A stretch of DNA of 64,000 nucleotides from Ectocarpus siliculosus (lineage: Eukaryota > Sar > Phaeophyceae > Ectocarpales > Ectocarpaceae). The position numbers were made by a program, and so were the translations under genes. This document shows, in pieces, positions 1-64,000 of the stretch. The stretch covers positions 372,001-436,000 of the forward strand of contig FN649729.1 of the NCBI GenBank assembly GCA_000310025.1, read 5' to 3'. Positions within the stretch are counted from its first letter, which is position 1; each line of letters begins with the position of its first letter. Below the pieces are notes generated by a model that did no database searches, was not told the DNA's origin, and saw only the letters and a list, made by a program, of their open reading frames with translations.

Positions 1-3000
1 GAAGTAGGGCGTAGGTCCGAGCGATGGTTTTGAAGAAAACAACAACGACAACGATATGGCAAACAGCAACGACCCCGTTGAGCGGAAGCAGCGCCATCGA
101 TGGTAAGCACCAGTGCAAGGACCTCTGAACAAAAAAGGCCGAAGTTCTCCCATCTCACATTATCACCAGGTGCCATCAAATTCAGCGAAGCAACCGCACT
201 AGCATTCCCAGCGGAGGGAATGGCGTTCATGCAATCGACGACTTGTAGCCCAAGGTCAGTCGATTGTTGCAGGGAACCATCTGTGAGCGTAACGCTCCCG
301 GTGTTGCTGCAAAATGAACGGCGAAGGAGCAAGGCAAGTTGTAATAGTGAAAGGGGCAACAACCGCTGTGCGCTTTTGGTGCCTCAGCGCCAAAAGCAAG
401 TTGAACTCATAGTCAGGTTGAGTATCAGCGGCCATTCTTTCGCATGCGAAAGTTTCATGCCGCGCCACCGTTCGAACGCGTAGGAGTTCTCCGGTGTTCG
501 TCCAAAGAATAGTAGGAGATAGCAATCGGAAACCAACGGAATCACGCACCCTGGCCGGCGCAACCCACGGCCGTAGAAGGACGTATGTATGAAAGCAACA
601 TGCGTATACGGAGCCAACTGTTATTGTGGTAAACTATTTGCCCGTTCGCCCGACTTCAGCTTTCGCATCCGTGATGTCTTCATACCTGACGGTATAGATC
701 AAAACAACCACTTCTCCAGGATCAGGCAACCCGTCGCGTTCGGCCCCATCCTGCCAAGCGCACTCCTTTGTTACCTGGAAAACAACACATCATTGGCCGG
801 GCGATATCGCCACTCTTTTCAGCATCGGAGAGCAAAGTCGTTCAGGAGGTGGTATGCATACTGAGACAGGGAGCCCACTTCTCACAGAGTACGCCTTTCC
901 ACGAACCACGAATCTACATTCCAAGAAAGGGCAACGACTGCCTGCTTGCTTGGCACATATTTTGCCAACACCACATCCGGTGCCAGCGTCTTACAAGAAT
1001 GGAAGGGTCCTGCGGAAGTTTGACCCACGACGAAGCCTCCGCTCTGGTGGTCGAGCGAGCTTCGCCGTCATCCCTCGTTGGGCCGAATGCATCAAGAGTT
1101 GTGACGCTTGTCACATCACCTCTGTCCACGTCCTCCTATAATTGGAGGAAGATTTTTTTGCGGTGTTTGTTAGTGCTCACAACTGCAATTTGATGCAGTG
1201 TCCGCCATCTCCACGAAAAGGTATCCGTGTGAAAAGTTAATTGGTTGGACACAACTGCAGTACATTGGAGAGTTTTCGCCATGACGTACAGCGACGCTGT
1301 TGTTTTGAATATGGTGGGCTTGGAGCTACGGTAGAATCAAAGCTGTGCAAGGCACAGATGGCAACATGCCTCCGGTTTATCCCTTCGTTGCAGATGCTCG
1401 ATTGAGGCACAGGTTTCGGCGGAAAACGAATGCGAATTATGGCAGGTTCACGAAATGAGTATTGAAAGGCTTCGATGGGGCATCAATCGGGGAACTGCGC
1501 ATGCACACAACCATGAGTTATCATTTCAGGGTCTCCAATGTTATTTAGTCCACGGGCGAAAAAGCGAGCCAACGTGCTAAAGCCAATTTATCACCAATGC
1601 CACAAAAAGAATAACAGAAATGACGGAGCAGACCGCCTTTAATTGTATGCCGGTTCTTGATGACTTGCCTGCGTGAGCGGGTACGTCGCGTTGCACACCA
1701 TGCTCTCGGCCATCTCGAGGTAATTTTTCGGGCAGGTTGCTTCGCCCCCTTCAAGGCTTTCTACGACGGTGATTTGGTGCACCGTCAGCATCCCTGTTTT
1801 GCGGTAAGTGTAGTAGTTGGAAGTACAGCGGGTTGGACATCGTGTTCTCCTGGTCCAAAACCAATGACAAACTATGATGGCGATACGATTATCAATATCG
1901 CAGGCTCCTTCATGCTTGTAGACCTTCAAGCTGCGGAAAGGCGCCACACCTGTCAACCGAATTTGTAGGAAAGAAGCAGCTGCATGGTGTTGTGCTCGCC
2001 TCTGCTGTACCAATTAAATTTCTAGAAACAACTCGTACAACCCACAGCTTTTCGAGGCGTCGAGGATACGTGAAGGCTTTGGTATGTATGGTTGCTGTGT
2101 CGCCGAACGTTCAAGACCTGGCCACACCTGTATTGCGGACCACCATCGTGTAGCGGGTGTACTCGCCAGCATCAGCCACGCTGTTTCCGTCCGACTCGGC
2201 GGAAGCGGTACTGTCGATCTGCGAATCAACGTGCACGCCTTCCTGCTCGACGACAAATACAGTTTCAGCGAAGGCCGTGATAGAGGAGTTGGCTGTTGAG
2301 GTTGAGTGGAAATAAGCCGCGTGACGGAAGCTGTCCACAGACGGTAGTGAATTGACCAACCTAATGATAAAAAGTTATTCCGGGACCAAGAAAAGTCCAT
2401 GCAATACATTTGCATCGTCGAGATACCTCAATACGTTTGTACTGTAGCGTGATACCGATTTTCGTGCAACAGGATTCAGATTGTCGGTGACCTGTGGTAA
2501 CGATGCCTCCACCAACCATTTTTGTTCTTTGCAAACCTACCATCAAGAGAGACACGGAGGGTTGAGCGTCGAGTCGCTGGAGGTATACCCCGCTGTCACC
2601 CACGGCTTGTGCAAAGGGTCCTGAAGCCGTCACGTCAGCTGTTGTTTCCACCTATAGCGCAGTCGTTGTCGTGTGATGGTCAGTTGTAGCCATCAGGTTT
2701 GTAGGGTAGTATGGTTCACCGAGCGAGTTGCTCTTCATTTAGCTACAGAGAGCGAAGGCATACAGCTACACCAGCTGAAAGAGTTTGAAGCTGAGGGCGA
2801 GAAGCGAGCACCAGAGGAAGACATGAGTCAACTTTCGGACGGCCGCAATACTGGGAAAACCAGATATTCAGCAGGAACTAGTTGTACCATGCCAGTACCT
2901 CATAGCGGTCGATATCGGTGTTGGTAATCGTGTAGCTCGCATTGCAGACCATTGACTCCGCCGGCGCCAGCGTCGCTCCAGGGCAAGGGATAGCTTCGTT

Positions 3001-6000
3001 CTCGAAGAGAGATCCTGTCACACCTGTAGGTTTCAAAGGCAAAGAGCATTGCGGTGAAAGACGGTAGTGTGGGGAGCAAAATTTCGAGCGGACAGAACGT
3101 CCGGGGGAAGCAGACTGTTGCAAGGATATCCAACGCAAAATGACGAGTAATAAAGATAATCTGGGTACACGTCACCCCTAAGGTTGCATCTGTTTCCAAG
3201 CACAAGATCACGATCACACAACCGCACGTGACCTAGCTCACAGCTTGTGGGGACAAAGTCGCGTGCGCAGGTGAGGATGTTTCACAGAACTCCTGAAGGA
3301 CTCTAGTCCACCGAGGTACCTAAGCGGCAATATATCATTTTTCGCTATCCCTCTTTGAAGCGGACAATATCGTCCTTGCTCGAAACTAGCACTCTTGAAA
3401 TCTCCGTGACAAACTTCGTCTCCTGAGCTGTTCGTATGCTTCAATTCGGGGTAGTTCACTTAGTGATTACTACGACAGAGCACTTTTCGCATGCCCTTTT
3501 TCCGAACACATGCAACAAGCACAGGATTGTCCACGTGGATGAACACAGGAAAGCCTCTCACCGACATCCGTCAGTGTTACGGTCCCCGTGTTTGCAATTT
3601 CGACGGTGTACTCCATCTTGTCGTGGATATCTGCCTCGTCATCAACCGTTCCAACGTCATGGAATACCCCAACAACATTTAGGAGAGCCATGGCTAGCTG
3701 AGTGTATTCCTGCTTCCAGGAATCTTCTGCTTCAACCTGCACGATTTCACGAATCCACACAAGCGTGAGGAACATTGACGGTGGTCACGGAAAATGGGGT
3801 ACGTAAGCATATCAAACAGTTTTTTTCGATGAGACAGACTGACACAAAGACGATCATCACGGCAGATTTACTCTGTCAAACGTGCAACAACAAGGATGCA
3901 CGAACCTCGAAATATGTCCGAAGTCTGCACCTAAAAGGAAAATGAGTAGACTCGACATGGACTCAATGCTTGGATGGTTTTACGCTCTACCGTCCTCATA
4001 CCGCCGTACACGAATACCCATGGCCTTGGTTTTGAAACGTCGACGAAGCCTCAGCAACAAGCAGGAACTTCTACAAAAACCCGTTGAACGGACCATATCA
4101 AAACCCGAATGAGGTACCGTATATCGGTCTTGTCATACCTCGGTACCGCTCGTATCTCGGGCAACGCCAGAAATCGACGCCGTGTTCACAACCTCAGCGG
4201 CGTCCACGTCCGCCTGTGTTAGTGAGTATGTCGCCCTGCACCCGAACTCGATGCCAGGCAAGAGCTCCCCCAACCCCTGACGTTAGTCGTGCCGTCGGTT
4301 GAAGTAGGAGAGTGGTTGAACTAGAGGCGTGTTATGGATTCTGTGAACATCCTACTATGTCAAGCCGGCAAGGCCTAACTCGAGAGTATCAAAGGGAGCA
4401 TGCCCTTCCCCCATGCGTCCGTGGACGAACAAACGGGGTTTTTATCCGTGATATCAAGGCCAAGCACAGCTAGTATTGCCCTAAACCCCAATTACGACCG
4501 AACTGGGGCGTTATATTCATGAGAAGAGACAACGAATGCCGCACGGATTTCGCTACGGTCAGCAACATGCTTCAGATCGTCTGAAAAAGACATCCGAACA
4601 AATGTTGGCCCTCTCACATCTGTCGATGTAACCGCTTCGAACCCGCTGTCGCAGGCTAAAGCAGCGATGTGACCCTGCAGGTGGGAGACCCTAACGTTCC
4701 CCACTCGAACGTTCCCAATGTTTCGGAATGTGGCCGTATAGAACATTGTCTCTCCCGCATCTCCCAACTCATCGCCATCCTCGTCGTTGAATGCACCAAT
4801 CTCGGCTGACATAACATATGTAAAAGGGGTCAAAAAGTATCCAAAGGAGAAGCATGAAGATTTTCCTTTGCACGAAGAAGGCATGAAGGCAAGTTCGCCT
4901 ACGGAATTTACATGTTCAAAGCAGGACAAATGACAGAAATCAACTAAAAAATAAAATAATGGTCTACATTACCGCGCCAACATTCAGCTTCACTCCGTTC
5001 CAATCCAGAACTAGGGCAACAAGTCACTTATCACGATAAACCACACCTACGGATAGACCGACGTCTTGCACGAGCTCTTGATGCACGCTATCTTCGCCAA
5101 GCACTGCCTGACCGTCGCTTGCCACTCCCCGCGCGAACATCTCACTAGTCAGCGCCCCCCCGTCAATATGGTCCTGAGTCAGCTCCAGCGTGGCCGAGCA
5201 GAGCACAATGCCCCCTGGGGCAAGCACTAGGGCTTCCGTAACGGATGGCGTGCAGTCGACGATGGTTCCACTTCTTTCCAGGAGAAGAACTTCCAAAGAA
5301 ACGCTGGTTTCGGAGACGTGGAAGAGGAAGTATCAGTTATTGCGGCAGCACCTATTCGTACCGTTTGCTCATTTTATCGGGTTTCCAGTTCTTTTCGAAA
5401 CGAATACGAAGAAAGAGCGAGGGCCTTTACTGAAGCTAACCTGCAAGGGCCTGCACGTTACTGCGTCAGGCGGGATTGCGTCGGATTGCGTCCATCAAAC
5501 GCCCCAGCGAACCAGGATTCAACGGTGCCGACTTACCTCGTCAGTGAGCCTGTTCCTTTGTTTTCGAGGGTGAACGTGAACCCAAGGTTGTCGCCGGAGT
5601 AGGGTAGTTTGGCACCACTCTCAAGGGATGCCGAAGACACTGGTTAGGGGTTGGAATGACGGAAGCCGAAGGGATGTAAGACTTTGCGCCCTGACGATCA
5701 ATAGTGGCGGTGTTCGAGTACGTTTCCACCGATCCATGGTGCCAACCAATTTCACAAGTGATTGAAACCCAAACCAAACGATCGAGGATCGCGTGTGAAT
5801 TATTGTTACCGGACCACTTTTCGCATGTTGAAAGCCCCGGTCGGCGCCACGCACGTTCCAGAGGTTTCGGGATACATTATTCTGTTTGGGAGCACCTAGC
5901 TCTATCACGAACTGCAGCCTTAAAGTGGATTGCATCTTTGGAAATCATTTGAGGAAAGTTGGTTGGATCATCTCTGTAGTTGTACGTGCACGGACTCTGG

Positions 6001-9000
6001 GTAATACTTGTTGGTGATTTAGTTTTGATTCGGTGTTACCTTTGCCCAAGTCTACGCGAACGTGACAGCAGTTAATTTCTCACCAACGGAGATGGCAGGG
6101 TACAGCAGCCACGAAACTGTGTCGCCGTCTCCCGCCGAAATCATGTTGCTTTCGTCGCTAGTGTTGGCAAATAGCGGAGAAGCCGTGGCCGTAGCAGTAT
6201 TGATGATGTGGACGCTGTCCACGTTTGCTTGCGTTAGCGTGTGGGTTCCGGTGCAAGAAATCGCCTCGTCCGTGGGGCAGAGTGTGCTAGAGGCTAGGGA
6301 ATCGACAACAACGGAGACACGACGAAGGATTCGAGGGAGGGAATCAGGGTTATGAACCCCGTACAATAGTTTGTATTTGTTGCTTCAGCATTGGTCGGGA
6401 GTCGCTGGGACGTGTGGTCGCCTCATACGCGTGCCCATTGGTGTGTAGTCCCCTCCACAAAACCGGTGACCTTTGAGCGTTGAATGGGAATTTACGCTTT
6501 CGATCGTGCGGGGGGGTCATCCAAAGACATTCAGGTGCCATGCGATTCTCCCTCTTCGACATGGAAATTCTTGCCTAACTACATACTTCACACACCAGCA
6601 ACGACCCACTGCCAACCCACGCGCACATAACCACGACCAGGAGGCCATAGGGTACAACCAGAAAGTATAAGATGTAGGGCCGACAACTGCTGATAACAGA
6701 GTGTCACTCGGCGTAGCTTACCTGACCCACAGTCCAAGCCTCCGTCCACAAGTAGTTCGGAAATTTTGACATCAGTCAGGCAGGTGTTGCCTGAGTTGAA
6801 AACTTGGGTGGTGTACAAAACTGTATCACCTTTCCGAGTCTTCCCGTCTAATGAATTCACCGTGTGCACACTTGAGAGGACTGTAATTGTGAGGGTGCGG
6901 AAGGCGGGGTCAAACACGGGGAGGGCAGTCGGGAGAGACGTCCGGTGACGAACAGGATTGGGCAAACACGTTGTCAATATCGTTGTACTTGCTTGCGAGC
7001 GGCGGCAGCAGCATGGTGTGATATTGATGTTGCTGTTGGTGCTAGAGAAAACCGTAGTACAGCAGGCTGTTTCGGCGAAGGAAAAGAAACAGCGATCCTA
7101 AACCGACATGCTGCGAAACCATCTGTTGTTAGTCTCTCGCAATCTCGCCTTATACGACTCTGGCAACTGAATAAAGACTCTTGGATCATCACGGAGTCGG
7201 CGGGGCAGATAAACCGAAGTACTGTCGGTTCTTGTATACTCACCAACGGAAAGTTGAGGGGTTTGGGAGACGTGTTGTGAGATCCTCGTCTGGCGGAAGA
7301 TGAGCTCTCCGTCTGGGTCTGTCGCCGTAACAGAAGCTGCACACACGATCTGTCATTACGACCAGCAAGAGAGAACATACCGTACGGACCATGGGTGAGA
7401 CAATGCACAATGGAACATTGCGGCATCGCAGGCGACTTGAAAAGGACCTCAAAATATGGTAGCCCACAACTATCGGGCACGAACGCAAATGACACAACCC
7501 ATTCACGGTTGTCTTGGGTGCTTCAAGGAGGAGGCAAGATCGTGTTCTACTCTACCTTTCCAGCATCGATGTCGTCTTGGGTGACAATGTAAGTGCCAGT
7601 GCACATCGCTCCCTCGCCAGCGTCGAGCTTCGCTCCAGAGTTCACGTCAGGTTCGCATGTCAACTCCACCTAAGCAGGCCAGGGTTAAAATTCGGTCAGG
7701 TTTGGATAGGTAGGTACTACAGCGTGCTTGAGTTTCTAAACCACGGGTCCCTCCAGATGCAATGACCACGGACGGAATGGAGGACTCGAGCACCGGCGTT
7801 GAGGGGCTGTTCTGGTCTCAACTTTGCATTCGATTGCCTTTTTCTCGTGTTCACCGTGCTCGGGTTTGCCTTCAAAGAAAGGAACCCAGTGCAAACACTA
7901 TATATCCCACACTGTCGCTCGAGGTAGGTGCATGTACAATTTAATAAGTACACGACACGTGATCCATTCCACTTTAGAAACCCACCTACCTTCGAATTGA
8001 CGGGTGTCACCGACGACAGGGTAACGGTCCCGTTGTTGTCAATATTTAGCGTGTAGGTGATCTCATCCCCCAAGGCAGAGGCTGCTCCGATTCCATCCAC
8101 GGGCAAGTATTCCGAGTTGTGCTCTGTCACATGAAAATCGAAATTTTTACAAGGAAGATGTCGGCAAGTTGTGCCCAGGAAGCACGGGTGTTGCGAGCGC
8201 AATCGAGGCCTGGCTAACGCCTTCCATGGCGAAGTGGTTGCTCGGGACGTGGTGCGCAGGATGCCATCAGGCGCTTTCTATTGCCTTCCATAAAAAAATG
8301 CAACTGATAGGCCAGAGAACATTGGGGTGCAACGGCACTCACCGATGAGGAAGGCAGACTTTCCCTCTAGCGGAACATGCAGACGGTATTGATCGTCCAA
8401 GGGTTCGTCCCCGATGGCCGTCTTAGCCGTAACCCCTATATCGTGATCGACATGACCATCGTTCATGTTCTCCTGGGTCACGTGAACGACCGCTGTGCAC
8501 GTGAAGGTGTGCCCCTCTAGCGGGCAGAATAGCTCGTCGCCTGGATACATATGCGACAACAATTTGGAGGCGCCAAACAGTTTTCGGGGGTTCTGGTTTT
8601 CCCATGAAGCTCAAAAGGACCCAGGCAGTCAGTGAAGTTGGACTTCCTCGACGTAGGTGGGGCGTTGCACAGATTTCCTGGGTCGATCTTCGGGTAGGCA
8701 AAATAGAATATTCCATGATGTGGTGCGGACACATGATTAGGGAGCATGCGGCATGGGGGTGACCCGAAGGCATGAACAACATACGCCGTGTTCATGCACC
8801 GCTGGCATGTACTGTGGGGATTGATCTTATGAATAAATGCACAGTGATAAACGCCCCAGGGTATGGCCAGGCGATTTGTGAATACCATGAGGTTGAAGTG
8901 GAGGCACTGGTGTGTGTTGCAATTGAAAAGAGACGAGCGATGCACCCTCTGTTTTCCTCGAGAGGCGCTACACGCAGTGTCTCAGTGATAAACAACTTCT

Positions 9001-12000
9001 GTTAATTTTGATCCCTAATCTGAATTCTCGCGGTTAGTTTCCTGTCTCCACCTCTCATACCCGAAAAATCCGTCGAACATGCTAGTGTCCCCGGAGATGG
9101 GTTGTCCACGACAACATTGCCCAGGCACGTGTTTCCTGTGTTGGTGACGGTATACGCTAGCGTAACTTCGTCGCCAACGTTGACCACTCCGTCTGCACCA
9201 TTGTCCACCCCGCCAACAACCTCTGAATCACCGCACATGCCGAGCGGTAGAGAACGCGCAGCGATCGGGACAAACATAGCATTGAACAAATCGAAATGAT
9301 GATGCACCAGTTGCGTCTCCCTCGAAAAGAGATGCTCATGTATTGCACATATGGCATCTGGGTACACCATGAAATCCTATCAAAGCCAAAGTCTAAACTA
9401 GGCATTCGAGGCGGCTTACCGATGTCAATCCCGTCGACCTGTTCCAGACTCTGAGGCTCTGAGGAATTGGACACAGAGATGGGGCCAATGGGGCTGTCAG
9501 CCGAAATAGTCGCTTCGCTGCTAACGACTCCGGCATTCACGTCATCCTGGGAAACCTGAGGGTTGAAAAAAGTGTGTGGGTGTTAATTCTCTTCAGGGAT
9601 CGTGCGCTTTGAAGGCGAGAAGGTCAATCTGTTCGTGCGGTGATAATCCTACGTCCCAGTCACATCGGCCAGCCGGAGGTAATTTCAACCGGAGTAGGCA
9701 AATGCAGGGAAGAGCGCAAGTCGAACAGAGCGAGCAACGGATGCTCCTTGAACCAATCAACCAATGGAAGGCAGCCCTTTAGAAAAAGGTTAGAGGGAAT
9801 TTGCTCCAGCAGGACCGTTTCAAGAACTTCTTCGCACTGACGCGCAAAAGCTTGAACAGAACACGGTGTCAAACGTCGCACACTTACCGGGTAGAAGGCG
9901 GAGCACGAAACCTCTGCGCCTGGAGCCAGGCTGAGTCCGAGTAGAGAAGGAGTGCAGACTATTGCGGCATCGGGGTGGCTGAGCAGAGCCGAAACGCCAG
10001 GAGCAAGGTGAGTGCAAAGAAGGAAAGCATGCTTTAGTCTTGACACACGTCTGCAGTGGCAATGTCGAACACTTCGATGCCCGTTATCTAAACCATGAGC
10101 CAGACGATGCACGGACAAAGGGAGCGATCAACGATTCCGGTGCGAAACGATTGAGCTGCCATTATTTAACCCTATCGCTCCAAGGTACGGTGCTCCGCAG
10201 CGATAGCTGGCTCAACGATAGTTAATGCTCTTGCTATATTGAACAACGATGGCGTCGAGAAATTCCCTAACGTTGTACCTCGAGATAACATATTTCGAGG
10301 CTAGTCTGTAGGTTCGAAAACGACAAAGAGCGAGGAAGCTGCCACCACAAGCCCCCTTCGAACCAACAATACCGTCGGCAAGCCCTTTCCATTAGCGGCT
10401 AGCTCACTTAGTTTCCGCGATCAAAAGGAGCGAGTCGACCACCGACAGGTGTGTCAAGGTGACGGTTCCCGTGTTTACGATAGTCATCTCATGCTCGATC
10501 AAATCGCCAGGGCTCGCTCCCCTCTCCCCGTCGCCGTCCTCGAGCGCAGTCGTGATTTCCAATGCTAGCCCCGACGATCGAAGGAGAGTTGTAGAGGCCA
10601 AAGCAGTGGCGCTAGTGAAGGCACCCAAGGGGGCGCTTGCGGTCATCCTGGCAAATTGCGAAGGAGAGGAAAGGGGGTGAGATCGGCCATCGAACTCGCG
10701 AAATGTCGTTTGGCAGAGCGTGCGCGTCAACCTTTAACGTGCCCAGAGAAGCTCCAATGCGGACCCACACCGGGCCGGCACCAAGTGAAGATATCCTGTG
10801 CTGCGGATGGCAAAACCTGCCACAACATTTCCGCACCAGGTTGCTAAGGGAATGGAGACGGCAACGGAGTTAAATGGGCCCCGAAAAGCCTCCTCAATCG
10901 ATCCTCGACTTACGTGACGTTGCTCGCAACGACCCCTGCATCGATGTCGGCCTGAGTGATGGCTGTAGTAGGGTAGCAGTGGAGCTCAGCCCCGGGTAGC
11001 ATTCCAAAAGAAGTATCGCTCTCCCAGTTCATGTCGAATCCTCCTGCAGTCGGTCGAGAGCAAGGCCGTCACCAAGGCTGAGCTCAGACTGTTATAGAAC
11101 AGGTTGCCTACCGCCATCTCAAGAGCTACTTAAGGGCGGGATCTCAGCAGTAATTGTCTAGGATAAGAATGCAGGTTGATGAGCATCGTCGGAGCTACAC
11201 AACAACGCGTCACTGTCTCGAGGTCGTTCAGAAGTTCAGAAATTTGTACTACGTCATTCGGTCGAAAGCGGACACGGTATTCGTGAGCGAACTTTTTTTT
11301 GGCCCCGCAACACTTGTTGTAGTGATCAAAATCGTTGTGAATGTCATATCTGTACGAAACATGTTTCAGAATGACAATCCACATTTCATTGAGTGTAGGC
11401 CACAACCAAGTTCTTAGTTTTCAATGTGTCAGCTGTACCACAACGATCTCATACTTTCGCGGCAATCATGGCTGACCTTGAGGGTTCAGGAATCTCTCAT
11501 CCGTGACGGTGATGTCGGAAAGATCGACGTTGCCGTCGTTGGACGCAGTGATCGTGTAAGCGATGGTGTCGTCCACGGACGCCATACCATCCTCCCTTGC
11601 AGGGGTGAAGACGAAGGTTTTGGTGATACCGGCCAAGGGATCCTGCGAACGAACGCGAATTGCAAAGGAAACGGACCAACACGCGCACCATTAGACCAAT
11701 ACTTCAATTCGAAGAGCGTTCACCCACACTAGCGACGAGCGGAAGCTTCTCACGCAGCACAATTCAGGCTTTGCAAATCTGACCTGCTTCAAGGCGACAT
11801 CCACCACCGTTCCGTCGCTTGTCTCTTCGCTCAAATTCCCTGGTTCATCCTCATACCACGCGGTTACCTGTGCCCCTGCCGACTTCGTACCAGTGTTTAT
11901 CTGCGCGTTTCGACGAAAGGACGAGGTAAGGCTTAGATGGTACAACGTTTCTGGTAGTTCGACCATCCAAGCAAAGGGGAGATTTCAAAACAGGGAAAAC

Positions 12001-15000
12001 GATCGCCGCAGACAAGATGAGGTAACAGGGCTAGGGAAAACTGCAATTTACCAACAGTGCCGCACTGCAACAAAACATGAGCGCTTCTTTGATGTGTTGC
12101 ATTTCGGCCGTGCGCCTTCAAGAGTTTTTTGACACTGCAATTGGAAGAAACAATCACCCGGTGCGCTGCAGAACCGAGAAGTATCCATTGATTCCTGCGT
12201 ATTTTTTCGGAGTTTTGTTGGAGCTTGTTCTCAATTCATCACCCGCCGACCACCTACCACTATATATTTTTCACCCATTGGCGTATGTACCTCGGTTTGA
12301 CCAACCGCGGACGAGAATGTACAAGTCAGCGAGCTGCCCCCCCGAAGACCGGAGTCCGGGTAACGCGCGAGACCTTGGATTTTCAAGGACTCGTACGTCA
12401 GGGTTAGCTGGCCGTCCTCGGTATCTGCTTCATCAGTCATGGAACCTCCATCGACGTCCTCGCACGTCAACGCGCTTGTGATGCCGGCACCGTCTCCCCA
12501 TGCGGCGACATAGATGTCGAATACTTGCAGCAGACCGGTGTTGGTGACCGTGAGCACATAGGAAACAGCATCAGATGTTGCGGCCGCTTCGAGGGGAGTT
12601 GCCGTTTTGGGATATGACGCGGTGATGACGAGCCTAACGGAGCCCTCCTGGTTTCAGCGTAAGGTGCACAACGAACAGAGGAGCCGCAGAAGGAGTGGGA
12701 GTAGAATCCCGACCAGCAGTGCAATTTCGATGGGACGTCGTCAGCGACTTGGTTTTCTTGTTTTTCAATCATCGGAAGTGATACCTCTCTTTTGATCCGT
12801 TTGGCCAACCACTTGGTAGACTGCGGCCTCATTGGGTGGCTGTTTGGTTGTTGGTCATGTATCAAAGCACCCGAAGAAGCAAGAGGTTCCCCGTAGTATT
12901 GAACCCCGGAGGGTGACACAGGCGATTCACATCGAAACAACGTGTTTCAAAGAAGTCCTTTCATTCACCAACGATTCGAGTTCCAAGATATCGTCCCTAG
13001 AACGTAGATATGTGTAGCTAGCACGTTCCCAACACTGAGGCATCTCCGACAATCTACCTAAAGAATGGTACTTGAACTTCGAAAACCCATCACATCTCAA
13101 AGGTATCTTGTATAAACACACCGCAGGGAGTGACGGAAGAACATTACCAACGTCGAAGTCATCACGCGCTCACGCACGCACCTGATCAAGGGATACGACT
13201 GTGGCATCGGCTGCGTCAACCGCGTTTCCGCTGACATCGCTGGCCGTCACCGATGCCGCCGACGAGACCTCGAGCGCGTTGACGTTGTCCTCGGTGATAG
13301 CATAGCTCGAATTACACGTGATCACCGCACGCACGGCCAGAGTACCACCAACGGTGATAGAAGAAGCGTTTCTAGACGCTATCGCGGTGTCTCCGCATGT
13401 CGTTGTGGACGAAATGCCTGTCGAGGGTGGGGAGGTGCACACTGTTGTTCAATTTGTTTTTGTCTATCCGCCATGTGAAGGGGGCCGTGACTTGGCGATG
13501 TCACCATGCCGCCAGAAAAGACAAGCATTCTAAGTTCTGGGATGCAAGCTGCCGCAGAGTGTGGAATGTATGTGTCAGAGTCCATCACATGGGTTCAAAT
13601 ATATGTCATTGGCATCATTCACATTTCCGGTTGTACCAAGAACTCTGCGATTGCCCACCAAACATCTGTTGAGATGAAGTTGCTGCTGTTGTATATCGCC
13701 AACATAGTAGTATGCCGTGACTAGGGACATAGGGGAAACACAAACTTCACGTACCTGCATTTGTGCCCCCGTCTGCCAGGGTTATCCCCTCTAAAACTGC
13801 ATGCCCGTTGTTTGTGATCGTGAAAACGTAGCTGCGTGTAGTATTCAGACAGCATCATCCAGGGGGCACGGTGGCAAAACATTAGAGAATGTAGAGGGCA
13901 GGATCAAAGGAGCGGTCAAATCATGGAGCTATACAATATAGACTGTTCCTACAGGAGCAAAACGGTGAAAGGTATGGTTCAGTACAGCGCAAAACAGTAC
14001 CCACTGTAGCCAGGGCAGAAACAAACATCGACAAATACGACAAAGACCAACAGAAAAAACTACACTACCAAAAACCACGGAGACAACTACAACCGCAACG
14101 ACGGGCATGCTCAGCGAACAGTCGAGAAGAGAGTCTGATAGCCGATACGTAGCCAGTATTCTTCGAGGCCCTCCGCCCCACCTTATCATCTCCCCCACGT
14201 CCGCAAGTCCCTGCATCCCGTCTGCGCTGTCATCGGCGAATGTCCCCACCATATCTGCAGGCGAATCAATGGAAAGTTCGAGTTCACTCAAGCATCCTCG
14301 AGAGACCTCGACGATTGATGCGGAGCCGACGCCGGGTCCTTGAAACCGCATCCCGGGAAATGCAAGCTCCACCAAACTTAGTTTGCCACTGCATGTTAGA
14401 CCCCAACGTTGTTTCCGATATGTGTTTGCAGCGAACGACGCTGTCCCGCGTGTTGTCACGAGACGAAAACCACTGATTCGCAGTGCACCTTGTTTTGAAA
14501 CCATGAACACATGTGATGCCTACTGTACTACGTAGCCAAACCGAGCTCAATCTCACCGAGTTGGATAGACGGAGGCGGGGGAAGGTCGATGGATACCGTT
14601 GTCTGCGAGGGAACAGGAAGCCCCAACGTTGCGTCAACGGAGTGAACCCTGTAGAGGCAGACACCAAATAGATGCAGAAAGTATCACCAGGCGCCCGAGT
14701 ACGTTCGGAAAACAAGAGCAAGAAAGCGAGAAGGGGCAACAATGTTCTTCATCTGCGCTTGACGGCTCTGCAAATCTTGGCTTTCGAAACGCACAGCCAT
14801 TTGCCTCGTATGATGGAAAGTTCTTGTGACTACACGTCAAGCGCATGGCATTGAAAGTGTCCTTGATGAATGATAGATACAACCAGCATGCACGATAGAA
14901 GAACGTTCACCTTGAAACAGTGGTAAGTCCGCCGGCTTCAATCGCCGCCCAGTTGAGGACAGATAAACCAGAACATCCGGCAGACTGGCCAGGTTCCGAA

Positions 15001-18000
15001 CTCTCCGGCATATCATCGCAGGAGAGGGCCGCCGTGGCATCGGATATTGTCACGTTCGCCAAACGCACATTTCCTGCGTTTGTAACCTTAGCAACCGCAG
15101 CAGGAATAACGGAGTGAAATCGCCCTGGTGGGATACTGTTTCAACCAATGATTAGCTTTGCGCAGAGTCTAAACAAACAGCGTGCACAACTCGTTGATTT
15201 CGAGCGGGAGGTTGAAGAAGACCTAGCAGCGTTGTGAATGGTAGAGAATTGTGACACTCGCACGACGATCACCCCGAAACCAGTTGGCGCACATTTCCCT
15301 ACCCATTTGTTTATCAAGAGAATTGCTCCCGACACAACTACGTGTTAAATGCGGGGGAACAACCCACATGACCGTTCAAACATAAAGAGGCCGCAAAATG
15401 TTCGCGCATGAATTTCTGCTATTTAGGAATGAGTTCGTCGCTTTTCATGCACACCCCCTCACCGTGTACCGATACACAGCGGTGTCTCCGGCATCCGCGA
15501 AGCCGTCGCTCCCATTCCCGGCGTTCGCCCAAGAGCCCACGGTGTCTGGTGGTAGCGTGTGATTGAACGGGTATGCCACATTGGATGCGTCCAATGAAAG
15601 AGCCACGCTCAATCTGGGACCTTGAATGGCTACAAGGCTGGGTGATACCAGCACATCCCTTCCACGTCGATACGATCATTCCAGTGTATCTCGTTCTCAG
15701 TGCGGATCATCTACAGTAATTTGCTGCAAATTCTGTATTGCATTTGGTGAGGTATCTTGCGGCGGTTGGTGGTCCCGCCGAAGGTTCGTCTTGTCGTACT
15801 ATTGGCCATCGGTCGAAGGCCACAGTATGTAGAGACCAACCCAAGACTATTGTACAAATAATTAGTGTGGGGAAGACAATGTCAGTGTTGACAAGTACAC
15901 CGTGGCTCTGTAGTACTGTGTGAATAGAAGCACAGACAACTGATGTTGAACACACGCGTGTGGTCCTCATGACAACAAGCTAGAATGCCAAATTGTGCGC
16001 TCTGCGTCTTCCGTCCCTGGTTTAGATGCAAGAGTGTGGCGTTGAAATATTAACCTGTTTCGAAGCTACATGTGTGTTTGGCCTCATGCTATTGTCGCAA
16101 TTCTCACCCAAACTGATCGCTGGCCGTCGAACAAGGTCCGTCGATACTTCAGAAGTTTTGTTGGTCTTGTCCTTGCTGGGATTGATAGCTGTAACAGTTG
16201 CATTACTCACAACGAAGCCTCGGTCAACATCGTCTTGGACAATCTGCGGAGTCATATACGTGTTGGCACGTATTTTGGTTGAGGCGGTCTCTCTACCTCA
16301 GAACGTATTGTTCGGGTACCAATCTAGAACGGAACGTCGTAACCTTGCATGTGCGCAGTCGATGGTAGACATCGTCCTCAATAAGCTAGGGAAAGCGAGA
16401 TTCACATGCGTTCGTGAGAACATGTGTGGCATCGCCTGGCTAAACTTGAAATGCTCGGCTCACCGTGTATTCCGCTTGGCATTCGAAACCCTCGCCAGGA
16501 AGCAGAGAATCTGGAATGCCCGACTCGCAAGAAACCCCTTCACTGGTGACGGATCCATCCGTCAAGACAACGGAGTTGAGCGTGACCGTGCCAACGTTGA
16601 CAACGAGCAACTGGTAGAGTATTACTTCACCGGCGTCGGTGTCTTCGTCGCCGTTGCTATCGACCCATGAGCCACCGCCGACTACAGTTTTGCCTGTTTT
16701 TGGCGCGCGAGTTCAATCGAGGTGCAACGTGGGGAAATTTGCGGCAAGGGATGATAACAATACTTTAGTGTTCTCGAGGTTGAAGGACGGAAAGCAGGAG
16801 CCGCCTTCAACCCTCCGGGTGCAAGTCCGGGTAGCGACGACCCGAGCGGCCCTTGTGCAACCGATACAAGCAATGCACACTACCAAGCGGTAGCCCACTC
16901 GGCGTCGTGCGCGTGAAAAGCGTGACCACGTACCCCTGCTACCGTAGTTGTACGGCAAATTGACTATTGAGATTTCATGTACCTATCTGCTTACCGAGTG
17001 AGAGAGATGAGATTCCGTCCACACAAGTGGAGATAGAAACCCCTTCAGAAACCATCGTTGAATCGGATGCCACCGCAGAAACCTGCACGGACGCGAAAAC
17101 AATGTTGGGCCGTTAGCACATGTCAGCCCGCAGGGAATCTCACCGCCGTCCGGTGTAGACATGTGCCCGCAACAAAGTAGAATTGTTTTTCTTTGCTGTA
17201 CTATCATACACGGAGCGTTGTTTAGATGATGAGATATCTGTTTTGAAACGATATTTCTTTGCGACCTCCAGAGTGGACGCATTTTGCTCGACCAAGTCCC
17301 CCTCCTCGCCTCAAAAGTTGTGAACGTAGCACAGTGCAATTGTTGACAAGAGGGCTCACAGCTCCAGACAGTAAGTTGACAAGACCTGGCTTGGTTTTTA
17401 CTGAGGAAGGATAAACGACAACTATAAGGCCAAGTTGTTGAAGAGAAGAAACAGGAACAATACCAATGGCGTTGCTGTGCAGTACAATGGAAAAGCTGAG
17501 TTATTGTATGCATAGTGCCGAGCACCCTCATTACATACCCAATCATTGCTGGCACAGTACCCAACCAACAGCTCGAATATGTGAAAATCTACGGAAGGAG
17601 GACAAACAAGTGGTCTTGACGGGATCCCCAACCGGGTTGACCCATATGCCTGCTTGCATATCTCACATTCGCTGTACTCTCCACACAACGCCCATCGATG
17701 TGTATTTGCTCGAGAGTCAATTTCGCTGTGCACTCGAACGTTGCTCCGGGAGAAAACCGAGAGAGGTTCCCGATGTAGCTGTTGCTGCAGTCCAGCCCAT
17801 CACCGAACATTGGATCCGACACGGCGACGTCACTGAGCCAAGTGTTTCCGGTGTTGGCCACGGTGATACGGTACTCAACAGTGTCTCCCGCGTCCACGAC
17901 GGACGGATGAAAGCCACTGGCAGACGTGACGTCGATGACGTCCTTCAAGATCTCCACTCCGGGCTTCCGCGGAAGAGGTGTGGTACACGACGCATCATCG

Positions 18001-21000
18001 ACAACCTCCAACGCGGAAGGTGCCGGAGACAACGAAACGACGGATGCTGTATCCGAAATAGAACCGGCATCAATGTCTGCCTGAATTCACAGCAGCACCA
18101 ATACGGGGAAGTAAACCATTACATCCATCAGTTTCTCTGTTCTGGTACTTGAAAGACTGTCTGCCTCGTGTTTCGCGCATTTTTTTTCCTTTGTGGCAGT
18201 TCCGAACCTGAGTGATGGCGTGGTCCAAGACGCTCGAGCAGACGATTGTGTCGTCTCGTGCCAGCTCCGAGAGAGAAGAAGCGCCACAAGCCACGTTATC
18301 CTGCACACGTACATAACGTGCCGGGTGTGGAGAAAGATGCGAGATGCACTGCATCAGGATAGAGCAGTGAGCAAGGAGGCATCCCGCTCCCGGCCAAGCC
18401 CGTCCCTTGGCTTACAAGCGTGAGCGGATGGACTCAGCCAGTACGCGCTTATAAAACGGAAAACTAGTATCCGAGCGATTCTGCTATATACGGTGCACTA
18501 CGAGCGTGGGTATTGTCCATTCCGGATCCGACGTCCTGCTGAGTTGGGGGCACATGTAGAACACTCACCAGGGCTTGGTCGAGGAACACGCTGTTTACGT
18601 CAAGTCCGGTGAGAGTCGTCGATCCCGTGTTCTTCATCGTGAAGGTATAGGCTACGCCTTGTCCCACCTCGGCGCGGTTGGCATCGCTTCCGGTGAAAGA
18701 ACAGGTCTCAACTGCTCAATCGAATGCGAAAAGTTGGATCAAAGAGCATGCTCTTGGTGAGCAATTCTTCTCGGGCATGCAGCAAGCCAAAACAATTACC
18801 GACGTTTATGGGGCGAAAAAATGTCGCCAGTACAGATAGAGCGAACCATCGGAGGGTTACTGCCAGCAATTCATCGCCGGCTGAATGCCCGAGGTTTCGC
18901 TGGACACCAAGATGGAAGCACGTAAAGCGTACAAGCAAATGGACCTTGTATATGGAATCCGACCTGGTACCAGAATTCTGCCCTTACCAAGGCTGATCTC
19001 AGGACGACGAGGCAGTGAAAGAAGTGAGCCGCCCGGTTCCTCTACAGCAGTTCCATCCGGTTCTACGGCATTCACAATAGCCGTGTTGGACACATGTCCT
19101 AGGTCGATATCGCCCTGATTGATCTGTTGGTTTGAAAAAAAAGGCGCGAATGCTCATGTGGACTGGATATGACTGGTAAGCCCTTGGTTCACTTGGCCCT
19201 GTGGTAAAACACGTATTTGGATAAGCTGAACTTGTTGTTTCGCAGACAAATGGTTCAAACCTTTGTAGCTGCAACTGATGGATTCAATTGGGGTAGAAAG
19301 CAATATCAGTTCCGGGTGCAGTACCAGAGGACTCCGCACAAGTACCCATATTGTAGGTGCTTCGTGACCATGAAGACCAACGGGAGGAATGCTCATTGGA
19401 CTACAGTAGTTTACTTCGTTTCAGCTCTCGACACGACTGCCATAAACTTCAAGGATTGTCTCCCACATACCATGGTATTGCTTTTATTATTTCTTGCCCT
19501 ACCTGGTAGGTGCCGGTGCACGTTATGCTCGATTTTGGTGCTAGGTATCCTCCTGCGGGTGACTCGCCACAGTCCAATGATTCTCCGAGAAGACCGTCTG
19601 AAACCTGCAAACCGCTCATCGTAATGGTGCCCGTGTTCTGGACGAAAATGACGTACTCGATGCCCTCCCCAGGGTCGCAGTCACCGTCCCCGTCGTTGTC
19701 GATCCATGAATCCCCGTTGACGCTCAAACCTCGTGAAAACAAGATATTGGTCGTTTCTTAAAATACTGGAGGGTCAAGCCTTTCGACAAGATTGGTGGTA
19801 TAGCTGCATCTCTGAAACTTGATATTATTTGCGTCCACTTGTCCGACCTCTCGCACCTAGTTGTAGACAATACAGCTACATGCAAAGATGCGGCACGTGC
19901 TTACACGGGGTAAAACACAGTATTGCGCCATGAAAGTTTGTAAAGTACACGTTGCGAGATGGCCGCCCTTCCTTTCACGGGAGTGGCGACCCCACATTCG
20001 TTTTGGAAACGACATCATTGTAATTTCGTGCCTATCACGCTTGGCATCTCACTCACCTACTAATAGGGACGAACTCGTGGGCAGCTCCACTGTCGATGAC
20101 AAGTCATCTTCAACCAGTTCGTTTGCGGAATCTGTTGCTGTGATCGTCACAGTCGTCACCACCTTTGATAAAGAATATAAGCACGAAGTAGAAAGTGGCG
20201 AAGCAGAGAACTCTTTTATGAAGCAGCCAGAGTGGCGTTTGCGACAAATAACGCGGCTTTTTATGCGAACAGGCTGGGATTCTGCAGTCTCAGGTCACCA
20301 TCCCTTGAAGCTACTTGTTACGGGCGGCCGGGATAGTAGCGCGACTTGTTTCCCTACGTTCTCGATGTGTGATCAGGTGCAAATACATGGGTTCTCCAGA
20401 TACACGCTGACCGACTCGTAACTCCAACGCGCGAAGGCAACGATTAAACGGCAGATATTCTCAAACACACTTAAGATACATTTCACTTGGGTCAAACATC
20501 GAGGGGGTCCCCGTCACCTGGGCTTCGTCGAGGTTGTTTTGGGTGAGAACAAGGCGGCCCACACACTTTGTCTCTACGCCAGGGACTAGCGCTGCCCCTT
20601 CTGCTAACTCGCAGGCCCATGCGAGTGCCTGTCCAATCGATAACGGCAGTTGTTCGTTGTCAAGGAAAACATCAGACGATGGTGTGTAGTTTTGAGCTAT
20701 CACTAAATCTTGCCTGTGGTTGAACTGCAGTTTTACTACTGTCCGGCACAGCACACAAGATGCGCTCCGTAACGCTCGATGGAAGTACAGCAAAATCGTA
20801 TGTATGAGAGTGTTTTTGGCTTGTCTCGACCATGAGAAATGCATATAGACTACACTAGAATCCAAGGGAGGCGTTCCATCGGCTTGAGCCGGCCAGTATT
20901 GTCACGACGATGGAAAATATAGCATGGTCGACAGCGCAACGTGCATCCCAACCACGAACAGCAGTCTAACGTCATTTAATGCAAACTAGCGCTCACTCCC

Positions 21001-24000
21001 AATTCAAACATGAAATGTCCTGCCGTCTTGGCCGGCCACAACCTTACGAGACACCCAGGCAAGATAATAACCGGCAGGGGAAACTTGCCTGCGGCGAATC
21101 TGGCGTCACGTCGTGAAGGGTCAAGGAACCGTCGTTCGTGATAGTGATGGTGTACACGACGGCATCCCCGGGCGAGGGATATCCTTCAAGATCCTCAGGG
21201 CTCAGTACCACCTCCATATCTGTAGAATACGTGGAGTTGCATCGTTAGTACTGTAGGCGGAAGTTGTCTCAACGTTTGCGAAAAACTTGTTATCATCAAA
21301 TACCTGGGTCACACGTGGTGGGCACGTTGCCGTGGGCAGCATTCCTGATCCCTCGAACATGACGATACAGCACTTGCCGATGTGACTGGCCGTATTTTTG
21401 AAACATGGAGAGACACAGTGCTTGCATTTTTTAGACAGAATGGGAAATCTAGCCGCCTACAAGCAAAATTAGTGCTCTCAAGATACTGTAACAAGACTTC
21501 CACTCGAAGACCGACGTTCATTGTTTTGGTAAGAAAGTACTACTTGCCTAGCCCGACCGATGAAGATCCGTTCAGAGCAACAACGGATGGTTCAGAGACC
21601 GTGAAGCTTTCGCCTTCTGGTGATACCGCAGTGACGATTACGTTTCCGCTGAAGCCGCCAACGTCCATGTCGTTTTGAGTGATCGTCAGGCTCTGCGTAC
21701 AGGTGAAGACAGACTCCGCCGGGCAGAACAAAGCCTCACCTTCGGAAGGATGAGATCACGGCACCCGCGGAGAGGGGGATTTGTTGGGTAGTCACAGAAT
21801 ACGTCGTGTAGGAGATATGCTACAGGAGCGACCATCACAAGCCCAATTCCTGTGAGAAGGTCCTGACGAACCCTTTGCATCATTTCTCTCAAGTATGTCA
21901 AGTGCGCTCTTCTTGAGGATGAGGGCAAGACAAGGTCACGCCATTATCTGCATACGAGCACCGCCAATATTTTAGTTGATGGGATTCACGCAACCCGGCG
22001 GATGTGGGATGAGTCAGGATGCATCTTGAATCACCAACCTCTCTGGCCTCTTCTATTTCCCCTAGTAAGCTCCATACACCTGCAGGGGCCCATTTCACTC
22101 AACAACCTCGAGTGCCATATATATGGTACTAGAGGTATGTGCTTCAAGTAAGTCCCCCCTGCACAGCGCTAAACGTTTCAGTTGCCCCCTCGCACAGAAT
22201 GCACCGGGAGCCGTGTAGACGAGTAACCTACACAAAGGGTTCACGAGTGTGTTTCAGTAACATGTCCTCACCCGCCATGTTCGCCACGAAGGCGCAATTC
22301 ACGTCACCGGCGTTGTCGTCGAGGACACTTAGTACGGCCAGACAGGTTTGGCCGGTGTTTGTAACTGTAAAAGAATACAACACGGTGTCTCCCGCGTTCA
22401 CGACACCGTCTGTGCCTGCGTGGACTGTTCCCGACTTGACTGCGGTTATCATTTGCGCAGGGTGTGGTACGGTATGGCCGGATATTTGCAAGACAGATGT
22501 TAGCATGGCGCAGTGTCGTGAAAGAAAAACGTTTGAATCGAACGGTAACTGCTCGTAAAGCAGGCATTTTTCCACGCGGTGTCCATACAATGCCAAGCAC
22601 AACCGGTTACGTGCATGCATTGCAGGGGTGTGTGTCAAAGGAATTCGCGTGAGTAGCCTCATTTTCGATACCTTTCCAGGTAGTTGGGGCTATAGTTGGC
22701 GTGCTATGGCTTCAAATATTCTTTCTGTAAATGGTCACCCTGCTGTATTGTACCTTACAGTATTTCTTCGTGGTTGGGCATCCTTCCCTATCGATCATTG
22801 TCTGCCCCACCTTGTGCTTTGTTCGGGTATTGTACCAAGTCGGCCACATGAGAGATGCTTACCGACGGCAAGCGACGACTCTCGCTCAATTTCGACGTCC
22901 TCTTCTATCCGAGCTGTCGTGTCTCCAACGGGGCTGGTGGCGCTAACGACGACAGAGTTCGTCACGACGCCGGCGTCCAGGTTGTCTTGGTCCATCTGAG
23001 GCAATCACGATAGTGATTATGGTATTTCTATTGGTTGTTCAAATGAAGCATCAGCCACAAAGGTTTAGGGAAGGGTAGGTGCTATCCTTCTGTTCGCGAA
23101 CCCTACTCTACTCAATGCATGCCATTTGCACAAGTGCGAAGAAGTAAATGTTGCTATAGAGTATCCGGAAAATCGTCGATGATCGGAGCGAAGATCGTCA
23201 CATCGAAACCGACGTCAATACGTTCGACTCGCCTGATAGGTTGACGTACACTCCGTCTTGCCGCCAGGGCCAAGTTCCAGCGATTCCAGTGGCGGAGAGC
23301 AAACAACGGGACCGACAAATCCGGAATCTATCACAATGCTCCACACCGTGGTAGTGCCGTTGTTCTCGATGTCGAAAACGTAAGAGATCATGTCACCAGA
23401 GGACGGGCCGTTTGTGTCGTCGGAATCGACGTACGTGCCGTTAGCCTGGCACGAGAGTGACGCCTCGCGGATGAATGTCACCGTCGTGTTTGCCGAGCCT
23501 TGAACCGGGGTAGACAGCGTGGTCAAGGCAGTCGCTCTGCGAAAAAGAACATTTAGGACCATGAACGAAGATTGGGAAAGGGCATCACCTCGTCGACAAT
23601 CGGCACCTCATTGTTCCGGACAGATCATCGAACAGCACAAGCATCATGCGAGAGTCGGGAACGCTCTCGGTGTCCAAGTCGCTCCTTCAAACATACCTCG
23701 CTGTGCTCCCCATGCTTCCAGCGTCGACGTTACTTTGCAAGATGATCACTTGGGGCGAGCACGAGAAAGAATCGCCGACCACCAAAGTCGAGAGAGCGCC
23801 GTCGTTGCAAGCAAGGTCGTATCCGCCTGGGAAACGGTTGCCGCACACAGGCCCCAAGGGACCAAGGTGACGCAGCCTGGTCGTCAGGAAACTACGCAAG
23901 ATAGGAAAAGCTTATGGATTCGGACGTGGGTTTCGTTCTCCCACAACGTACAACGTTGATTCAAATTGCTTGTAGGACAAGAGAGATACATCTACAGCAG

Positions 24001-27000
24001 AGTGTTGAAACATATTGTATCGTCAGCACCACAAACGGGGCCAACACCGGGCTTCGATATCTTCACTTCTCCCTCAACAGGACCAGTAGGCCTCTATGCT
24101 GCGTCAGCATAAAAAGCCCAAAATACTGTTTGTCATTTTCTCGATGCTGTGGCGTTCTGGGCTGCGCACTTCGATTCTCCCCCACAATACCCAAAACTCG
24201 ACTCTTCTCTCATTTTCGTGTAGGGGTTCGAGTCCTCTTGTGAAAGTGGGCAATTTCACGCTGAGCATCGCCGGGTAGACGCCAGAGTATTGAAATAAGG
24301 AAGAACAGCACAGAACAGTGTATACTTGACGGAAAGCTCGCCGTGTCCACGACTAGTTGAACGTACCGTGATCTCCATCAAGGCGACGAAAATTCGAAAT
24401 CCTTCCGTTGATACGTACAGATCCTGGAACAAAACACCCTTCGTTGCTACAGATCTCTCACCTCCGTCATTCTGGAACATAGCATCGGTCAAGGCCACAT
24501 CCACAAGGTCCACGTTGCCATCGTTCTTCACGGTAATGTTGAAATCGACCATCCCACCAACGCCCGACTCGCCCATTAGGCTGAAGGTCTTTTCTACTCC
24601 GAGCACAGGGGCCTGCGATGATTTGGCGCAGAAGCGCAGAAGTTAGTGCTGTCGTTTGGAGGTTTACAAACCAGCGCTTTCGAACTTGCACGAAAGGTTA
24701 GCTTCAAAGAGCCGACCTACGGACGACTAGAGCAACCCCCACCGGTGTATCCTTTACGATTAGGGTTAGTGCAGCGCGGTGGTGAATATTCGTGGGTAAT
24801 CGAGGAACACCTGGTTCTGCTTGCCGGCATTGTTTCCTCTCCTCAAAGGAGCTGGGAATACTGAACCCCACGATGCATCCCGCAACGTTGTTTCCTACTG
24901 ACGGTTTGGAGGCCTGTGTAAGACAAGCACGATATTTCTCGGTGTGTGACGCAGCACCTCCAAATCAAGGGAATGTTCATGAAGACGGAGATACGACACC
25001 AGTATTCGCTAACATGTCAAGAAGTACCTGGCGGAGAGTCACGTGGGTTTCCGCGGAGGCCGACGTCGTCTCGCTCAAAACATTGGCGTCCCCTTCGTAC
25101 ATCGCTGTCGTCCTAACGTCGACTGGCAAGTCACGCACGTTTATCTGGGGAAGAGAGAAGAGAGAAAAAACGACGAGAGGAAGCAAATCAAGCTTTAGAT
25201 TTTCGTACAGTACCGCCATTCTCGTCGCAAGTATTGCCGTGATGCCCTGGTGTACAGTAAATCGCGTACTTCTTTTGTAGAACGTGCGGCATGCTTCAAA
25301 CATAGGGCGGAAGACACGATCCACCACTACACGCGTTCCAAACACCCACTTCAGTTCTGCAGGTAACCGTCACCTCGAGATCACAGAAAGGCTCATATCT
25401 CCTTGTCGATAGCTGTCATAAGCAGCGTAGAGTGTAACCCATGTGCATCAAGTGCCGTATTGTGACAAGCACACAGGTCCTGTTTGGCGCAATTCACGGC
25501 TCGTTCTCTTGGTATTGGTCACTCACGTTCTCTCTACATCGTCCACGGCGGGTTGCCATCAGAGGCAACACATTTCCTTCCTACGGTACATTGCCGGGGG
25601 CTGGAGGCGATCGGCTCTTGCGGCTAATTCCTTCCGTGGGGCGCGGAAACATGCTTCATGCGCTTGTTTCATACAGGTTACTGTGAGGATTCTCAGCGCA
25701 CCTCCGATTGCAAAATTTCCACGCTTGCAGTACACTCAATGGACCGACCCGGGACCAGCCCGCCTTCCGGGTAGGGCATCATACCACCCACTCCTCCGGC
25801 CAACGAGCCGACGACGGTGGGGTTGCTAGCCGTATCAAGGCCGCAGGAGATGGTGGAGGCCCGGTCTTCGAGGTAGACGCTGTGCACGTTGATGTCGAAC
25901 AAGGTAAGCAGCCCCGCGTTCTTGACGGTGAAGGAGAAGTCGACCACGTCGCCGACGGTAGCGGCCGAAGTGCTGTCGGCGTAGGTGAATGCCGCCTTCG
26001 CGGCCACCGATCCGACCTGTGTAGGGCGAGCCAGGGAGAGGTTCAATCAACGTAGCGTCCAGGATGTTCTTTCGTCGTTCGATTTGAACGTGAAGGCATG
26101 TCATTTTTCTTCCACTGTATTCTGCTTAGGCCAAGTAGCTGCAGTTCGTCGCCTCCGCGCTGCAAACGGCAGCTGGACCTTGCCGTCGTGCCACGGTCCA
26201 CCGCAACAGATTAGAGTACCATAGAATATGTTGAATAAAGAGGCTTCATGGCGATTGATGCCTAGTCTAGCAGTTTCCAATACGCCGTCAGTTTGTTACC
26301 ATCTAATCTGGCGCCATCCTCTGTGCTGCATCTCCGCACCCATTGATGTACTCTACTAACCAATGAACGATTGTGGTTAAGATGTGGGGGGCAACCATCC
26401 CAAGGGGCTGAGACCGCCGCCATATGCCGTCCGGTGGTCGCTGCCAGAATATACCATGGCACCCAACTTCAAAACCATCTCTCAATCAATGACTTCGAGG
26501 GTGATCATTTGTTTCGCCGCCATTCAGAAAACTTCGCACCTGTTCGAGTGATGTCGTTGCCGTCGCTTCATCCGTTACCTCCTTGCCGAACTTGTCGGCG
26601 GCGGACACTGAGACAGTGCTCACGGTCTCCAGGGCGTCGACATCATCCGGCGTCAGTACGTACGTGCCCCGGCAGACTATCGATTCCCCGACGGCGACGT
26701 CACTTGCCAGGAGAACCTTGCCCGCCGCAGCAAGGGCTTCGTTTTCCTCTTGGGTGGTGGCGTCCGAGAAAGGGACATCACACGTAAAGGCGCCTGCATC
26801 GCCTGCATGAAACACCGAGTTGGGGCGCGAGTCAATGACGTGATGCGGGGTGTGGAGACAAAGATGGGACGATAGCATTCTGATACAATGTTGGGATCTT
26901 GTATTGTTGTTTTGCTGTGAGTGTTGGCTTGGCAACTTTGAATGTCAAGACACATTCCGACCTCACCATACCAGAAGCCAAGTGCTGTGCTTTTGATTTT

Positions 27001-30000
27001 CGACGTAACGTGCGACTTAAATGGTTCGATTTCAGTCTTAAAAAAATAATTAAAAGCAGAATGGGTGAAATTCGCCATGAGCTGACCTGAGATGGCGGCT
27101 TGGATGTAAACCGAGCTGAGTACGGCATGCCCATCATTCTCCAACACAATCTCGTAGCTGTAGGGAAATCGACAGAGCGAACACACGTGAGATAGGGCAC
27201 ATGATCCTGGTCCGAAAGAGTCGATTTCAAGCGGCAGTCACCGTCATCCGCAAGAACAAATGTCCTTAGCCGGCAGTTCTCAGCCAGTTCGAGTTGGGGT
27301 GAAGCGTTCCTAACATATCGAAACAACCGCAGGATGGTGTGTATCGCAGACAACACCAATCTCCCAAAGGGACATCATGTAGCTTACGAAATGCCTCCAC
27401 TACAGGTAAAATTCGAACAATATTGCGTCTTACGTTCCTTACCTGATGGTCTCTCCTACATCGGCTAGGGAGTTGGCGTTGTCACCTCCGCCATCCACGA
27501 AGTCGCTGGTGACACCTGTTGGGGTTTCATGCAATGAATGAAGAACCAACGCTTTGGTGAACGCAGATTATATTGGCAATGCGTTTTGGGACGATGCCAT
27601 TGTCAAGACATCTAGCTGCCTTCTGTGTGGCCAATGACGAAACAAGAAACCCGTATGCGGCAGCATCAGCCAAAGGCTGCTTGGTATTTTCCTGCCTTCC
27701 CAGAGAACCAGCTCACCGATGTCAATTGAAGGCGGCGGTAAGAGCACGACCGTGCTGATTTGGTTTACTTCGAGCTCGCCAACACCGAAGCGTAGATTGA
27801 TGTCAGCCGCGGTTGCCCTGGACAGGAATAGCCGATCGCCACAAGCAAGACAACGCAATAGCAGGTGAGCTCTTTCCGGTTGAGAGGCTTTAGCGATCAC
27901 ATCGTACACGAATTAAAGCCGTCGGGACTTGTGACGGTCAGCTCCAATAGCGAGGATAGAATAACATCCCCCAACATCAGATACCCACCAACGGCCCACC
28001 GAAACGGCGCACTTGCTTCAACAAACCCAGGGAGCATTGTTTAGCCTGGACAAGAGATGGTATCTTACGTGGCACTAGTGTTTAAGCCCCCCGCCTCGAT
28101 GTCGGCCCATCCCAAGGTTAGCACGCGTTTGCACTCGTATGCATCATCCGCGGGGTAGAAAAAGGACGGGTGTTCGCAAGGCAGCAGCACTCCTTCGTGG
28201 AAAAGTTCCATGTTGGTCACTCGAACGTTTCCACTGTTGGCGATCTGGAAAAATGGTAGAGCGGACCGAAGCGTCAAATACAGTATCCACTTGGAGACAC
28301 ACGTTGTGCAGAGCAACGGGCAAAATGTGGTTCGTTGCATCGTCAAGGTTCAAGAACCATGGCATAAATCGACCGCTGTATCACCGTAAATGAAGAACCC
28401 ATTTCCACGCGTGTGATCCACCGAAATTAAAACTGGTGGCCCTTGCAGTACAGTATCCAAACCTCGTTGTATGTGGGTGCATCTTACCGTGAACGTGTAA
28501 GAGATAGTGTCACCCTCGTCGGCGTACCCATCCACGAGCCCGCCCACACCGCTGCCATCGGCCCACACCGCATTCATACCTGAAGGCCACAACAAATCGG
28601 GGAAACACACCGCGCGTTCGGAAACGATCCGTGACGACGTTCTCCACAGTTGTAAATTCGGTTTGAAATCTACGCATGAGATCGCTGTGCGATTTGTGGC
28701 CACAAACCAGAGCAGCAGCAGCAAGGGTAGATATGCACCCAAACACAAGCGGATTCGCTCCACCATTTCCCTATACCAAACGGCTATGGCAGTGTTGGTT
28801 ACCGAGGCTGATTCCGGGAAGGCGAGTCATAGAAGTTTCCTCATGGGAACCGGTGGCGTTGGTCACTTCTCCCATCGGGTTCTCAGTCTGCACGTTCGCG
28901 ATGGTGACGACTGCGCCTTGGTCGATGTCGTGCTGCGTCAACTGAAAACAATCAGGATTTCGGCATCAGCATCGGGACACCAAGATAGAGAGCGTGAGAT
29001 CATCCGCAGAGACTACCCTCAACTTCCGCAAGTGTTGAACGAGCATTTCGGACATGAGCATTCAAGCTTTCAGTGTAGATATCTGTATACTTACGTAATC
29101 AATAGACTAGCCTCGGTCGATACCTGCCAAAATGTACAAACGTCTCCATCCCCGCGTCATTCTTCGTTCACCTCGTATTCCGCAGAGCACGTGACCGTCA
29201 CACCCGGGGCGATCCCACTTTCGGGGAAAGTTGGGCATTCAATGCTTTCCGCTCCGATCGTGTCCGATTCCACCTTCAAGTTGTACAGCGACACGCTCCC
29301 CGTGTTTGTGATGATGAGACTGTACGAAATAATTTCGCGTGGGTCAGCGTCGCCGTCTCCGTTGCCGTCCGTCCACTTTCCAGATGGAACAGTGATGCCT
29401 GCCAGTAATTGCCGAGGGGGCAGAGTAGATGGCATTGTCAGCGTATTTTGCATATATTTTGGGTCTCGCACGTTGTTCTTATAGCGTGTCAAAGCCCCCG
29501 GCCTTGATTACCGTTTTCAGACTTGTTGTGAAGTACAAGAAGCTCCTGCCAGAAATGTTTGTGCAGGTTTGCGCACAAAGGTAATGACATTGGGACCGAT
29601 AGTGCCAAAGAGTTGCTGTTGGCGGGGTTTGGTGTCGCACCATGTGACCAATGCATAGTCGCGTCGTAATCGGCCCGCGCACCTTGGAACGAAGGCGCCA
29701 CTTGGTGCTAACAAGATAATTTCCAGACAGACCAAAAGAGTGCCACAGCGGCCTGGTTACGCTCAGGCACACAGTGCCTAAAGACCCTCTTTCCAAGAAA
29801 TCTACATTGCGGTTGCACTACTCCTCACCCAGCGTTATGCGTGGATCTCGTGGAAGATCCGTCCGCAAGGTCGAACTGGCTTCGACCGTGTCCGTAGATA
29901 TGGGTGGAATGGCCGTAACCTGGGTTGAACGAGAGACCACATGAGCCACACGAGCCAGACTCTTGCTCTAAACGCTAGTACAGCCTATTCGCTAGGACAG

Positions 30001-33000
30001 GTAATACATTTGGTGACTTGAATAGAACTAAAAAGGAGAACATGACGCACGTAAACAGTTGTATCCAAACAGAGTGACTGGGCCACCTGAAAGGACCAGG
30101 TTATTGAGAGCCTCGAGTATGTAGCATAGTTTGTGCGTTCGGATTTCAGAATATTTGTCAGGATGCTCCTCACAATTGCCTGTTTTCGCAAGATCACATT
30201 CAACTTTAGTCCCGCTCATCCTCGGTGACCACATCAGCCCCAACAACATCCCCACCCTATTTTCGCGCAGTTAGACTGCCTTGAAAGTGCGAAATCCACG
30301 GCCACAGGGAGCATCCAACACGAAAGTGACACACGTATCCGTGGGGGATGGTTTTGTCGTGGGGGAGACCCCTTGTGGGACAACACTAGATTATTCCCAT
30401 TGTTGCTGACGTACCGTACTCTCGCTTTCCATGAAACCGTCGTCCACCATAGCCTGGTCCACAGGCACAGTTGCGGTGCATACCACTGCCGCCGCGCCAA
30501 CCGCAAAGCGAGAGTCCGAGGCGGACAAGTCGGGCGAGCACGCGATACCCTCCAGGAATGGGTCGAGAACGACGATAGCGCTGACCCAAGTGTTTCCAAC
30601 ATTTTCAACACTCATTGTAAAGTTCATCGTGTCTCCCGCGTCGACGATGGTTTGGTCTCGTCCAAGGGCAACGGTGTGTGTCGACAACGTCTTTGTGATG
30701 GATACACCCGGGGCTTGGGGCAGTGGCACCGTCGAATGCGATGAAGACGTAACGGGTTCTGCATTAGCCCCTGGAGGCATTGCTTTTACGACGACAGCGC
30801 TAGTGGATTCACCGGAATCGATATCAGCCTGTCAACGGGCGTGCGGACGGGATTGGAATCTTGGTTAAGTTCGTTGTTGAGTCAGGAGCAACTCTTCAAC
30901 TCTTCAACTCCGCATTTGGTTCCCAAACCAAGACTTAAACGTTGCACCTGATGCTTCCGGTCCGTAGGAATGTATACCAGGGATGCACCCGTCTTTTCCA
31001 ATGCAGACACCTAAAATATTTCGGTGTCACTTCCGTCTGCATCCGTATCTGCATGCAACCAACTATTAATAGTCGCTCGGCTCCAGTCTGAACCGTGACA
31101 TGTGTCTCCTCAGTGCTCCGTTTATCGCCACGATGCTCAAAAGCCGATCTATCATTAGTGACTGCAAGGCGAACATCAATCTGAATCCTGTTTTTGAGCT
31201 CCACTCTTCTGCATGACGAACACGCAGAGAAGAGATTTGTGAATTATTGAAGGGCATCAAGCGCCCCACGAATGTAACCCCGCGCGAGACCACATTATTT
31301 CCGCCCTACCTGGCGTACGAGGAAGGCAGTTAAAGCTTGACAGTTGATGCTCGCCCCGGGTGATATGGACGCAAGGGATGCGTTGCAACTGAGTTCAGCA
31401 TCCGAATCCGTGGTCGGCACCTTCGTGAAGTACGTTGGCAAAAGGCAAAATGGGTGGGAAACGTGTTGGGTGAGCCAGAATAGTTGCACGAATGAGATTA
31501 TGACCCTGGAGCATGCCCTGTTGCAGCCTTATTGTCCTATAGCAACATTTTTTCATTCCATCACGTCTGAGTTGCTGTCAACCCATTCAGAGAGTTCTCG
31601 AACGAAGCGCCAGGTGGGGGGGTCTGAAAGTTCCAATCCCCTGTTCGTATGAACGGCTTCCATCAAGGTTGGATACCTCTCGAAGGTGACGTAACCGAAC
31701 GGGTTCATACAGGATGCCCTCACCATACTGTCGACAATCTGGATGTCCGACATAGTTGTCGTGCCGTTGTTGTGGACATCGTACGAGTACATCACTTCGT
31801 CGTCGACGCTGGCTCGATCGGCGTTACCCATATATTTGGAAGTCTTGCCTGCGCGATTCGTATTAAGCAATGTTCGGTTCAAAATTTCCAATGGTATGCT
31901 CTACTATTTAACGCCGAATGAATACGCACTGAAAGTTTGGCGCGTGAAAATAGCATGCGTTTCCTCCCTACATGGCACGGGTACCTTCAGCGTGCACTAT
32001 GGTGTTTGCAAATGATTCAACCACACAGCTTGCGACGGTAGGCCCTTGGCCGTCTTAGGGGTAGTGACCGTTTCAAAAAGCGAAGGCCCCGGAATCTCAA
32101 CACGAATTTTGAATGCTCAGCCAGACGGCCATGTCAGACGTCTGACAATGATCTAAACCCGAACTCACCGATTGCTATGCCGAACGTCCGGCCCAGTGGA
32201 ACTCTGCTTGATGCAAATGCGCTTACAGACACATCCTGCGGGCTCATCGACTCCACTATCGCGTTGTTGATGATTTCTCCATTGTCGACATCATCCTGGT
32301 CGATCTGCAGAAACGGCCAATACGTAGCGATATCACCGACGACGAGGTTGATCGAGGTGTTTGAAGAGGGTGGCGTGTGTTTGTGTGTATCCTTTTCCAT
32401 TGCTCAGAGCAAGCGGTGTTGCAGGCAACAACGTCAGGTTGCCATTTGAGAAAAAGCGAAAGCCTAGGTTGCCGCGGCTTCTGTCTCCCCTTCTCGATCG
32501 AGGGTATCGTGATCCTACGATTAGGAGCAACAGGTCACTTATAGGTTGCGGGCGGAGCCAGTCGAGGGCGGCTGGTAAAAAATAACAGGAAAGCTACTTC
32601 GTCAAACATACAGATACAGAATAAAATGCAGTTTATTGGTGTGACAGTTTGGGATTGTAGTTTCATGAATTGTTAGGAAACTTGGGGCCACCAGGGGAAA
32701 TCAGAAAGCAAGCAGCGGTGCAGCAAGTTGAGAACGAACGGAAGCTACAGCGCGTGTGAAGAGAAGGGAGGACAGTAGCGGTCGTCCAACGTAGACGGGG
32801 GCAGTATAAAAACAAGTTTGGTTTGTACTCACTCCCACCCGTCCATGGAATACAGCATGGTCCACTGTAACCGCTAATCTTCACGTTGTTGCTTCCATCA
32901 GCAACACCAGCTTCATACAGATTCTCACCAGGTACGTGTTATCGAAGCACGGGAACGATTCCCCTGGGGAAAGGCTCAGCTCGGAGCACACTACACCGTC

Positions 33001-36000
33001 AATGACAGTGTCAGCGACGGTGAGGTTGGTCAGTGTCACGGTCCCATTGTTGACGACGCTGTAGGAATATTGGACCTGCTCGAGCGGTCTGGCAATTCTG
33101 TCTTCTCCGTCCCCGTCTTCCCGCGTACCGCTCGTTTCTGAGGCGTGAATCGAAATTGGACAACACGAGTAAGTCGTCTTAAGAACCATTTATAACGACG
33201 TCTACCTCGCTCGTGATGATCAATGCTGTCACGACATTCACCGTCACACACGACCCGAGCGGGTATGTACAAATTAGCAGCGGCTGTGTTGCCACGAAAC
33301 ATGTGCCCCACCAAAGGAGTTTGATATACTGTATATACAGTTATTTTCTGCTGAAAGCAAAGCAAAACAGTGGCCACATGAGGTCTTCCGAGATGCGTCG
33401 CGTCTCTTACCTATGCTGACTGACGGTCTCTGGAGGAGATCTTGGCGCGCACTATTCACAGCATCCACCTGACCGAGAGGGCTGTCAGCCTTTACGGTTG
33501 CGTCCGTCACCACCTGACCACGCGTTTGCCGCGTGCGTGTCGAGACTCAGCATACAACATGCAATGTTGTAAGTGTGTGCCTCTTAGAATATTTCCAGTA
33601 AAAAAAACGGTCAACCAATTTGTGTTTTTTCAAAAATCATTAAAACCAAGTAAAAAAAGGCGCCTAGAGTTGGAAATGCGAACATTTGGCTGGATCTCAC
33701 GAACTACATCCAGACACGGAGTACACACAAGTGGACTAGACTGCGGTCTCGACTCTATGTCTGGAAGGTGGATGTTGAGAATGTTAGCCGCTGTCAACGG
33801 CTCCCTCGAAAACCGGACTTTGAACAAGGGTGTTCAACACTCGTGAAACAAGCTGAGGCGGACCATAATTCAACCTGACCATTTCGAAGTTCTCAGCCTT
33901 ACTCACAAATCCAGAGTCGATGTCCCCCTGGGTTACGATGTAGTGCCCGACGCAGTTCAAAGTCTCGTCCAGCGCTAGCGTCTTCTCTCCTTCATCTTCA
34001 TCACGTTCACATGAAATTGCAGATACCTGTACGCAACAAGTCAGTCCACCCCAGAACGCGCGCCGACGGTGTGAGTGCGGGTCCCAAGCATGCCGCTTCT
34101 GCAATCTGCACGTGACCAAGAATCCCACTTTGTTCAACATTGTATTCTAAGAGCATCGCAGAAGTCTGGAGACACATTCACGGTATGAGGTGACCGCCCT
34201 TGCTAGCAAGGTAAAGGTGGAATCCAATGCCTGCATGTAGTTTCAGCAATCGCCACGTCGAGTGCGAAACGGGGCCGGGAGGGGTCAGTTTGCACACATC
34301 TCACCACGGGAGAAATAACCTCGATCGACCACAACGACACGCTGCCGCTGTTTGTGACGTTGAAGAGGCATGTGATAGAATCGCCCACTGTGGCGAGCCC
34401 CTCCTGATCATCCGGGATATACGATGTACCTACGTCTGTCACCGCCGCGAACAAAACGTAAAGGGGGATGTTCTTTGAGCGGGACATGCCCGCATCAACA
34501 GTTCGGGCTTAATGATAGACTCGAAATATTAACGGCGAAGAGGGACTCTGAGTGGAACCACCGCACACGCCGTGTGCAGACGATATATTGCAAGGCTGTA
34601 TTGCACCCTGCTGTATTCATGCAGCAGAGCGCTCAGGCACGAGATGATGAATGGACGGACAGTCACGGCAGATGATCACCGTCGACCACGTAAACGGCCA
34701 GTAAACAGTTGGGAAGCTGAAGGACTGGCACCAAAAGTAATCTAGGGAACATACCGTGCGAGCAACCCTGGCTATCGCACTACAAAACCTTCTCACCGAC
34801 TGAGATACTCGCCGCTCCTTTGAGCTCTACGGTGCTGCCTTCGGCGTCCTCTATAATAGTCCGGTTAGGGCTGACCGACGTCGCACGGGATGTTGTGCTG
34901 TAGCCTCCCGCATCCATGTCCTCTTGTTTGATCACGTAGGTGCCGATGCAAGTGTACGGGTCGTCTTGGGGGCAGAACATCGCGTCCAAATCCGCGGAGC
35001 CTGTGCCGTGCGAACAGATACCGAGAAGATCAACAGCCGAGGTGTGCGGGGTTGGCAACTCTTGTACAACAGAGGATAATCGCGCAACTATTCTTGAAGC
35101 GCAACGACGGCATCTGCAAAAGAGTCGAACAGACCGTTGTTCGTACATTCCCCTATTTCCACACAACCTTGGTCGGAACAACCACAAGTATGAGACGTTC
35201 CACCTGATTCAGAGTGTTCTCATCAGGCCACGTGTTGATATGAAGTAGCTCAGGTGATTCTCGCTACCCAACCAAGCCAGCCTTATCATGAAGAAGGGAA
35301 AATCATAAGCCATCAGCGAGCACATGGAGGCAAGCACCCGCTACTCGAGCATTCCACTACTGAAAATCTTCAAGCAGATGTGGCACAAGCGACGTTTCAT
35401 TTAGTTTCGTTTGGATAGTCTAGGCAAGTACATGCCCTCACCTCTGTACCATACGTCGCACCCGACGCTCATCGTGTCGTCCGTGACATGGATATCCATG
35501 AGGCAGGTGTTACCCGTGTTGGCCACATCCAGGCTATACTCGATGACATCGCCGGCGTTCAAGACGCCATCCTTCCCCAGGTCGGTGTTCGTCATGGTCA
35601 CTTAATTCCATTGACGGCATGAAAGGGCAGGGAACGTTGACATATACGAGTTTTTCAACGAGAGAGGAACCGGTATCAATTCACATCGACTTTGTGACTC
35701 CGTGTCGGCAGCTTCTGTCGGGAACCCAACACACATGCGTCTCCAGGAAAAGGGATAGGGTCTTACCGAGTTCAATAGAAGACACCGGCTCAAGGGCCAC
35801 GTCCACCGCGGAGGTTGCCTCGACCGGGCCCGCGGGGCTCAATGTTCGGACGGTCAGGGTGCTCTCAACGAAGCCGCCATTCACGTCCGTTTGTTGCACC
35901 TGTCATTCAAATCGCCTAGCAGTGAGAATGATAATATTGCTACTGTATCACGTTACCTGGAAAAACATCGCATGACCTACCGCTAGTATGTAGTGGCAGG

Positions 36001-39000
36001 GGGTAACAGACGGCGCGAAAAAAGCGACGTTGTATGCGAGTCTTGGCAAAGTATCCCGCTAAACCGCAATCTTTACTCCCGGACAAGCGTACTCACGGTG
36101 TAGAAAGCGGTGCAGATGACAATGCTCCCAGGATTCAGAATCAGTCCGGTCAGGGGAGGTGTGCAGGCTATTTCCGCCACGTTAAGGCCCCTGAAAATAA
36201 TAAAAATGTCACCGTATTAGGATCGACTAGGCTTGTCAATCAATCGCTGCATAGATGTTCAGGAGGCGAGACTCTCAAAAGGCTTGCAAGTCAACGATGG
36301 GCAGAACCGAGTCCATTTTAAAAGGTGGACGGACTGGAAAGGCACGTAAATACTCAGCATGCTGAAAATATAAACATTTCCTTCGCGGAGATGGGACGAC
36401 TGAAGAGAATTACTCATCATGCAGTCAACACATTGGATAGAAGAACGAGATCATGTAGAGCCCCACCCGGGGTTTTAGTGCTCAAGCTGCTGTGATGAGA
36501 ACGATGCCATATTATCCTTCTCATCTCACTTTTGCAGCTGCTCCTCCAATATTGGGTCCCAAACGACGGTGGTGTTAAGGGTTGTCGTGCCCGTGTTGTT
36601 CAACTTGATGTTGTATTCGATGATGTCTCCAGAAGAGGCTCCATGGACGCCATCCGAATCGACAAGCGTTGTTTCAGCGGAAATGGACACGTTGCTTTTT
36701 GAGAGCAACACCTGACTCGCCATGGCCGTATCTACCATGACTCCCCCAGACTCGGGATATCCCGAGATGCTGCATGCGTAGTTCGACGAACAGACGATTT
36801 CGGGGAAGCGCAAACATTGATTTGTGCAGAGCTCGGCGTCCGTTTAGATTCCTAAGCAGCAAATAGCATCAACGACAACAACACATGAATGAGCTTTGGA
36901 GAGATTCACGTTATAGTGGATACACTGCTTTGTGCGGCCACCGCTCGATGGCGAAGAATGCAACGTGTGTTGTTTGAGGCACCTTTATGCTTCGACCAAC
37001 TTTTCACGTGTACCTGACAATGTTGCTCACTACACCGGCATCGATGTCAGCCTGGGTGATGCTATATACAGGCGCACAGGCGAACATGCCGCCCACCAGC
37101 CAAGGGTCCGGGATACCATCCGAGCAATCCATGTTTTCGGTTCCTGTTGAGAGAATTCGCGAAAACAAGATGAGTACGTTCTCAAGTACGTGCTCAGTAC
37201 ATTTGCATAAAAAAAAACGCCTTCACGATGTGTCGGTACAGGTACCTGTAGCACCAGACCCATTCTCTAACAGCGTTTCGTGATTCTGTGCGCTGATCGA
37301 TGGAAGCAGTCGCAATGCTTGGATAGAACGTCTTGGTTCTACTCTCTCTGTTTCTTCAGGTTCTCTGTGGATTGCCACGTACTGCTCAACCTACCGGCCG
37401 TGTCCAGCATGGTGACCCGTGCTACATCCACGTTTCCTGTGTTGGTGGACTGAACGCCGAATAGGATACTTTCCCCAACTGCGGCCAATCCCTCCGTCTG
37501 ATCAGCCGGGACGTGTTCTGCCGTCATTTCGATGGCCCACCCTGGGTCCTGCAAATTGTCAATACAAGAAGATTAGAAAAGGCACGCAAAGAGAGAATCG
37601 TCGCACATCAGGTGAGATTCGTTTTGCAGGTATGATACACCGTAGGGACAGCATCGGCATTGCAGTTTCGGAGGGATACGAGTAGTAGCTCCCTAGCGTA
37701 TCGACAAGACCACCAGTACCGGCCATTGCGCGAAATCACGTACTTAATTGACCTCGTTGCAACTTACCGGTGTCAGCTTCGTTGTCACAGTCGCGTTACT
37801 GAAGACCTCGCCGTTCAGTACGCCGGCTTCACTTTCATGCCATGCCTGGACTTGAATGCTTGCCAGTTGCACTCCGTCGTTGATCTGTAGAATTGCCAAG
37901 GTTGTTAGCGACACGACACGTTAGCAATCCGAAATCTCCCGCATCCATACTATTTGGAAGATGTGCTGAACACTTGATCCTCAATGTTTGAAGCATTGCT
38001 GAGATTCCCGCGTGGCACTTCGCTATTGAAGAGCGGGGAGGCTTGGAAATCATCGAGCGACACATGACAGCAGGTCAAGCTGCAATGGAGCTCCCTTCGT
38101 TGGCGAGCTGCAGTGGGATCGCGGTGCACGGGTGCAACGTTGATACTTCGAATCGTCTCTTTTGCTCACCTCCGACTGAGTCACACCATCTGTTGCGGTG
38201 CACGTCAACGATGTAGCCGGTGCCAATCCCTTGTCTGGGTATGTAGCTAGGCCGGTGAAAGATCCATGGCCTAATCCATCGGCCGTCTGTGCATCGACGT
38301 CTGTGCAAGTGATCGTAACCCCATTCTCGTGCAAGGTGTTGTCCTCAATGGCGATGTCGAATAGATCGAGCAAACCGTTGTTGGTGATGGTGTAGGTGTA
38401 CTTTATCTCATCAGATGTAGCTGCCGCGACGTCAGTCCCAAGTTTATCGTAGGTTCGCCCCAGCAAAACGTGCACGGACCCGACCTGGTATCGGTTGGAG
38501 TTTTTAACAGACATGTTCCCATCGATTAGAACAGCCTCCTATTTAGCGTAGAGACAGGACGTTGTAATGAGTACACCCAGCAAGTACCAGGAAATAGCAC
38601 GTATTTGCGTGGGCATCGACAAGTGAATATCGTGTGAGTGGTAGCTTGGGCACGGCCAGGTACCATTGCATCGAAGAAACTTTCAAGATCTAGCCTTAGG
38701 AAGCTACGTAGGCCAATGCTGTGGGGGACTATCGCAGAATTCCATCGCCGTGCATCTTCACCTGAGAGAGAGAGACCACCTCGCTGAACGAGGACTCCAC
38801 TTGGTAGTCGTGCTCATCCCTAGCCGTGACCGTCACAATCGCCTTCCTCTCGAGTTCGTTGACATCATCGGCAGTCAAGACGTGGATGTAGCTGCACGAA
38901 ATTTCCGCGTCTACAACGAGATCATCGGTGATGGTGACCTCGTTCTTGAACACGGTGAAGTCTTGAGTGCAGACAATCTTAGATTCACCGTCAGCTGGAG

Positions 39001-42000
39001 TTGCGGAGGGACCGCAACACGGAAAATAAGCAGTCATGATATCGTATGGAAATACTGTTAAGAAAGAACGCGTCCAACCAACGCACTGCGCGCGGCGTTT
39101 CTCGCCATTCATGAACATGATGTTTGCGTTCCGGCGCACGTGATCAACTGCCGTGCCATGTATGAATGCCAGTCCTATAAACTACTTGGTTGTCTTGGTG
39201 TGGGCCTGAAACCGCTGACGCGTCAAGCCAAGTGCATCGAAACCAACATGGCACCAGTTTCGCATACCCTGCGCCGTTCCACGTAGGTACTGTAAAGTGC
39301 GTGGTATGGCACCCATCGTTGATTTAGCACCCGTCGGTGTCTAAGCGCCGGGGTGCGTAAAAAAGCAAGAACGCCATGATTTAATTGCATTTGGGCAGCG
39401 ATATCGGTGTTAACGCACTCGGTGCAATATCAACGATATTAAATCTGCGTAGGATGCTAATTTGAGTGCTTCCGCAAGGTACCGGTGCTCTCCGGGTCAC
39501 GGTTTGAAGTAGGCTGCGGGGTGTCTGTAGGTATCAGTAGGGGTGCCATACCACTATGTATACCGTTCCGTCGTGGTGTGAGCGGAGAAATGTCTCCAAA
39601 ATGGCCCACTACTGTGATTTCTTCCGTATCGCACCCATCGGTGTCATCGCACCGGGGCGGTGTTGGAAACCTACAGTAGAACGAAAGGGTTAAATTGTAT
39701 TTCCGCAACGGTATCGGCGTTATGGCGCCGGGGTGCGATAAAAAGCCAACACAGGGATAAAATACAAAACGATCGCACCCCGGCGTCGTAACACGCACAT
39801 TTTACGGTAGTCTGGGCCTACATCATGAACGTGCGTTCTGTCCAAAACATTGGCTTAACTACAACAAGGGTGATAGTATCGCAGTTAGGGTCATTTCAAT
39901 ACCGCAACTTCGGCTTGCCTGAGACCGCCCAAGGATCGTTGACCACAATGTCCGACAGCACGGCGTGCCCGTTGTTGATGATGAGAATATCGAACCTAGG
40001 TAGAAAAGGTGGGAAATGAAAGGGCCACCGGACAGGACCCCCAAACAGGCAGCACAACATGCAACAAGGTTGGGTTGGTACAACAAACGCAAGACAGAAA
40101 TCAGTCAAAGACAGAAACAAGTGAACAGTGTACTCCAGTTCGTCGGTGTGTCCAAAGAAATACTGGTGTGACGTTAGGCATGTGTCTATTCAGCTGTAAC
40201 CGTGTTTGATGCAAAATAGATTTCTCTCACTTGATCTCTTCCCCAGCTTCAGCTTGATCGTCTTTTGGATCAAAGTTGTCCAAAAACAGGCCAGATAAAC
40301 CTGTTTATTGGCAGATTGGTCGAAGTTTAGTGCACCAAAGGAATATGCTGCAGTAAACATTGTGGACGATCCTCACCACGGCAGATACTGCAGTACCGCA
40401 AATGAATAGAAAGCGGACGTCAGCGCCGACCATTAGATCTCTACCTCAAACCATCGTTGGCACAGCAGATTGAACCACCGTCACTAAATCTCCCGGTCAA
40501 CCCCGGAGTACACTTGGCTTACAATTGTGTCGACTATCAAAGCCATAACTGTAGCCTCACACCAAGCCCTGAGAATCTCCAATCTCGTACCTATGTCGAC
40601 GGAAGGGGGTTTCTTGAGTGTGACAGGAGCAGTCCCGATCTTGGTGATTGGTTGCCCCGACGGAGGTGTTCCTTTAGCTCTGCATGCATACCAAGTGAGT
40701 ATCAGGGCACCAGCGCGTGGATGGAGGCTGACTTTGGACATGAACAATCTATATGATGGTGTCAACGCAAACAAACAAACACTTTCAACTAAAGAGACTA
40801 ATTGAAGAAGGTTATGTCGAGGTACACAGTCGTCCAAGCTCACCCACAGCGCAAAGACACGCTTATCCCCAGCATTTCAGCAACTTGCCGCCCGTAAACC
40901 CTTTCACCAACACGGCACTAATGTACCTCCCGAGAGTAGAACCTCTCAAGAGTGTTCGGTCGTGGCGAAACCAAGAGCTTATCTATCCGCAAATATTAGC
41001 TGCTCACGTGGCTGCTATGTCCAGGATTCCTGCATCGATGTCGACCCAGGACAGCGTGTACTTCCCGGCGCACGAGAATTTTTCGCCAGGCCCAAGCGTT
41101 GCGACGGTAGGACATTCGTAGGAAACCCCGGGGTGCGACACACCGGTGTTGCTCAAGTCCACATTGCCCGTGTTTGTCACCTGTGAGGATGTCATCAGGT
41201 GGGTTTGTTCGCCTGGAATTATTCACTAGTGAATACCACGCGCTATCTAGATTGAACCTCTTGATTACTGCGCCGCGTACGTCAAAAGACCTGTCAGCAA
41301 GGCGAGGTGGCACCAGTAGGCGGTGGGAGTCATGCGTTTACAAGAAAGACATTGCAGGAGAAGTCGTTTCCACTCAGACACGACCGCGAGGAGAAACGCG
41401 CAACCATGTGACCTACAGTATGATTGGAAGATCTTGGTCTGTACGCCAGAAAGCCGCTGTCCAACTGACTCAACCGTTGGGGCACATTTGTCGGGGCGGC
41501 ATCAATCTCGGCTCGTGAGAACAGAGCGTTCTTTCCCGATGCCCAGTCCATAGGAACCAAAAAAGGACTGTTCTCCAATATCCACAGCACAAAGTATCAA
41601 GGCCCTTGTCTGTTCGGCACGTCGTAAAATGTTTCTTCATAATGCGACAACCCTTTTTGAATTGTCGACCAGGCCCAAGAGGTCAATGAACTCTTACCGT
41701 CACCACGTAAACCACGAGCTCGTCTTTGTCGGCGTAGTCGGTCATGCCCGACTCGCCACTGTCTTCCCACGTAGCGGTCATGCCTGAACGAAGAGAGCGA
41801 AGTTATCCAAAATTCGAAATCGTAGCACAATGCAAGGTTAAACGAAGTAATATGGGCGTTTTCAAGCTTCCGGAAAAATTCATCCACGATTTCGGTGGGC
41901 AACTAGGGATACGTTTGGTAATAATAGTGTGGCAATGACCCTGAGGGGGGTTGAAGTTGGTGAAAGCGAAAGTGGAGTAGTACTGTTGTCTCAACATACA

Positions 42001-45000
42001 TTCGGAGCTGACGATGCTTTCAGTGGTTCTGCTAAACCAATACATAACCGCGCGAGCAGCAACAGCTCTCCCCTTGATCGGTGATTATACGCGTTGGAGG
42101 GTGACTCGCCTATTTCGATAGAGGGATCCGGTGTAAGGTTCTCGGCCCACACGAAGGACCTGCTCATGGGTTGGTTGTTCACCGCGGTACCGGTCACCGA
42201 TGCCGTGAAGTTGACGACACCGGCGTTGAGATCCTGCTGCGTGACCTGCAGTGGTGACAGGAAACATGGACAACGGGAAGAACTATTTAGTAGTTCCTGT
42301 TTGGATGCCTTTCCCTAGAACATTTCACTCCGAACCTTTTGACGGAGACCGAAACTGTCTTCAACTTTTTGTCGTACCTTGGCTCATCCCCTGAAAAAAT
42401 CAAACTTGACAACACCTCGACACACGTCATGAGTTCAACCTTTCTGCGTGTAAGACAAAGATCCACACCGGCTACAGTAACTGGTTCGCCCGGGTTGCTG
42501 CCGTGCCCTAGCCAGTCACCCAACTATCCCCTACCGCCCAACCGTTGTGATTATTGGCAAAGGTAGGTTCAAATAATGGGAAAACAGTCGCGGAGGGGAG
42601 CTCGGCAGAGGCCTAGAAGGTAACGCGATGGAACTTGATTCAATAGACGTTATGTTCGGGTGTGGCAAGCATAAGTATTTACACTGATATTAATAAAGCA
42701 GTTCCCACGGCAGCTCCTCACCTGTTGGATAGGCACACACTCGTGCTGCTGGCCTTGCTCTAGCGAGAAGGTCTCTGACACGGCGCATCCTGCGGAGTCT
42801 AAAGAATCTGCGATACTAAGAGAGACGAGCGTCACGGTTCCCTTGTTGGCCACGACCACGCTTAAGTCGACGGCCTCTCCGGCATCTGGACGGCCGTTTC
42901 CGTTTTCATCCACCCAAGCTCCGGTCGTTTCTTTGGAGGCAGTTTGAAGGAGGCGAGGCGATCGCAATGGTTCATCGCATCTTGAATTGAACAGGTTGGT
43001 GTGTCGGGGTAAACGTTGGCAACCGTCTGGCGTCGTGATTGGTTGCGGTACTATCTAGACAGTTTTATTGTTTAATCTCAAGCTTGTACAGGGAAGCAGC
43101 GAACATTCGTGCTCTTGCTTGACGACTTCGCTGACACCAATTCCCCTCACCAATGCTAATGCTGGCAAGCTGAGTCACCGTTGCCCAGGTTGTTTGTTGG
43201 TCGCGGACAGGTCTGTTGTCTGGATCAACGGCCGTCACCTGAGACATGTGGTTTCCGTGGTGGATGGTAGCCCAGAAAATGTTAAAAAGGAATACGTTTT
43301 GGTGAAATGACGATTGTTCATCACGAAGCGGAAGGCGCGCAATGCATTAGCCAGCTGTCGACAAGAAGTTCCGAAGCTATTTTCAGCATGCAGTTGTTTT
43401 GAGGCAGTGAAGAAATTCCGAACTGCCGGGCCACCGAGGTGCTTGACAACGTGAAGAGTACCCAGGTATACAATACGAGACAAGCAACTCTGACACCGAA
43501 CGAAGTTATTTCGTCGCAAGGAGATAGTACCGCTGCCGGAAAGACATGGCATGCAATGGGGCACGCACGCTGTTTAATCGTGCCGAGATGCGCAGTTGCG
43601 GCACATAAACTAGTACCATTGAAGCCAATGACCCCCTAGCTGTTGGAATACTCGTCGAGTAGACTAAAACCAATCATTGTCACACCATCAGCAACATAGA
43701 ATAAATGACTACTGTGAAGATCAGTGGCATCGACCTGAGGAAAGCCCGGGTGTATAATTCGCCGACACATTTCAATCTCTTTAAGACATGACCCCACCTC
43801 AGATGTACTATTGAAGCCCCCAGCGTCAATATACGACGCTGTGAGAGGCACCGTAACCTCGCACACAAGCGGCGCGCCGGAAGGGTGGGAGCTTGGCAAG
43901 AACTCGCTATCGGCCGCCGAAACATCTTGGTCGCAGTTGAAGGCCTCCGAGCCGACAATCCAGTTGGTTGGTTTGACGGAGCTCAGCACGGCATTTCCCG
44001 TGTTGGCGATGGTTACTTGGAATGTCGCAGAGTCTCCCTCGTCGCTGTAGGCAGAGTCGAGTCCTTCGGACTTGGACATCGACAACAACGTGCTTTCCAA
44101 GGAGATGTTCATTTGCCTTGGCACCGTAACCGTCTCGGCGTCTTTAGTGGCAACCTTCACCGCACCGGGCGAAGGCGACCAACCTTCGAGAATGACCGTG
44201 TTGTGCACGTACCCCGCGTTGATGTCCTCCTGACAGGGGTGAGGGAGAATCAAGGGCAGCGCGCGCTTGGTACTTGTAGCTCATATGATGAAAAATGAAA
44301 CAGAATCAGCACAGAAACGGGAACAGCGCGCCTATTACATCCCTGTGGGCACATCAACCGCCGCGAAGGAATGAACAAGCTGGCTTGCGAGGAACGACCC
44401 ATACCACGAACGTTCATTCTGCTTTCTCTGGTCGTGACCCAACTGAAGGCTGTTGGTGGCTACGCGCGGGATCGATCAAAACACCCGACATGCTTCATGA
44501 CCTTTGGCATAGAGGGTTTCGTTGTCTTCATTTGGCCGGTCGATGTTTCGGGCGTCAAGAAGCGGTTAGACTACCTGGTTCACGTTTTGGAGTGACGACC
44601 TAAAACAATGGCAGCACGAACGTAGATGTTCTCTCTACTGGACTTCACCATGTGGCATTGTCACAGCACGTGGGAGATCTATTGAACGCTATTTTGCAAC
44701 CCAGACCTGAGTAATCGAATAGCCAGACGAGCTTTGACAATGAACGGCCGTCCCGGGAGCTACGTCCAAGTCAACCAGTTTCGGGTCACAGATGACCGAT
44801 ACCTGACCAACACAACGCGGAGGAGAGGTCAGAATGTTCAACCGTTGGAAGGATTGGAGAGTTGGGACCTTTCACCTAGTTCGTCTGTTGCACTGGTCAA
44901 CGTAAGGGAACAAGGCGTGAAGCCCTTCGTTGACTTTCCACATTGCTACCAGTGTCGTTTTTCCGGTTCGTCACTCTGCCAGCAACAAACGGCTGTCCGA

Positions 45001-48000
45001 CAGAGCGATCCTGAATAACCCGGCGTACAGTTTGATACTCATCGTTCCTGAGACTCAAGCAGCGAATCATGTCGAACTGAAGAACTGACCGCGGTGTCTT
45101 CGACAGTCAGCCTTGACATCGTAGTTGTGCCGTCGTTGGAGATGGAATACTCGTATGAAACGGTGTCACCCAAGCCAGCTGCAAGATTGCTCCCAGTGTA
45201 GGACCCCGTCGCCTCTTTGGGAGAGACGGCATTGCGGTGGACGGTGAAGACATGCAGGACAAGTCAAGATCCGTGTACAAAATAGAGCTTGCGATGTGTA
45301 GCGGCGGCGGCCAAGCACGCAACGACACAGAGGGACTTGTCCAAATCGAGTTGGAGGCGTCGTCAGCCTTTCTTTCGCCACACGACAGATTCCCACCCAG
45401 CAAGCAACGTATTCCTATTAACCCCAGGGCAAGAAAACATGGGCCGACAGTTTCAAGTTCGACCGCCCCCGCATCTCGAATATAGATATGCTACAAGGCC
45501 CCAGTTTGCTGGACGATGGGTCTCACCGATTGCAAGCACATTGGTGTTAGTGAGGGACACCAGAGTTGCGTTGGAGACCGTGGCGTCACCCTCTTGCGAG
45601 TCCACGGAAGAAATATCCACTGTGGTCACCATTTGCCCCGCATCGATGTCCGTCTGTTGCACCTGCTCGTTTTTGGAACAAACCACGTGGGAGGTGTAGG
45701 CGCGCATGCATTGTATCAAAGCAACGTACATGGTGTGCTGCCGGCATCACCATGTAGAAAATACGAGAATATAACTTTTCTTTGCTGGTGGTTGTTTTCC
45801 TTCCTCTGAACAGAAGAAACAGATACCACGTGCCATCTGCCAACCAATGCTGTTGCACCAGGCCGAAAAGCTGTCTGAACACCTAAAACAAGTGTCATAT
45901 CGAGGAACAAGTTCATGTGCGCTATGGCCATACGCGTTTAAAACAGTTGAGACATGTTGTGGTTTTGAGGAACAAAACATACCAACAGCGAGTTCAACGA
46001 AAAGTATTGGAAGGTGCTCGGAGAACCAAAACGAAAGTACCTCGGTGTCAATTGTGCACGTGAAGTTCGCCCCGGGGGACAGCGCGTCGGCCTCTGAACA
46101 CGCTTGGCAGCCTTCGTTGAAGCTGGAACTCGTGATGCAGAAGCTTACGAGCGAGGTCGTGCCGTCGTTCTTGATGGTACAGGCATGGCTGACCTTCTCG
46201 CCGATGTTGGCGAGACCATCGCCTTCATCACCATCCGCCCATGTGCTTTTCAGTTCTGTTAGGAATGGATAACAACCCAATACAAAATATTATCGACCGT
46301 TGTAGAACAACATCGTTGCATTGATGAGGTGAGAAACAATATTTACATCATTGTGTACCTCTGAAATACGGGACTTTGGCTATAGACTACACTATTTGGT
46401 TTGAGGGCATGTACCGTGGGACAGCCCCGCAAACATGATTATTGTAGTCGATTAACTGTACCATTCAAAACAATCAATTTTCAACTCCAGAACACGCACG
46501 CCGGACTTGCTCAACCCGAGTTATTGCGGATGACACGTAATTCGTGCGTACCGAGGGACACGATTGCCGTGCCGAGAAGTTCAACCCTGCTGTCGTCGAG
46601 TTTCACAATGCGGGACCCTTCAGAATCCACGCACGACACGGTGCCCACGTTTTGTATCGCCCCGTCGTCGATGTCCTCTTGCGTGATAATATATTCTCCC
46701 ATGCAAGTGACTGCCGACGCCTGTGGGCAAAGCTCTGTCGATGCAGGCAACACGGCAATTGAATGTATTGTTACGGCTTGGTTACTGAAGGTAGCACGGG
46801 GGCTTCGACGTTGGCATCCAATTGTGCATGGTTAAGATTTTCTCGCAGACGCTGAAGAACACATAGACTATGTAGCTGAGAGAGGTGTGGCTCGGAAGAA
46901 GGGCCTAGAAGCACGCGCATATTTTTGGGTTTAACCACAAGCAAACGCAGCCCATACCCGCTGGAAGGGCATTGCAAGGATTCCCGCACGGAGCTTACGC
47001 CGATAGCCAAGGCTTCATGTACCCTCTCGTTCTTGGGTTAACCCTGAGTGACCAGAGATTGTTCTCTCCTGTCTCGCCCTTCTTAGTGCTTCGGTCTCAG
47101 GTTTGAGGCGCATTCACGGGTCCAAAATAGGTTCAAAGATACTCCTCACTCAAAGCGTAGCGTTGTGTCCAACACTAAGACTCACCTGTGACGGAGTTAT
47201 CGCAGGACATTTCACTGCCCAGGAGGAGGTCGGAAACCACAAGCTCTTGCAGGCAGGTGTTGCCTGTGTTGTCAACTTTAATCGTGTAAATGATGGAGTC
47301 GCCAGCCTCCAAGATGTCGTTGCTACCCTTGTAAGTTTGGGCCTCCGTGACTAGCACAGGCAAATGGTGTTTTCGTTGACATCCACAGGGTACGGACACA
47401 GACAAGGGGTGGGGGTGAGGGAGGCGTAAGGGAGCCGCGTTTTTCTGATTCGGGTGACTTCGTTGGGGTGACCAACCGGGAAACAAGACGGTGATGGGAT
47501 GTGCTTCTCACGAGACAAGGTAGTATGAGAGGCTCAATGGTCGCACTCAAGCCGCAGGTTGCTCTTGTGAAGGGTGAGAAACTTCATAGCCTCACCGATG
47601 GTGACGTTCGCGAGCCGGGTCAGTTCTTGCCAAGAGCTGTGGGGCTCCTCGATTTCGTTTTGAGGTCCGGCTGCGGCGACGACAACGTCGTTCCCAATTC
47701 CTCCCACGTCAAGGTGCCCTTGTTCGACCTGCAGAATAATAGCACATGCTTTTGACTACGGTAATCTTGGTTGGGGTGTTCTAAGCCCCATGTGACTGGA
47801 ATGTCTCATTACGTTGAGGAGGCAGAAGTGTTGCACATTAATTCATGGGACTGGTGGGCTGCGGTGGGTGGTGGACAAGAAGGCGGCCGAAGACTGCAGG
47901 AGGGTCTCCACGAATGGTCTCGTCTTGGTACCCTTCCTATGCCAATGCATCCCATCAGAGGGGGGGGGTGCTGTGCGCCCACCACAAACGGCAAAAACGG

Positions 48001-51000
48001 CGTTGCTAGGGGCGTATTCCAACTTCATGGGCACGATGACGTGATCGTTTTCACAAACCACCCACCTTCGGAACCTGAAGTACGACTGCGTGAGAAAACT
48101 CTGAAGCGAAACGTGAACTGCGAACCTGCTCATGCCCTGAGCTATCGGCATACCCAAGCGAATCGATTCAACACTCAGCAAACTTCACGAGGTTCACCTC
48201 TGCTGCTGCTGTACACTCGATGGTGCCTCCTGGAGCGAGTTGAAACGAGTCTAAGACAGGATCACATGTCAGCGCGGCTGCAGAGTAGCCACTGTGCAAA
48301 GGAGGTAGCGACAAGAGGACGCAATGATTAATGCAGAGTTTTGTCAGAGCACAGGCCTTGGGTGTACCTCGACTATTGGTGCGCTGCACCTTTGTATCCG
48401 TGCCATGTTCGCACGGTTCGCGCGAGATAGACGTGCGGTACCGTGCAGCACTTTTCCCTGCTGTACGCACGGTCGCATGGGTGTTTCCATCACCCTATAC
48501 AGCTCCTACATACGTCCTCATCGAAACCAGACATACCATATATTTTGCGCAACTCAATATCTGTTTCGATGTATTGGACTAAACGGATGGAGACCTTCGG
48601 CACGTCAGTAATGAAGTCTGCTCGTTCCCCCGCTCAGTAACCAACTTCCTAGATGGTCAGAGTCACTTTGGACTGAACCAAAGACGTCCAAATCGGTGTT
48701 TGTCCCTTTTCATGTCAGGCTTCACAATTGACGCACCTCGAGTGTTGATCTTCCAGGAGTGAGCTGCTTACAGCGATAGCGGACAGAGTAGTGGTTCCCT
48801 CATTCGTGATGGTAATGGTGTACTCGACCGTGTCACCAGCCGACTCGCCGATGATTGTGTCGCTGTCGACTAAATCCTCTCGGATGTTAATCCCAACTTT
48901 GTCCGTCGTCGAGAATGTCATTGTTGCCGATGAAGTGGTGGTGAATGGTGCTCCCAACGGTGGGGTGCTCGCCACACTTCAATACAAGAAGAACGTGCAC
49001 AAGGGTAAAGGGTGAGCGGGGGGATGTTTAATTGTTCCACATATACACCTAAATATCACGGGCACATAGCCGATGGAGATCAATGTACATGCAGCATACT
49101 GTGCGGTGGACTCAGTTCTCTATTGTAGATTTTCTCTCCGCCTTAGATTAGCTTGTTTCTTGACGTTAGCTTCGTGCGTGTGCGCGAGCGGAGACCGGAC
49201 GTCGTGTCGATCTAGGCAACAAGAACACACATGCAAACCAGTACAGCCAAACGGAGTCCTCGGGTAAAGGTCAACGATCCACCAACATTTTCCAGATATG
49301 TTCTCCACCCTTGCGAAGGATAAAGGGACCAAGATGGGACCCACCACGCTCCCCGCTGGTTCACACTCATACCTTATCCCACGCTCACCAAGCATCGCAT
49401 GATCGATTCGCTACTTCTCGCGGAAATACCACTTAATCAAACTAGAAGGTAACATCCGTGAGACAAGCACTGAATTTCTTAATTCTGCCTTCTTTGGGTC
49501 AGCTTCAGCCTCGGAAATAGGTTACTACCGGTCGGAAGAGTACAGTGAAATTGTCGGATAGACTGCAGCGCTGAGTTGTAGCATGCGCAGCACATCATGC
49601 GGTGTGGTTACGGAAACACCCTGACTTACCTGGCAACATTGGCCAGGCGTCCCGCATCAATGTTCTCTTGCGTGATGATGTACGTCGGAGTGCAAGTAAA
49701 CTCAGTGTTTACCTCCCACCGGTCTGGTATACCGCTCCCACAGTACATTTCGAGTCCCCCTGTATCAGAACGCAGGCACGCGTCCACGTCAAGAGAAAGC
49801 TCATATTCGATGTCATTCCGTCGGACGGAAGAGCGAAGGACGTTGGTAGCAAAACCGTAACATCAACGGTATGGCGACACTGACTATCAGGGTTGAACCC
49901 AGCTGAAGAGCCTGAAATTTCAACGAATGCAGCACAGCATGCCGCCTGGATAGCCTCCCAACCGTGCGTTTCGCCCCACCTTCAAACAGGGAGCCTGTGA
50001 CAGCCACCTCGGTGAGATCGACGTTGCCGATATTCGTAGCAAGGATTACGTACTCCACCAGCTCGCCTACCGCCGCATAGTTGTCGACGTGATCACTAGG
50101 CGTATGCGTCGCGTTCACGGTGACCAAAACTCCAGGCTCCTGACAGAGAGTAAACGAGACTGAACGTTGATCATCAAGCCTTTGAGAGTGGCCTCTGCTG
50201 CGCGTATTACCAATTCGCAAGCAGTAAATAACGTACGCCAGGAACACGCCTGATACTTCCTGAAGAAACCTCGTCGATTTTACAACCACAACGCGAAAGG
50301 AAAAGTATCATGGTATCCCCCCCTACGGAACTCTATCCGCACGCTTTCACCGTGCTTCCCATAAACGAAAACAAAAGCTGCACATGAGGTTATCACCTGG
50401 ACCATGCTGACCACCGAGAAGGACTCAGCTTTCACCCACGCATCCATGGTGCCCGGGCTGCTTTCGTGCCATGCTTGGACTTCTTGGTTGCTTTCTTTCA
50501 CCCCAGAGTTGATCTGTGGCGCGGTTTGAAGTTGAGTACGTGAAAACATCGTTAAACTTATGATTGGCTGAAGCAAGGCCATGTGTGCGTTGTAGGCACA
50601 GACTAAGTCTACTTTCGACGTTCGAAACACCTAAACGACACCCTCGTGGAACGCCGTACTGGTACTGTTCGCATTCTTCTCGTTTGACCAAGATATTTAG
50701 GTCACATTCCCTGGCCTGCAGGAAAGATGGAGATGGTGTTATCAAGGCGGGTGTACTACACACCGTATCCCGTGTAGAGCGCTGTTTTCAATATCTAGAC
50801 GTTTTGAACCTACGCTCGAAATCCGCCCTCGAAGAAACGAACACATCGTGGCTCGATGGGAAGAGCTCAAGTTGACACTGGATGGAACCGACAATGTAAA
50901 GTATTGGGCGAAACAACGTGAGCGATGTCGGGCAGCAAGTGCAGACAAGTATTCCGTATACGAAACCATACTGGTGGCGCGTTAGTACCTCTTCTTGAGA

Positions 51001-54000
51001 AACCACATCCGTTCCGCTGCAGAAAATCTTCGAGGTCGGGGTAAGACCAGCATCGGGATATCGAGCAAGACCGTTCACTTCACCCGGCTTGGAGCCTACC
51101 ACCGAGTTTCCGTTGGTATCTGTGCACGTGATGATCGTCCCGTGTTCTCCAAGAACGCTATCGCGCATGGAGATGTTGTAGAGGCTGAGCAGGCCGTTAT
51201 TGCTCAGTGAGTACTCGTAGGTCACGCTGTCTGTGGTAGCGGCTGGCGCGGCGTCAGTCTCCTTCGGGTATGCGTGGGACGTCTCCATTCGGACCGACCC
51301 GACCTGTGAAAAATTGTCGACGATCCAGAGGGGTAGGGTTGAAAACACACTAATATCTACCACCGTAGGTCGCCTCACGTGAAAGGGAAACTTGTGGTTA
51401 ACACCATGCTCGGAGTGTGCCGAGGTTCGGGGTATTTTACGAGGAACGCGAAGGACACGCTGTATTCTGTGCCGAACGTCAGACGAAAATCGGTGCCGTC
51501 CCGTAGAGGTTGTTCATATTCGTTCACCTGCTTGAGTGTAACCGTGTCGCCCTTAGATGCTCCCACTTCGTAGCCATACTGATCTTTCGCGCTAATCGTA
51601 ACGAAGGTCGCCCGGGAGAGGTTGTGGATATCTTCCGCCGTCAGCTTGTAGGTACCGGTGCACTCCACGGAAGCACCAGCCACGAGGGGGCTGGTCAGCA
51701 GCAATGCTTCCCCAACGTGTTCTACCGAAACCTCCGAAGGACATTCGATTGTCGAAACCTCCTCTGATCGACGCCACGCGAAATGAAAACAAGATGCGGT
51801 TTAGGGCAATGGCCAGCGAATGTTCAGGTATCTTACATAGCCGTGGCCTGGGCAGCTGGAGGCCAGCCGCGAATGAAGGTTTTCACTCGTGAATGGTCTG
51901 CGTTCGTACGGACTTTCCTCTCCTTTCGCTTGCCATAGAACCGCCAAGTTCTCACTCCACGAATACCAAACGGAAGCAATCCTTACAATTCAACTCATGC
52001 TGCGTTGACCAGAGCTCATTGTCTCACCTGACACCAACGAAGAATCTTTGATCGTTACGCCGTAGAGGACCGCATGGCCATCATTACTGATGGTATATGT
52101 GTACCTGCGATTCGCGTTCAGCACCAGCCAGCATAGATGTTGGTCAGACATAAATGTTGGTGGCTTGTTAAAACAACAAGGATGTCGATCTATGCAATAT
52201 CGCTGTTTGTTATTCAGAAAGTCGAGGCTTGATTGTGCCAACCTCGGGCGTCGATAAACTCACGTGATGGTTTCTCCCGTTTCAGCCTTCCCATCAGCCG
52301 GCAAGTCATCTTGGAATGTGCTTATCACACCTTTGGAGCGAAGTAAGGTTGGGGAAATGTCCTTGATAAGTTGATTCCGCGTTGAACAGCTGGGGCGAAG
52401 GACTCAACGGCATATGTGCTGTCACCCTTGAGTGCATTAAGAAAATCGGCGCACGTGGCGGTGCAGCAAGTGACCATTCTACTTCGCTCTGTTTCATGTA
52501 TGTACGTGATAGCTGAACGATTAGGATCACCAAACTCTCGGATAGAAGGTGGAACTAACCACATTTCAGGACTACAGCTGAATGCTGCAGCCTCGTCGCC
52601 TGTGTACGGTGCCAGCCTCTCCAAGAGGAAATGTCAAGTCGCACGGAAACATCAAACTGCCATCCCGCCACGCAACAGTGGGCAGTACAATCTTGGTAGA
52701 CGCACATACTCAAGAGTCAAGTCACGTACACCATGGCCTTGTCCTTTTCTAACAAACTCTCGAGAACTATGACCCAAATGGGTTTCTCACCGATACTGAT
52801 AGATGGAGGTTTCTTCAGCAAGGTTGACGTGGAGGCGGACGCTGGTGGTATGCTCTGAGATAACGGATCACGGGCTTCTACCCTGTGACCTCGGGCAGGG
52901 ACGGCGAAAGGGGTACTCGCAAGGTGAGAGATAGGTCTACCGGGGTAGAGGGGTACAACTAAATAGTGGTTACGATGGTTGTCATCACTGTTTCATGGAG
53001 ACGTGAAACTGATGTGAAAACATTCCCACTTTTCTCTCACAAAACTGATGTGAAAACACTCCCATTTTTCTCTCGCAAAGCTGCGCTCTGTAGCGTGAAT
53101 ATTTATTGATAACTTGCATAGGTCTCTCACAAGAACACCTTCCAGATTCTACGGCACTTGAAGATGTTTGCAGGCAATTGCGATGGAGTTAGCTTTAGGT
53201 TCGTTGCCACGGGTACGCCAGAGCCACAATGAACGTTTCCTCGAAACCTGTTCGCCTTCGAGCAGGTTGCACAGCTTTTCTACACCTGCAAGTTGCAAAA
53301 CTCGTCATTGGACTAGAAGATGAAGAGTCTTCCGAATTATCACACTGAACCGAGCGCTTGGCAACCATCCTTACGTCACAGTGTTGTTGCTCCACCCGCT
53401 AACGACGTCTGGCCAGAATATCGTGCGGGTTCCGGTGCAGGTGAAAATCTCGCCAACGGCTAGGTCTTCGAGATCGCCACAGTCGAGAGTGATGTCTGAG
53501 CTCGCAAGGCTGGCATCCGTCAAATCGATGTTCCCGGTGTTGGTGACCTGCGTGTAGTGTTCGGGTTGTCAGACAGAGGGATATGGTCATTGTGACATGA
53601 ACCGTAGACTCCAAATCGCGGGGAGTAATTCTCTTGGGCATCACTTGCGAATCAACATTCACGAGTCAAACTTTTCCAGAGCAGCAGGAGGCTGTTCCTG
53701 GTTCTTTCGTCGCCCAACGGGAAATACACAGTAAAAAGTAGATTTCGAGTATCGTGAGCTCTAGATGTCCCGCGCTGTGGATGGTCCATGCTCCGTTTCT
53801 CCTCTTGTGACCTTCGATCGGGGACACCGATATGTTCGGGCTCACCGTTATCCCGACGGCCACTGTTTCTGTACTGTCCGCATATCCATCCATGCCGCCA
53901 GCCGCGCCATCCTGCCAGGTAGCCGTTGATTCTGAGGCGTGCCCACAAGGGTTATGGCGAAATATTCGGTATTGATGGGCAGCTTCACTATTAGTTTCGT

Positions 54001-57000
54001 GCAAGAATATTACCTAACATGCATGGCGTTCACGTCTATGGTGCCGCCCATCAAATTATCGCCACATTCCGCATGTTCCCTGTGTCATCATATTCTTACG
54101 CACTCTAATGCAGCGCACCACGCGGGTTTCATACAAATTGCTGTGCAAACACGAAGCAAAGCACCGAAGGTTCAACGGAATTCGGCACGGCCTTCCTTTG
54201 TGTGCGGCTCACCTACGTCGACCTCAGGTGCCCAGGGAAGTTCGACAACCGTTTCCACAGTATCGCCCACCGGATCGCCGTTCACGGCTGAACCACTGAC
54301 GCTCGCCTCTTTCGTTACTCTGCCGGCATTGACCTCAGCTTGGGTCACCTGGAATGGGTATGTATTTAGCATGCAGCACGTAACACGACGGCGTCTACTT
54401 GAAGGATCAAGCTGCAACATACGCAAGACCCATTATGGAAGTGCTCCTTGAAGAGTGTGGCGGTAAAGGTGCACGAGCCGGAAAGATGATATTACCACGT
54501 TTTGGATGAGCCCGAGGCAGACCAAGTGCGCCACGTAGATTGTTCGTGTCCGACCGTACGTGTACAAGCATCGCCGTACTGCCTGAATCCTTTCTCGGCC
54601 TCGACGTCAAGATAGCACACCGACAGCTGAGTTAACCGGTTCTAGTAGTTTATTTCGACATTCTTGCAATCAAAGGGGAGCTGCTACAGGTTGAAAGGAC
54701 AGGTCGATACGAACAGTTCAAACTAGGAGTGTTTCCAAACCTGGCTCGAGCCCCGGCACTTGTATTCTTCGCCCTGCCCAAGGAGACCAGACTCGGGCTC
54801 TTCACACTTCATATCTGCCCTAACATCCTCCACATTCAGTGCACCCAGCGTGATAATCCCCTCGTTCTTTACCACGGCAAGGTAAGAAACGTTTTCGCCG
54901 GCGTTCGCGCACTCGCTACCATCGGCATCCTCCCATGTGCCCGATTCGACTGAAGGGAGGGGAAGTTAGGAGCGTGGTTTCACAGCGAAGACGAGAAACA
55001 AGGAACCGTACGAGATGAAAGTCTGGCTTCGGTCGGGAATCAACATGAAGCAAGCGTAGTTGCATGCATGCGCTTTCTGCGGGTCTGAAGCGCAGGAAAC
55101 AAACAGTACCCACAGGAGCATTTTGAATTTGACAGGTAACGGCCGTAGTGGCAAACGACTTTCTTAATCTCCTACCAAAGGAAACGGAAGCCCATTGGTC
55201 CAGGTCGTGGGTGAAAAAAGAATTGCCGGAAATCGAGGTATTGGATGGGCTCATGGACGTCACCTGCACGCAACGAAAAGCGATGGGTAGGATCAAGGCA
55301 TGTGGCACGCGTATTATGGTCAGCGCATTGTATCAATGGTGATTTGGTTGTACTGGCCATGCAAGTCCTACTCCTGCACTCTACTTTGTTCGAGAACCAA
55401 GCATGAGCACAGAGAATAATGACGGGGTACTTCCCTCATTGACACACCCATCACAATATTCCCTGGGTACCAAAGAGCGCGAAGAACTCTGGGACACCGT
55501 CGTCTCCATCGTCGTTGAAACGTTCTGCCTATTCTTGACGCAACTATATATGCGACTTTAAAACTCTTTACAGTATTAATCTTCCACCTATGAACGAGGA
55601 AGAGTTGCCAGCGATTCGCTATCAGACCTTTGCCATGCCGCTGATGGAGCCCGCGTCGACGTTGGCATGGGTTAGACGAGTCTGTGCTTCACACATGATG
55701 GGGTGTCCATCCGGATGCGATGAGGGAAGGAAGCCGCTGGCCGTGCCGGAAAAATCGTAGTCGCACGTGATGCTGTCGCTAAACATCTCGTCAGTCAGTA
55801 AAACTTGGTTCAGTCTTGTGTCACCCGTATTTATGATGGAAATGTCGAAGGTGGCCGTGTCGCCTGCGTCGCTATATGTCGGATCGATGCCGTCGGTGTA
55901 TGTGATACTTCTCATAGTCTTTTCCACCGAAATGACGGACCTTCCGGGCAGCGGGAAGGTGTCCGTCTCCTTTTCGTCTACTGATGTCGAGTCGGGAGAC
56001 GGAGACCACGCTTCGACGGCAGTCTCGCTGAAAACGAAGCCAGCATCAACGTCATCCTGCGGGGCAAACAAGATGGGTCGTTATTCCGTGGTGCTCCATG
56101 CCTTGAGAGCAATCGCACACATACTCTTCAATCCGTTGGCTCACCTCGCACCGCTTGGACGCAAAGTCTCGACGGGTAGGCTCCGCTGGCATCACTGTCG
56201 AGCACGGTATTTCACCGAAGAAAACACCATGTACGTAAATGAAGCTACACCGGGTACAAATCCTGAACGAAAATGTTCGTGCCGAAGGCGACCCTTAACA
56301 GGGAAGGTAACGAAGCGCGCACCTGGGTAATGGTGTAGCCAGTCTGGCCTGTACACGATACAACCGCCGCTGGCCCCAGCAGGAGGTCATCCAGCGCTGG
56401 CGTGCACACCAAAGTGACCTGCCAGCACACGGTCATTGGTCGCGCGAAATCGTACTGCACTGTCGGTGTGTGAGTGGTTGAAAAGGTAAATGTTCCACAA
56501 ACCTACAAGCTGTCATGCCCCCGCTGTTTCAGCGAAGTATTGTTTTCGAGCGAGGGACGTATCAGGCGGTAACTTCCGAACGTTCTCATGTTGGAGAACA
56601 AGAAGGTCAACAAGTAACCCTCTTGATGCCGTTCGTGTGTACATGTGAACTGACAGCCGAAATGTGAGAGCATCGTATCCCGACGACAAACCTTGGTATG
56701 TGTGAGCTGTAGCTTGGATAACGTTGTTGTTCCAGAGTTGTAGACGTCCAAAGTGTAGGTGATGGTGTTTCCGAAGTAAGCTGCGTAAGGATCCCCGGTG
56801 TATTCTCTTCTCTTCACTGCATTCATCAGACACATTTCGGAGCAAATGCGCCGGTTAGTAAGGTTTACGACGGGTAAATATAACTTATTTGCATGGTGCA
56901 GCCAGGCTTGCAGACCACCAATGAAAAACTGCCTACCTAGAACGACGACATTTCGTGAACCAATGAGGCTGCGTAGCTCGTCTCGCCACGGTATGTAAGA

Positions 57001-60000
57001 CAAGTCAACTATCAGCTGGGCCTGCAACATTCGGCATAGCAGCCTCTGTCCGGACTGACTGGACCTCGTACCTAGCAAGAGTCCATTTTCGCGACTCAGT
57101 GGAAGGGTCATGGTGCCCTCGGCGTTAACTTCCTCCGATTGAGCATCGGTCGCGGTGACCATGGCGACCATTTCCACCGCACCAGCATCGATTTCGGCCT
57201 GGGTGACCTGCTCAACAAGCGGCAAAGCCAATCCTTCAAGTACCGAAAACATCTAAGTACCTGATGTAGGGCCATATGTGATGAACAGTGAGCGCATGAT
57301 GGCTCGGACATGGTACACTCAGGGGTGACTCTACCGCAAGCACACCCAACTACCACAGGTGCCACACTCTCATATCTAGCAATAACGATATCACCAACAA
57401 GGAGTAGAAGCCTTTTTGCAGGGCGAGACATCCTCACCAACGAAGCGAATGAGCAGACGAAGGAGTCGCCTGGTGGAAGCTTGCCGTTGTCCGACACTAC
57501 ACACGCCAGGCAATCCTCGCCGAACTTTTCGTCAATGACGCAAACGTTTGAAAGTGTCGTGGTTCCCCTGTTGGTAACGTTATAGGTCCTCGTCAGCGTT
57601 TCGCCCGCTACGTGGTGGCCTTCCTCGCCGTCCACCCAGTCCCCGTTTACAGCTGGTGAAGTGTGATGAGGAAACGTATACATGAAACGAATCAAAATCG
57701 TTCGTTGGAATCACATAAAAGTTTCCGGGGAACCCCTTTGTAGCAAGGCTTGTGGCAACAGCGCGCGGGGAAATGGGTTGCTCAAATCCTGAATGTGCCT
57801 CCTACCGTTTATTATAGTATTCATGCTCCCCACTTTCGAATTTGCTTGCACACGCAAACATCACTGTCACAAGCGCAAGATGTAGTCGCGTGGGCTCACC
57901 AACGGTCGTCGAGGGAGTCCCGGGAAGAGCCACAGTTTTGCTAGCACTATCCGCGACATCTGGCCCATCCGGTTCGCCGGGACTTGAAGCAGACACGGTA
58001 AACGTGTTTTCCACGTGACCCCTGTCCATATCGGCTTGCTTGACGATGTACGTGCCTGTGCACGCCATAGCCTCATCTTGGGGGCAGGTACCTGGACGAT
58101 GGGACGTCGGGGCGTTGGTGTCAACCCCGGTATACAGCGTTTGGAAAGGGGTCTCAAGGCATGTTCCTGATGGACAAGCTTTGCTTGAATCTCCATCGTT
58201 TGAAATACCACATGCCTACCAGGCGGGGGCGTACCTTTGTAGGGCAGCTGGCAGGACGTGCTGAGCGTGTCGGCCAGGACTATCTGGTACAAGCATGTCG
58301 TGCCAGTGTTGGTGATGATAACCTCATACGTAATGATGTCTCCCGTACCCAGGATACCGTCCGCTCCATTTGAGACGGATTCATCCATCTCTGCCCAACG
58401 ATCGATGAGAGACCGACCGTCGACAAACATGGCGGACAGATCGCAGGCAAAGTATTTCAGTATGGTGACATCAGCTCATGAGAAAGAATAGAAAATATGA
58501 TGGTGGCACGGTGGTTCTGTACAACCAGATGGTGAACACCAAATACTGCTCTTCGCTGCGCATGGAGCTAGCGCAACATGCACCGAACCTGATACATCTC
58601 ATGGTTCTTGGACGGGTTGGTAACGATTTGACCGGCGATCCCTATCAGCACCTTCAATCACAAGTGGGATGCTCCACAATCCACTATCCAAAAGAGATGT
58701 CGATGGCAGTGGCAAACACCTGTCCCGTTACGTTTATCTTTTCAACAATCCTGACATTGCTTACAGCTGAGTACGAACTGAGCAGCTCACCAACCAGTAC
58801 TGTGGATGCCGGCGTTAACTCGTGCCACAACGTCGCCTCTCCTGGCGTACTTCCCAGAGGGCTGGTTGTGGAGACCTCTGCTACCAGGTTCACCCCGGCG
58901 GCGTCCATGTCGTCTTGTTGTACCTGCAAAACAGCGCAGTCGGTTGCCGAAACGATGCGTGTGCTGGCAGGTAGGCAACGAGCTTATCGTTTGACACCAA
59001 AGACGATGCAAGCAACTTACTAGTTCAACGGATGTCACCATTCTCACCTCATATACCGCCAAGCAGTTGACCGTGCCTTGAGGCGCCAGTTCCAGCCCGG
59101 CGAGGTTAGGCTCGCACGATATCTCCGCCTCGTCTGATATACCACTTTTACAACAGAAAAGGGCAACGCATGGCTCATCAAACGGTGTTTTGCTCTGTAC
59201 TTGGGCAGTGAACAAACGACTCGACAAATATATCAACTGCAAGATAATACACCCGTCATCACCACGGACATTCACCAAGTTCTCGTAACTCCATATATTC
59301 ACCAAGCTTGCGGTAGGACTCCTCTGATGCATCTGACAATGTGGGTGAAGGTCTGGGTCTTGGTTGACAGCGCCGTTCTGGCGGCTGCCATCCCTGCGTC
59401 TATTGAACCTTCCTCACACGGCACGTACCAAGAAGATGTGGCAAGGTACTGTTCGACGTATCGTACCTCACTAACTGTTCCAGCAGCTGCGTGCTGGCGA
59501 CGCTCACTGAACTCAGGGTGGTGGTGCCAGTGTTGACCAGACTGATCTTGTACTTGATCGTGTCCCCTGCAGAATCTCCCGCAACACCCGCATCGTTTTC
59601 GGCTATGGTGGTCGTAGATACCAAAACTGACCCAGTGCGGTTGAGGGACTGGACCGCGGTGTCTGTATCTGTGACAGGACTCCCATACGCCGAGGAACCG
59701 ATCACGCTGCGGAGAGAATAACCCGATCAGTGTCAACGGTCGGAGCGGTTTGCAAAAAGCGGTATTCGTTTTGTAGTTCATGGAGTCAAACCCTTCTTGT
59801 CTTCCAAGTAGTACGGCAGGAACACCTGTTCTGTGTTTTTCTCGTGAAACAGCCTACGATAACGTGCCAGAATCGCGTCAGCCAAAACACTGCTAGGTGC
59901 GCTCATATTTATGTTCCGAGGCATGAGAAAAATCTCCTGCTCGACTGCAGGAAATCGTGTCGGGTGCCTAATTGTTGCTTTCTGATTGCTCACCTCATTG

Positions 60001-63000
60001 TGCTGCCGACTGAGCCAGTATCGATGTCAGGTTGCGTGATGATATGGGTGGCGGTACATTGGAACAGAGCGTTGACCACCCAGGTTTCGGGGGGGGTGCC
60101 GTCTGCACACTCGAACGAAATAATTCCTGCGATCACAAGACGCACGATATTGATGCAACATGTAGTGTGAGCGATTCCTACTAGACGGAGCGACATCAGC
60201 GCGAACGAAGGGGCTTCTGGCCCAAAAGAGACTAACTCACGTCGGGATATACCCATGAGATGAAGCGCTTTCGCTCAGAGGTGAACAAACCGACAAAAAC
60301 GTGGGAGGCTAATAGAAACCCGTAGCTGGTTAGGAAGGCGTCTGGCCGCATGTTGTTTGGACAACTTCGTCTGCGTAGTGAATAATTCAACACGTAAAAT
60401 CGAGACAGGCTCACCATCATCGGATAACTCGACGTCGTGAACGTCGACATTCCCGACATTGTCTGAGGACATCGTAAACTTTATAGGCTCTCCAACACCG
60501 GCCAATCCGGATGTTGCGTTCGCCGGGTTGTAGAGCGCCTCATTTTTGACCGAAATGGCAGGATCCTGAACAGGTGAAGCGATAGCATGATTATCACAAG
60601 GGAGGGAGGCCGCGGCATCAGACGCTACCTCGCCTTCTCGGTACAAAACTATTGTCTCACTAGTGCGCAGAAGGCGACCAAAGCAAAATATGCGGCATGT
60701 CGTACTACTTTGGTGTTTTTGTTTGGTTCTTGGTTGATTCGCTGTTCTTACTCTTAGGCGTTCGACCTAACTATACCTGAATCAGAGGGACTGTGGACAA
60801 GAAAGGCATACTCTCGATGGCCTCGTCCTCCAAGACGTCCGCGCTACTCTCGTGGAATGCAGTGGCCTTGACGCTGTCTACCTTCTCTCCTGAGTTGATC
60901 TGTGTTGGTCATAAGCACGGTAACGTCATGGGCGGAGTAGTGGGGTCGAGAAGGAAAGCTCACGACACCAACGAAACGCAGGCACGACATGCTCAGATTC
61001 CACCCCAAAATGCTGCCCACGACACAACATTTCCTTGAAAACCACCGCGTATCCCGTGACTCTGAAGTTACTTTCAAGGGCGACAGAGGGGGTGCTGCTG
61101 TGAAATCCGTTTCTTGTTTGGCGTCGGGGCAACACGGTGACGTATTCCTCGCACCAAATACAGTGCAGCCATCACGTCTGTCTATGTAGGTTTTCGATCT
61201 GTTCCTGATAATATCTCGTCGGGGATGTATGATTACAAAACAATCTCAATCCGCCTAACCTCTGCCCGCGTAACAGTGCCCGTTGCCCGGCATTTCAAAT
61301 ATGCAGCGGGAGCCAGACCCTTGCTGGGGTAGCGGGCGAGCCCGTCCACTCTCCCGTTCAGCGCGCCACCAGCATCCCGGCCATCGGTGTCCACGCAAAC
61401 CATGGCCATGAGGCCCTCCGCTTGAACCGTGATGTTGTACAGGGTCAGCAGACCATCATTGGTGATGGTGTACACGTAGTCGATCTCGTCTGCAGTAGTG
61501 GCGGCTAGACCCTTATTGGCGTAGGTAGACTTGAGGAGGAGATCAACAGACCCCACCTAAAGAAAAGAAACGTGGTGCGGGGAAAACATTTGTCTGTACC
61601 ACTGCACATGACTTTCGAGCGGGTTCATGAACAATTCAATATGAAGTATATATTGTCAGGGGTTAGATTATTCCGCGAACACCAACCTGCACCTGAGACC
61701 ACAACAACGTAGCTTTGTGCAGGGAACACAACTCGCAGAGGAAACGCCTTCGCCTTCTGTCTGCCACTGTTTGTATGCTTACCTGCTCGAACATCACAAC
61801 TGCTGTGGCTGCTGCCGACACCTCCTTGTCGTACTGGTCCACGGCTGTCACGATTCCGCCACTTCGCCTCTCAAGGTTGTCCACGTCCGTCGCCGTGAGC
61901 ACATGCGTTCCGTTGCACGTAACCACAGAGTCCAAGCTGAGCGGCGAAGGCAACACTATCTCGCTGCCGTCAACAATGAACGCCACGTCACAGTCCAGCA
62001 CCGAAGAGCCGTCTGCGGTGCCGCGCGCGACAACAAGCGTGAGAGAGGAAATCGTACAGGGAATGAGCGTGGTGTGTTTGTTGGTTGATGTTTCCCGGGA
62101 CATTCTGAGCTGGAGGGAAACATCAGAGAAAGGACAGAAAGATGCGCTCTATTCTGTCTGACGGACGGCCCGAAGATGCTGGACATCCAGGTCCGCACAC
62201 CGTGACCACAATTCAACGGTGGATTACGCAGCTCCAGACGTCTACATTGACCCTTGCGGTTTGGTCCGGGAACAAAGTTCGCCACTTCGAGCGACAAGGG
62301 CAATCATCTAGCGGCGCATGAAGCGCTAGCGGCCAGAGGAACACCCATCACCATGAACGCCACGGGGGGCCGACACCCTCGTTTTCGTCACCTGAGACAA
62401 GAGAAGGGTCGCTGAGTGTGGTGTTGTACAGGACGGCATGCCCAATGTTCGTGATCGTGAAGGAGTACCTGGGAAGAGATAGCAATGCAAGAACATTGCG
62501 ACAACAAACCCGATAGAGATGAGTATTGTTTCTTTTGGCTGGTGTGTCCATGTCGGATAGGTAAGGTTGCCGACAGAGCGCGGCAAGTTGACACATCGTC
62601 TCGAGAAACAGCTGCCCTCCTCTTTTCCCTCCCCGAAAAGAAATGCTGACCGAACGGCAGCCGTGTCTTGTATCAACTCCAGCCTGAAACCCGCAAGAAC
62701 AAAATATTTTCCATATTATATTTTACCCACCCTACACTTTCTCCCGCCACAGCAAGTCCGTCGTGGTGAGAGTCATCCATGAAGAGTCCTTTCATACCTG
62801 AAGGAAAAGGCGTTCGTATCCCACGGACGTAGAGCATGTCAAATGAGTCGTACGCGGTTTCCTCGAAGGCCATTTCCGTAACGAGTCGGGGCATTACAAA
62901 CTATTTACTCCAGTTCAAAATATTTGTTTTCGGCGTGGATTCCTGCTGCGCTGTCGACAAGACAGGTGTCACATGAAATTGGCTATTCACCCCTGCTGGA

Positions 63001-64000
63001 TTTATGGGCATGATCCATACCCAATGAGATGGAGGGAGGTGGCTTGAGGGATACCACCGCAGTAGCGTCGTCCGTGACGGGTTCAGCAGAGGCTGGACCA
63101 GTGGCAGACACCCTGTCAGTACATATTTCGGCAAGGAAAAGTAATATGCGGATATTGTATGGGGAACTCTTGTTTTCATGATCGATCGTCCGATGCAGAT
63201 TGCTCGTCGGCTGTTTCGCCCCTTCTGGCAAGGGATTTCAAAAGAGTGTGAGCTATTGTATCAGCCGCCTGCTGAGTTACACAACATGTCGTCTACGAAA
63301 CCTGCCTACGTACATTGGCTTTCACGCGTACAAGAATGTCTCGCGTGTCGCGTGAAGTCACCTGACGGTATTCTCCGTTGCGCCGCTGTTGATATTTAGC
63401 CACGTGAGCGAGAAAATCCCCGAGCACGAAAAGCCACTACCCGCTACCATCGTGTCCACCATGTCACAGTCGTCCACGACCGCAGCGTTCGCCACAGTTA
63501 CTGACGTCAAGTCGACGTTTCCAATGTTGGCCACCTGGTCGAAAAGCGTCATCTCGTCACGATTTGCGCTGGGGCTAGATTGTCCTTGTCGCAGAGAAGA
63601 AAAAACGCCGCGGCCACTCTTCTTTCTTTCGAAGCGTTGTACGACAAGAATGCATCAGGCAGTTCGAGGAACCTAGCTACAACACGACGAGCTTGTACGA
63701 CTCGGTGAGGCAAATGGAACCAGGAGAAAGGAACTTGCGACAAGGCGGATGTGCACAATACAGAGGGCCAGTGGCAAAACAGAGGGCCAGTGGCATCAAA
63801 CGCGCTCAAGAAATGTTTTGCAGGCCAACGGTCTGCCGATCTCTGGCGAAACATTCATGCCGACGTCAGCAAGGTCCAAAGGGCATCAATGTGCCACCTG
63901 ACACGACATTTACTGGTTCACTCGTTGCAAATTCCTAGTCTTTGGTGCACCTGGAATGTGTACGTGACCGTTTCAAGCTTGTCCGCGTAGCCAACCATAC
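1..64000 (-). CDS. Giant multi-exon gene for a DUF7507/DUF11-repeat protein, open at both ends
   Basis: I see 129 exons that join in frame from 64,000 down to 159. Every junction has a matching phase, with GT-AG borders except six GC-AG donors. The joined product has about 55 copies of an immunoglobulin-like beta-sandwich repeat with an N-x-G core, a C...LAPG...C pair, a TQxDxDxG turn and a PSISxG end. This pattern is the DUF7507/DUF11 (TIGR01451-type) repeat known from prokaryotic surface proteins. The paired cysteines suggest an oxidising, extracellular location. No signal peptide, membrane segment, enzyme domain, start or stop lies inside the window, so the true protein is longer than the roughly 6,790 residues seen. 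Introns range from 159 bp to 924 bp. Those above 500 bp (12,648-13,181; 23,827-24,461; 25,145-25,701; 26,017-26,539; 32,305-32,928; 38,995-39,918; 41,181-41,697; 43,239-43,797; 48,977-49,629) contain nothing I recognise except the transposon in the longest. A role as adhesin or wall component is inference. It could also be two adjacent genes, but no break in frame supports that. Confidence 0.85.
159..774 (-). CDS. Tail module T6, last seen in the window
   Basis: Exons are 686-774 (89 bp) and 159-306 (148 bp). The first reads CAWQDGAERDGLPDPGEV and LIYTV. The second reads NTGSVTLTDGSLQQSTDL, VVDCMNAIPSAGNAS and LMAPGDN, ending between codons at GAT-AAT/GTGAGA. The second cysteine, the DxDAG turn and any stop codon must lie beyond the left edge. 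Bases 1-158 show no exon. Confidence 0.76.
995..2242 (-). CDS. Tail module T5; GC donor
   Basis: Exons are 2,128-2,242 (115 bp), 1,669-1,793 (125 bp) and 995-1,135 (141 bp). The first reads SDGNSVADAGEYTRYTMV; its acceptor GAGCAG is chosen by phase. The second reads TGMLTVHQITVVESLEGG and CPKNYLEMAESMVCNATY, ending at a GC donor (ACGCAG/GCAAGT). The third reads EDVDRGDVTSVTTLDAF and ends PQDPSIL. Confidence 0.76.
2541..3736 (-). CDS. Tail module T4
   Basis: Exons are 3,562-3,736 (175 bp), 2,899-3,023 (125 bp) and 2,541-2,651 (111 bp). The first joins EDSWKQEYTQLAMALLN to TVDDEADIHDKMEYTVEI and NTGTVTLTDVG without the intron found at that place in other modules. The second reads CPGATLAPAESMVCNASY and TDIDRYE. 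The third reads VETTADVTASGPFAQAVG and ends SVSLLM. Confidence 0.78.
4139..4805 (-). CDS. Tail module T3
   Basis: Exons are 4,618-4,805 (188 bp) and 4,139-4,276 (138 bp). The first reads NDEDGDELGDAGETMFYT and NIGNVRVGNVRVSHLQG, with an internal doubling of GNVRV. The second reads LLPGIEFGCRATYSLTQ and ADVDAAEVVNTASISGV. It ends at GAG/GTATGA, before the usual PSISxG segment, which instead opens the next exon. Confidence 0.78.
5047..5639 (-). CDS. Tail module T2
   Basis: Exons are 5,537-5,639 (103 bp) and 5,047-5,303 (257 bp). The first reads SGAKLPYSGDNLGFTFTL and NKGTGSLT. The second covers the cysteine pair CTPSVTEALVLAPGGIVLC, LTQDHIDGGALTSEM and an end segment GLSVG in one exon. The intron lies within the 'GSLT-SVSL' strand. 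It fits no class closely. Confidence 0.8.
6084..6880 (-). CDS. Tail module T1 (n,o-like)
   Basis: Exons are 6,722-6,880 (159 bp) and 6,084-6,293 (210 bp). The first reads NSLDGKTRKGDTVLYTT and NSGNTCLTDVKISELL; the second reads LCPTDEAISCTGTHTLTQ and INTATATASPLFANTSD, ending PAISVG. The 'NTCL' core, the 'LCP...CTGT' start and both lengths match classes n and o, so this looks like an extra n,o unit where class s is expected. Confidence 0.84.
7244..8123 (-). CDS. Module E7 (optional classes p,q,r), last in register
   Basis: Exons are 7,990-8,123 (134 bp), 7,556-7,669 (114 bp) and 7,244-7,349 (106 bp). Class p reads ASALGDEITYTLNIDNNG and TVTLSSVTPVNSK. Class q reads CEPDVNSGAKLDAGEGAMC and YIVTQDDIDAGK. 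Class r reads VCAASVTATDPDGELIF and ends PQLSVG. After this exon the order of classes breaks. Confidence 0.86.
8343..9222 (-). CDS. Module E6 (classes n,o)
   Basis: Exons are 9,061-9,222 (162 bp) and 8,343-8,540 (198 bp). Class n reads NGADGVVNVGDEVTLAY and NTGNTCLGNVVVDNPS. Class o reads LFCPLEGHTFTCTAVVHV and ENMNDGHVDHDIGVTA, ending SAFLIG. Confidence 0.86.
9420..10647 (-). CDS. Module E5 (classes k,l,m)
   Basis: Exons are 10,408-10,647 (240 bp), 9,888-9,978 (91 bp) and 9,420-9,555 (136 bp). Class k reads EDGDGERGASPGDLIEHE and NTGTVTLTHLSVVDSLL. Class l reads CTPSLLGLSLAPGAEVSC. Class m reads VSQDDVNAGVVSSEATIS and ends DGIDIG. Confidence 0.86.
10914..11642 (-). CDS. Module E4 (classes i,j)
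   Basis: Exons are 11,477-11,642 (166 bp) and 10,914-11,043 (130 bp). Class i starts DPLAGITKTFVFTPAR and carries NDGNVDLSDITVTDERF. Class j reads NWESDTSFGMLPGAELHC; it seems to keep only one cysteine of the pair. It ends ITQADIDAGVVASNV. Confidence 0.84.
11784..12647 (-). CDS. Module E3 (classes g,h)
   Basis: Exons are 12,291-12,647 (357 bp) and 11,784-11,900 (117 bp). Class g reads GSVRLVITASYPKTAT, NTGLLQVFDIYVAAWG and GLARYPDSGLRGGSSLTC; it is 42 bp longer than in B, C and D because of an acidic insert around MTDEADTEDGQ. Class h reads INTGTKSAGAQVTAWYED. Confidence 0.86.
13182..14254 (-). CDS. Module E2 (classes d,e,f)
   Basis: Exons are 14,182-14,254 (73 bp), 13,755-13,831 (77 bp) and 13,182-13,417 (236 bp). 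The peptides are VGTFADDSADGMQGLADV, FTITNNGHAVLEGITLAD and CNSSYAITEDNVNALEVS with ASDVSGNAVDAAD. Class f has the same length as in copy B. Confidence 0.86.
14557..15629 (-). CDS. Module E1 (classes a,b,c)
   Basis: Exons are 15,463-15,629 (167 bp), 14,911-15,086 (176 bp) and 14,557-14,648 (92 bp). Class a holds SWANAGNGSDGFADAGDT and is about 75 bp longer than elsewhere; its acceptor (TTGTAG) is chosen by phase, and a nearby one is possible. Class b reads VTNAGNVRLANVTISD with CDDMPESSEPGQSAGC. Class c ends PPPPSIQLG. Confidence 0.78.
16108..16681 (-). CDS. Module D11 (classes y,z)
   Basis: Exons are 16,464-16,681 (218 bp) and 16,108-16,243 (136 bp). Class y reads GSWVDSNGDEDTDAGEV, NVGTVTLNSVVLTDGSV and CESGIPDSLLPGEGFEC. 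Class z reads IVQDDVDRGFVVSNATV and ends PAISLG. Confidence 0.86.
16995..18080 (-). CDS. Module D10 (classes w,x)
   Basis: Exons are 17,667-18,080 (414 bp) and 16,995-17,082 (88 bp). Class w reads ADIDAGSISDTASVVSL, VVDAGDTVEYRITVANTG, NTWLSDVAVSDPMFGDG and CSNSYIGNLSRFSPGATF, then HIDGRCVESTAN. Class x reads VSAVASDSTMVSEGVS and ends SSLSLG. Confidence 0.87.
18208..18711 (-). CDS. Module D9 (classes u,v)
   Basis: Exons are 18,569-18,711 (143 bp) and 18,208-18,300 (93 bp). Class u reads FTGSDANRAEVGQGVAY and NTGSTTLTGLDVNSVF. Class v reads CGASSLSELARDDTIVC and DHAITQ. Class u is 18 bp longer than in the other copies. Confidence 0.83.
18988..19729 (-). CDS. Module D8 (classes s,t)
   Basis: Exons are 19,503-19,729 (227 bp) and 18,988-19,123 (136 bp). 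Class s reads DSWIDNDGDGDCDPGEGI, NTGTITMSGLQVSDGLL and CGESPAGGYLAPKSSITC; its acceptor is a less usual CGAG. Class t reads INQGDIDLGHVSNTAIVN and ends PEISLG. Confidence 0.84.
20057..21219 (-). CDS. Module D7 (optional classes p,q,r); GC donor
   Basis: Exons are 21,089-21,219 (131 bp), 20,518-20,628 (111 bp) and 20,057-20,162 (106 bp). Class p reads GYPSPGDAVVYTITITN and GSLTLHDVTPDSPQ, ending at a GCAAGT donor. Class q reads CELAEGAALVPGVETKC and LVLTQNNLDEAQ. Class r reads VVTTVTITATDSANELV. Class p has the same length as in copy C. Confidence 0.85.
21548..22439 (-). CDS. Module D6 (classes n,o); GC donor
   Basis: Exons are 22,272-22,439 (168 bp) and 21,548-21,739 (192 bp). Class n reads TDGVVNAGDTVLYSFTV and NTGQTCLAVLSVLDDN. 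Class o reads LFCPAESVFTCTQSLTIT and NDMDVGGFSGNVIVTA. Class o ends at a GCAAGT donor after GGGCTAG. Confidence 0.85.
22863..23536 (-). CDS. Module D5 (classes k+l fused, m); GC donor
   Basis: Exons are 23,233-23,536 (304 bp) and 22,863-22,995 (133 bp). The first exon holds both the core (DSDDTNGPSSGDMISY, NNGTTTVWSIVIDSGF) and the cysteine pair CSPPLESLELGPGGKTEC, which lie in separate exons in the other four copies. It ends at a GC donor (ATCAG/GCGAGT). Class m reads MDQDNLDAGVVTNSVVV. Confidence 0.85.
23697..24612 (-). CDS. Module D4 (classes i,j)
   Basis: Exons are 24,462-24,612 (151 bp) and 23,697-23,826 (130 bp). Class i starts APVLGVEKTFSLMGES and carries NDGNVDLVDVALTDAM. Class j has CNDGALSTLVVGDSFSC and ILQSNVDAGSMGST, ending in phase 2. 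Confidence 0.85.
25028..26016 (-). CDS. Module D3 (classes g,h)
   Basis: Exons are 25,702-26,016 (315 bp) and 25,028-25,144 (117 bp). Class g reads VGSVAAKAAFTYADST, NAGLLTLFDINVHSVY and PYPEGGLVPGRSIEC. Class h reads INVRDLPVDVRTTAMYEG and ends HVTLRQ; the tryptophan of 'AWHES' is methionine here. Confidence 0.86.
26540..27515 (-). CDS. Module D2 (classes d,e,f); tandem acceptor
   Basis: Exons are 27,443-27,515 (73 bp), 27,087-27,157 (71 bp) and 26,540-26,802 (263 bp). The peptides are SDFVDGGGDNANSLADVG, YEIVLENDGHAVLSSVY and CRGTYVLTPDDVDALETV with ADKFGKEV. Class f has two in-frame acceptors 9 bases apart (exon ends 26,802 or 26,793), which would add or drop three residues. Confidence 0.83.
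27717..28579 (-). CDS. Module D1 (classes a,b,c)
   Basis: Exons are 28,488-28,579 (92 bp), 28,069-28,244 (176 bp) and 27,717-27,817 (101 bp). Class a is AVWADGSGVGGLVDGYADE. Class b reads IANSGNVRVTNMELFHEG and CEHPSFFYPADDAYEC, then GWADIEAGGLNTS. Class c ends LPPPSIDIG. Confidence 0.85.
28803..29398 (-). CDS. Module C11 (classes y,z)
   Basis: Exons are 29,172-29,398 (227 bp) and 28,803-28,941 (139 bp). Class y reads GKWTDGNGDGDADPREI, NTGSVSLYNLKVESDT and CPTFPESGIAPGVTVTC. Class z reads LTQHDIDQGAVVTIANV and ends PGISLG. Confidence 0.86.
29829..30828 (-). CDS. Module C10 (classes w,x)
   Basis: Exons are 30,415-30,828 (414 bp) and 29,829-29,919 (91 bp). Class w reads ADIDSGESTSAVVVKAMP, QTIVDAGDTMNFTMSV, NVGNTWVSAIVVLDPF and CSPDLSASDSRFAVGA. 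Class x reads VTAIPPISTDTVEASS and ends PRITLG. The w length is identical to that in copy D, including the unusual N-T-W in the core. Confidence 0.87.
31310..31848 (-). CDS. Module C9 (classes u,v)
   Basis: Exons are 31,724-31,848 (125 bp) and 31,310-31,420 (111 bp). Class u reads YMGNADRASVDDEVMYS and NNGTTTMSDIQIVDSM. Class v reads LSCNASLASISPGASINC. The v acceptor (CACGAAG) lacks a clear pyrimidine tract, so its start is less certain. Confidence 0.78.
32169..33137 (-). CDS. Module C8 (classes s,t)
   Basis: Exons are 32,929-33,137 (209 bp) and 32,169-32,304 (136 bp). Class s reads REDGDGEDRIARPLEQ, NNGTVTLTNLTVADTV and CSELSLSPGESFPC. Class t reads IDQDDVDNGEIINNAIVES and ends FGIAIG. Confidence 0.86.
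33411..34435 (-). CDS. Module C7 (optional classes p,q,r)
   Basis: Exons are 34,305-34,435 (131 bp), 33,907-34,026 (120 bp) and 33,411-33,513 (103 bp). Class p reads DDQEGLATVGDSITCL and NSGSVSLWSIEVISPV. Class q reads CERDEDEGEKTLALDE and YIVTQGDIDSGF. Class r reads VVTDATVKADSPLG and ends RPSVSIG. The cassette enters and leaves in phase 1, so it can be present or absent without disturbing the frame. Confidence 0.86.
34797..35600 (-). CDS. Module C6 (classes n,o)
   Basis: Exons are 35,442-35,600 (159 bp) and 34,797-35,000 (204 bp). Class n reads KDGVLNAGDVIEYSLDV and NTGNTCLMDIHVTDDT; its acceptor ATTAAG has little pyrimidine tract. Class o reads MFCPQDDPYTCIGTYVIK and DMDAGGYSTTSRATSVSP, ending ASISVG. 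Confidence 0.84.
35767..36769 (-). CDS. Module C5 (classes k,l,m)
   Basis: Exons are 36,530-36,769 (240 bp), 36,097-36,190 (94 bp) and 35,767-35,899 (133 bp). Class k reads DSDGVHGASSGDIIEYN and NTGTTTLNTTVVWDPI. Class l reads CTPPLTGLILNPGSIVIC. Class m reads VQQTDVNGGFVESTLTV and ends SSIELG. All three lengths equal those in copy B. Confidence 0.87.
37014..37548 (-). CDS. Module C4 (classes i,j)
   Basis: Exons are 37,395-37,548 (154 bp) and 37,014-37,143 (130 bp). Class i starts DPGWAIEMTAEHVPADQ and carries NTGNVDVARVTMLDTAG. Class j has CSDGIPDPWLVGGMFAC and YSITQADIDAGVVSNIV. Confidence 0.86.
37768..38484 (-). CDS. Module C3 (classes g,h)
   Basis: Exons are 38,170-38,484 (315 bp) and 37,768-37,884 (117 bp). 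Class g reads VGSVHVLLGRTYDKLG, NNGLLDLFDIAIEDNT and GLATYPDKGLAPATSLTC. Class h reads INDGVQLASIQVQAWHES and GEVFSNATVTTKLTP. Confidence 0.86.
38762..40300 (-). CDS. Module C2 (classes d,e,f); GC donor
   Basis: Exons are 40,231-40,300 (70 bp), 39,919-39,995 (77 bp) and 38,762-38,994 (233 bp). The peptides are FLDNFDPKDDQAEAGEEI, INNGHAVLSDIVVNDP and CSYIHVLTADDVNELERK with RDEHDYQVE. Class e ends at a GCAAGC donor (CTCAG/GCAAGC). The 924-bp intron that follows holds a short inverted-repeat transposon. Confidence 0.84.
39288..39809. mobile_element. Short non-autonomous DNA transposon (MITE-like), TA-flanked
   Basis: About 520 bp lies between imperfect terminal inverted repeats: CTGTAAAGTGCGTG on the left and, read in reverse complement, CCGTAAAATGTGCGTG on the right. 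Each end abuts a TA, as in elements that duplicate TA. Inside there are several copies of GCGCCGGGGTGCG or its complement and a partial direct repeat (about 39,345-39,440 against 39,700-39,760). No open frame suggests a transposase. It sits in the 924-bp intron between classes e and f of copy C, and nothing similar appears in the same intron of the other copies. Confidence 0.6.
40591..41783 (-). CDS. Module C1 (classes a,b,c)
   Basis: Exons are 41,698-41,783 (86 bp), 41,008-41,180 (173 bp) and 40,591-40,679 (89 bp). Class a is TATWEDSGESGMTDYADK. Class b reads NTGNVDLSNTGVSHPGV, CPTVATLGPGEKFSC and LSWVDIDAGILDIAAT. Class c ends KKPPSVDIG. Confidence 0.86.
42110..42930 (-). CDS. Module B11 (classes y,z); GC donor
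   Basis: Exons are 42,722-42,930 (209 bp) and 42,110-42,245 (136 bp). Class y reads AWVDENGNGRPDAGEAV, NKGTVTLVSLSIADSL and ends ECVPIQQ. Class z reads VTQQDLNAGVVNFTASV and ends PSIEIG, where the donor is GCGAGT rather than GT. The frame and the phase of class a of copy C both require this site. Confidence 0.84.
43151..44229 (-). CDS. Module B10 (classes w,x)
   Basis: Exons are 43,798-44,229 (432 bp) and 43,151-43,238 (88 bp). Class w reads EDINAGYVHNTVILEGW, DSAYSDEGDSATFQVT, NTGNAVLSSVKPTN, DSEFLPSSHPSG and CEVTVPLTASYIDAGGF. The stretch FLPSSHP is shared with class w of copy A. Class x is VTAVDPDNRPVRDQQTT and ends LASISIG. Confidence 0.86.
44707..45214 (-). CDS. Module B9 (classes u,v)
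   Basis: Exons are 45,090-45,214 (125 bp) and 44,707-44,802 (96 bp), the same lengths as in copy A. Class u reads SYTGSNLAAGLGDTVSY and NDGTTTMSRLTVEDTA. Class v reads CDPKLVDLDVAPGTAVHC and GYSITQ. Confidence 0.84.
45527..46255 (-). CDS. Module B8 (classes s,t)
   Basis: Exons are 46,041-46,255 (215 bp) and 45,527-45,662 (136 bp). Class s reads STWADGDEGDGLANIGEK, NDGTTSLVSFCITSSS and CSEADALSPGANFTC, with two further cysteines (GCQAC) just before that pair. Class t reads VQQTDIDAGQMVTTVDIS and ends NVLAIG. Confidence 0.85.
46552..47350 (-). CDS. Module B6 (classes n,o)
   Basis: Exons are 47,186-47,350 (165 bp) and 46,552-46,734 (183 bp). Class n reads NDILEAGDSIIYTIKV and NTGNTCLQELVVSDLLLG. 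Class o reads LCPQASAVTCMGEYIITQ and DDGAIQNVGTVSCVDSEG. As in copy A it joins class s without p,q,r. Confidence 0.85.
47596..48976 (-). CDS. Module B5 (classes k,l,m)
   Basis: Exons are 48,737-48,976 (240 bp), 48,198-48,291 (94 bp) and 47,596-47,728 (133 bp). Class k reads DSDTIIGESAGDTVEYT and NEGTTTLSAIAVSSSL. Class l reads CDPVLDSFQLAPGGTIEC. Class m is VEQGHLDVGGIGNDVVV and ends ANVTIG. The chosen acceptor of class l (GCACAG) satisfies the phase-2 donor of class k; a nearer CTGCAG does not. Confidence 0.85.
49630..50139 (-). CDS. Module B4 (classes i,j)
   Basis: Exons are 49,980-50,139 (160 bp) and 49,630-49,759 (130 bp). Class i starts EPGVLVTVNATHTPSD and carries NIGNVDLTEVAVTGSLFEG. 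Class j has CGSGIPDRWEVNTEFTC and YIITQENIDAGRLANVA, ending in phase 2. Confidence 0.85.
50397..51303 (-). CDS. Module B3 (classes g,h)
   Basis: Exons are 50,989-51,303 (315 bp) and 50,397-50,513 (117 bp). Class g reads VGSVRMETSHAYPKET, NNGLLSLYNISMRDSV and GLARYPDAGLTPTSKIFC. Class h reads INSGVKESNQEVQAWHES. Class g has exactly the same length in copies C and D. Confidence 0.86.
51528..52330 (-). CDS. Module B2 (classes d,e,f)
   Basis: Exons are 52,264-52,330 (67 bp), 52,028-52,104 (77 bp) and 51,528-51,763 (236 bp). The peptides are STFQDDLPADGKAETGET, YTISNDGHAVLYGVTIKD and CTGTYKLTAEDIHNLSRA with KDQYGYEVG. The intron between d and e is 159 bp, the shortest in the window. Confidence 0.85.
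52791..53931 (-). CDS. Module B1 (classes a,b,c)
   Basis: Exons are 53,846-53,931 (86 bp), 53,375-53,547 (173 bp) and 52,791-52,882 (92 bp). Class a is TATWQDGAAGGMDGYAD. Class b is VTNTGNIDLTDASLASS with CGDLEDLAVGEIFTC, and has WPDVVSGWSNN in place of the usual DIDAG turn. Class c ends KKPPSISIG. The intron before class c carries a 2 x 36 bp tandem duplication. Confidence 0.85.
53006..53077. repeat. Tandem duplication, 2 x 36 bp, intronic
   Basis: Two adjacent 36-bp units begin AAACTGATGTGAAAAC and differ at three positions. They lie in the intron between classes b and c of copy B. No coding or splice role is apparent. Confidence 0.85.
54213..54949 (-). CDS. Module A11 (classes y,z)
   Basis: Exons are 54,741-54,949 (209 bp) and 54,213-54,348 (136 bp). 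Class y reads SGTWEDADGSECANAGENV, NEGIITLGALNVEDV and CEEPESGLLGQGEEYKC. Class z reads VTQAEVNAGRVTKEASVSG. The donor of class y (CAG/GTTTGG) is weak but is the only phase-matched site. Confidence 0.83.
55176..56056 (-). CDS. Module A10 (classes w,x)
   Basis: Exons are 55,628-56,056 (429 bp) and 55,176-55,263 (88 bp). Class w is the largest exon class. It finishes one module (DDVDAGFVFSETAVEAW), then holds a full core with GIDPTYSDAGDTATFD, NTGDTRLNQVLLTDEM and LTHANVDAGSISGMAK. Class x is VTSMSPSNTSISGNSF and ends WASVSFG. The intron inside the second half falls after the DxDAG turn. Confidence 0.85.
56323..56816 (-). CDS. Module A9 (classes u,v)
   Basis: Exons are 56,692-56,816 (125 bp) and 56,323-56,418 (96 bp). 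Class u reads YTGDPYAAYFGNTITYT and NSGTTTLSKLQLTHTK. Class v reads CTPALDDLLLGPAAVVSC and GYTITQ. I chose the acceptor TGAATGCAG over a later GAAGAG because it gives 125 bp, the length of class u in copies B and C. Confidence 0.82.
57072..57652 (-). CDS. Module A8 (classes s,t)
   Basis: Exons are 57,438-57,652 (215 bp) and 57,072-57,207 (136 bp). Class s covers the whole core in one exon: GDWVDGEEGHHVAGET, NRGTTTLSNVCVIDEK, then DCLACVVSDNGKLPPGDS. Class t is VTQAEIDAGAVEMVAMV. Both lengths are identical in copy B. Confidence 0.85.
57900..58390 (-). CDS. Module A6 (classes n,o)
   Basis: Exons are 58,235-58,390 (156 bp) and 57,900-58,091 (192 bp). Class n reads NGADGILGTGDIITYEV and NTGTTCLYQIVLAD; the extra cysteine in 'N-T-x-x-T-C-L' marks this class. 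Class o reads CPQDEAMACTGTYIVKQ and DRGHVENTFTVSASSPG. Class o ends in phase 1 and joins class s directly, with no p,q,r. Confidence 0.85.
58791..59706 (-). CDS. Module A5 (classes k,l,m)
   Basis: Exons are 59,467-59,706 (240 bp), 59,048-59,144 (97 bp) and 58,791-58,923 (133 bp). Class k closes the preceding module (SSAYGSPVTDTDTAV) and opens the next (NDAGVAGDSAGDTIKY, NTGTTTLSSVSVAS). Class l holds CEPNLAGLELAPQGTVNC. Class m is VQQDDMDAAGVNLVAEVS. A GTGAGG donor lies 9 bases before the one chosen for class k, but only the chosen site keeps the phase. Confidence 0.85.
59994..60565 (-). CDS. Module A4 (classes i,j)
   Basis: Exons are 60,415-60,565 (151 bp) and 59,994-60,126 (133 bp). Class i starts DPAISVKNEALYNPA and carries NVGNVDVHDVELSDDG. 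Class j has the cysteine pair CADGTPPETWVVNALFQC and ends THIITQPDIDTGSVGST in phase 2. The rest of this module continues into the first half of the next exon. Confidence 0.85.
60777..61556 (-). CDS. Module A3 (classes g,h)
   Basis: Exons are 61,260-61,556 (297 bp) and 60,777-60,899 (123 bp), both starting and ending between codons. Class g runs VGSVDLLLKSTYANKG, TNDGLLTLYNITVQ, then GLARYPSKGLAPAAYLKC. Class h runs INSGEKVDSVKATAFHES. The h exon is 6 bp longer than the 117 bp seen in the other four copies. Confidence 0.85.
61783..62797 (-). CDS. Module A2 (classes d,e,f)
   Basis: Exons are 62,731-62,797 (67 bp), 62,392-62,468 (77 bp) and 61,783-62,012 (230 bp). Class d is GLFMDDSHHDGLAVAGES. 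Class e is FTITNIGHAVLYNTTLSD. Class f holds CNGTHVLTATDVDNLERR and AVDQYDKEV, ending at donor CAG/GTAAGC. In this module the usual 'TQADVDAG' turn is replaced by 'LTATDVDNLE'. Confidence 0.85.
63021..64000 (-). CDS. Module A1 (classes a,b,c), first visible
   Basis: Exons are 63,951-64,000 (cut by the window), 63,362-63,534 and 63,021-63,112. Class a ends MVGYADKLETVTYTF with donor CAG/GTGCAC. Class b reads VANIGNVDLTSVTV, then a cysteine pair (DDCDMVDTMVAGSGFSC) and LTWLNINSGATENT. Class c gives VSATGPASAEPVTDD and ends KPPPSISLG with a phase-1 donor. Class b has the same 173-bp length in copies B and C. Confidence 0.85.
63760..63795. repeat. Tandem duplication, 2 x 19 bp, intronic
   Basis: ACAGAGGGCCAGTGGCA occurs twice with a period of 19 bp, inside the intron between classes a and b of copy A. 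The first unit is followed by two extra adenines. It looks like a simple recent duplication. Confidence 0.8.

Follow-up and report, generated by a model that had tools for sequence, protein, structure and literature searches.

The window analysed here, a 64,000-nucleotide stretch of the Ectocarpus siliculosus genome, is traversed on its minus strand by a single spliced frame of 126 curated exons. The frame encodes 6,662 residues without a stop codon, and neither end of the gene lies within the 64-kb window. The gene model is a prediction, based on a gene finder purpose-built for the window. The finder combined codon scores, splice-site scores and self-similarity with no class information and returned 135 exons, and a second run, with a module profile, returned 131. 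These two runs replaced a first run that had over-split the region at 499 exons. Identical forms of 85 of the 126 curated exons are present in the class-blind run, and 114/126 are present in the class-blind or the profile run. The other 12 exons were placed by hand, with the class lengths partly in view. The 125 predicted introns have a median length of 303 bases (range 124-924), and all carry AG acceptors (CAG in 106). GT donors were assigned to 119 introns and GC donors to six (42110, 39919, 23233, 21548, 21089 and 1669 in window coordinates, each AG|GCRAGY); all six GC donors were placed by hand, the automatic runs behind the final model having permitted GT only. The encoded protein is acidic (D+E 14.2%, K+R 3.7%) and contains N-glycosylation sequons at chance level (52 versus 58.5 expected).

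The features of the locus, all on the minus strand, are as follows.

995-63534, minus strand: curated part of the gene, from gene finder and hand curation.
62731-63534, minus strand: fragment of a preceding block copy, classes u, v and w, with exon lengths of 173, 92 and 67 that match other copies.
52264-62468, minus strand: block copy 1, classes a-w, 23 exons (curated model).
40231-52104, minus strand: block copy 2, classes a-w, 23 exons (curated model).
27443-39995, minus strand: block copy 3, classes a-w with l split and an extra module MX, 26 exons (curated model).
14182-27157, minus strand: block copy 4, 25 exons, one of them fused, with an extra module MX (curated model).
7244-13831, minus strand: partial block copy 5, comprising the 14 exons of classes a-m, after which the order differs (curated model).
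995-6880, minus strand: array tail, five modules in another order (curated model and module comparison).
6084-6880, minus strand: first tail module, nearest to class M5 including the extra cysteines (module comparison).
62392-62468, minus strand: marker exon a of copy 1, 77 bp, encoding N-x-G-H-A-V-L, placed by hand.
52028-52104, minus strand: marker exon a of copy 2, 77 bp, in both automatic runs and the curated model.
39919-39995, minus strand: marker exon a of copy 3, 77 bp, with a GC donor, placed by hand.
27087-27157, minus strand: marker exon a of copy 4, 71 bp, in both automatic runs and the curated model.
13755-13831, minus strand: marker exon a of copy 5, 77 bp, in both automatic runs and the curated model.
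32169-33137, minus strand: extra module MX of copy 3, two exons (curated model and module tree).
18988-19729, minus strand: extra module MX of copy 4, two exons (curated model and module tree).
23233-23536, minus strand: fused exon g+h of copy 4, its end placed by hand at a GC donor (curated model).
57900-58390, minus strand: class M5 module of copy 1, with four cysteines (module alignment).
37768-38484, minus strand: class M2 module of copy 3, with an insert bearing the GLA-YP--GL motif (module alignment and class signatures).

Other genetic elements are sparse. No tRNA was found in the window, Rfam gave no match there at the gathering score, and just two short tandem repeats are present. An intronic tandem repeat at 53006-53083 has a 36-base unit in 2.2 copies. 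The CpG observed/expected ratio in introns is 0.97. Open frames run opposite the gene on the plus strand (for example at 28501-29484), the longest of 327 codons. A search for nested genes, in which 10 long plus-strand frames were compared to Pfam, gave no match at E<=0.01, and these frames are probably shadows of the coding strand.

The protein comprises 54 modules of about 115-145 residues that resemble DUF7507, distributed along the array as 1 incomplete module, then 10, 10, 11, 11 and 6, and a tail of 5. Twenty-three exon classes, a to w, recur along the array, and the blocks of copies 1-4 measure 1,227, 1,234, 1,376 and 1,361 residues. The first-pass annotation had described five copies of a block of 23-26 exons and 10-11 modules. 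This holds for copies 1-4, which have 23, 23, 26 and 25 exons and, respectively, 10 modules (copies 1-2) or 11 (copies 3-4); the fifth copy is partial and ends after module 6. The limit placed on the array at 7,244 had to be abandoned, since modules reach the low edge of the window and a fragment of an upstream copy lies at 62,731-63,534. The last curated exon is at 995-1135, and weaker exon calls reach base 159-200. Calls at 686-750 or 765 together with 159 or 200-306 resemble one further module, indicating that the array extends past the low edge of the window; these calls (159-306, 686-750 or 765) and a few isolated short ones were omitted from the curated model. The low ends given earlier for the marker exon are exact (62,392; 52,028; 39,919; 27,087; 13,755), with spacings of 10,364, 12,109, 12,832 and 13,332. 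The near-fixed, class-specific exon lengths are likewise reproduced in the curated model. The 240 bp class measures 240 in 4/4 separate exons, the copy 4 version being fused to the next exon. Over the five copies, the 133 bp class measures 133, 133, 133, 133 and 136, the 77 bp class 77, 77, 77, 71 and 77, the 117 bp class 123, 117, 117, 117 and 117, and the 315 bp class 297, 315, 315, 315 and 357.

Repetition at two levels is evident in DNA, exons and protein. Self-matches between open fragments at E<1e-3 numbered 236 pairs for the minus strand, whereas the plus strand gave 18 and the reversed sequence 3 (80, 2 and 1 at E<1e-6). The offsets in DNA peak at about 10-13 and 23-26 kb. A dot plot of the protein, with the maximum score of one shuffled protein as the cut-off, displayed the two sets of diagonals that had been predicted for it: strong ones at 1,220-1,259 and 1,360-1,399 residues, with multiples of the block offset within 2,460-2,759, and weaker ones at 100-139. 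Exons from the class-blind run were equal in length in 32/187 same-class pairs compared to 51/5,565 of all pairs, and agreed in length modulo 3 in 150/187 compared to 1,842/5,565. Within-class variance of exon length was 900, against 6,122 for shuffled classes (minimum 4,038 in 2,000 shuffles).

Comparison of the modules placed the stronger resemblance between modules at the same place in the block. Of the 49 modules that have a class mate, 47 found their best match within their own class, and only the two MX modules did not. Local alignment scores averaged 168 for same-class pairs (89 pairs), 82 for neighbours (53) and 82 for other pairs (1,289). Best-match lags over the 54 modules were 10 (20 modules), 11 (14), 20 (6) and 22 (5), with none at lag 1, and the lag z-scores were 1.24 at lag 10, 1.03 at lag 11 and -0.15 at lag 1. 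A module tree, several branches of which are long, grouped the modules by class and not by neighbourhood, as had been proposed. The class label requires 11 changes on this tree (minimum possible 10) versus 37.3 when shuffled, with 0/200 shuffles as low, and the copy label requires 38. A single branch separates each of M1, M2, M3, M4, M7, M8 and M10 from the rest of the tree, whereas two label changes are needed for each of M5, M6, M9 and MX.

The intron positions bear on the order of events. For classes a-k and n-w, 97 of the 98 expected introns are present, with one phase per class over all copies (95 identified by script, plus the two flanking the fused exon of copy 4). The sole missing intron is g/h of copy 4, in the fused exon g+h. 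This supports the earlier proposal that introns were already present in the block when it was copied. The companion proposal, that the duplications are old, is supported by a mean identity of 29.7-36.3% between copies 1-5 and by the absence of intron similarity between copies (0 pairs at E<1e-3). At the DNA level, 19 exon pairs matched at E<1e-3, and just 7 of these joined exons of one class, so that the evidence for class relations comes from protein. In the aligned modules, the intron columns are the same for most classes and scattered by a few columns in some (e/f of M3 over 58-64; one j/k of M5 at 130 compared to 103). The place shared most often, in 27 modules, is the module boundary, with a phase-1 intron; next comes a phase-0 intron ahead of a conserved T-Q-x-D-I-D segment (13 modules of M4, M6, M9 and MX), and the remaining places are mostly specific to one or two classes. 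Shared boundary introns combined with class-specific others imply that the block was laid down first, that its modules then gained or kept introns, and that the whole block was copied afterwards.

The order in which the blocks were duplicated is less certain. One tree pairs copy 1 with copy 2 (95/95), although this grouping joins long branches. The M6 modules of copies 1-2 have the same intron place as MX, M9 and M4, and group with MX of copy 3 with support of 95/65. Topology tests rejected neither a grouping of all M6 modules (p-AU 0.302) nor one of M6 of copies 1-2 with MX (p-AU 0.189). It may be that M6 was lost, and MX retained, in copies 1 and 2.

We identified 34 class-signature columns, invariant within a class and rare outside it, compared to a mean of 0.28 and a maximum of 2 in 200 shuffles of the classes. 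M2 has the most (12, including the GLA-YP--GL insert) and M6 has none. M1 bears the G-H-A-V motif that had served as the marker in the first-pass annotation, and M5 has two extra cysteines in 5/5 modules, as does the first tail module. The retention of such place-specific features at about 33% identity suggests that the places in the block may differ in role. Against class-specific roles stand the lack of a signature column in M6 and the failure of M5, M6, M9 and MX to form clean clades. It is conceivable, though we doubt it, that the two-level pattern is the neutral outcome of unequal crossing-over between blocks, in which the block places have no separate functions and the fold alone has been kept. 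Module numbers that run 10, 10, 11, 11 and then into a broken copy are consistent with such a record, as is a bacterial array (L018) with a block-like signal at lag 7 (8/17 best matches), but 34 signature columns common to copies at 29.7-36.3% identity, together with the M2 insert motif and the extra cysteine pair in every M5 module, argue against it.

To place the modules in a domain family, 19 of the 54 were submitted to Pfam. All 19 match PF24346 at E<=0.01 (best 2.1e-20), confirming the assignment to DUF7507 made from the sequence alone; module M2 of copy 2 scored 26.3 bits, slightly below the curated cut-off of 27. The sister family DUF11 (PF01345) also matches 8/19 modules at E<=0.01, with 18.6 and 20.9 bits in two single-module tables against a cut-off of 24.6 and with DUF7507 scoring above it, and TIGR01451 matches 10/19. 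Only DUF7507, DUF11, DUF7617 and DUF7927 appeared at E<=0.01 in the Pfam scan of the 19 modules. According to PMC12617251, in which DUF11 is renamed CLIPPER and DUF7507 CLIPPER_2, a Lys-Asp-Asn isopeptide triad is predicted for both, some DUF11 members are without it, disulfides occur in 34.9% of CLIPPER_2 domains, and the family has a role in surface stalks. A profile search against solved structures gave no notable match (two at E 0.62 and 0.69). The AlphaFold2 model of one exon was weak (mean pLDDT 59.6, four strands), and a fold search with that one-exon model returned nothing at E<=0.001.

Among plasmid sequences searched by tblastn, the nearest relatives are giant bacterial proteins, 30-45% identical, from Sinorhizobium (44.2%, E 4e-17), Nitratireductor, Roseovarius, Loktanella, Roseivivax, Sulfitobacter, Streptomyces, a Chloroflexota bacterium and others. 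In a tree, one branch (SH-aLRT 76) separates the window modules from the 49 bacterial modules sampled, a result that, for this narrow bacterial sampling, would be as expected from one uptake followed by expansion. A viral origin was considered and set aside after a few single queries: three scans of viral contigs found no relatives, phage sequences gave no match to one stretch (blastn) or to one module (tblastn), and 0/19 modules matched PHROGs. At three of the bacterial loci (L014, L015 and L017), the array gene directly precedes a second large gene with a four-base overlap. These second genes are annotated as hypothetical, as a TonB-dependent receptor and as an outer membrane protein transport protein, and the overlap suggests a shared surface system. 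On the Chloroflexota plasmid (L003), a heliorhodopsin is annotated next but one feature downstream of the array.

We compared the isopeptide triad in an alignment of 153 bacterial modules from ten loci and 53 of the 54 window modules, the upstream-fragment module being omitted. The bacterial rows were kept by a span rule out of 176 passing the E limit and form a non-random set, having been found with window modules or, for L013, with a Streptomyces segment. The strict Lys-Asp/Glu-Asn triad is present in 136/153 bacterial modules and in 0/53 window modules; an earlier alignment with 77 bacterial modules agrees (61/77 versus 0/53). By position, the bacterial modules have Lys in 136, Asp/Glu in 153 and Asn in 153 of 153, compared to Lys in 9, Asp/Glu in 30 and Asn in 12 of 53 in the window. 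The cysteine pair shows the reverse distribution, occurring in 52/53 window modules versus 74/153 bacterial ones. Pair and triad are compatible, as 63 of the 74 bacterial modules bearing the pair keep the triad. Loss of the triad is not peculiar to the E. siliculosus gene, since the Chloroflexota array has it in only 1/6 modules. Taken together, the match to the family profile and the near-total absence of the triad indicate that this protein is, judged from its sequence, a family member but not an isopeptide domain, the crosslink having apparently been lost in nearly all modules and the cysteine pair fixed. It seems improbable that the modules still form isopeptide bonds, in a shifted register or from other residues. 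The acid position does retain Asp/Glu in 30/53 modules and the Lys position its residue in 9/53, and M5_c4, M9_c4 and M3_c5 (3/53) fit the triad once a slack of one residue is permitted; against this, the strict triad occurs in no module, and the Asn place is taken by Ser in 17/53 and Thr in 9/53.

The continuity of the chain can be judged at the block joints. Each joint falls inside module M1, which is encoded by exons w and a together, and inside a w/a intron of 159-350 bases that is in phase 2 in 5/5 cases. These short joint introns and the absence of a stop codon in 6,662 codons indicate a single gene rather than several. Although the single-gene model is itself a prediction, a tandem cluster in which each block is a gene of its own would have to break within a module and within these introns, and we consider it very unlikely. 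Least credible of all is an ordinary bacterial DUF7507 adhesin, brought in by contamination or assembly and taken for a eukaryotic gene: PMC12617251, the sole survey we found naming DUF7507, treats the family as bacterial and archaeal and discounts isopeptide-domain matches in eukaryotes as likely false positives or contamination, but the window DNA has the marks of a true split eukaryotic gene, with 125 predicted introns, AG acceptors, GT or GC donors and conserved phases, the fetched bacterial relatives read as single long open frames, and the copies are far too divergent for assembly duplicates.

The architecture and the loss of the triad are established by these comparisons and are best explained by a single very long eukaryotic gene encoding a giant chain of Ig-like beta-sandwich DUF7507 (CLIPPER_2) modules. 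A block of 10 or 11 different modules was copied as a unit at least four times with its introns already in place, and the old copies still have the lengths, phases, motifs and extra cysteines specific to their classes. In the interpretation that we favour, and consider fairly likely, the product is a giant filament, probably extracellular and stabilised by disulfides, with a super-repeat like that of titin, made from a bacterial-type domain minus its isopeptide bonds. The protein would be secreted or located on the cell surface, and a disulfide would lock each module in place of the isopeptide bond. The chain could form an elongated stalk or matrix filament, which at about 4 nm per module, as is general for Ig folds, would measure over 200 nm. 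The block may serve as a repeating address unit in which distinct modules bind partners at fixed intervals, much as the 11-domain super-repeat of titin does along the thick filament. The likeliest origin would be a bacterial ancestor of the domain, with one putative uptake and subsequent expansion. The cysteine pair, the acidic composition, the surface stalks of the family in PMC12617251 and, by analogy, the super-repeat logic of titin in PMC10665226 are consistent with a surface filament. The chance level of sequons, the weak structure model and the empty fold search count against this reading, as does the fact that the frame, whose two ends lie outside the window, showed no signal peptide, anchor or binding domain. 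A fuller scenario, which we put forward only tentatively, combines eukaryotic uptake of a bacterial CLIPPER_2 domain, replacement of isopeptide bonds by disulfides and addition of introns into an extracellular titin-like ruler with class-specific binding roles.

The filament gene shares its domain family, and tandem arrays in giant acidic proteins, with the DUF7507 fibrillar adhesins and surface proteins of bacteria and archaea; a Roseovarius relative, for example, is a 4,348-residue frame with 32 PF24346 matches. It differs from them in being split by 125 predicted introns and in its triad count (0/53 versus 136/153). The bacterial arrays are also characterized by resemblance between neighbours, whereas the E. 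siliculosus gene has a period of 10-11 modules. A lag-1 signal was positive in 8/8 bacterial arrays tested, yet weak in some (best matches at lag 1 in 0/13 modules of L015 and 3/23 of L001). The plasmid-borne array of Sulfitobacter sp. S223 (L018) is likewise of DUF7507 type and has a higher-order signal at lag 7 (z 1.0); it is bacterial, forms a single open frame in the fetched stretch and has the triad in 14/17 modules. Its block-like signal implies that block copying is not unique to the E. siliculosus gene. The combination of a vanished triad with a near-universal cysteine pair offers a natural comparison of two locks for the same fold.

The ingredients are known singly: prokaryotes have the domain, titin has the super-repeat, and L018 shows the block-like lag-7 signal. 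The first-pass annotation knew of no described eukaryotic DUF7507 protein with this build. In the open-access papers searched we likewise found no description of a eukaryotic gene with introns whose CLIPPER_2 modules lack the triad and form a super-repeat of 10-11 modules, but the two-level architecture as such is known from titin. PMC10665226 describes it for the titin A-band, with an 11-domain super-repeat in the C-zone and domains of the same place more alike than neighbours, most clearly in the central repeats. Titin and the E. siliculosus gene are both eukaryotic giant genes, of Ig-type modules in titin and predicted Ig-like modules in E. siliculosus, in which same-place modules resemble each other more than neighbours do. 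Titin mixes Ig and FnIII domains in the muscle cytosol, whereas the window modules are all DUF7507-like with a cysteine pair, and the Pfam scan of 19 modules contained no titin-type Ig or FnIII domain. The likeness is an analogy in working and is not taken as an identity of family. The E. siliculosus gene would add a second giant gene, apparently of independent origin, that expanded by duplication of blocks of 10-11 modules, and the comparison with titin opens the question of why blocks of such sizes arise.
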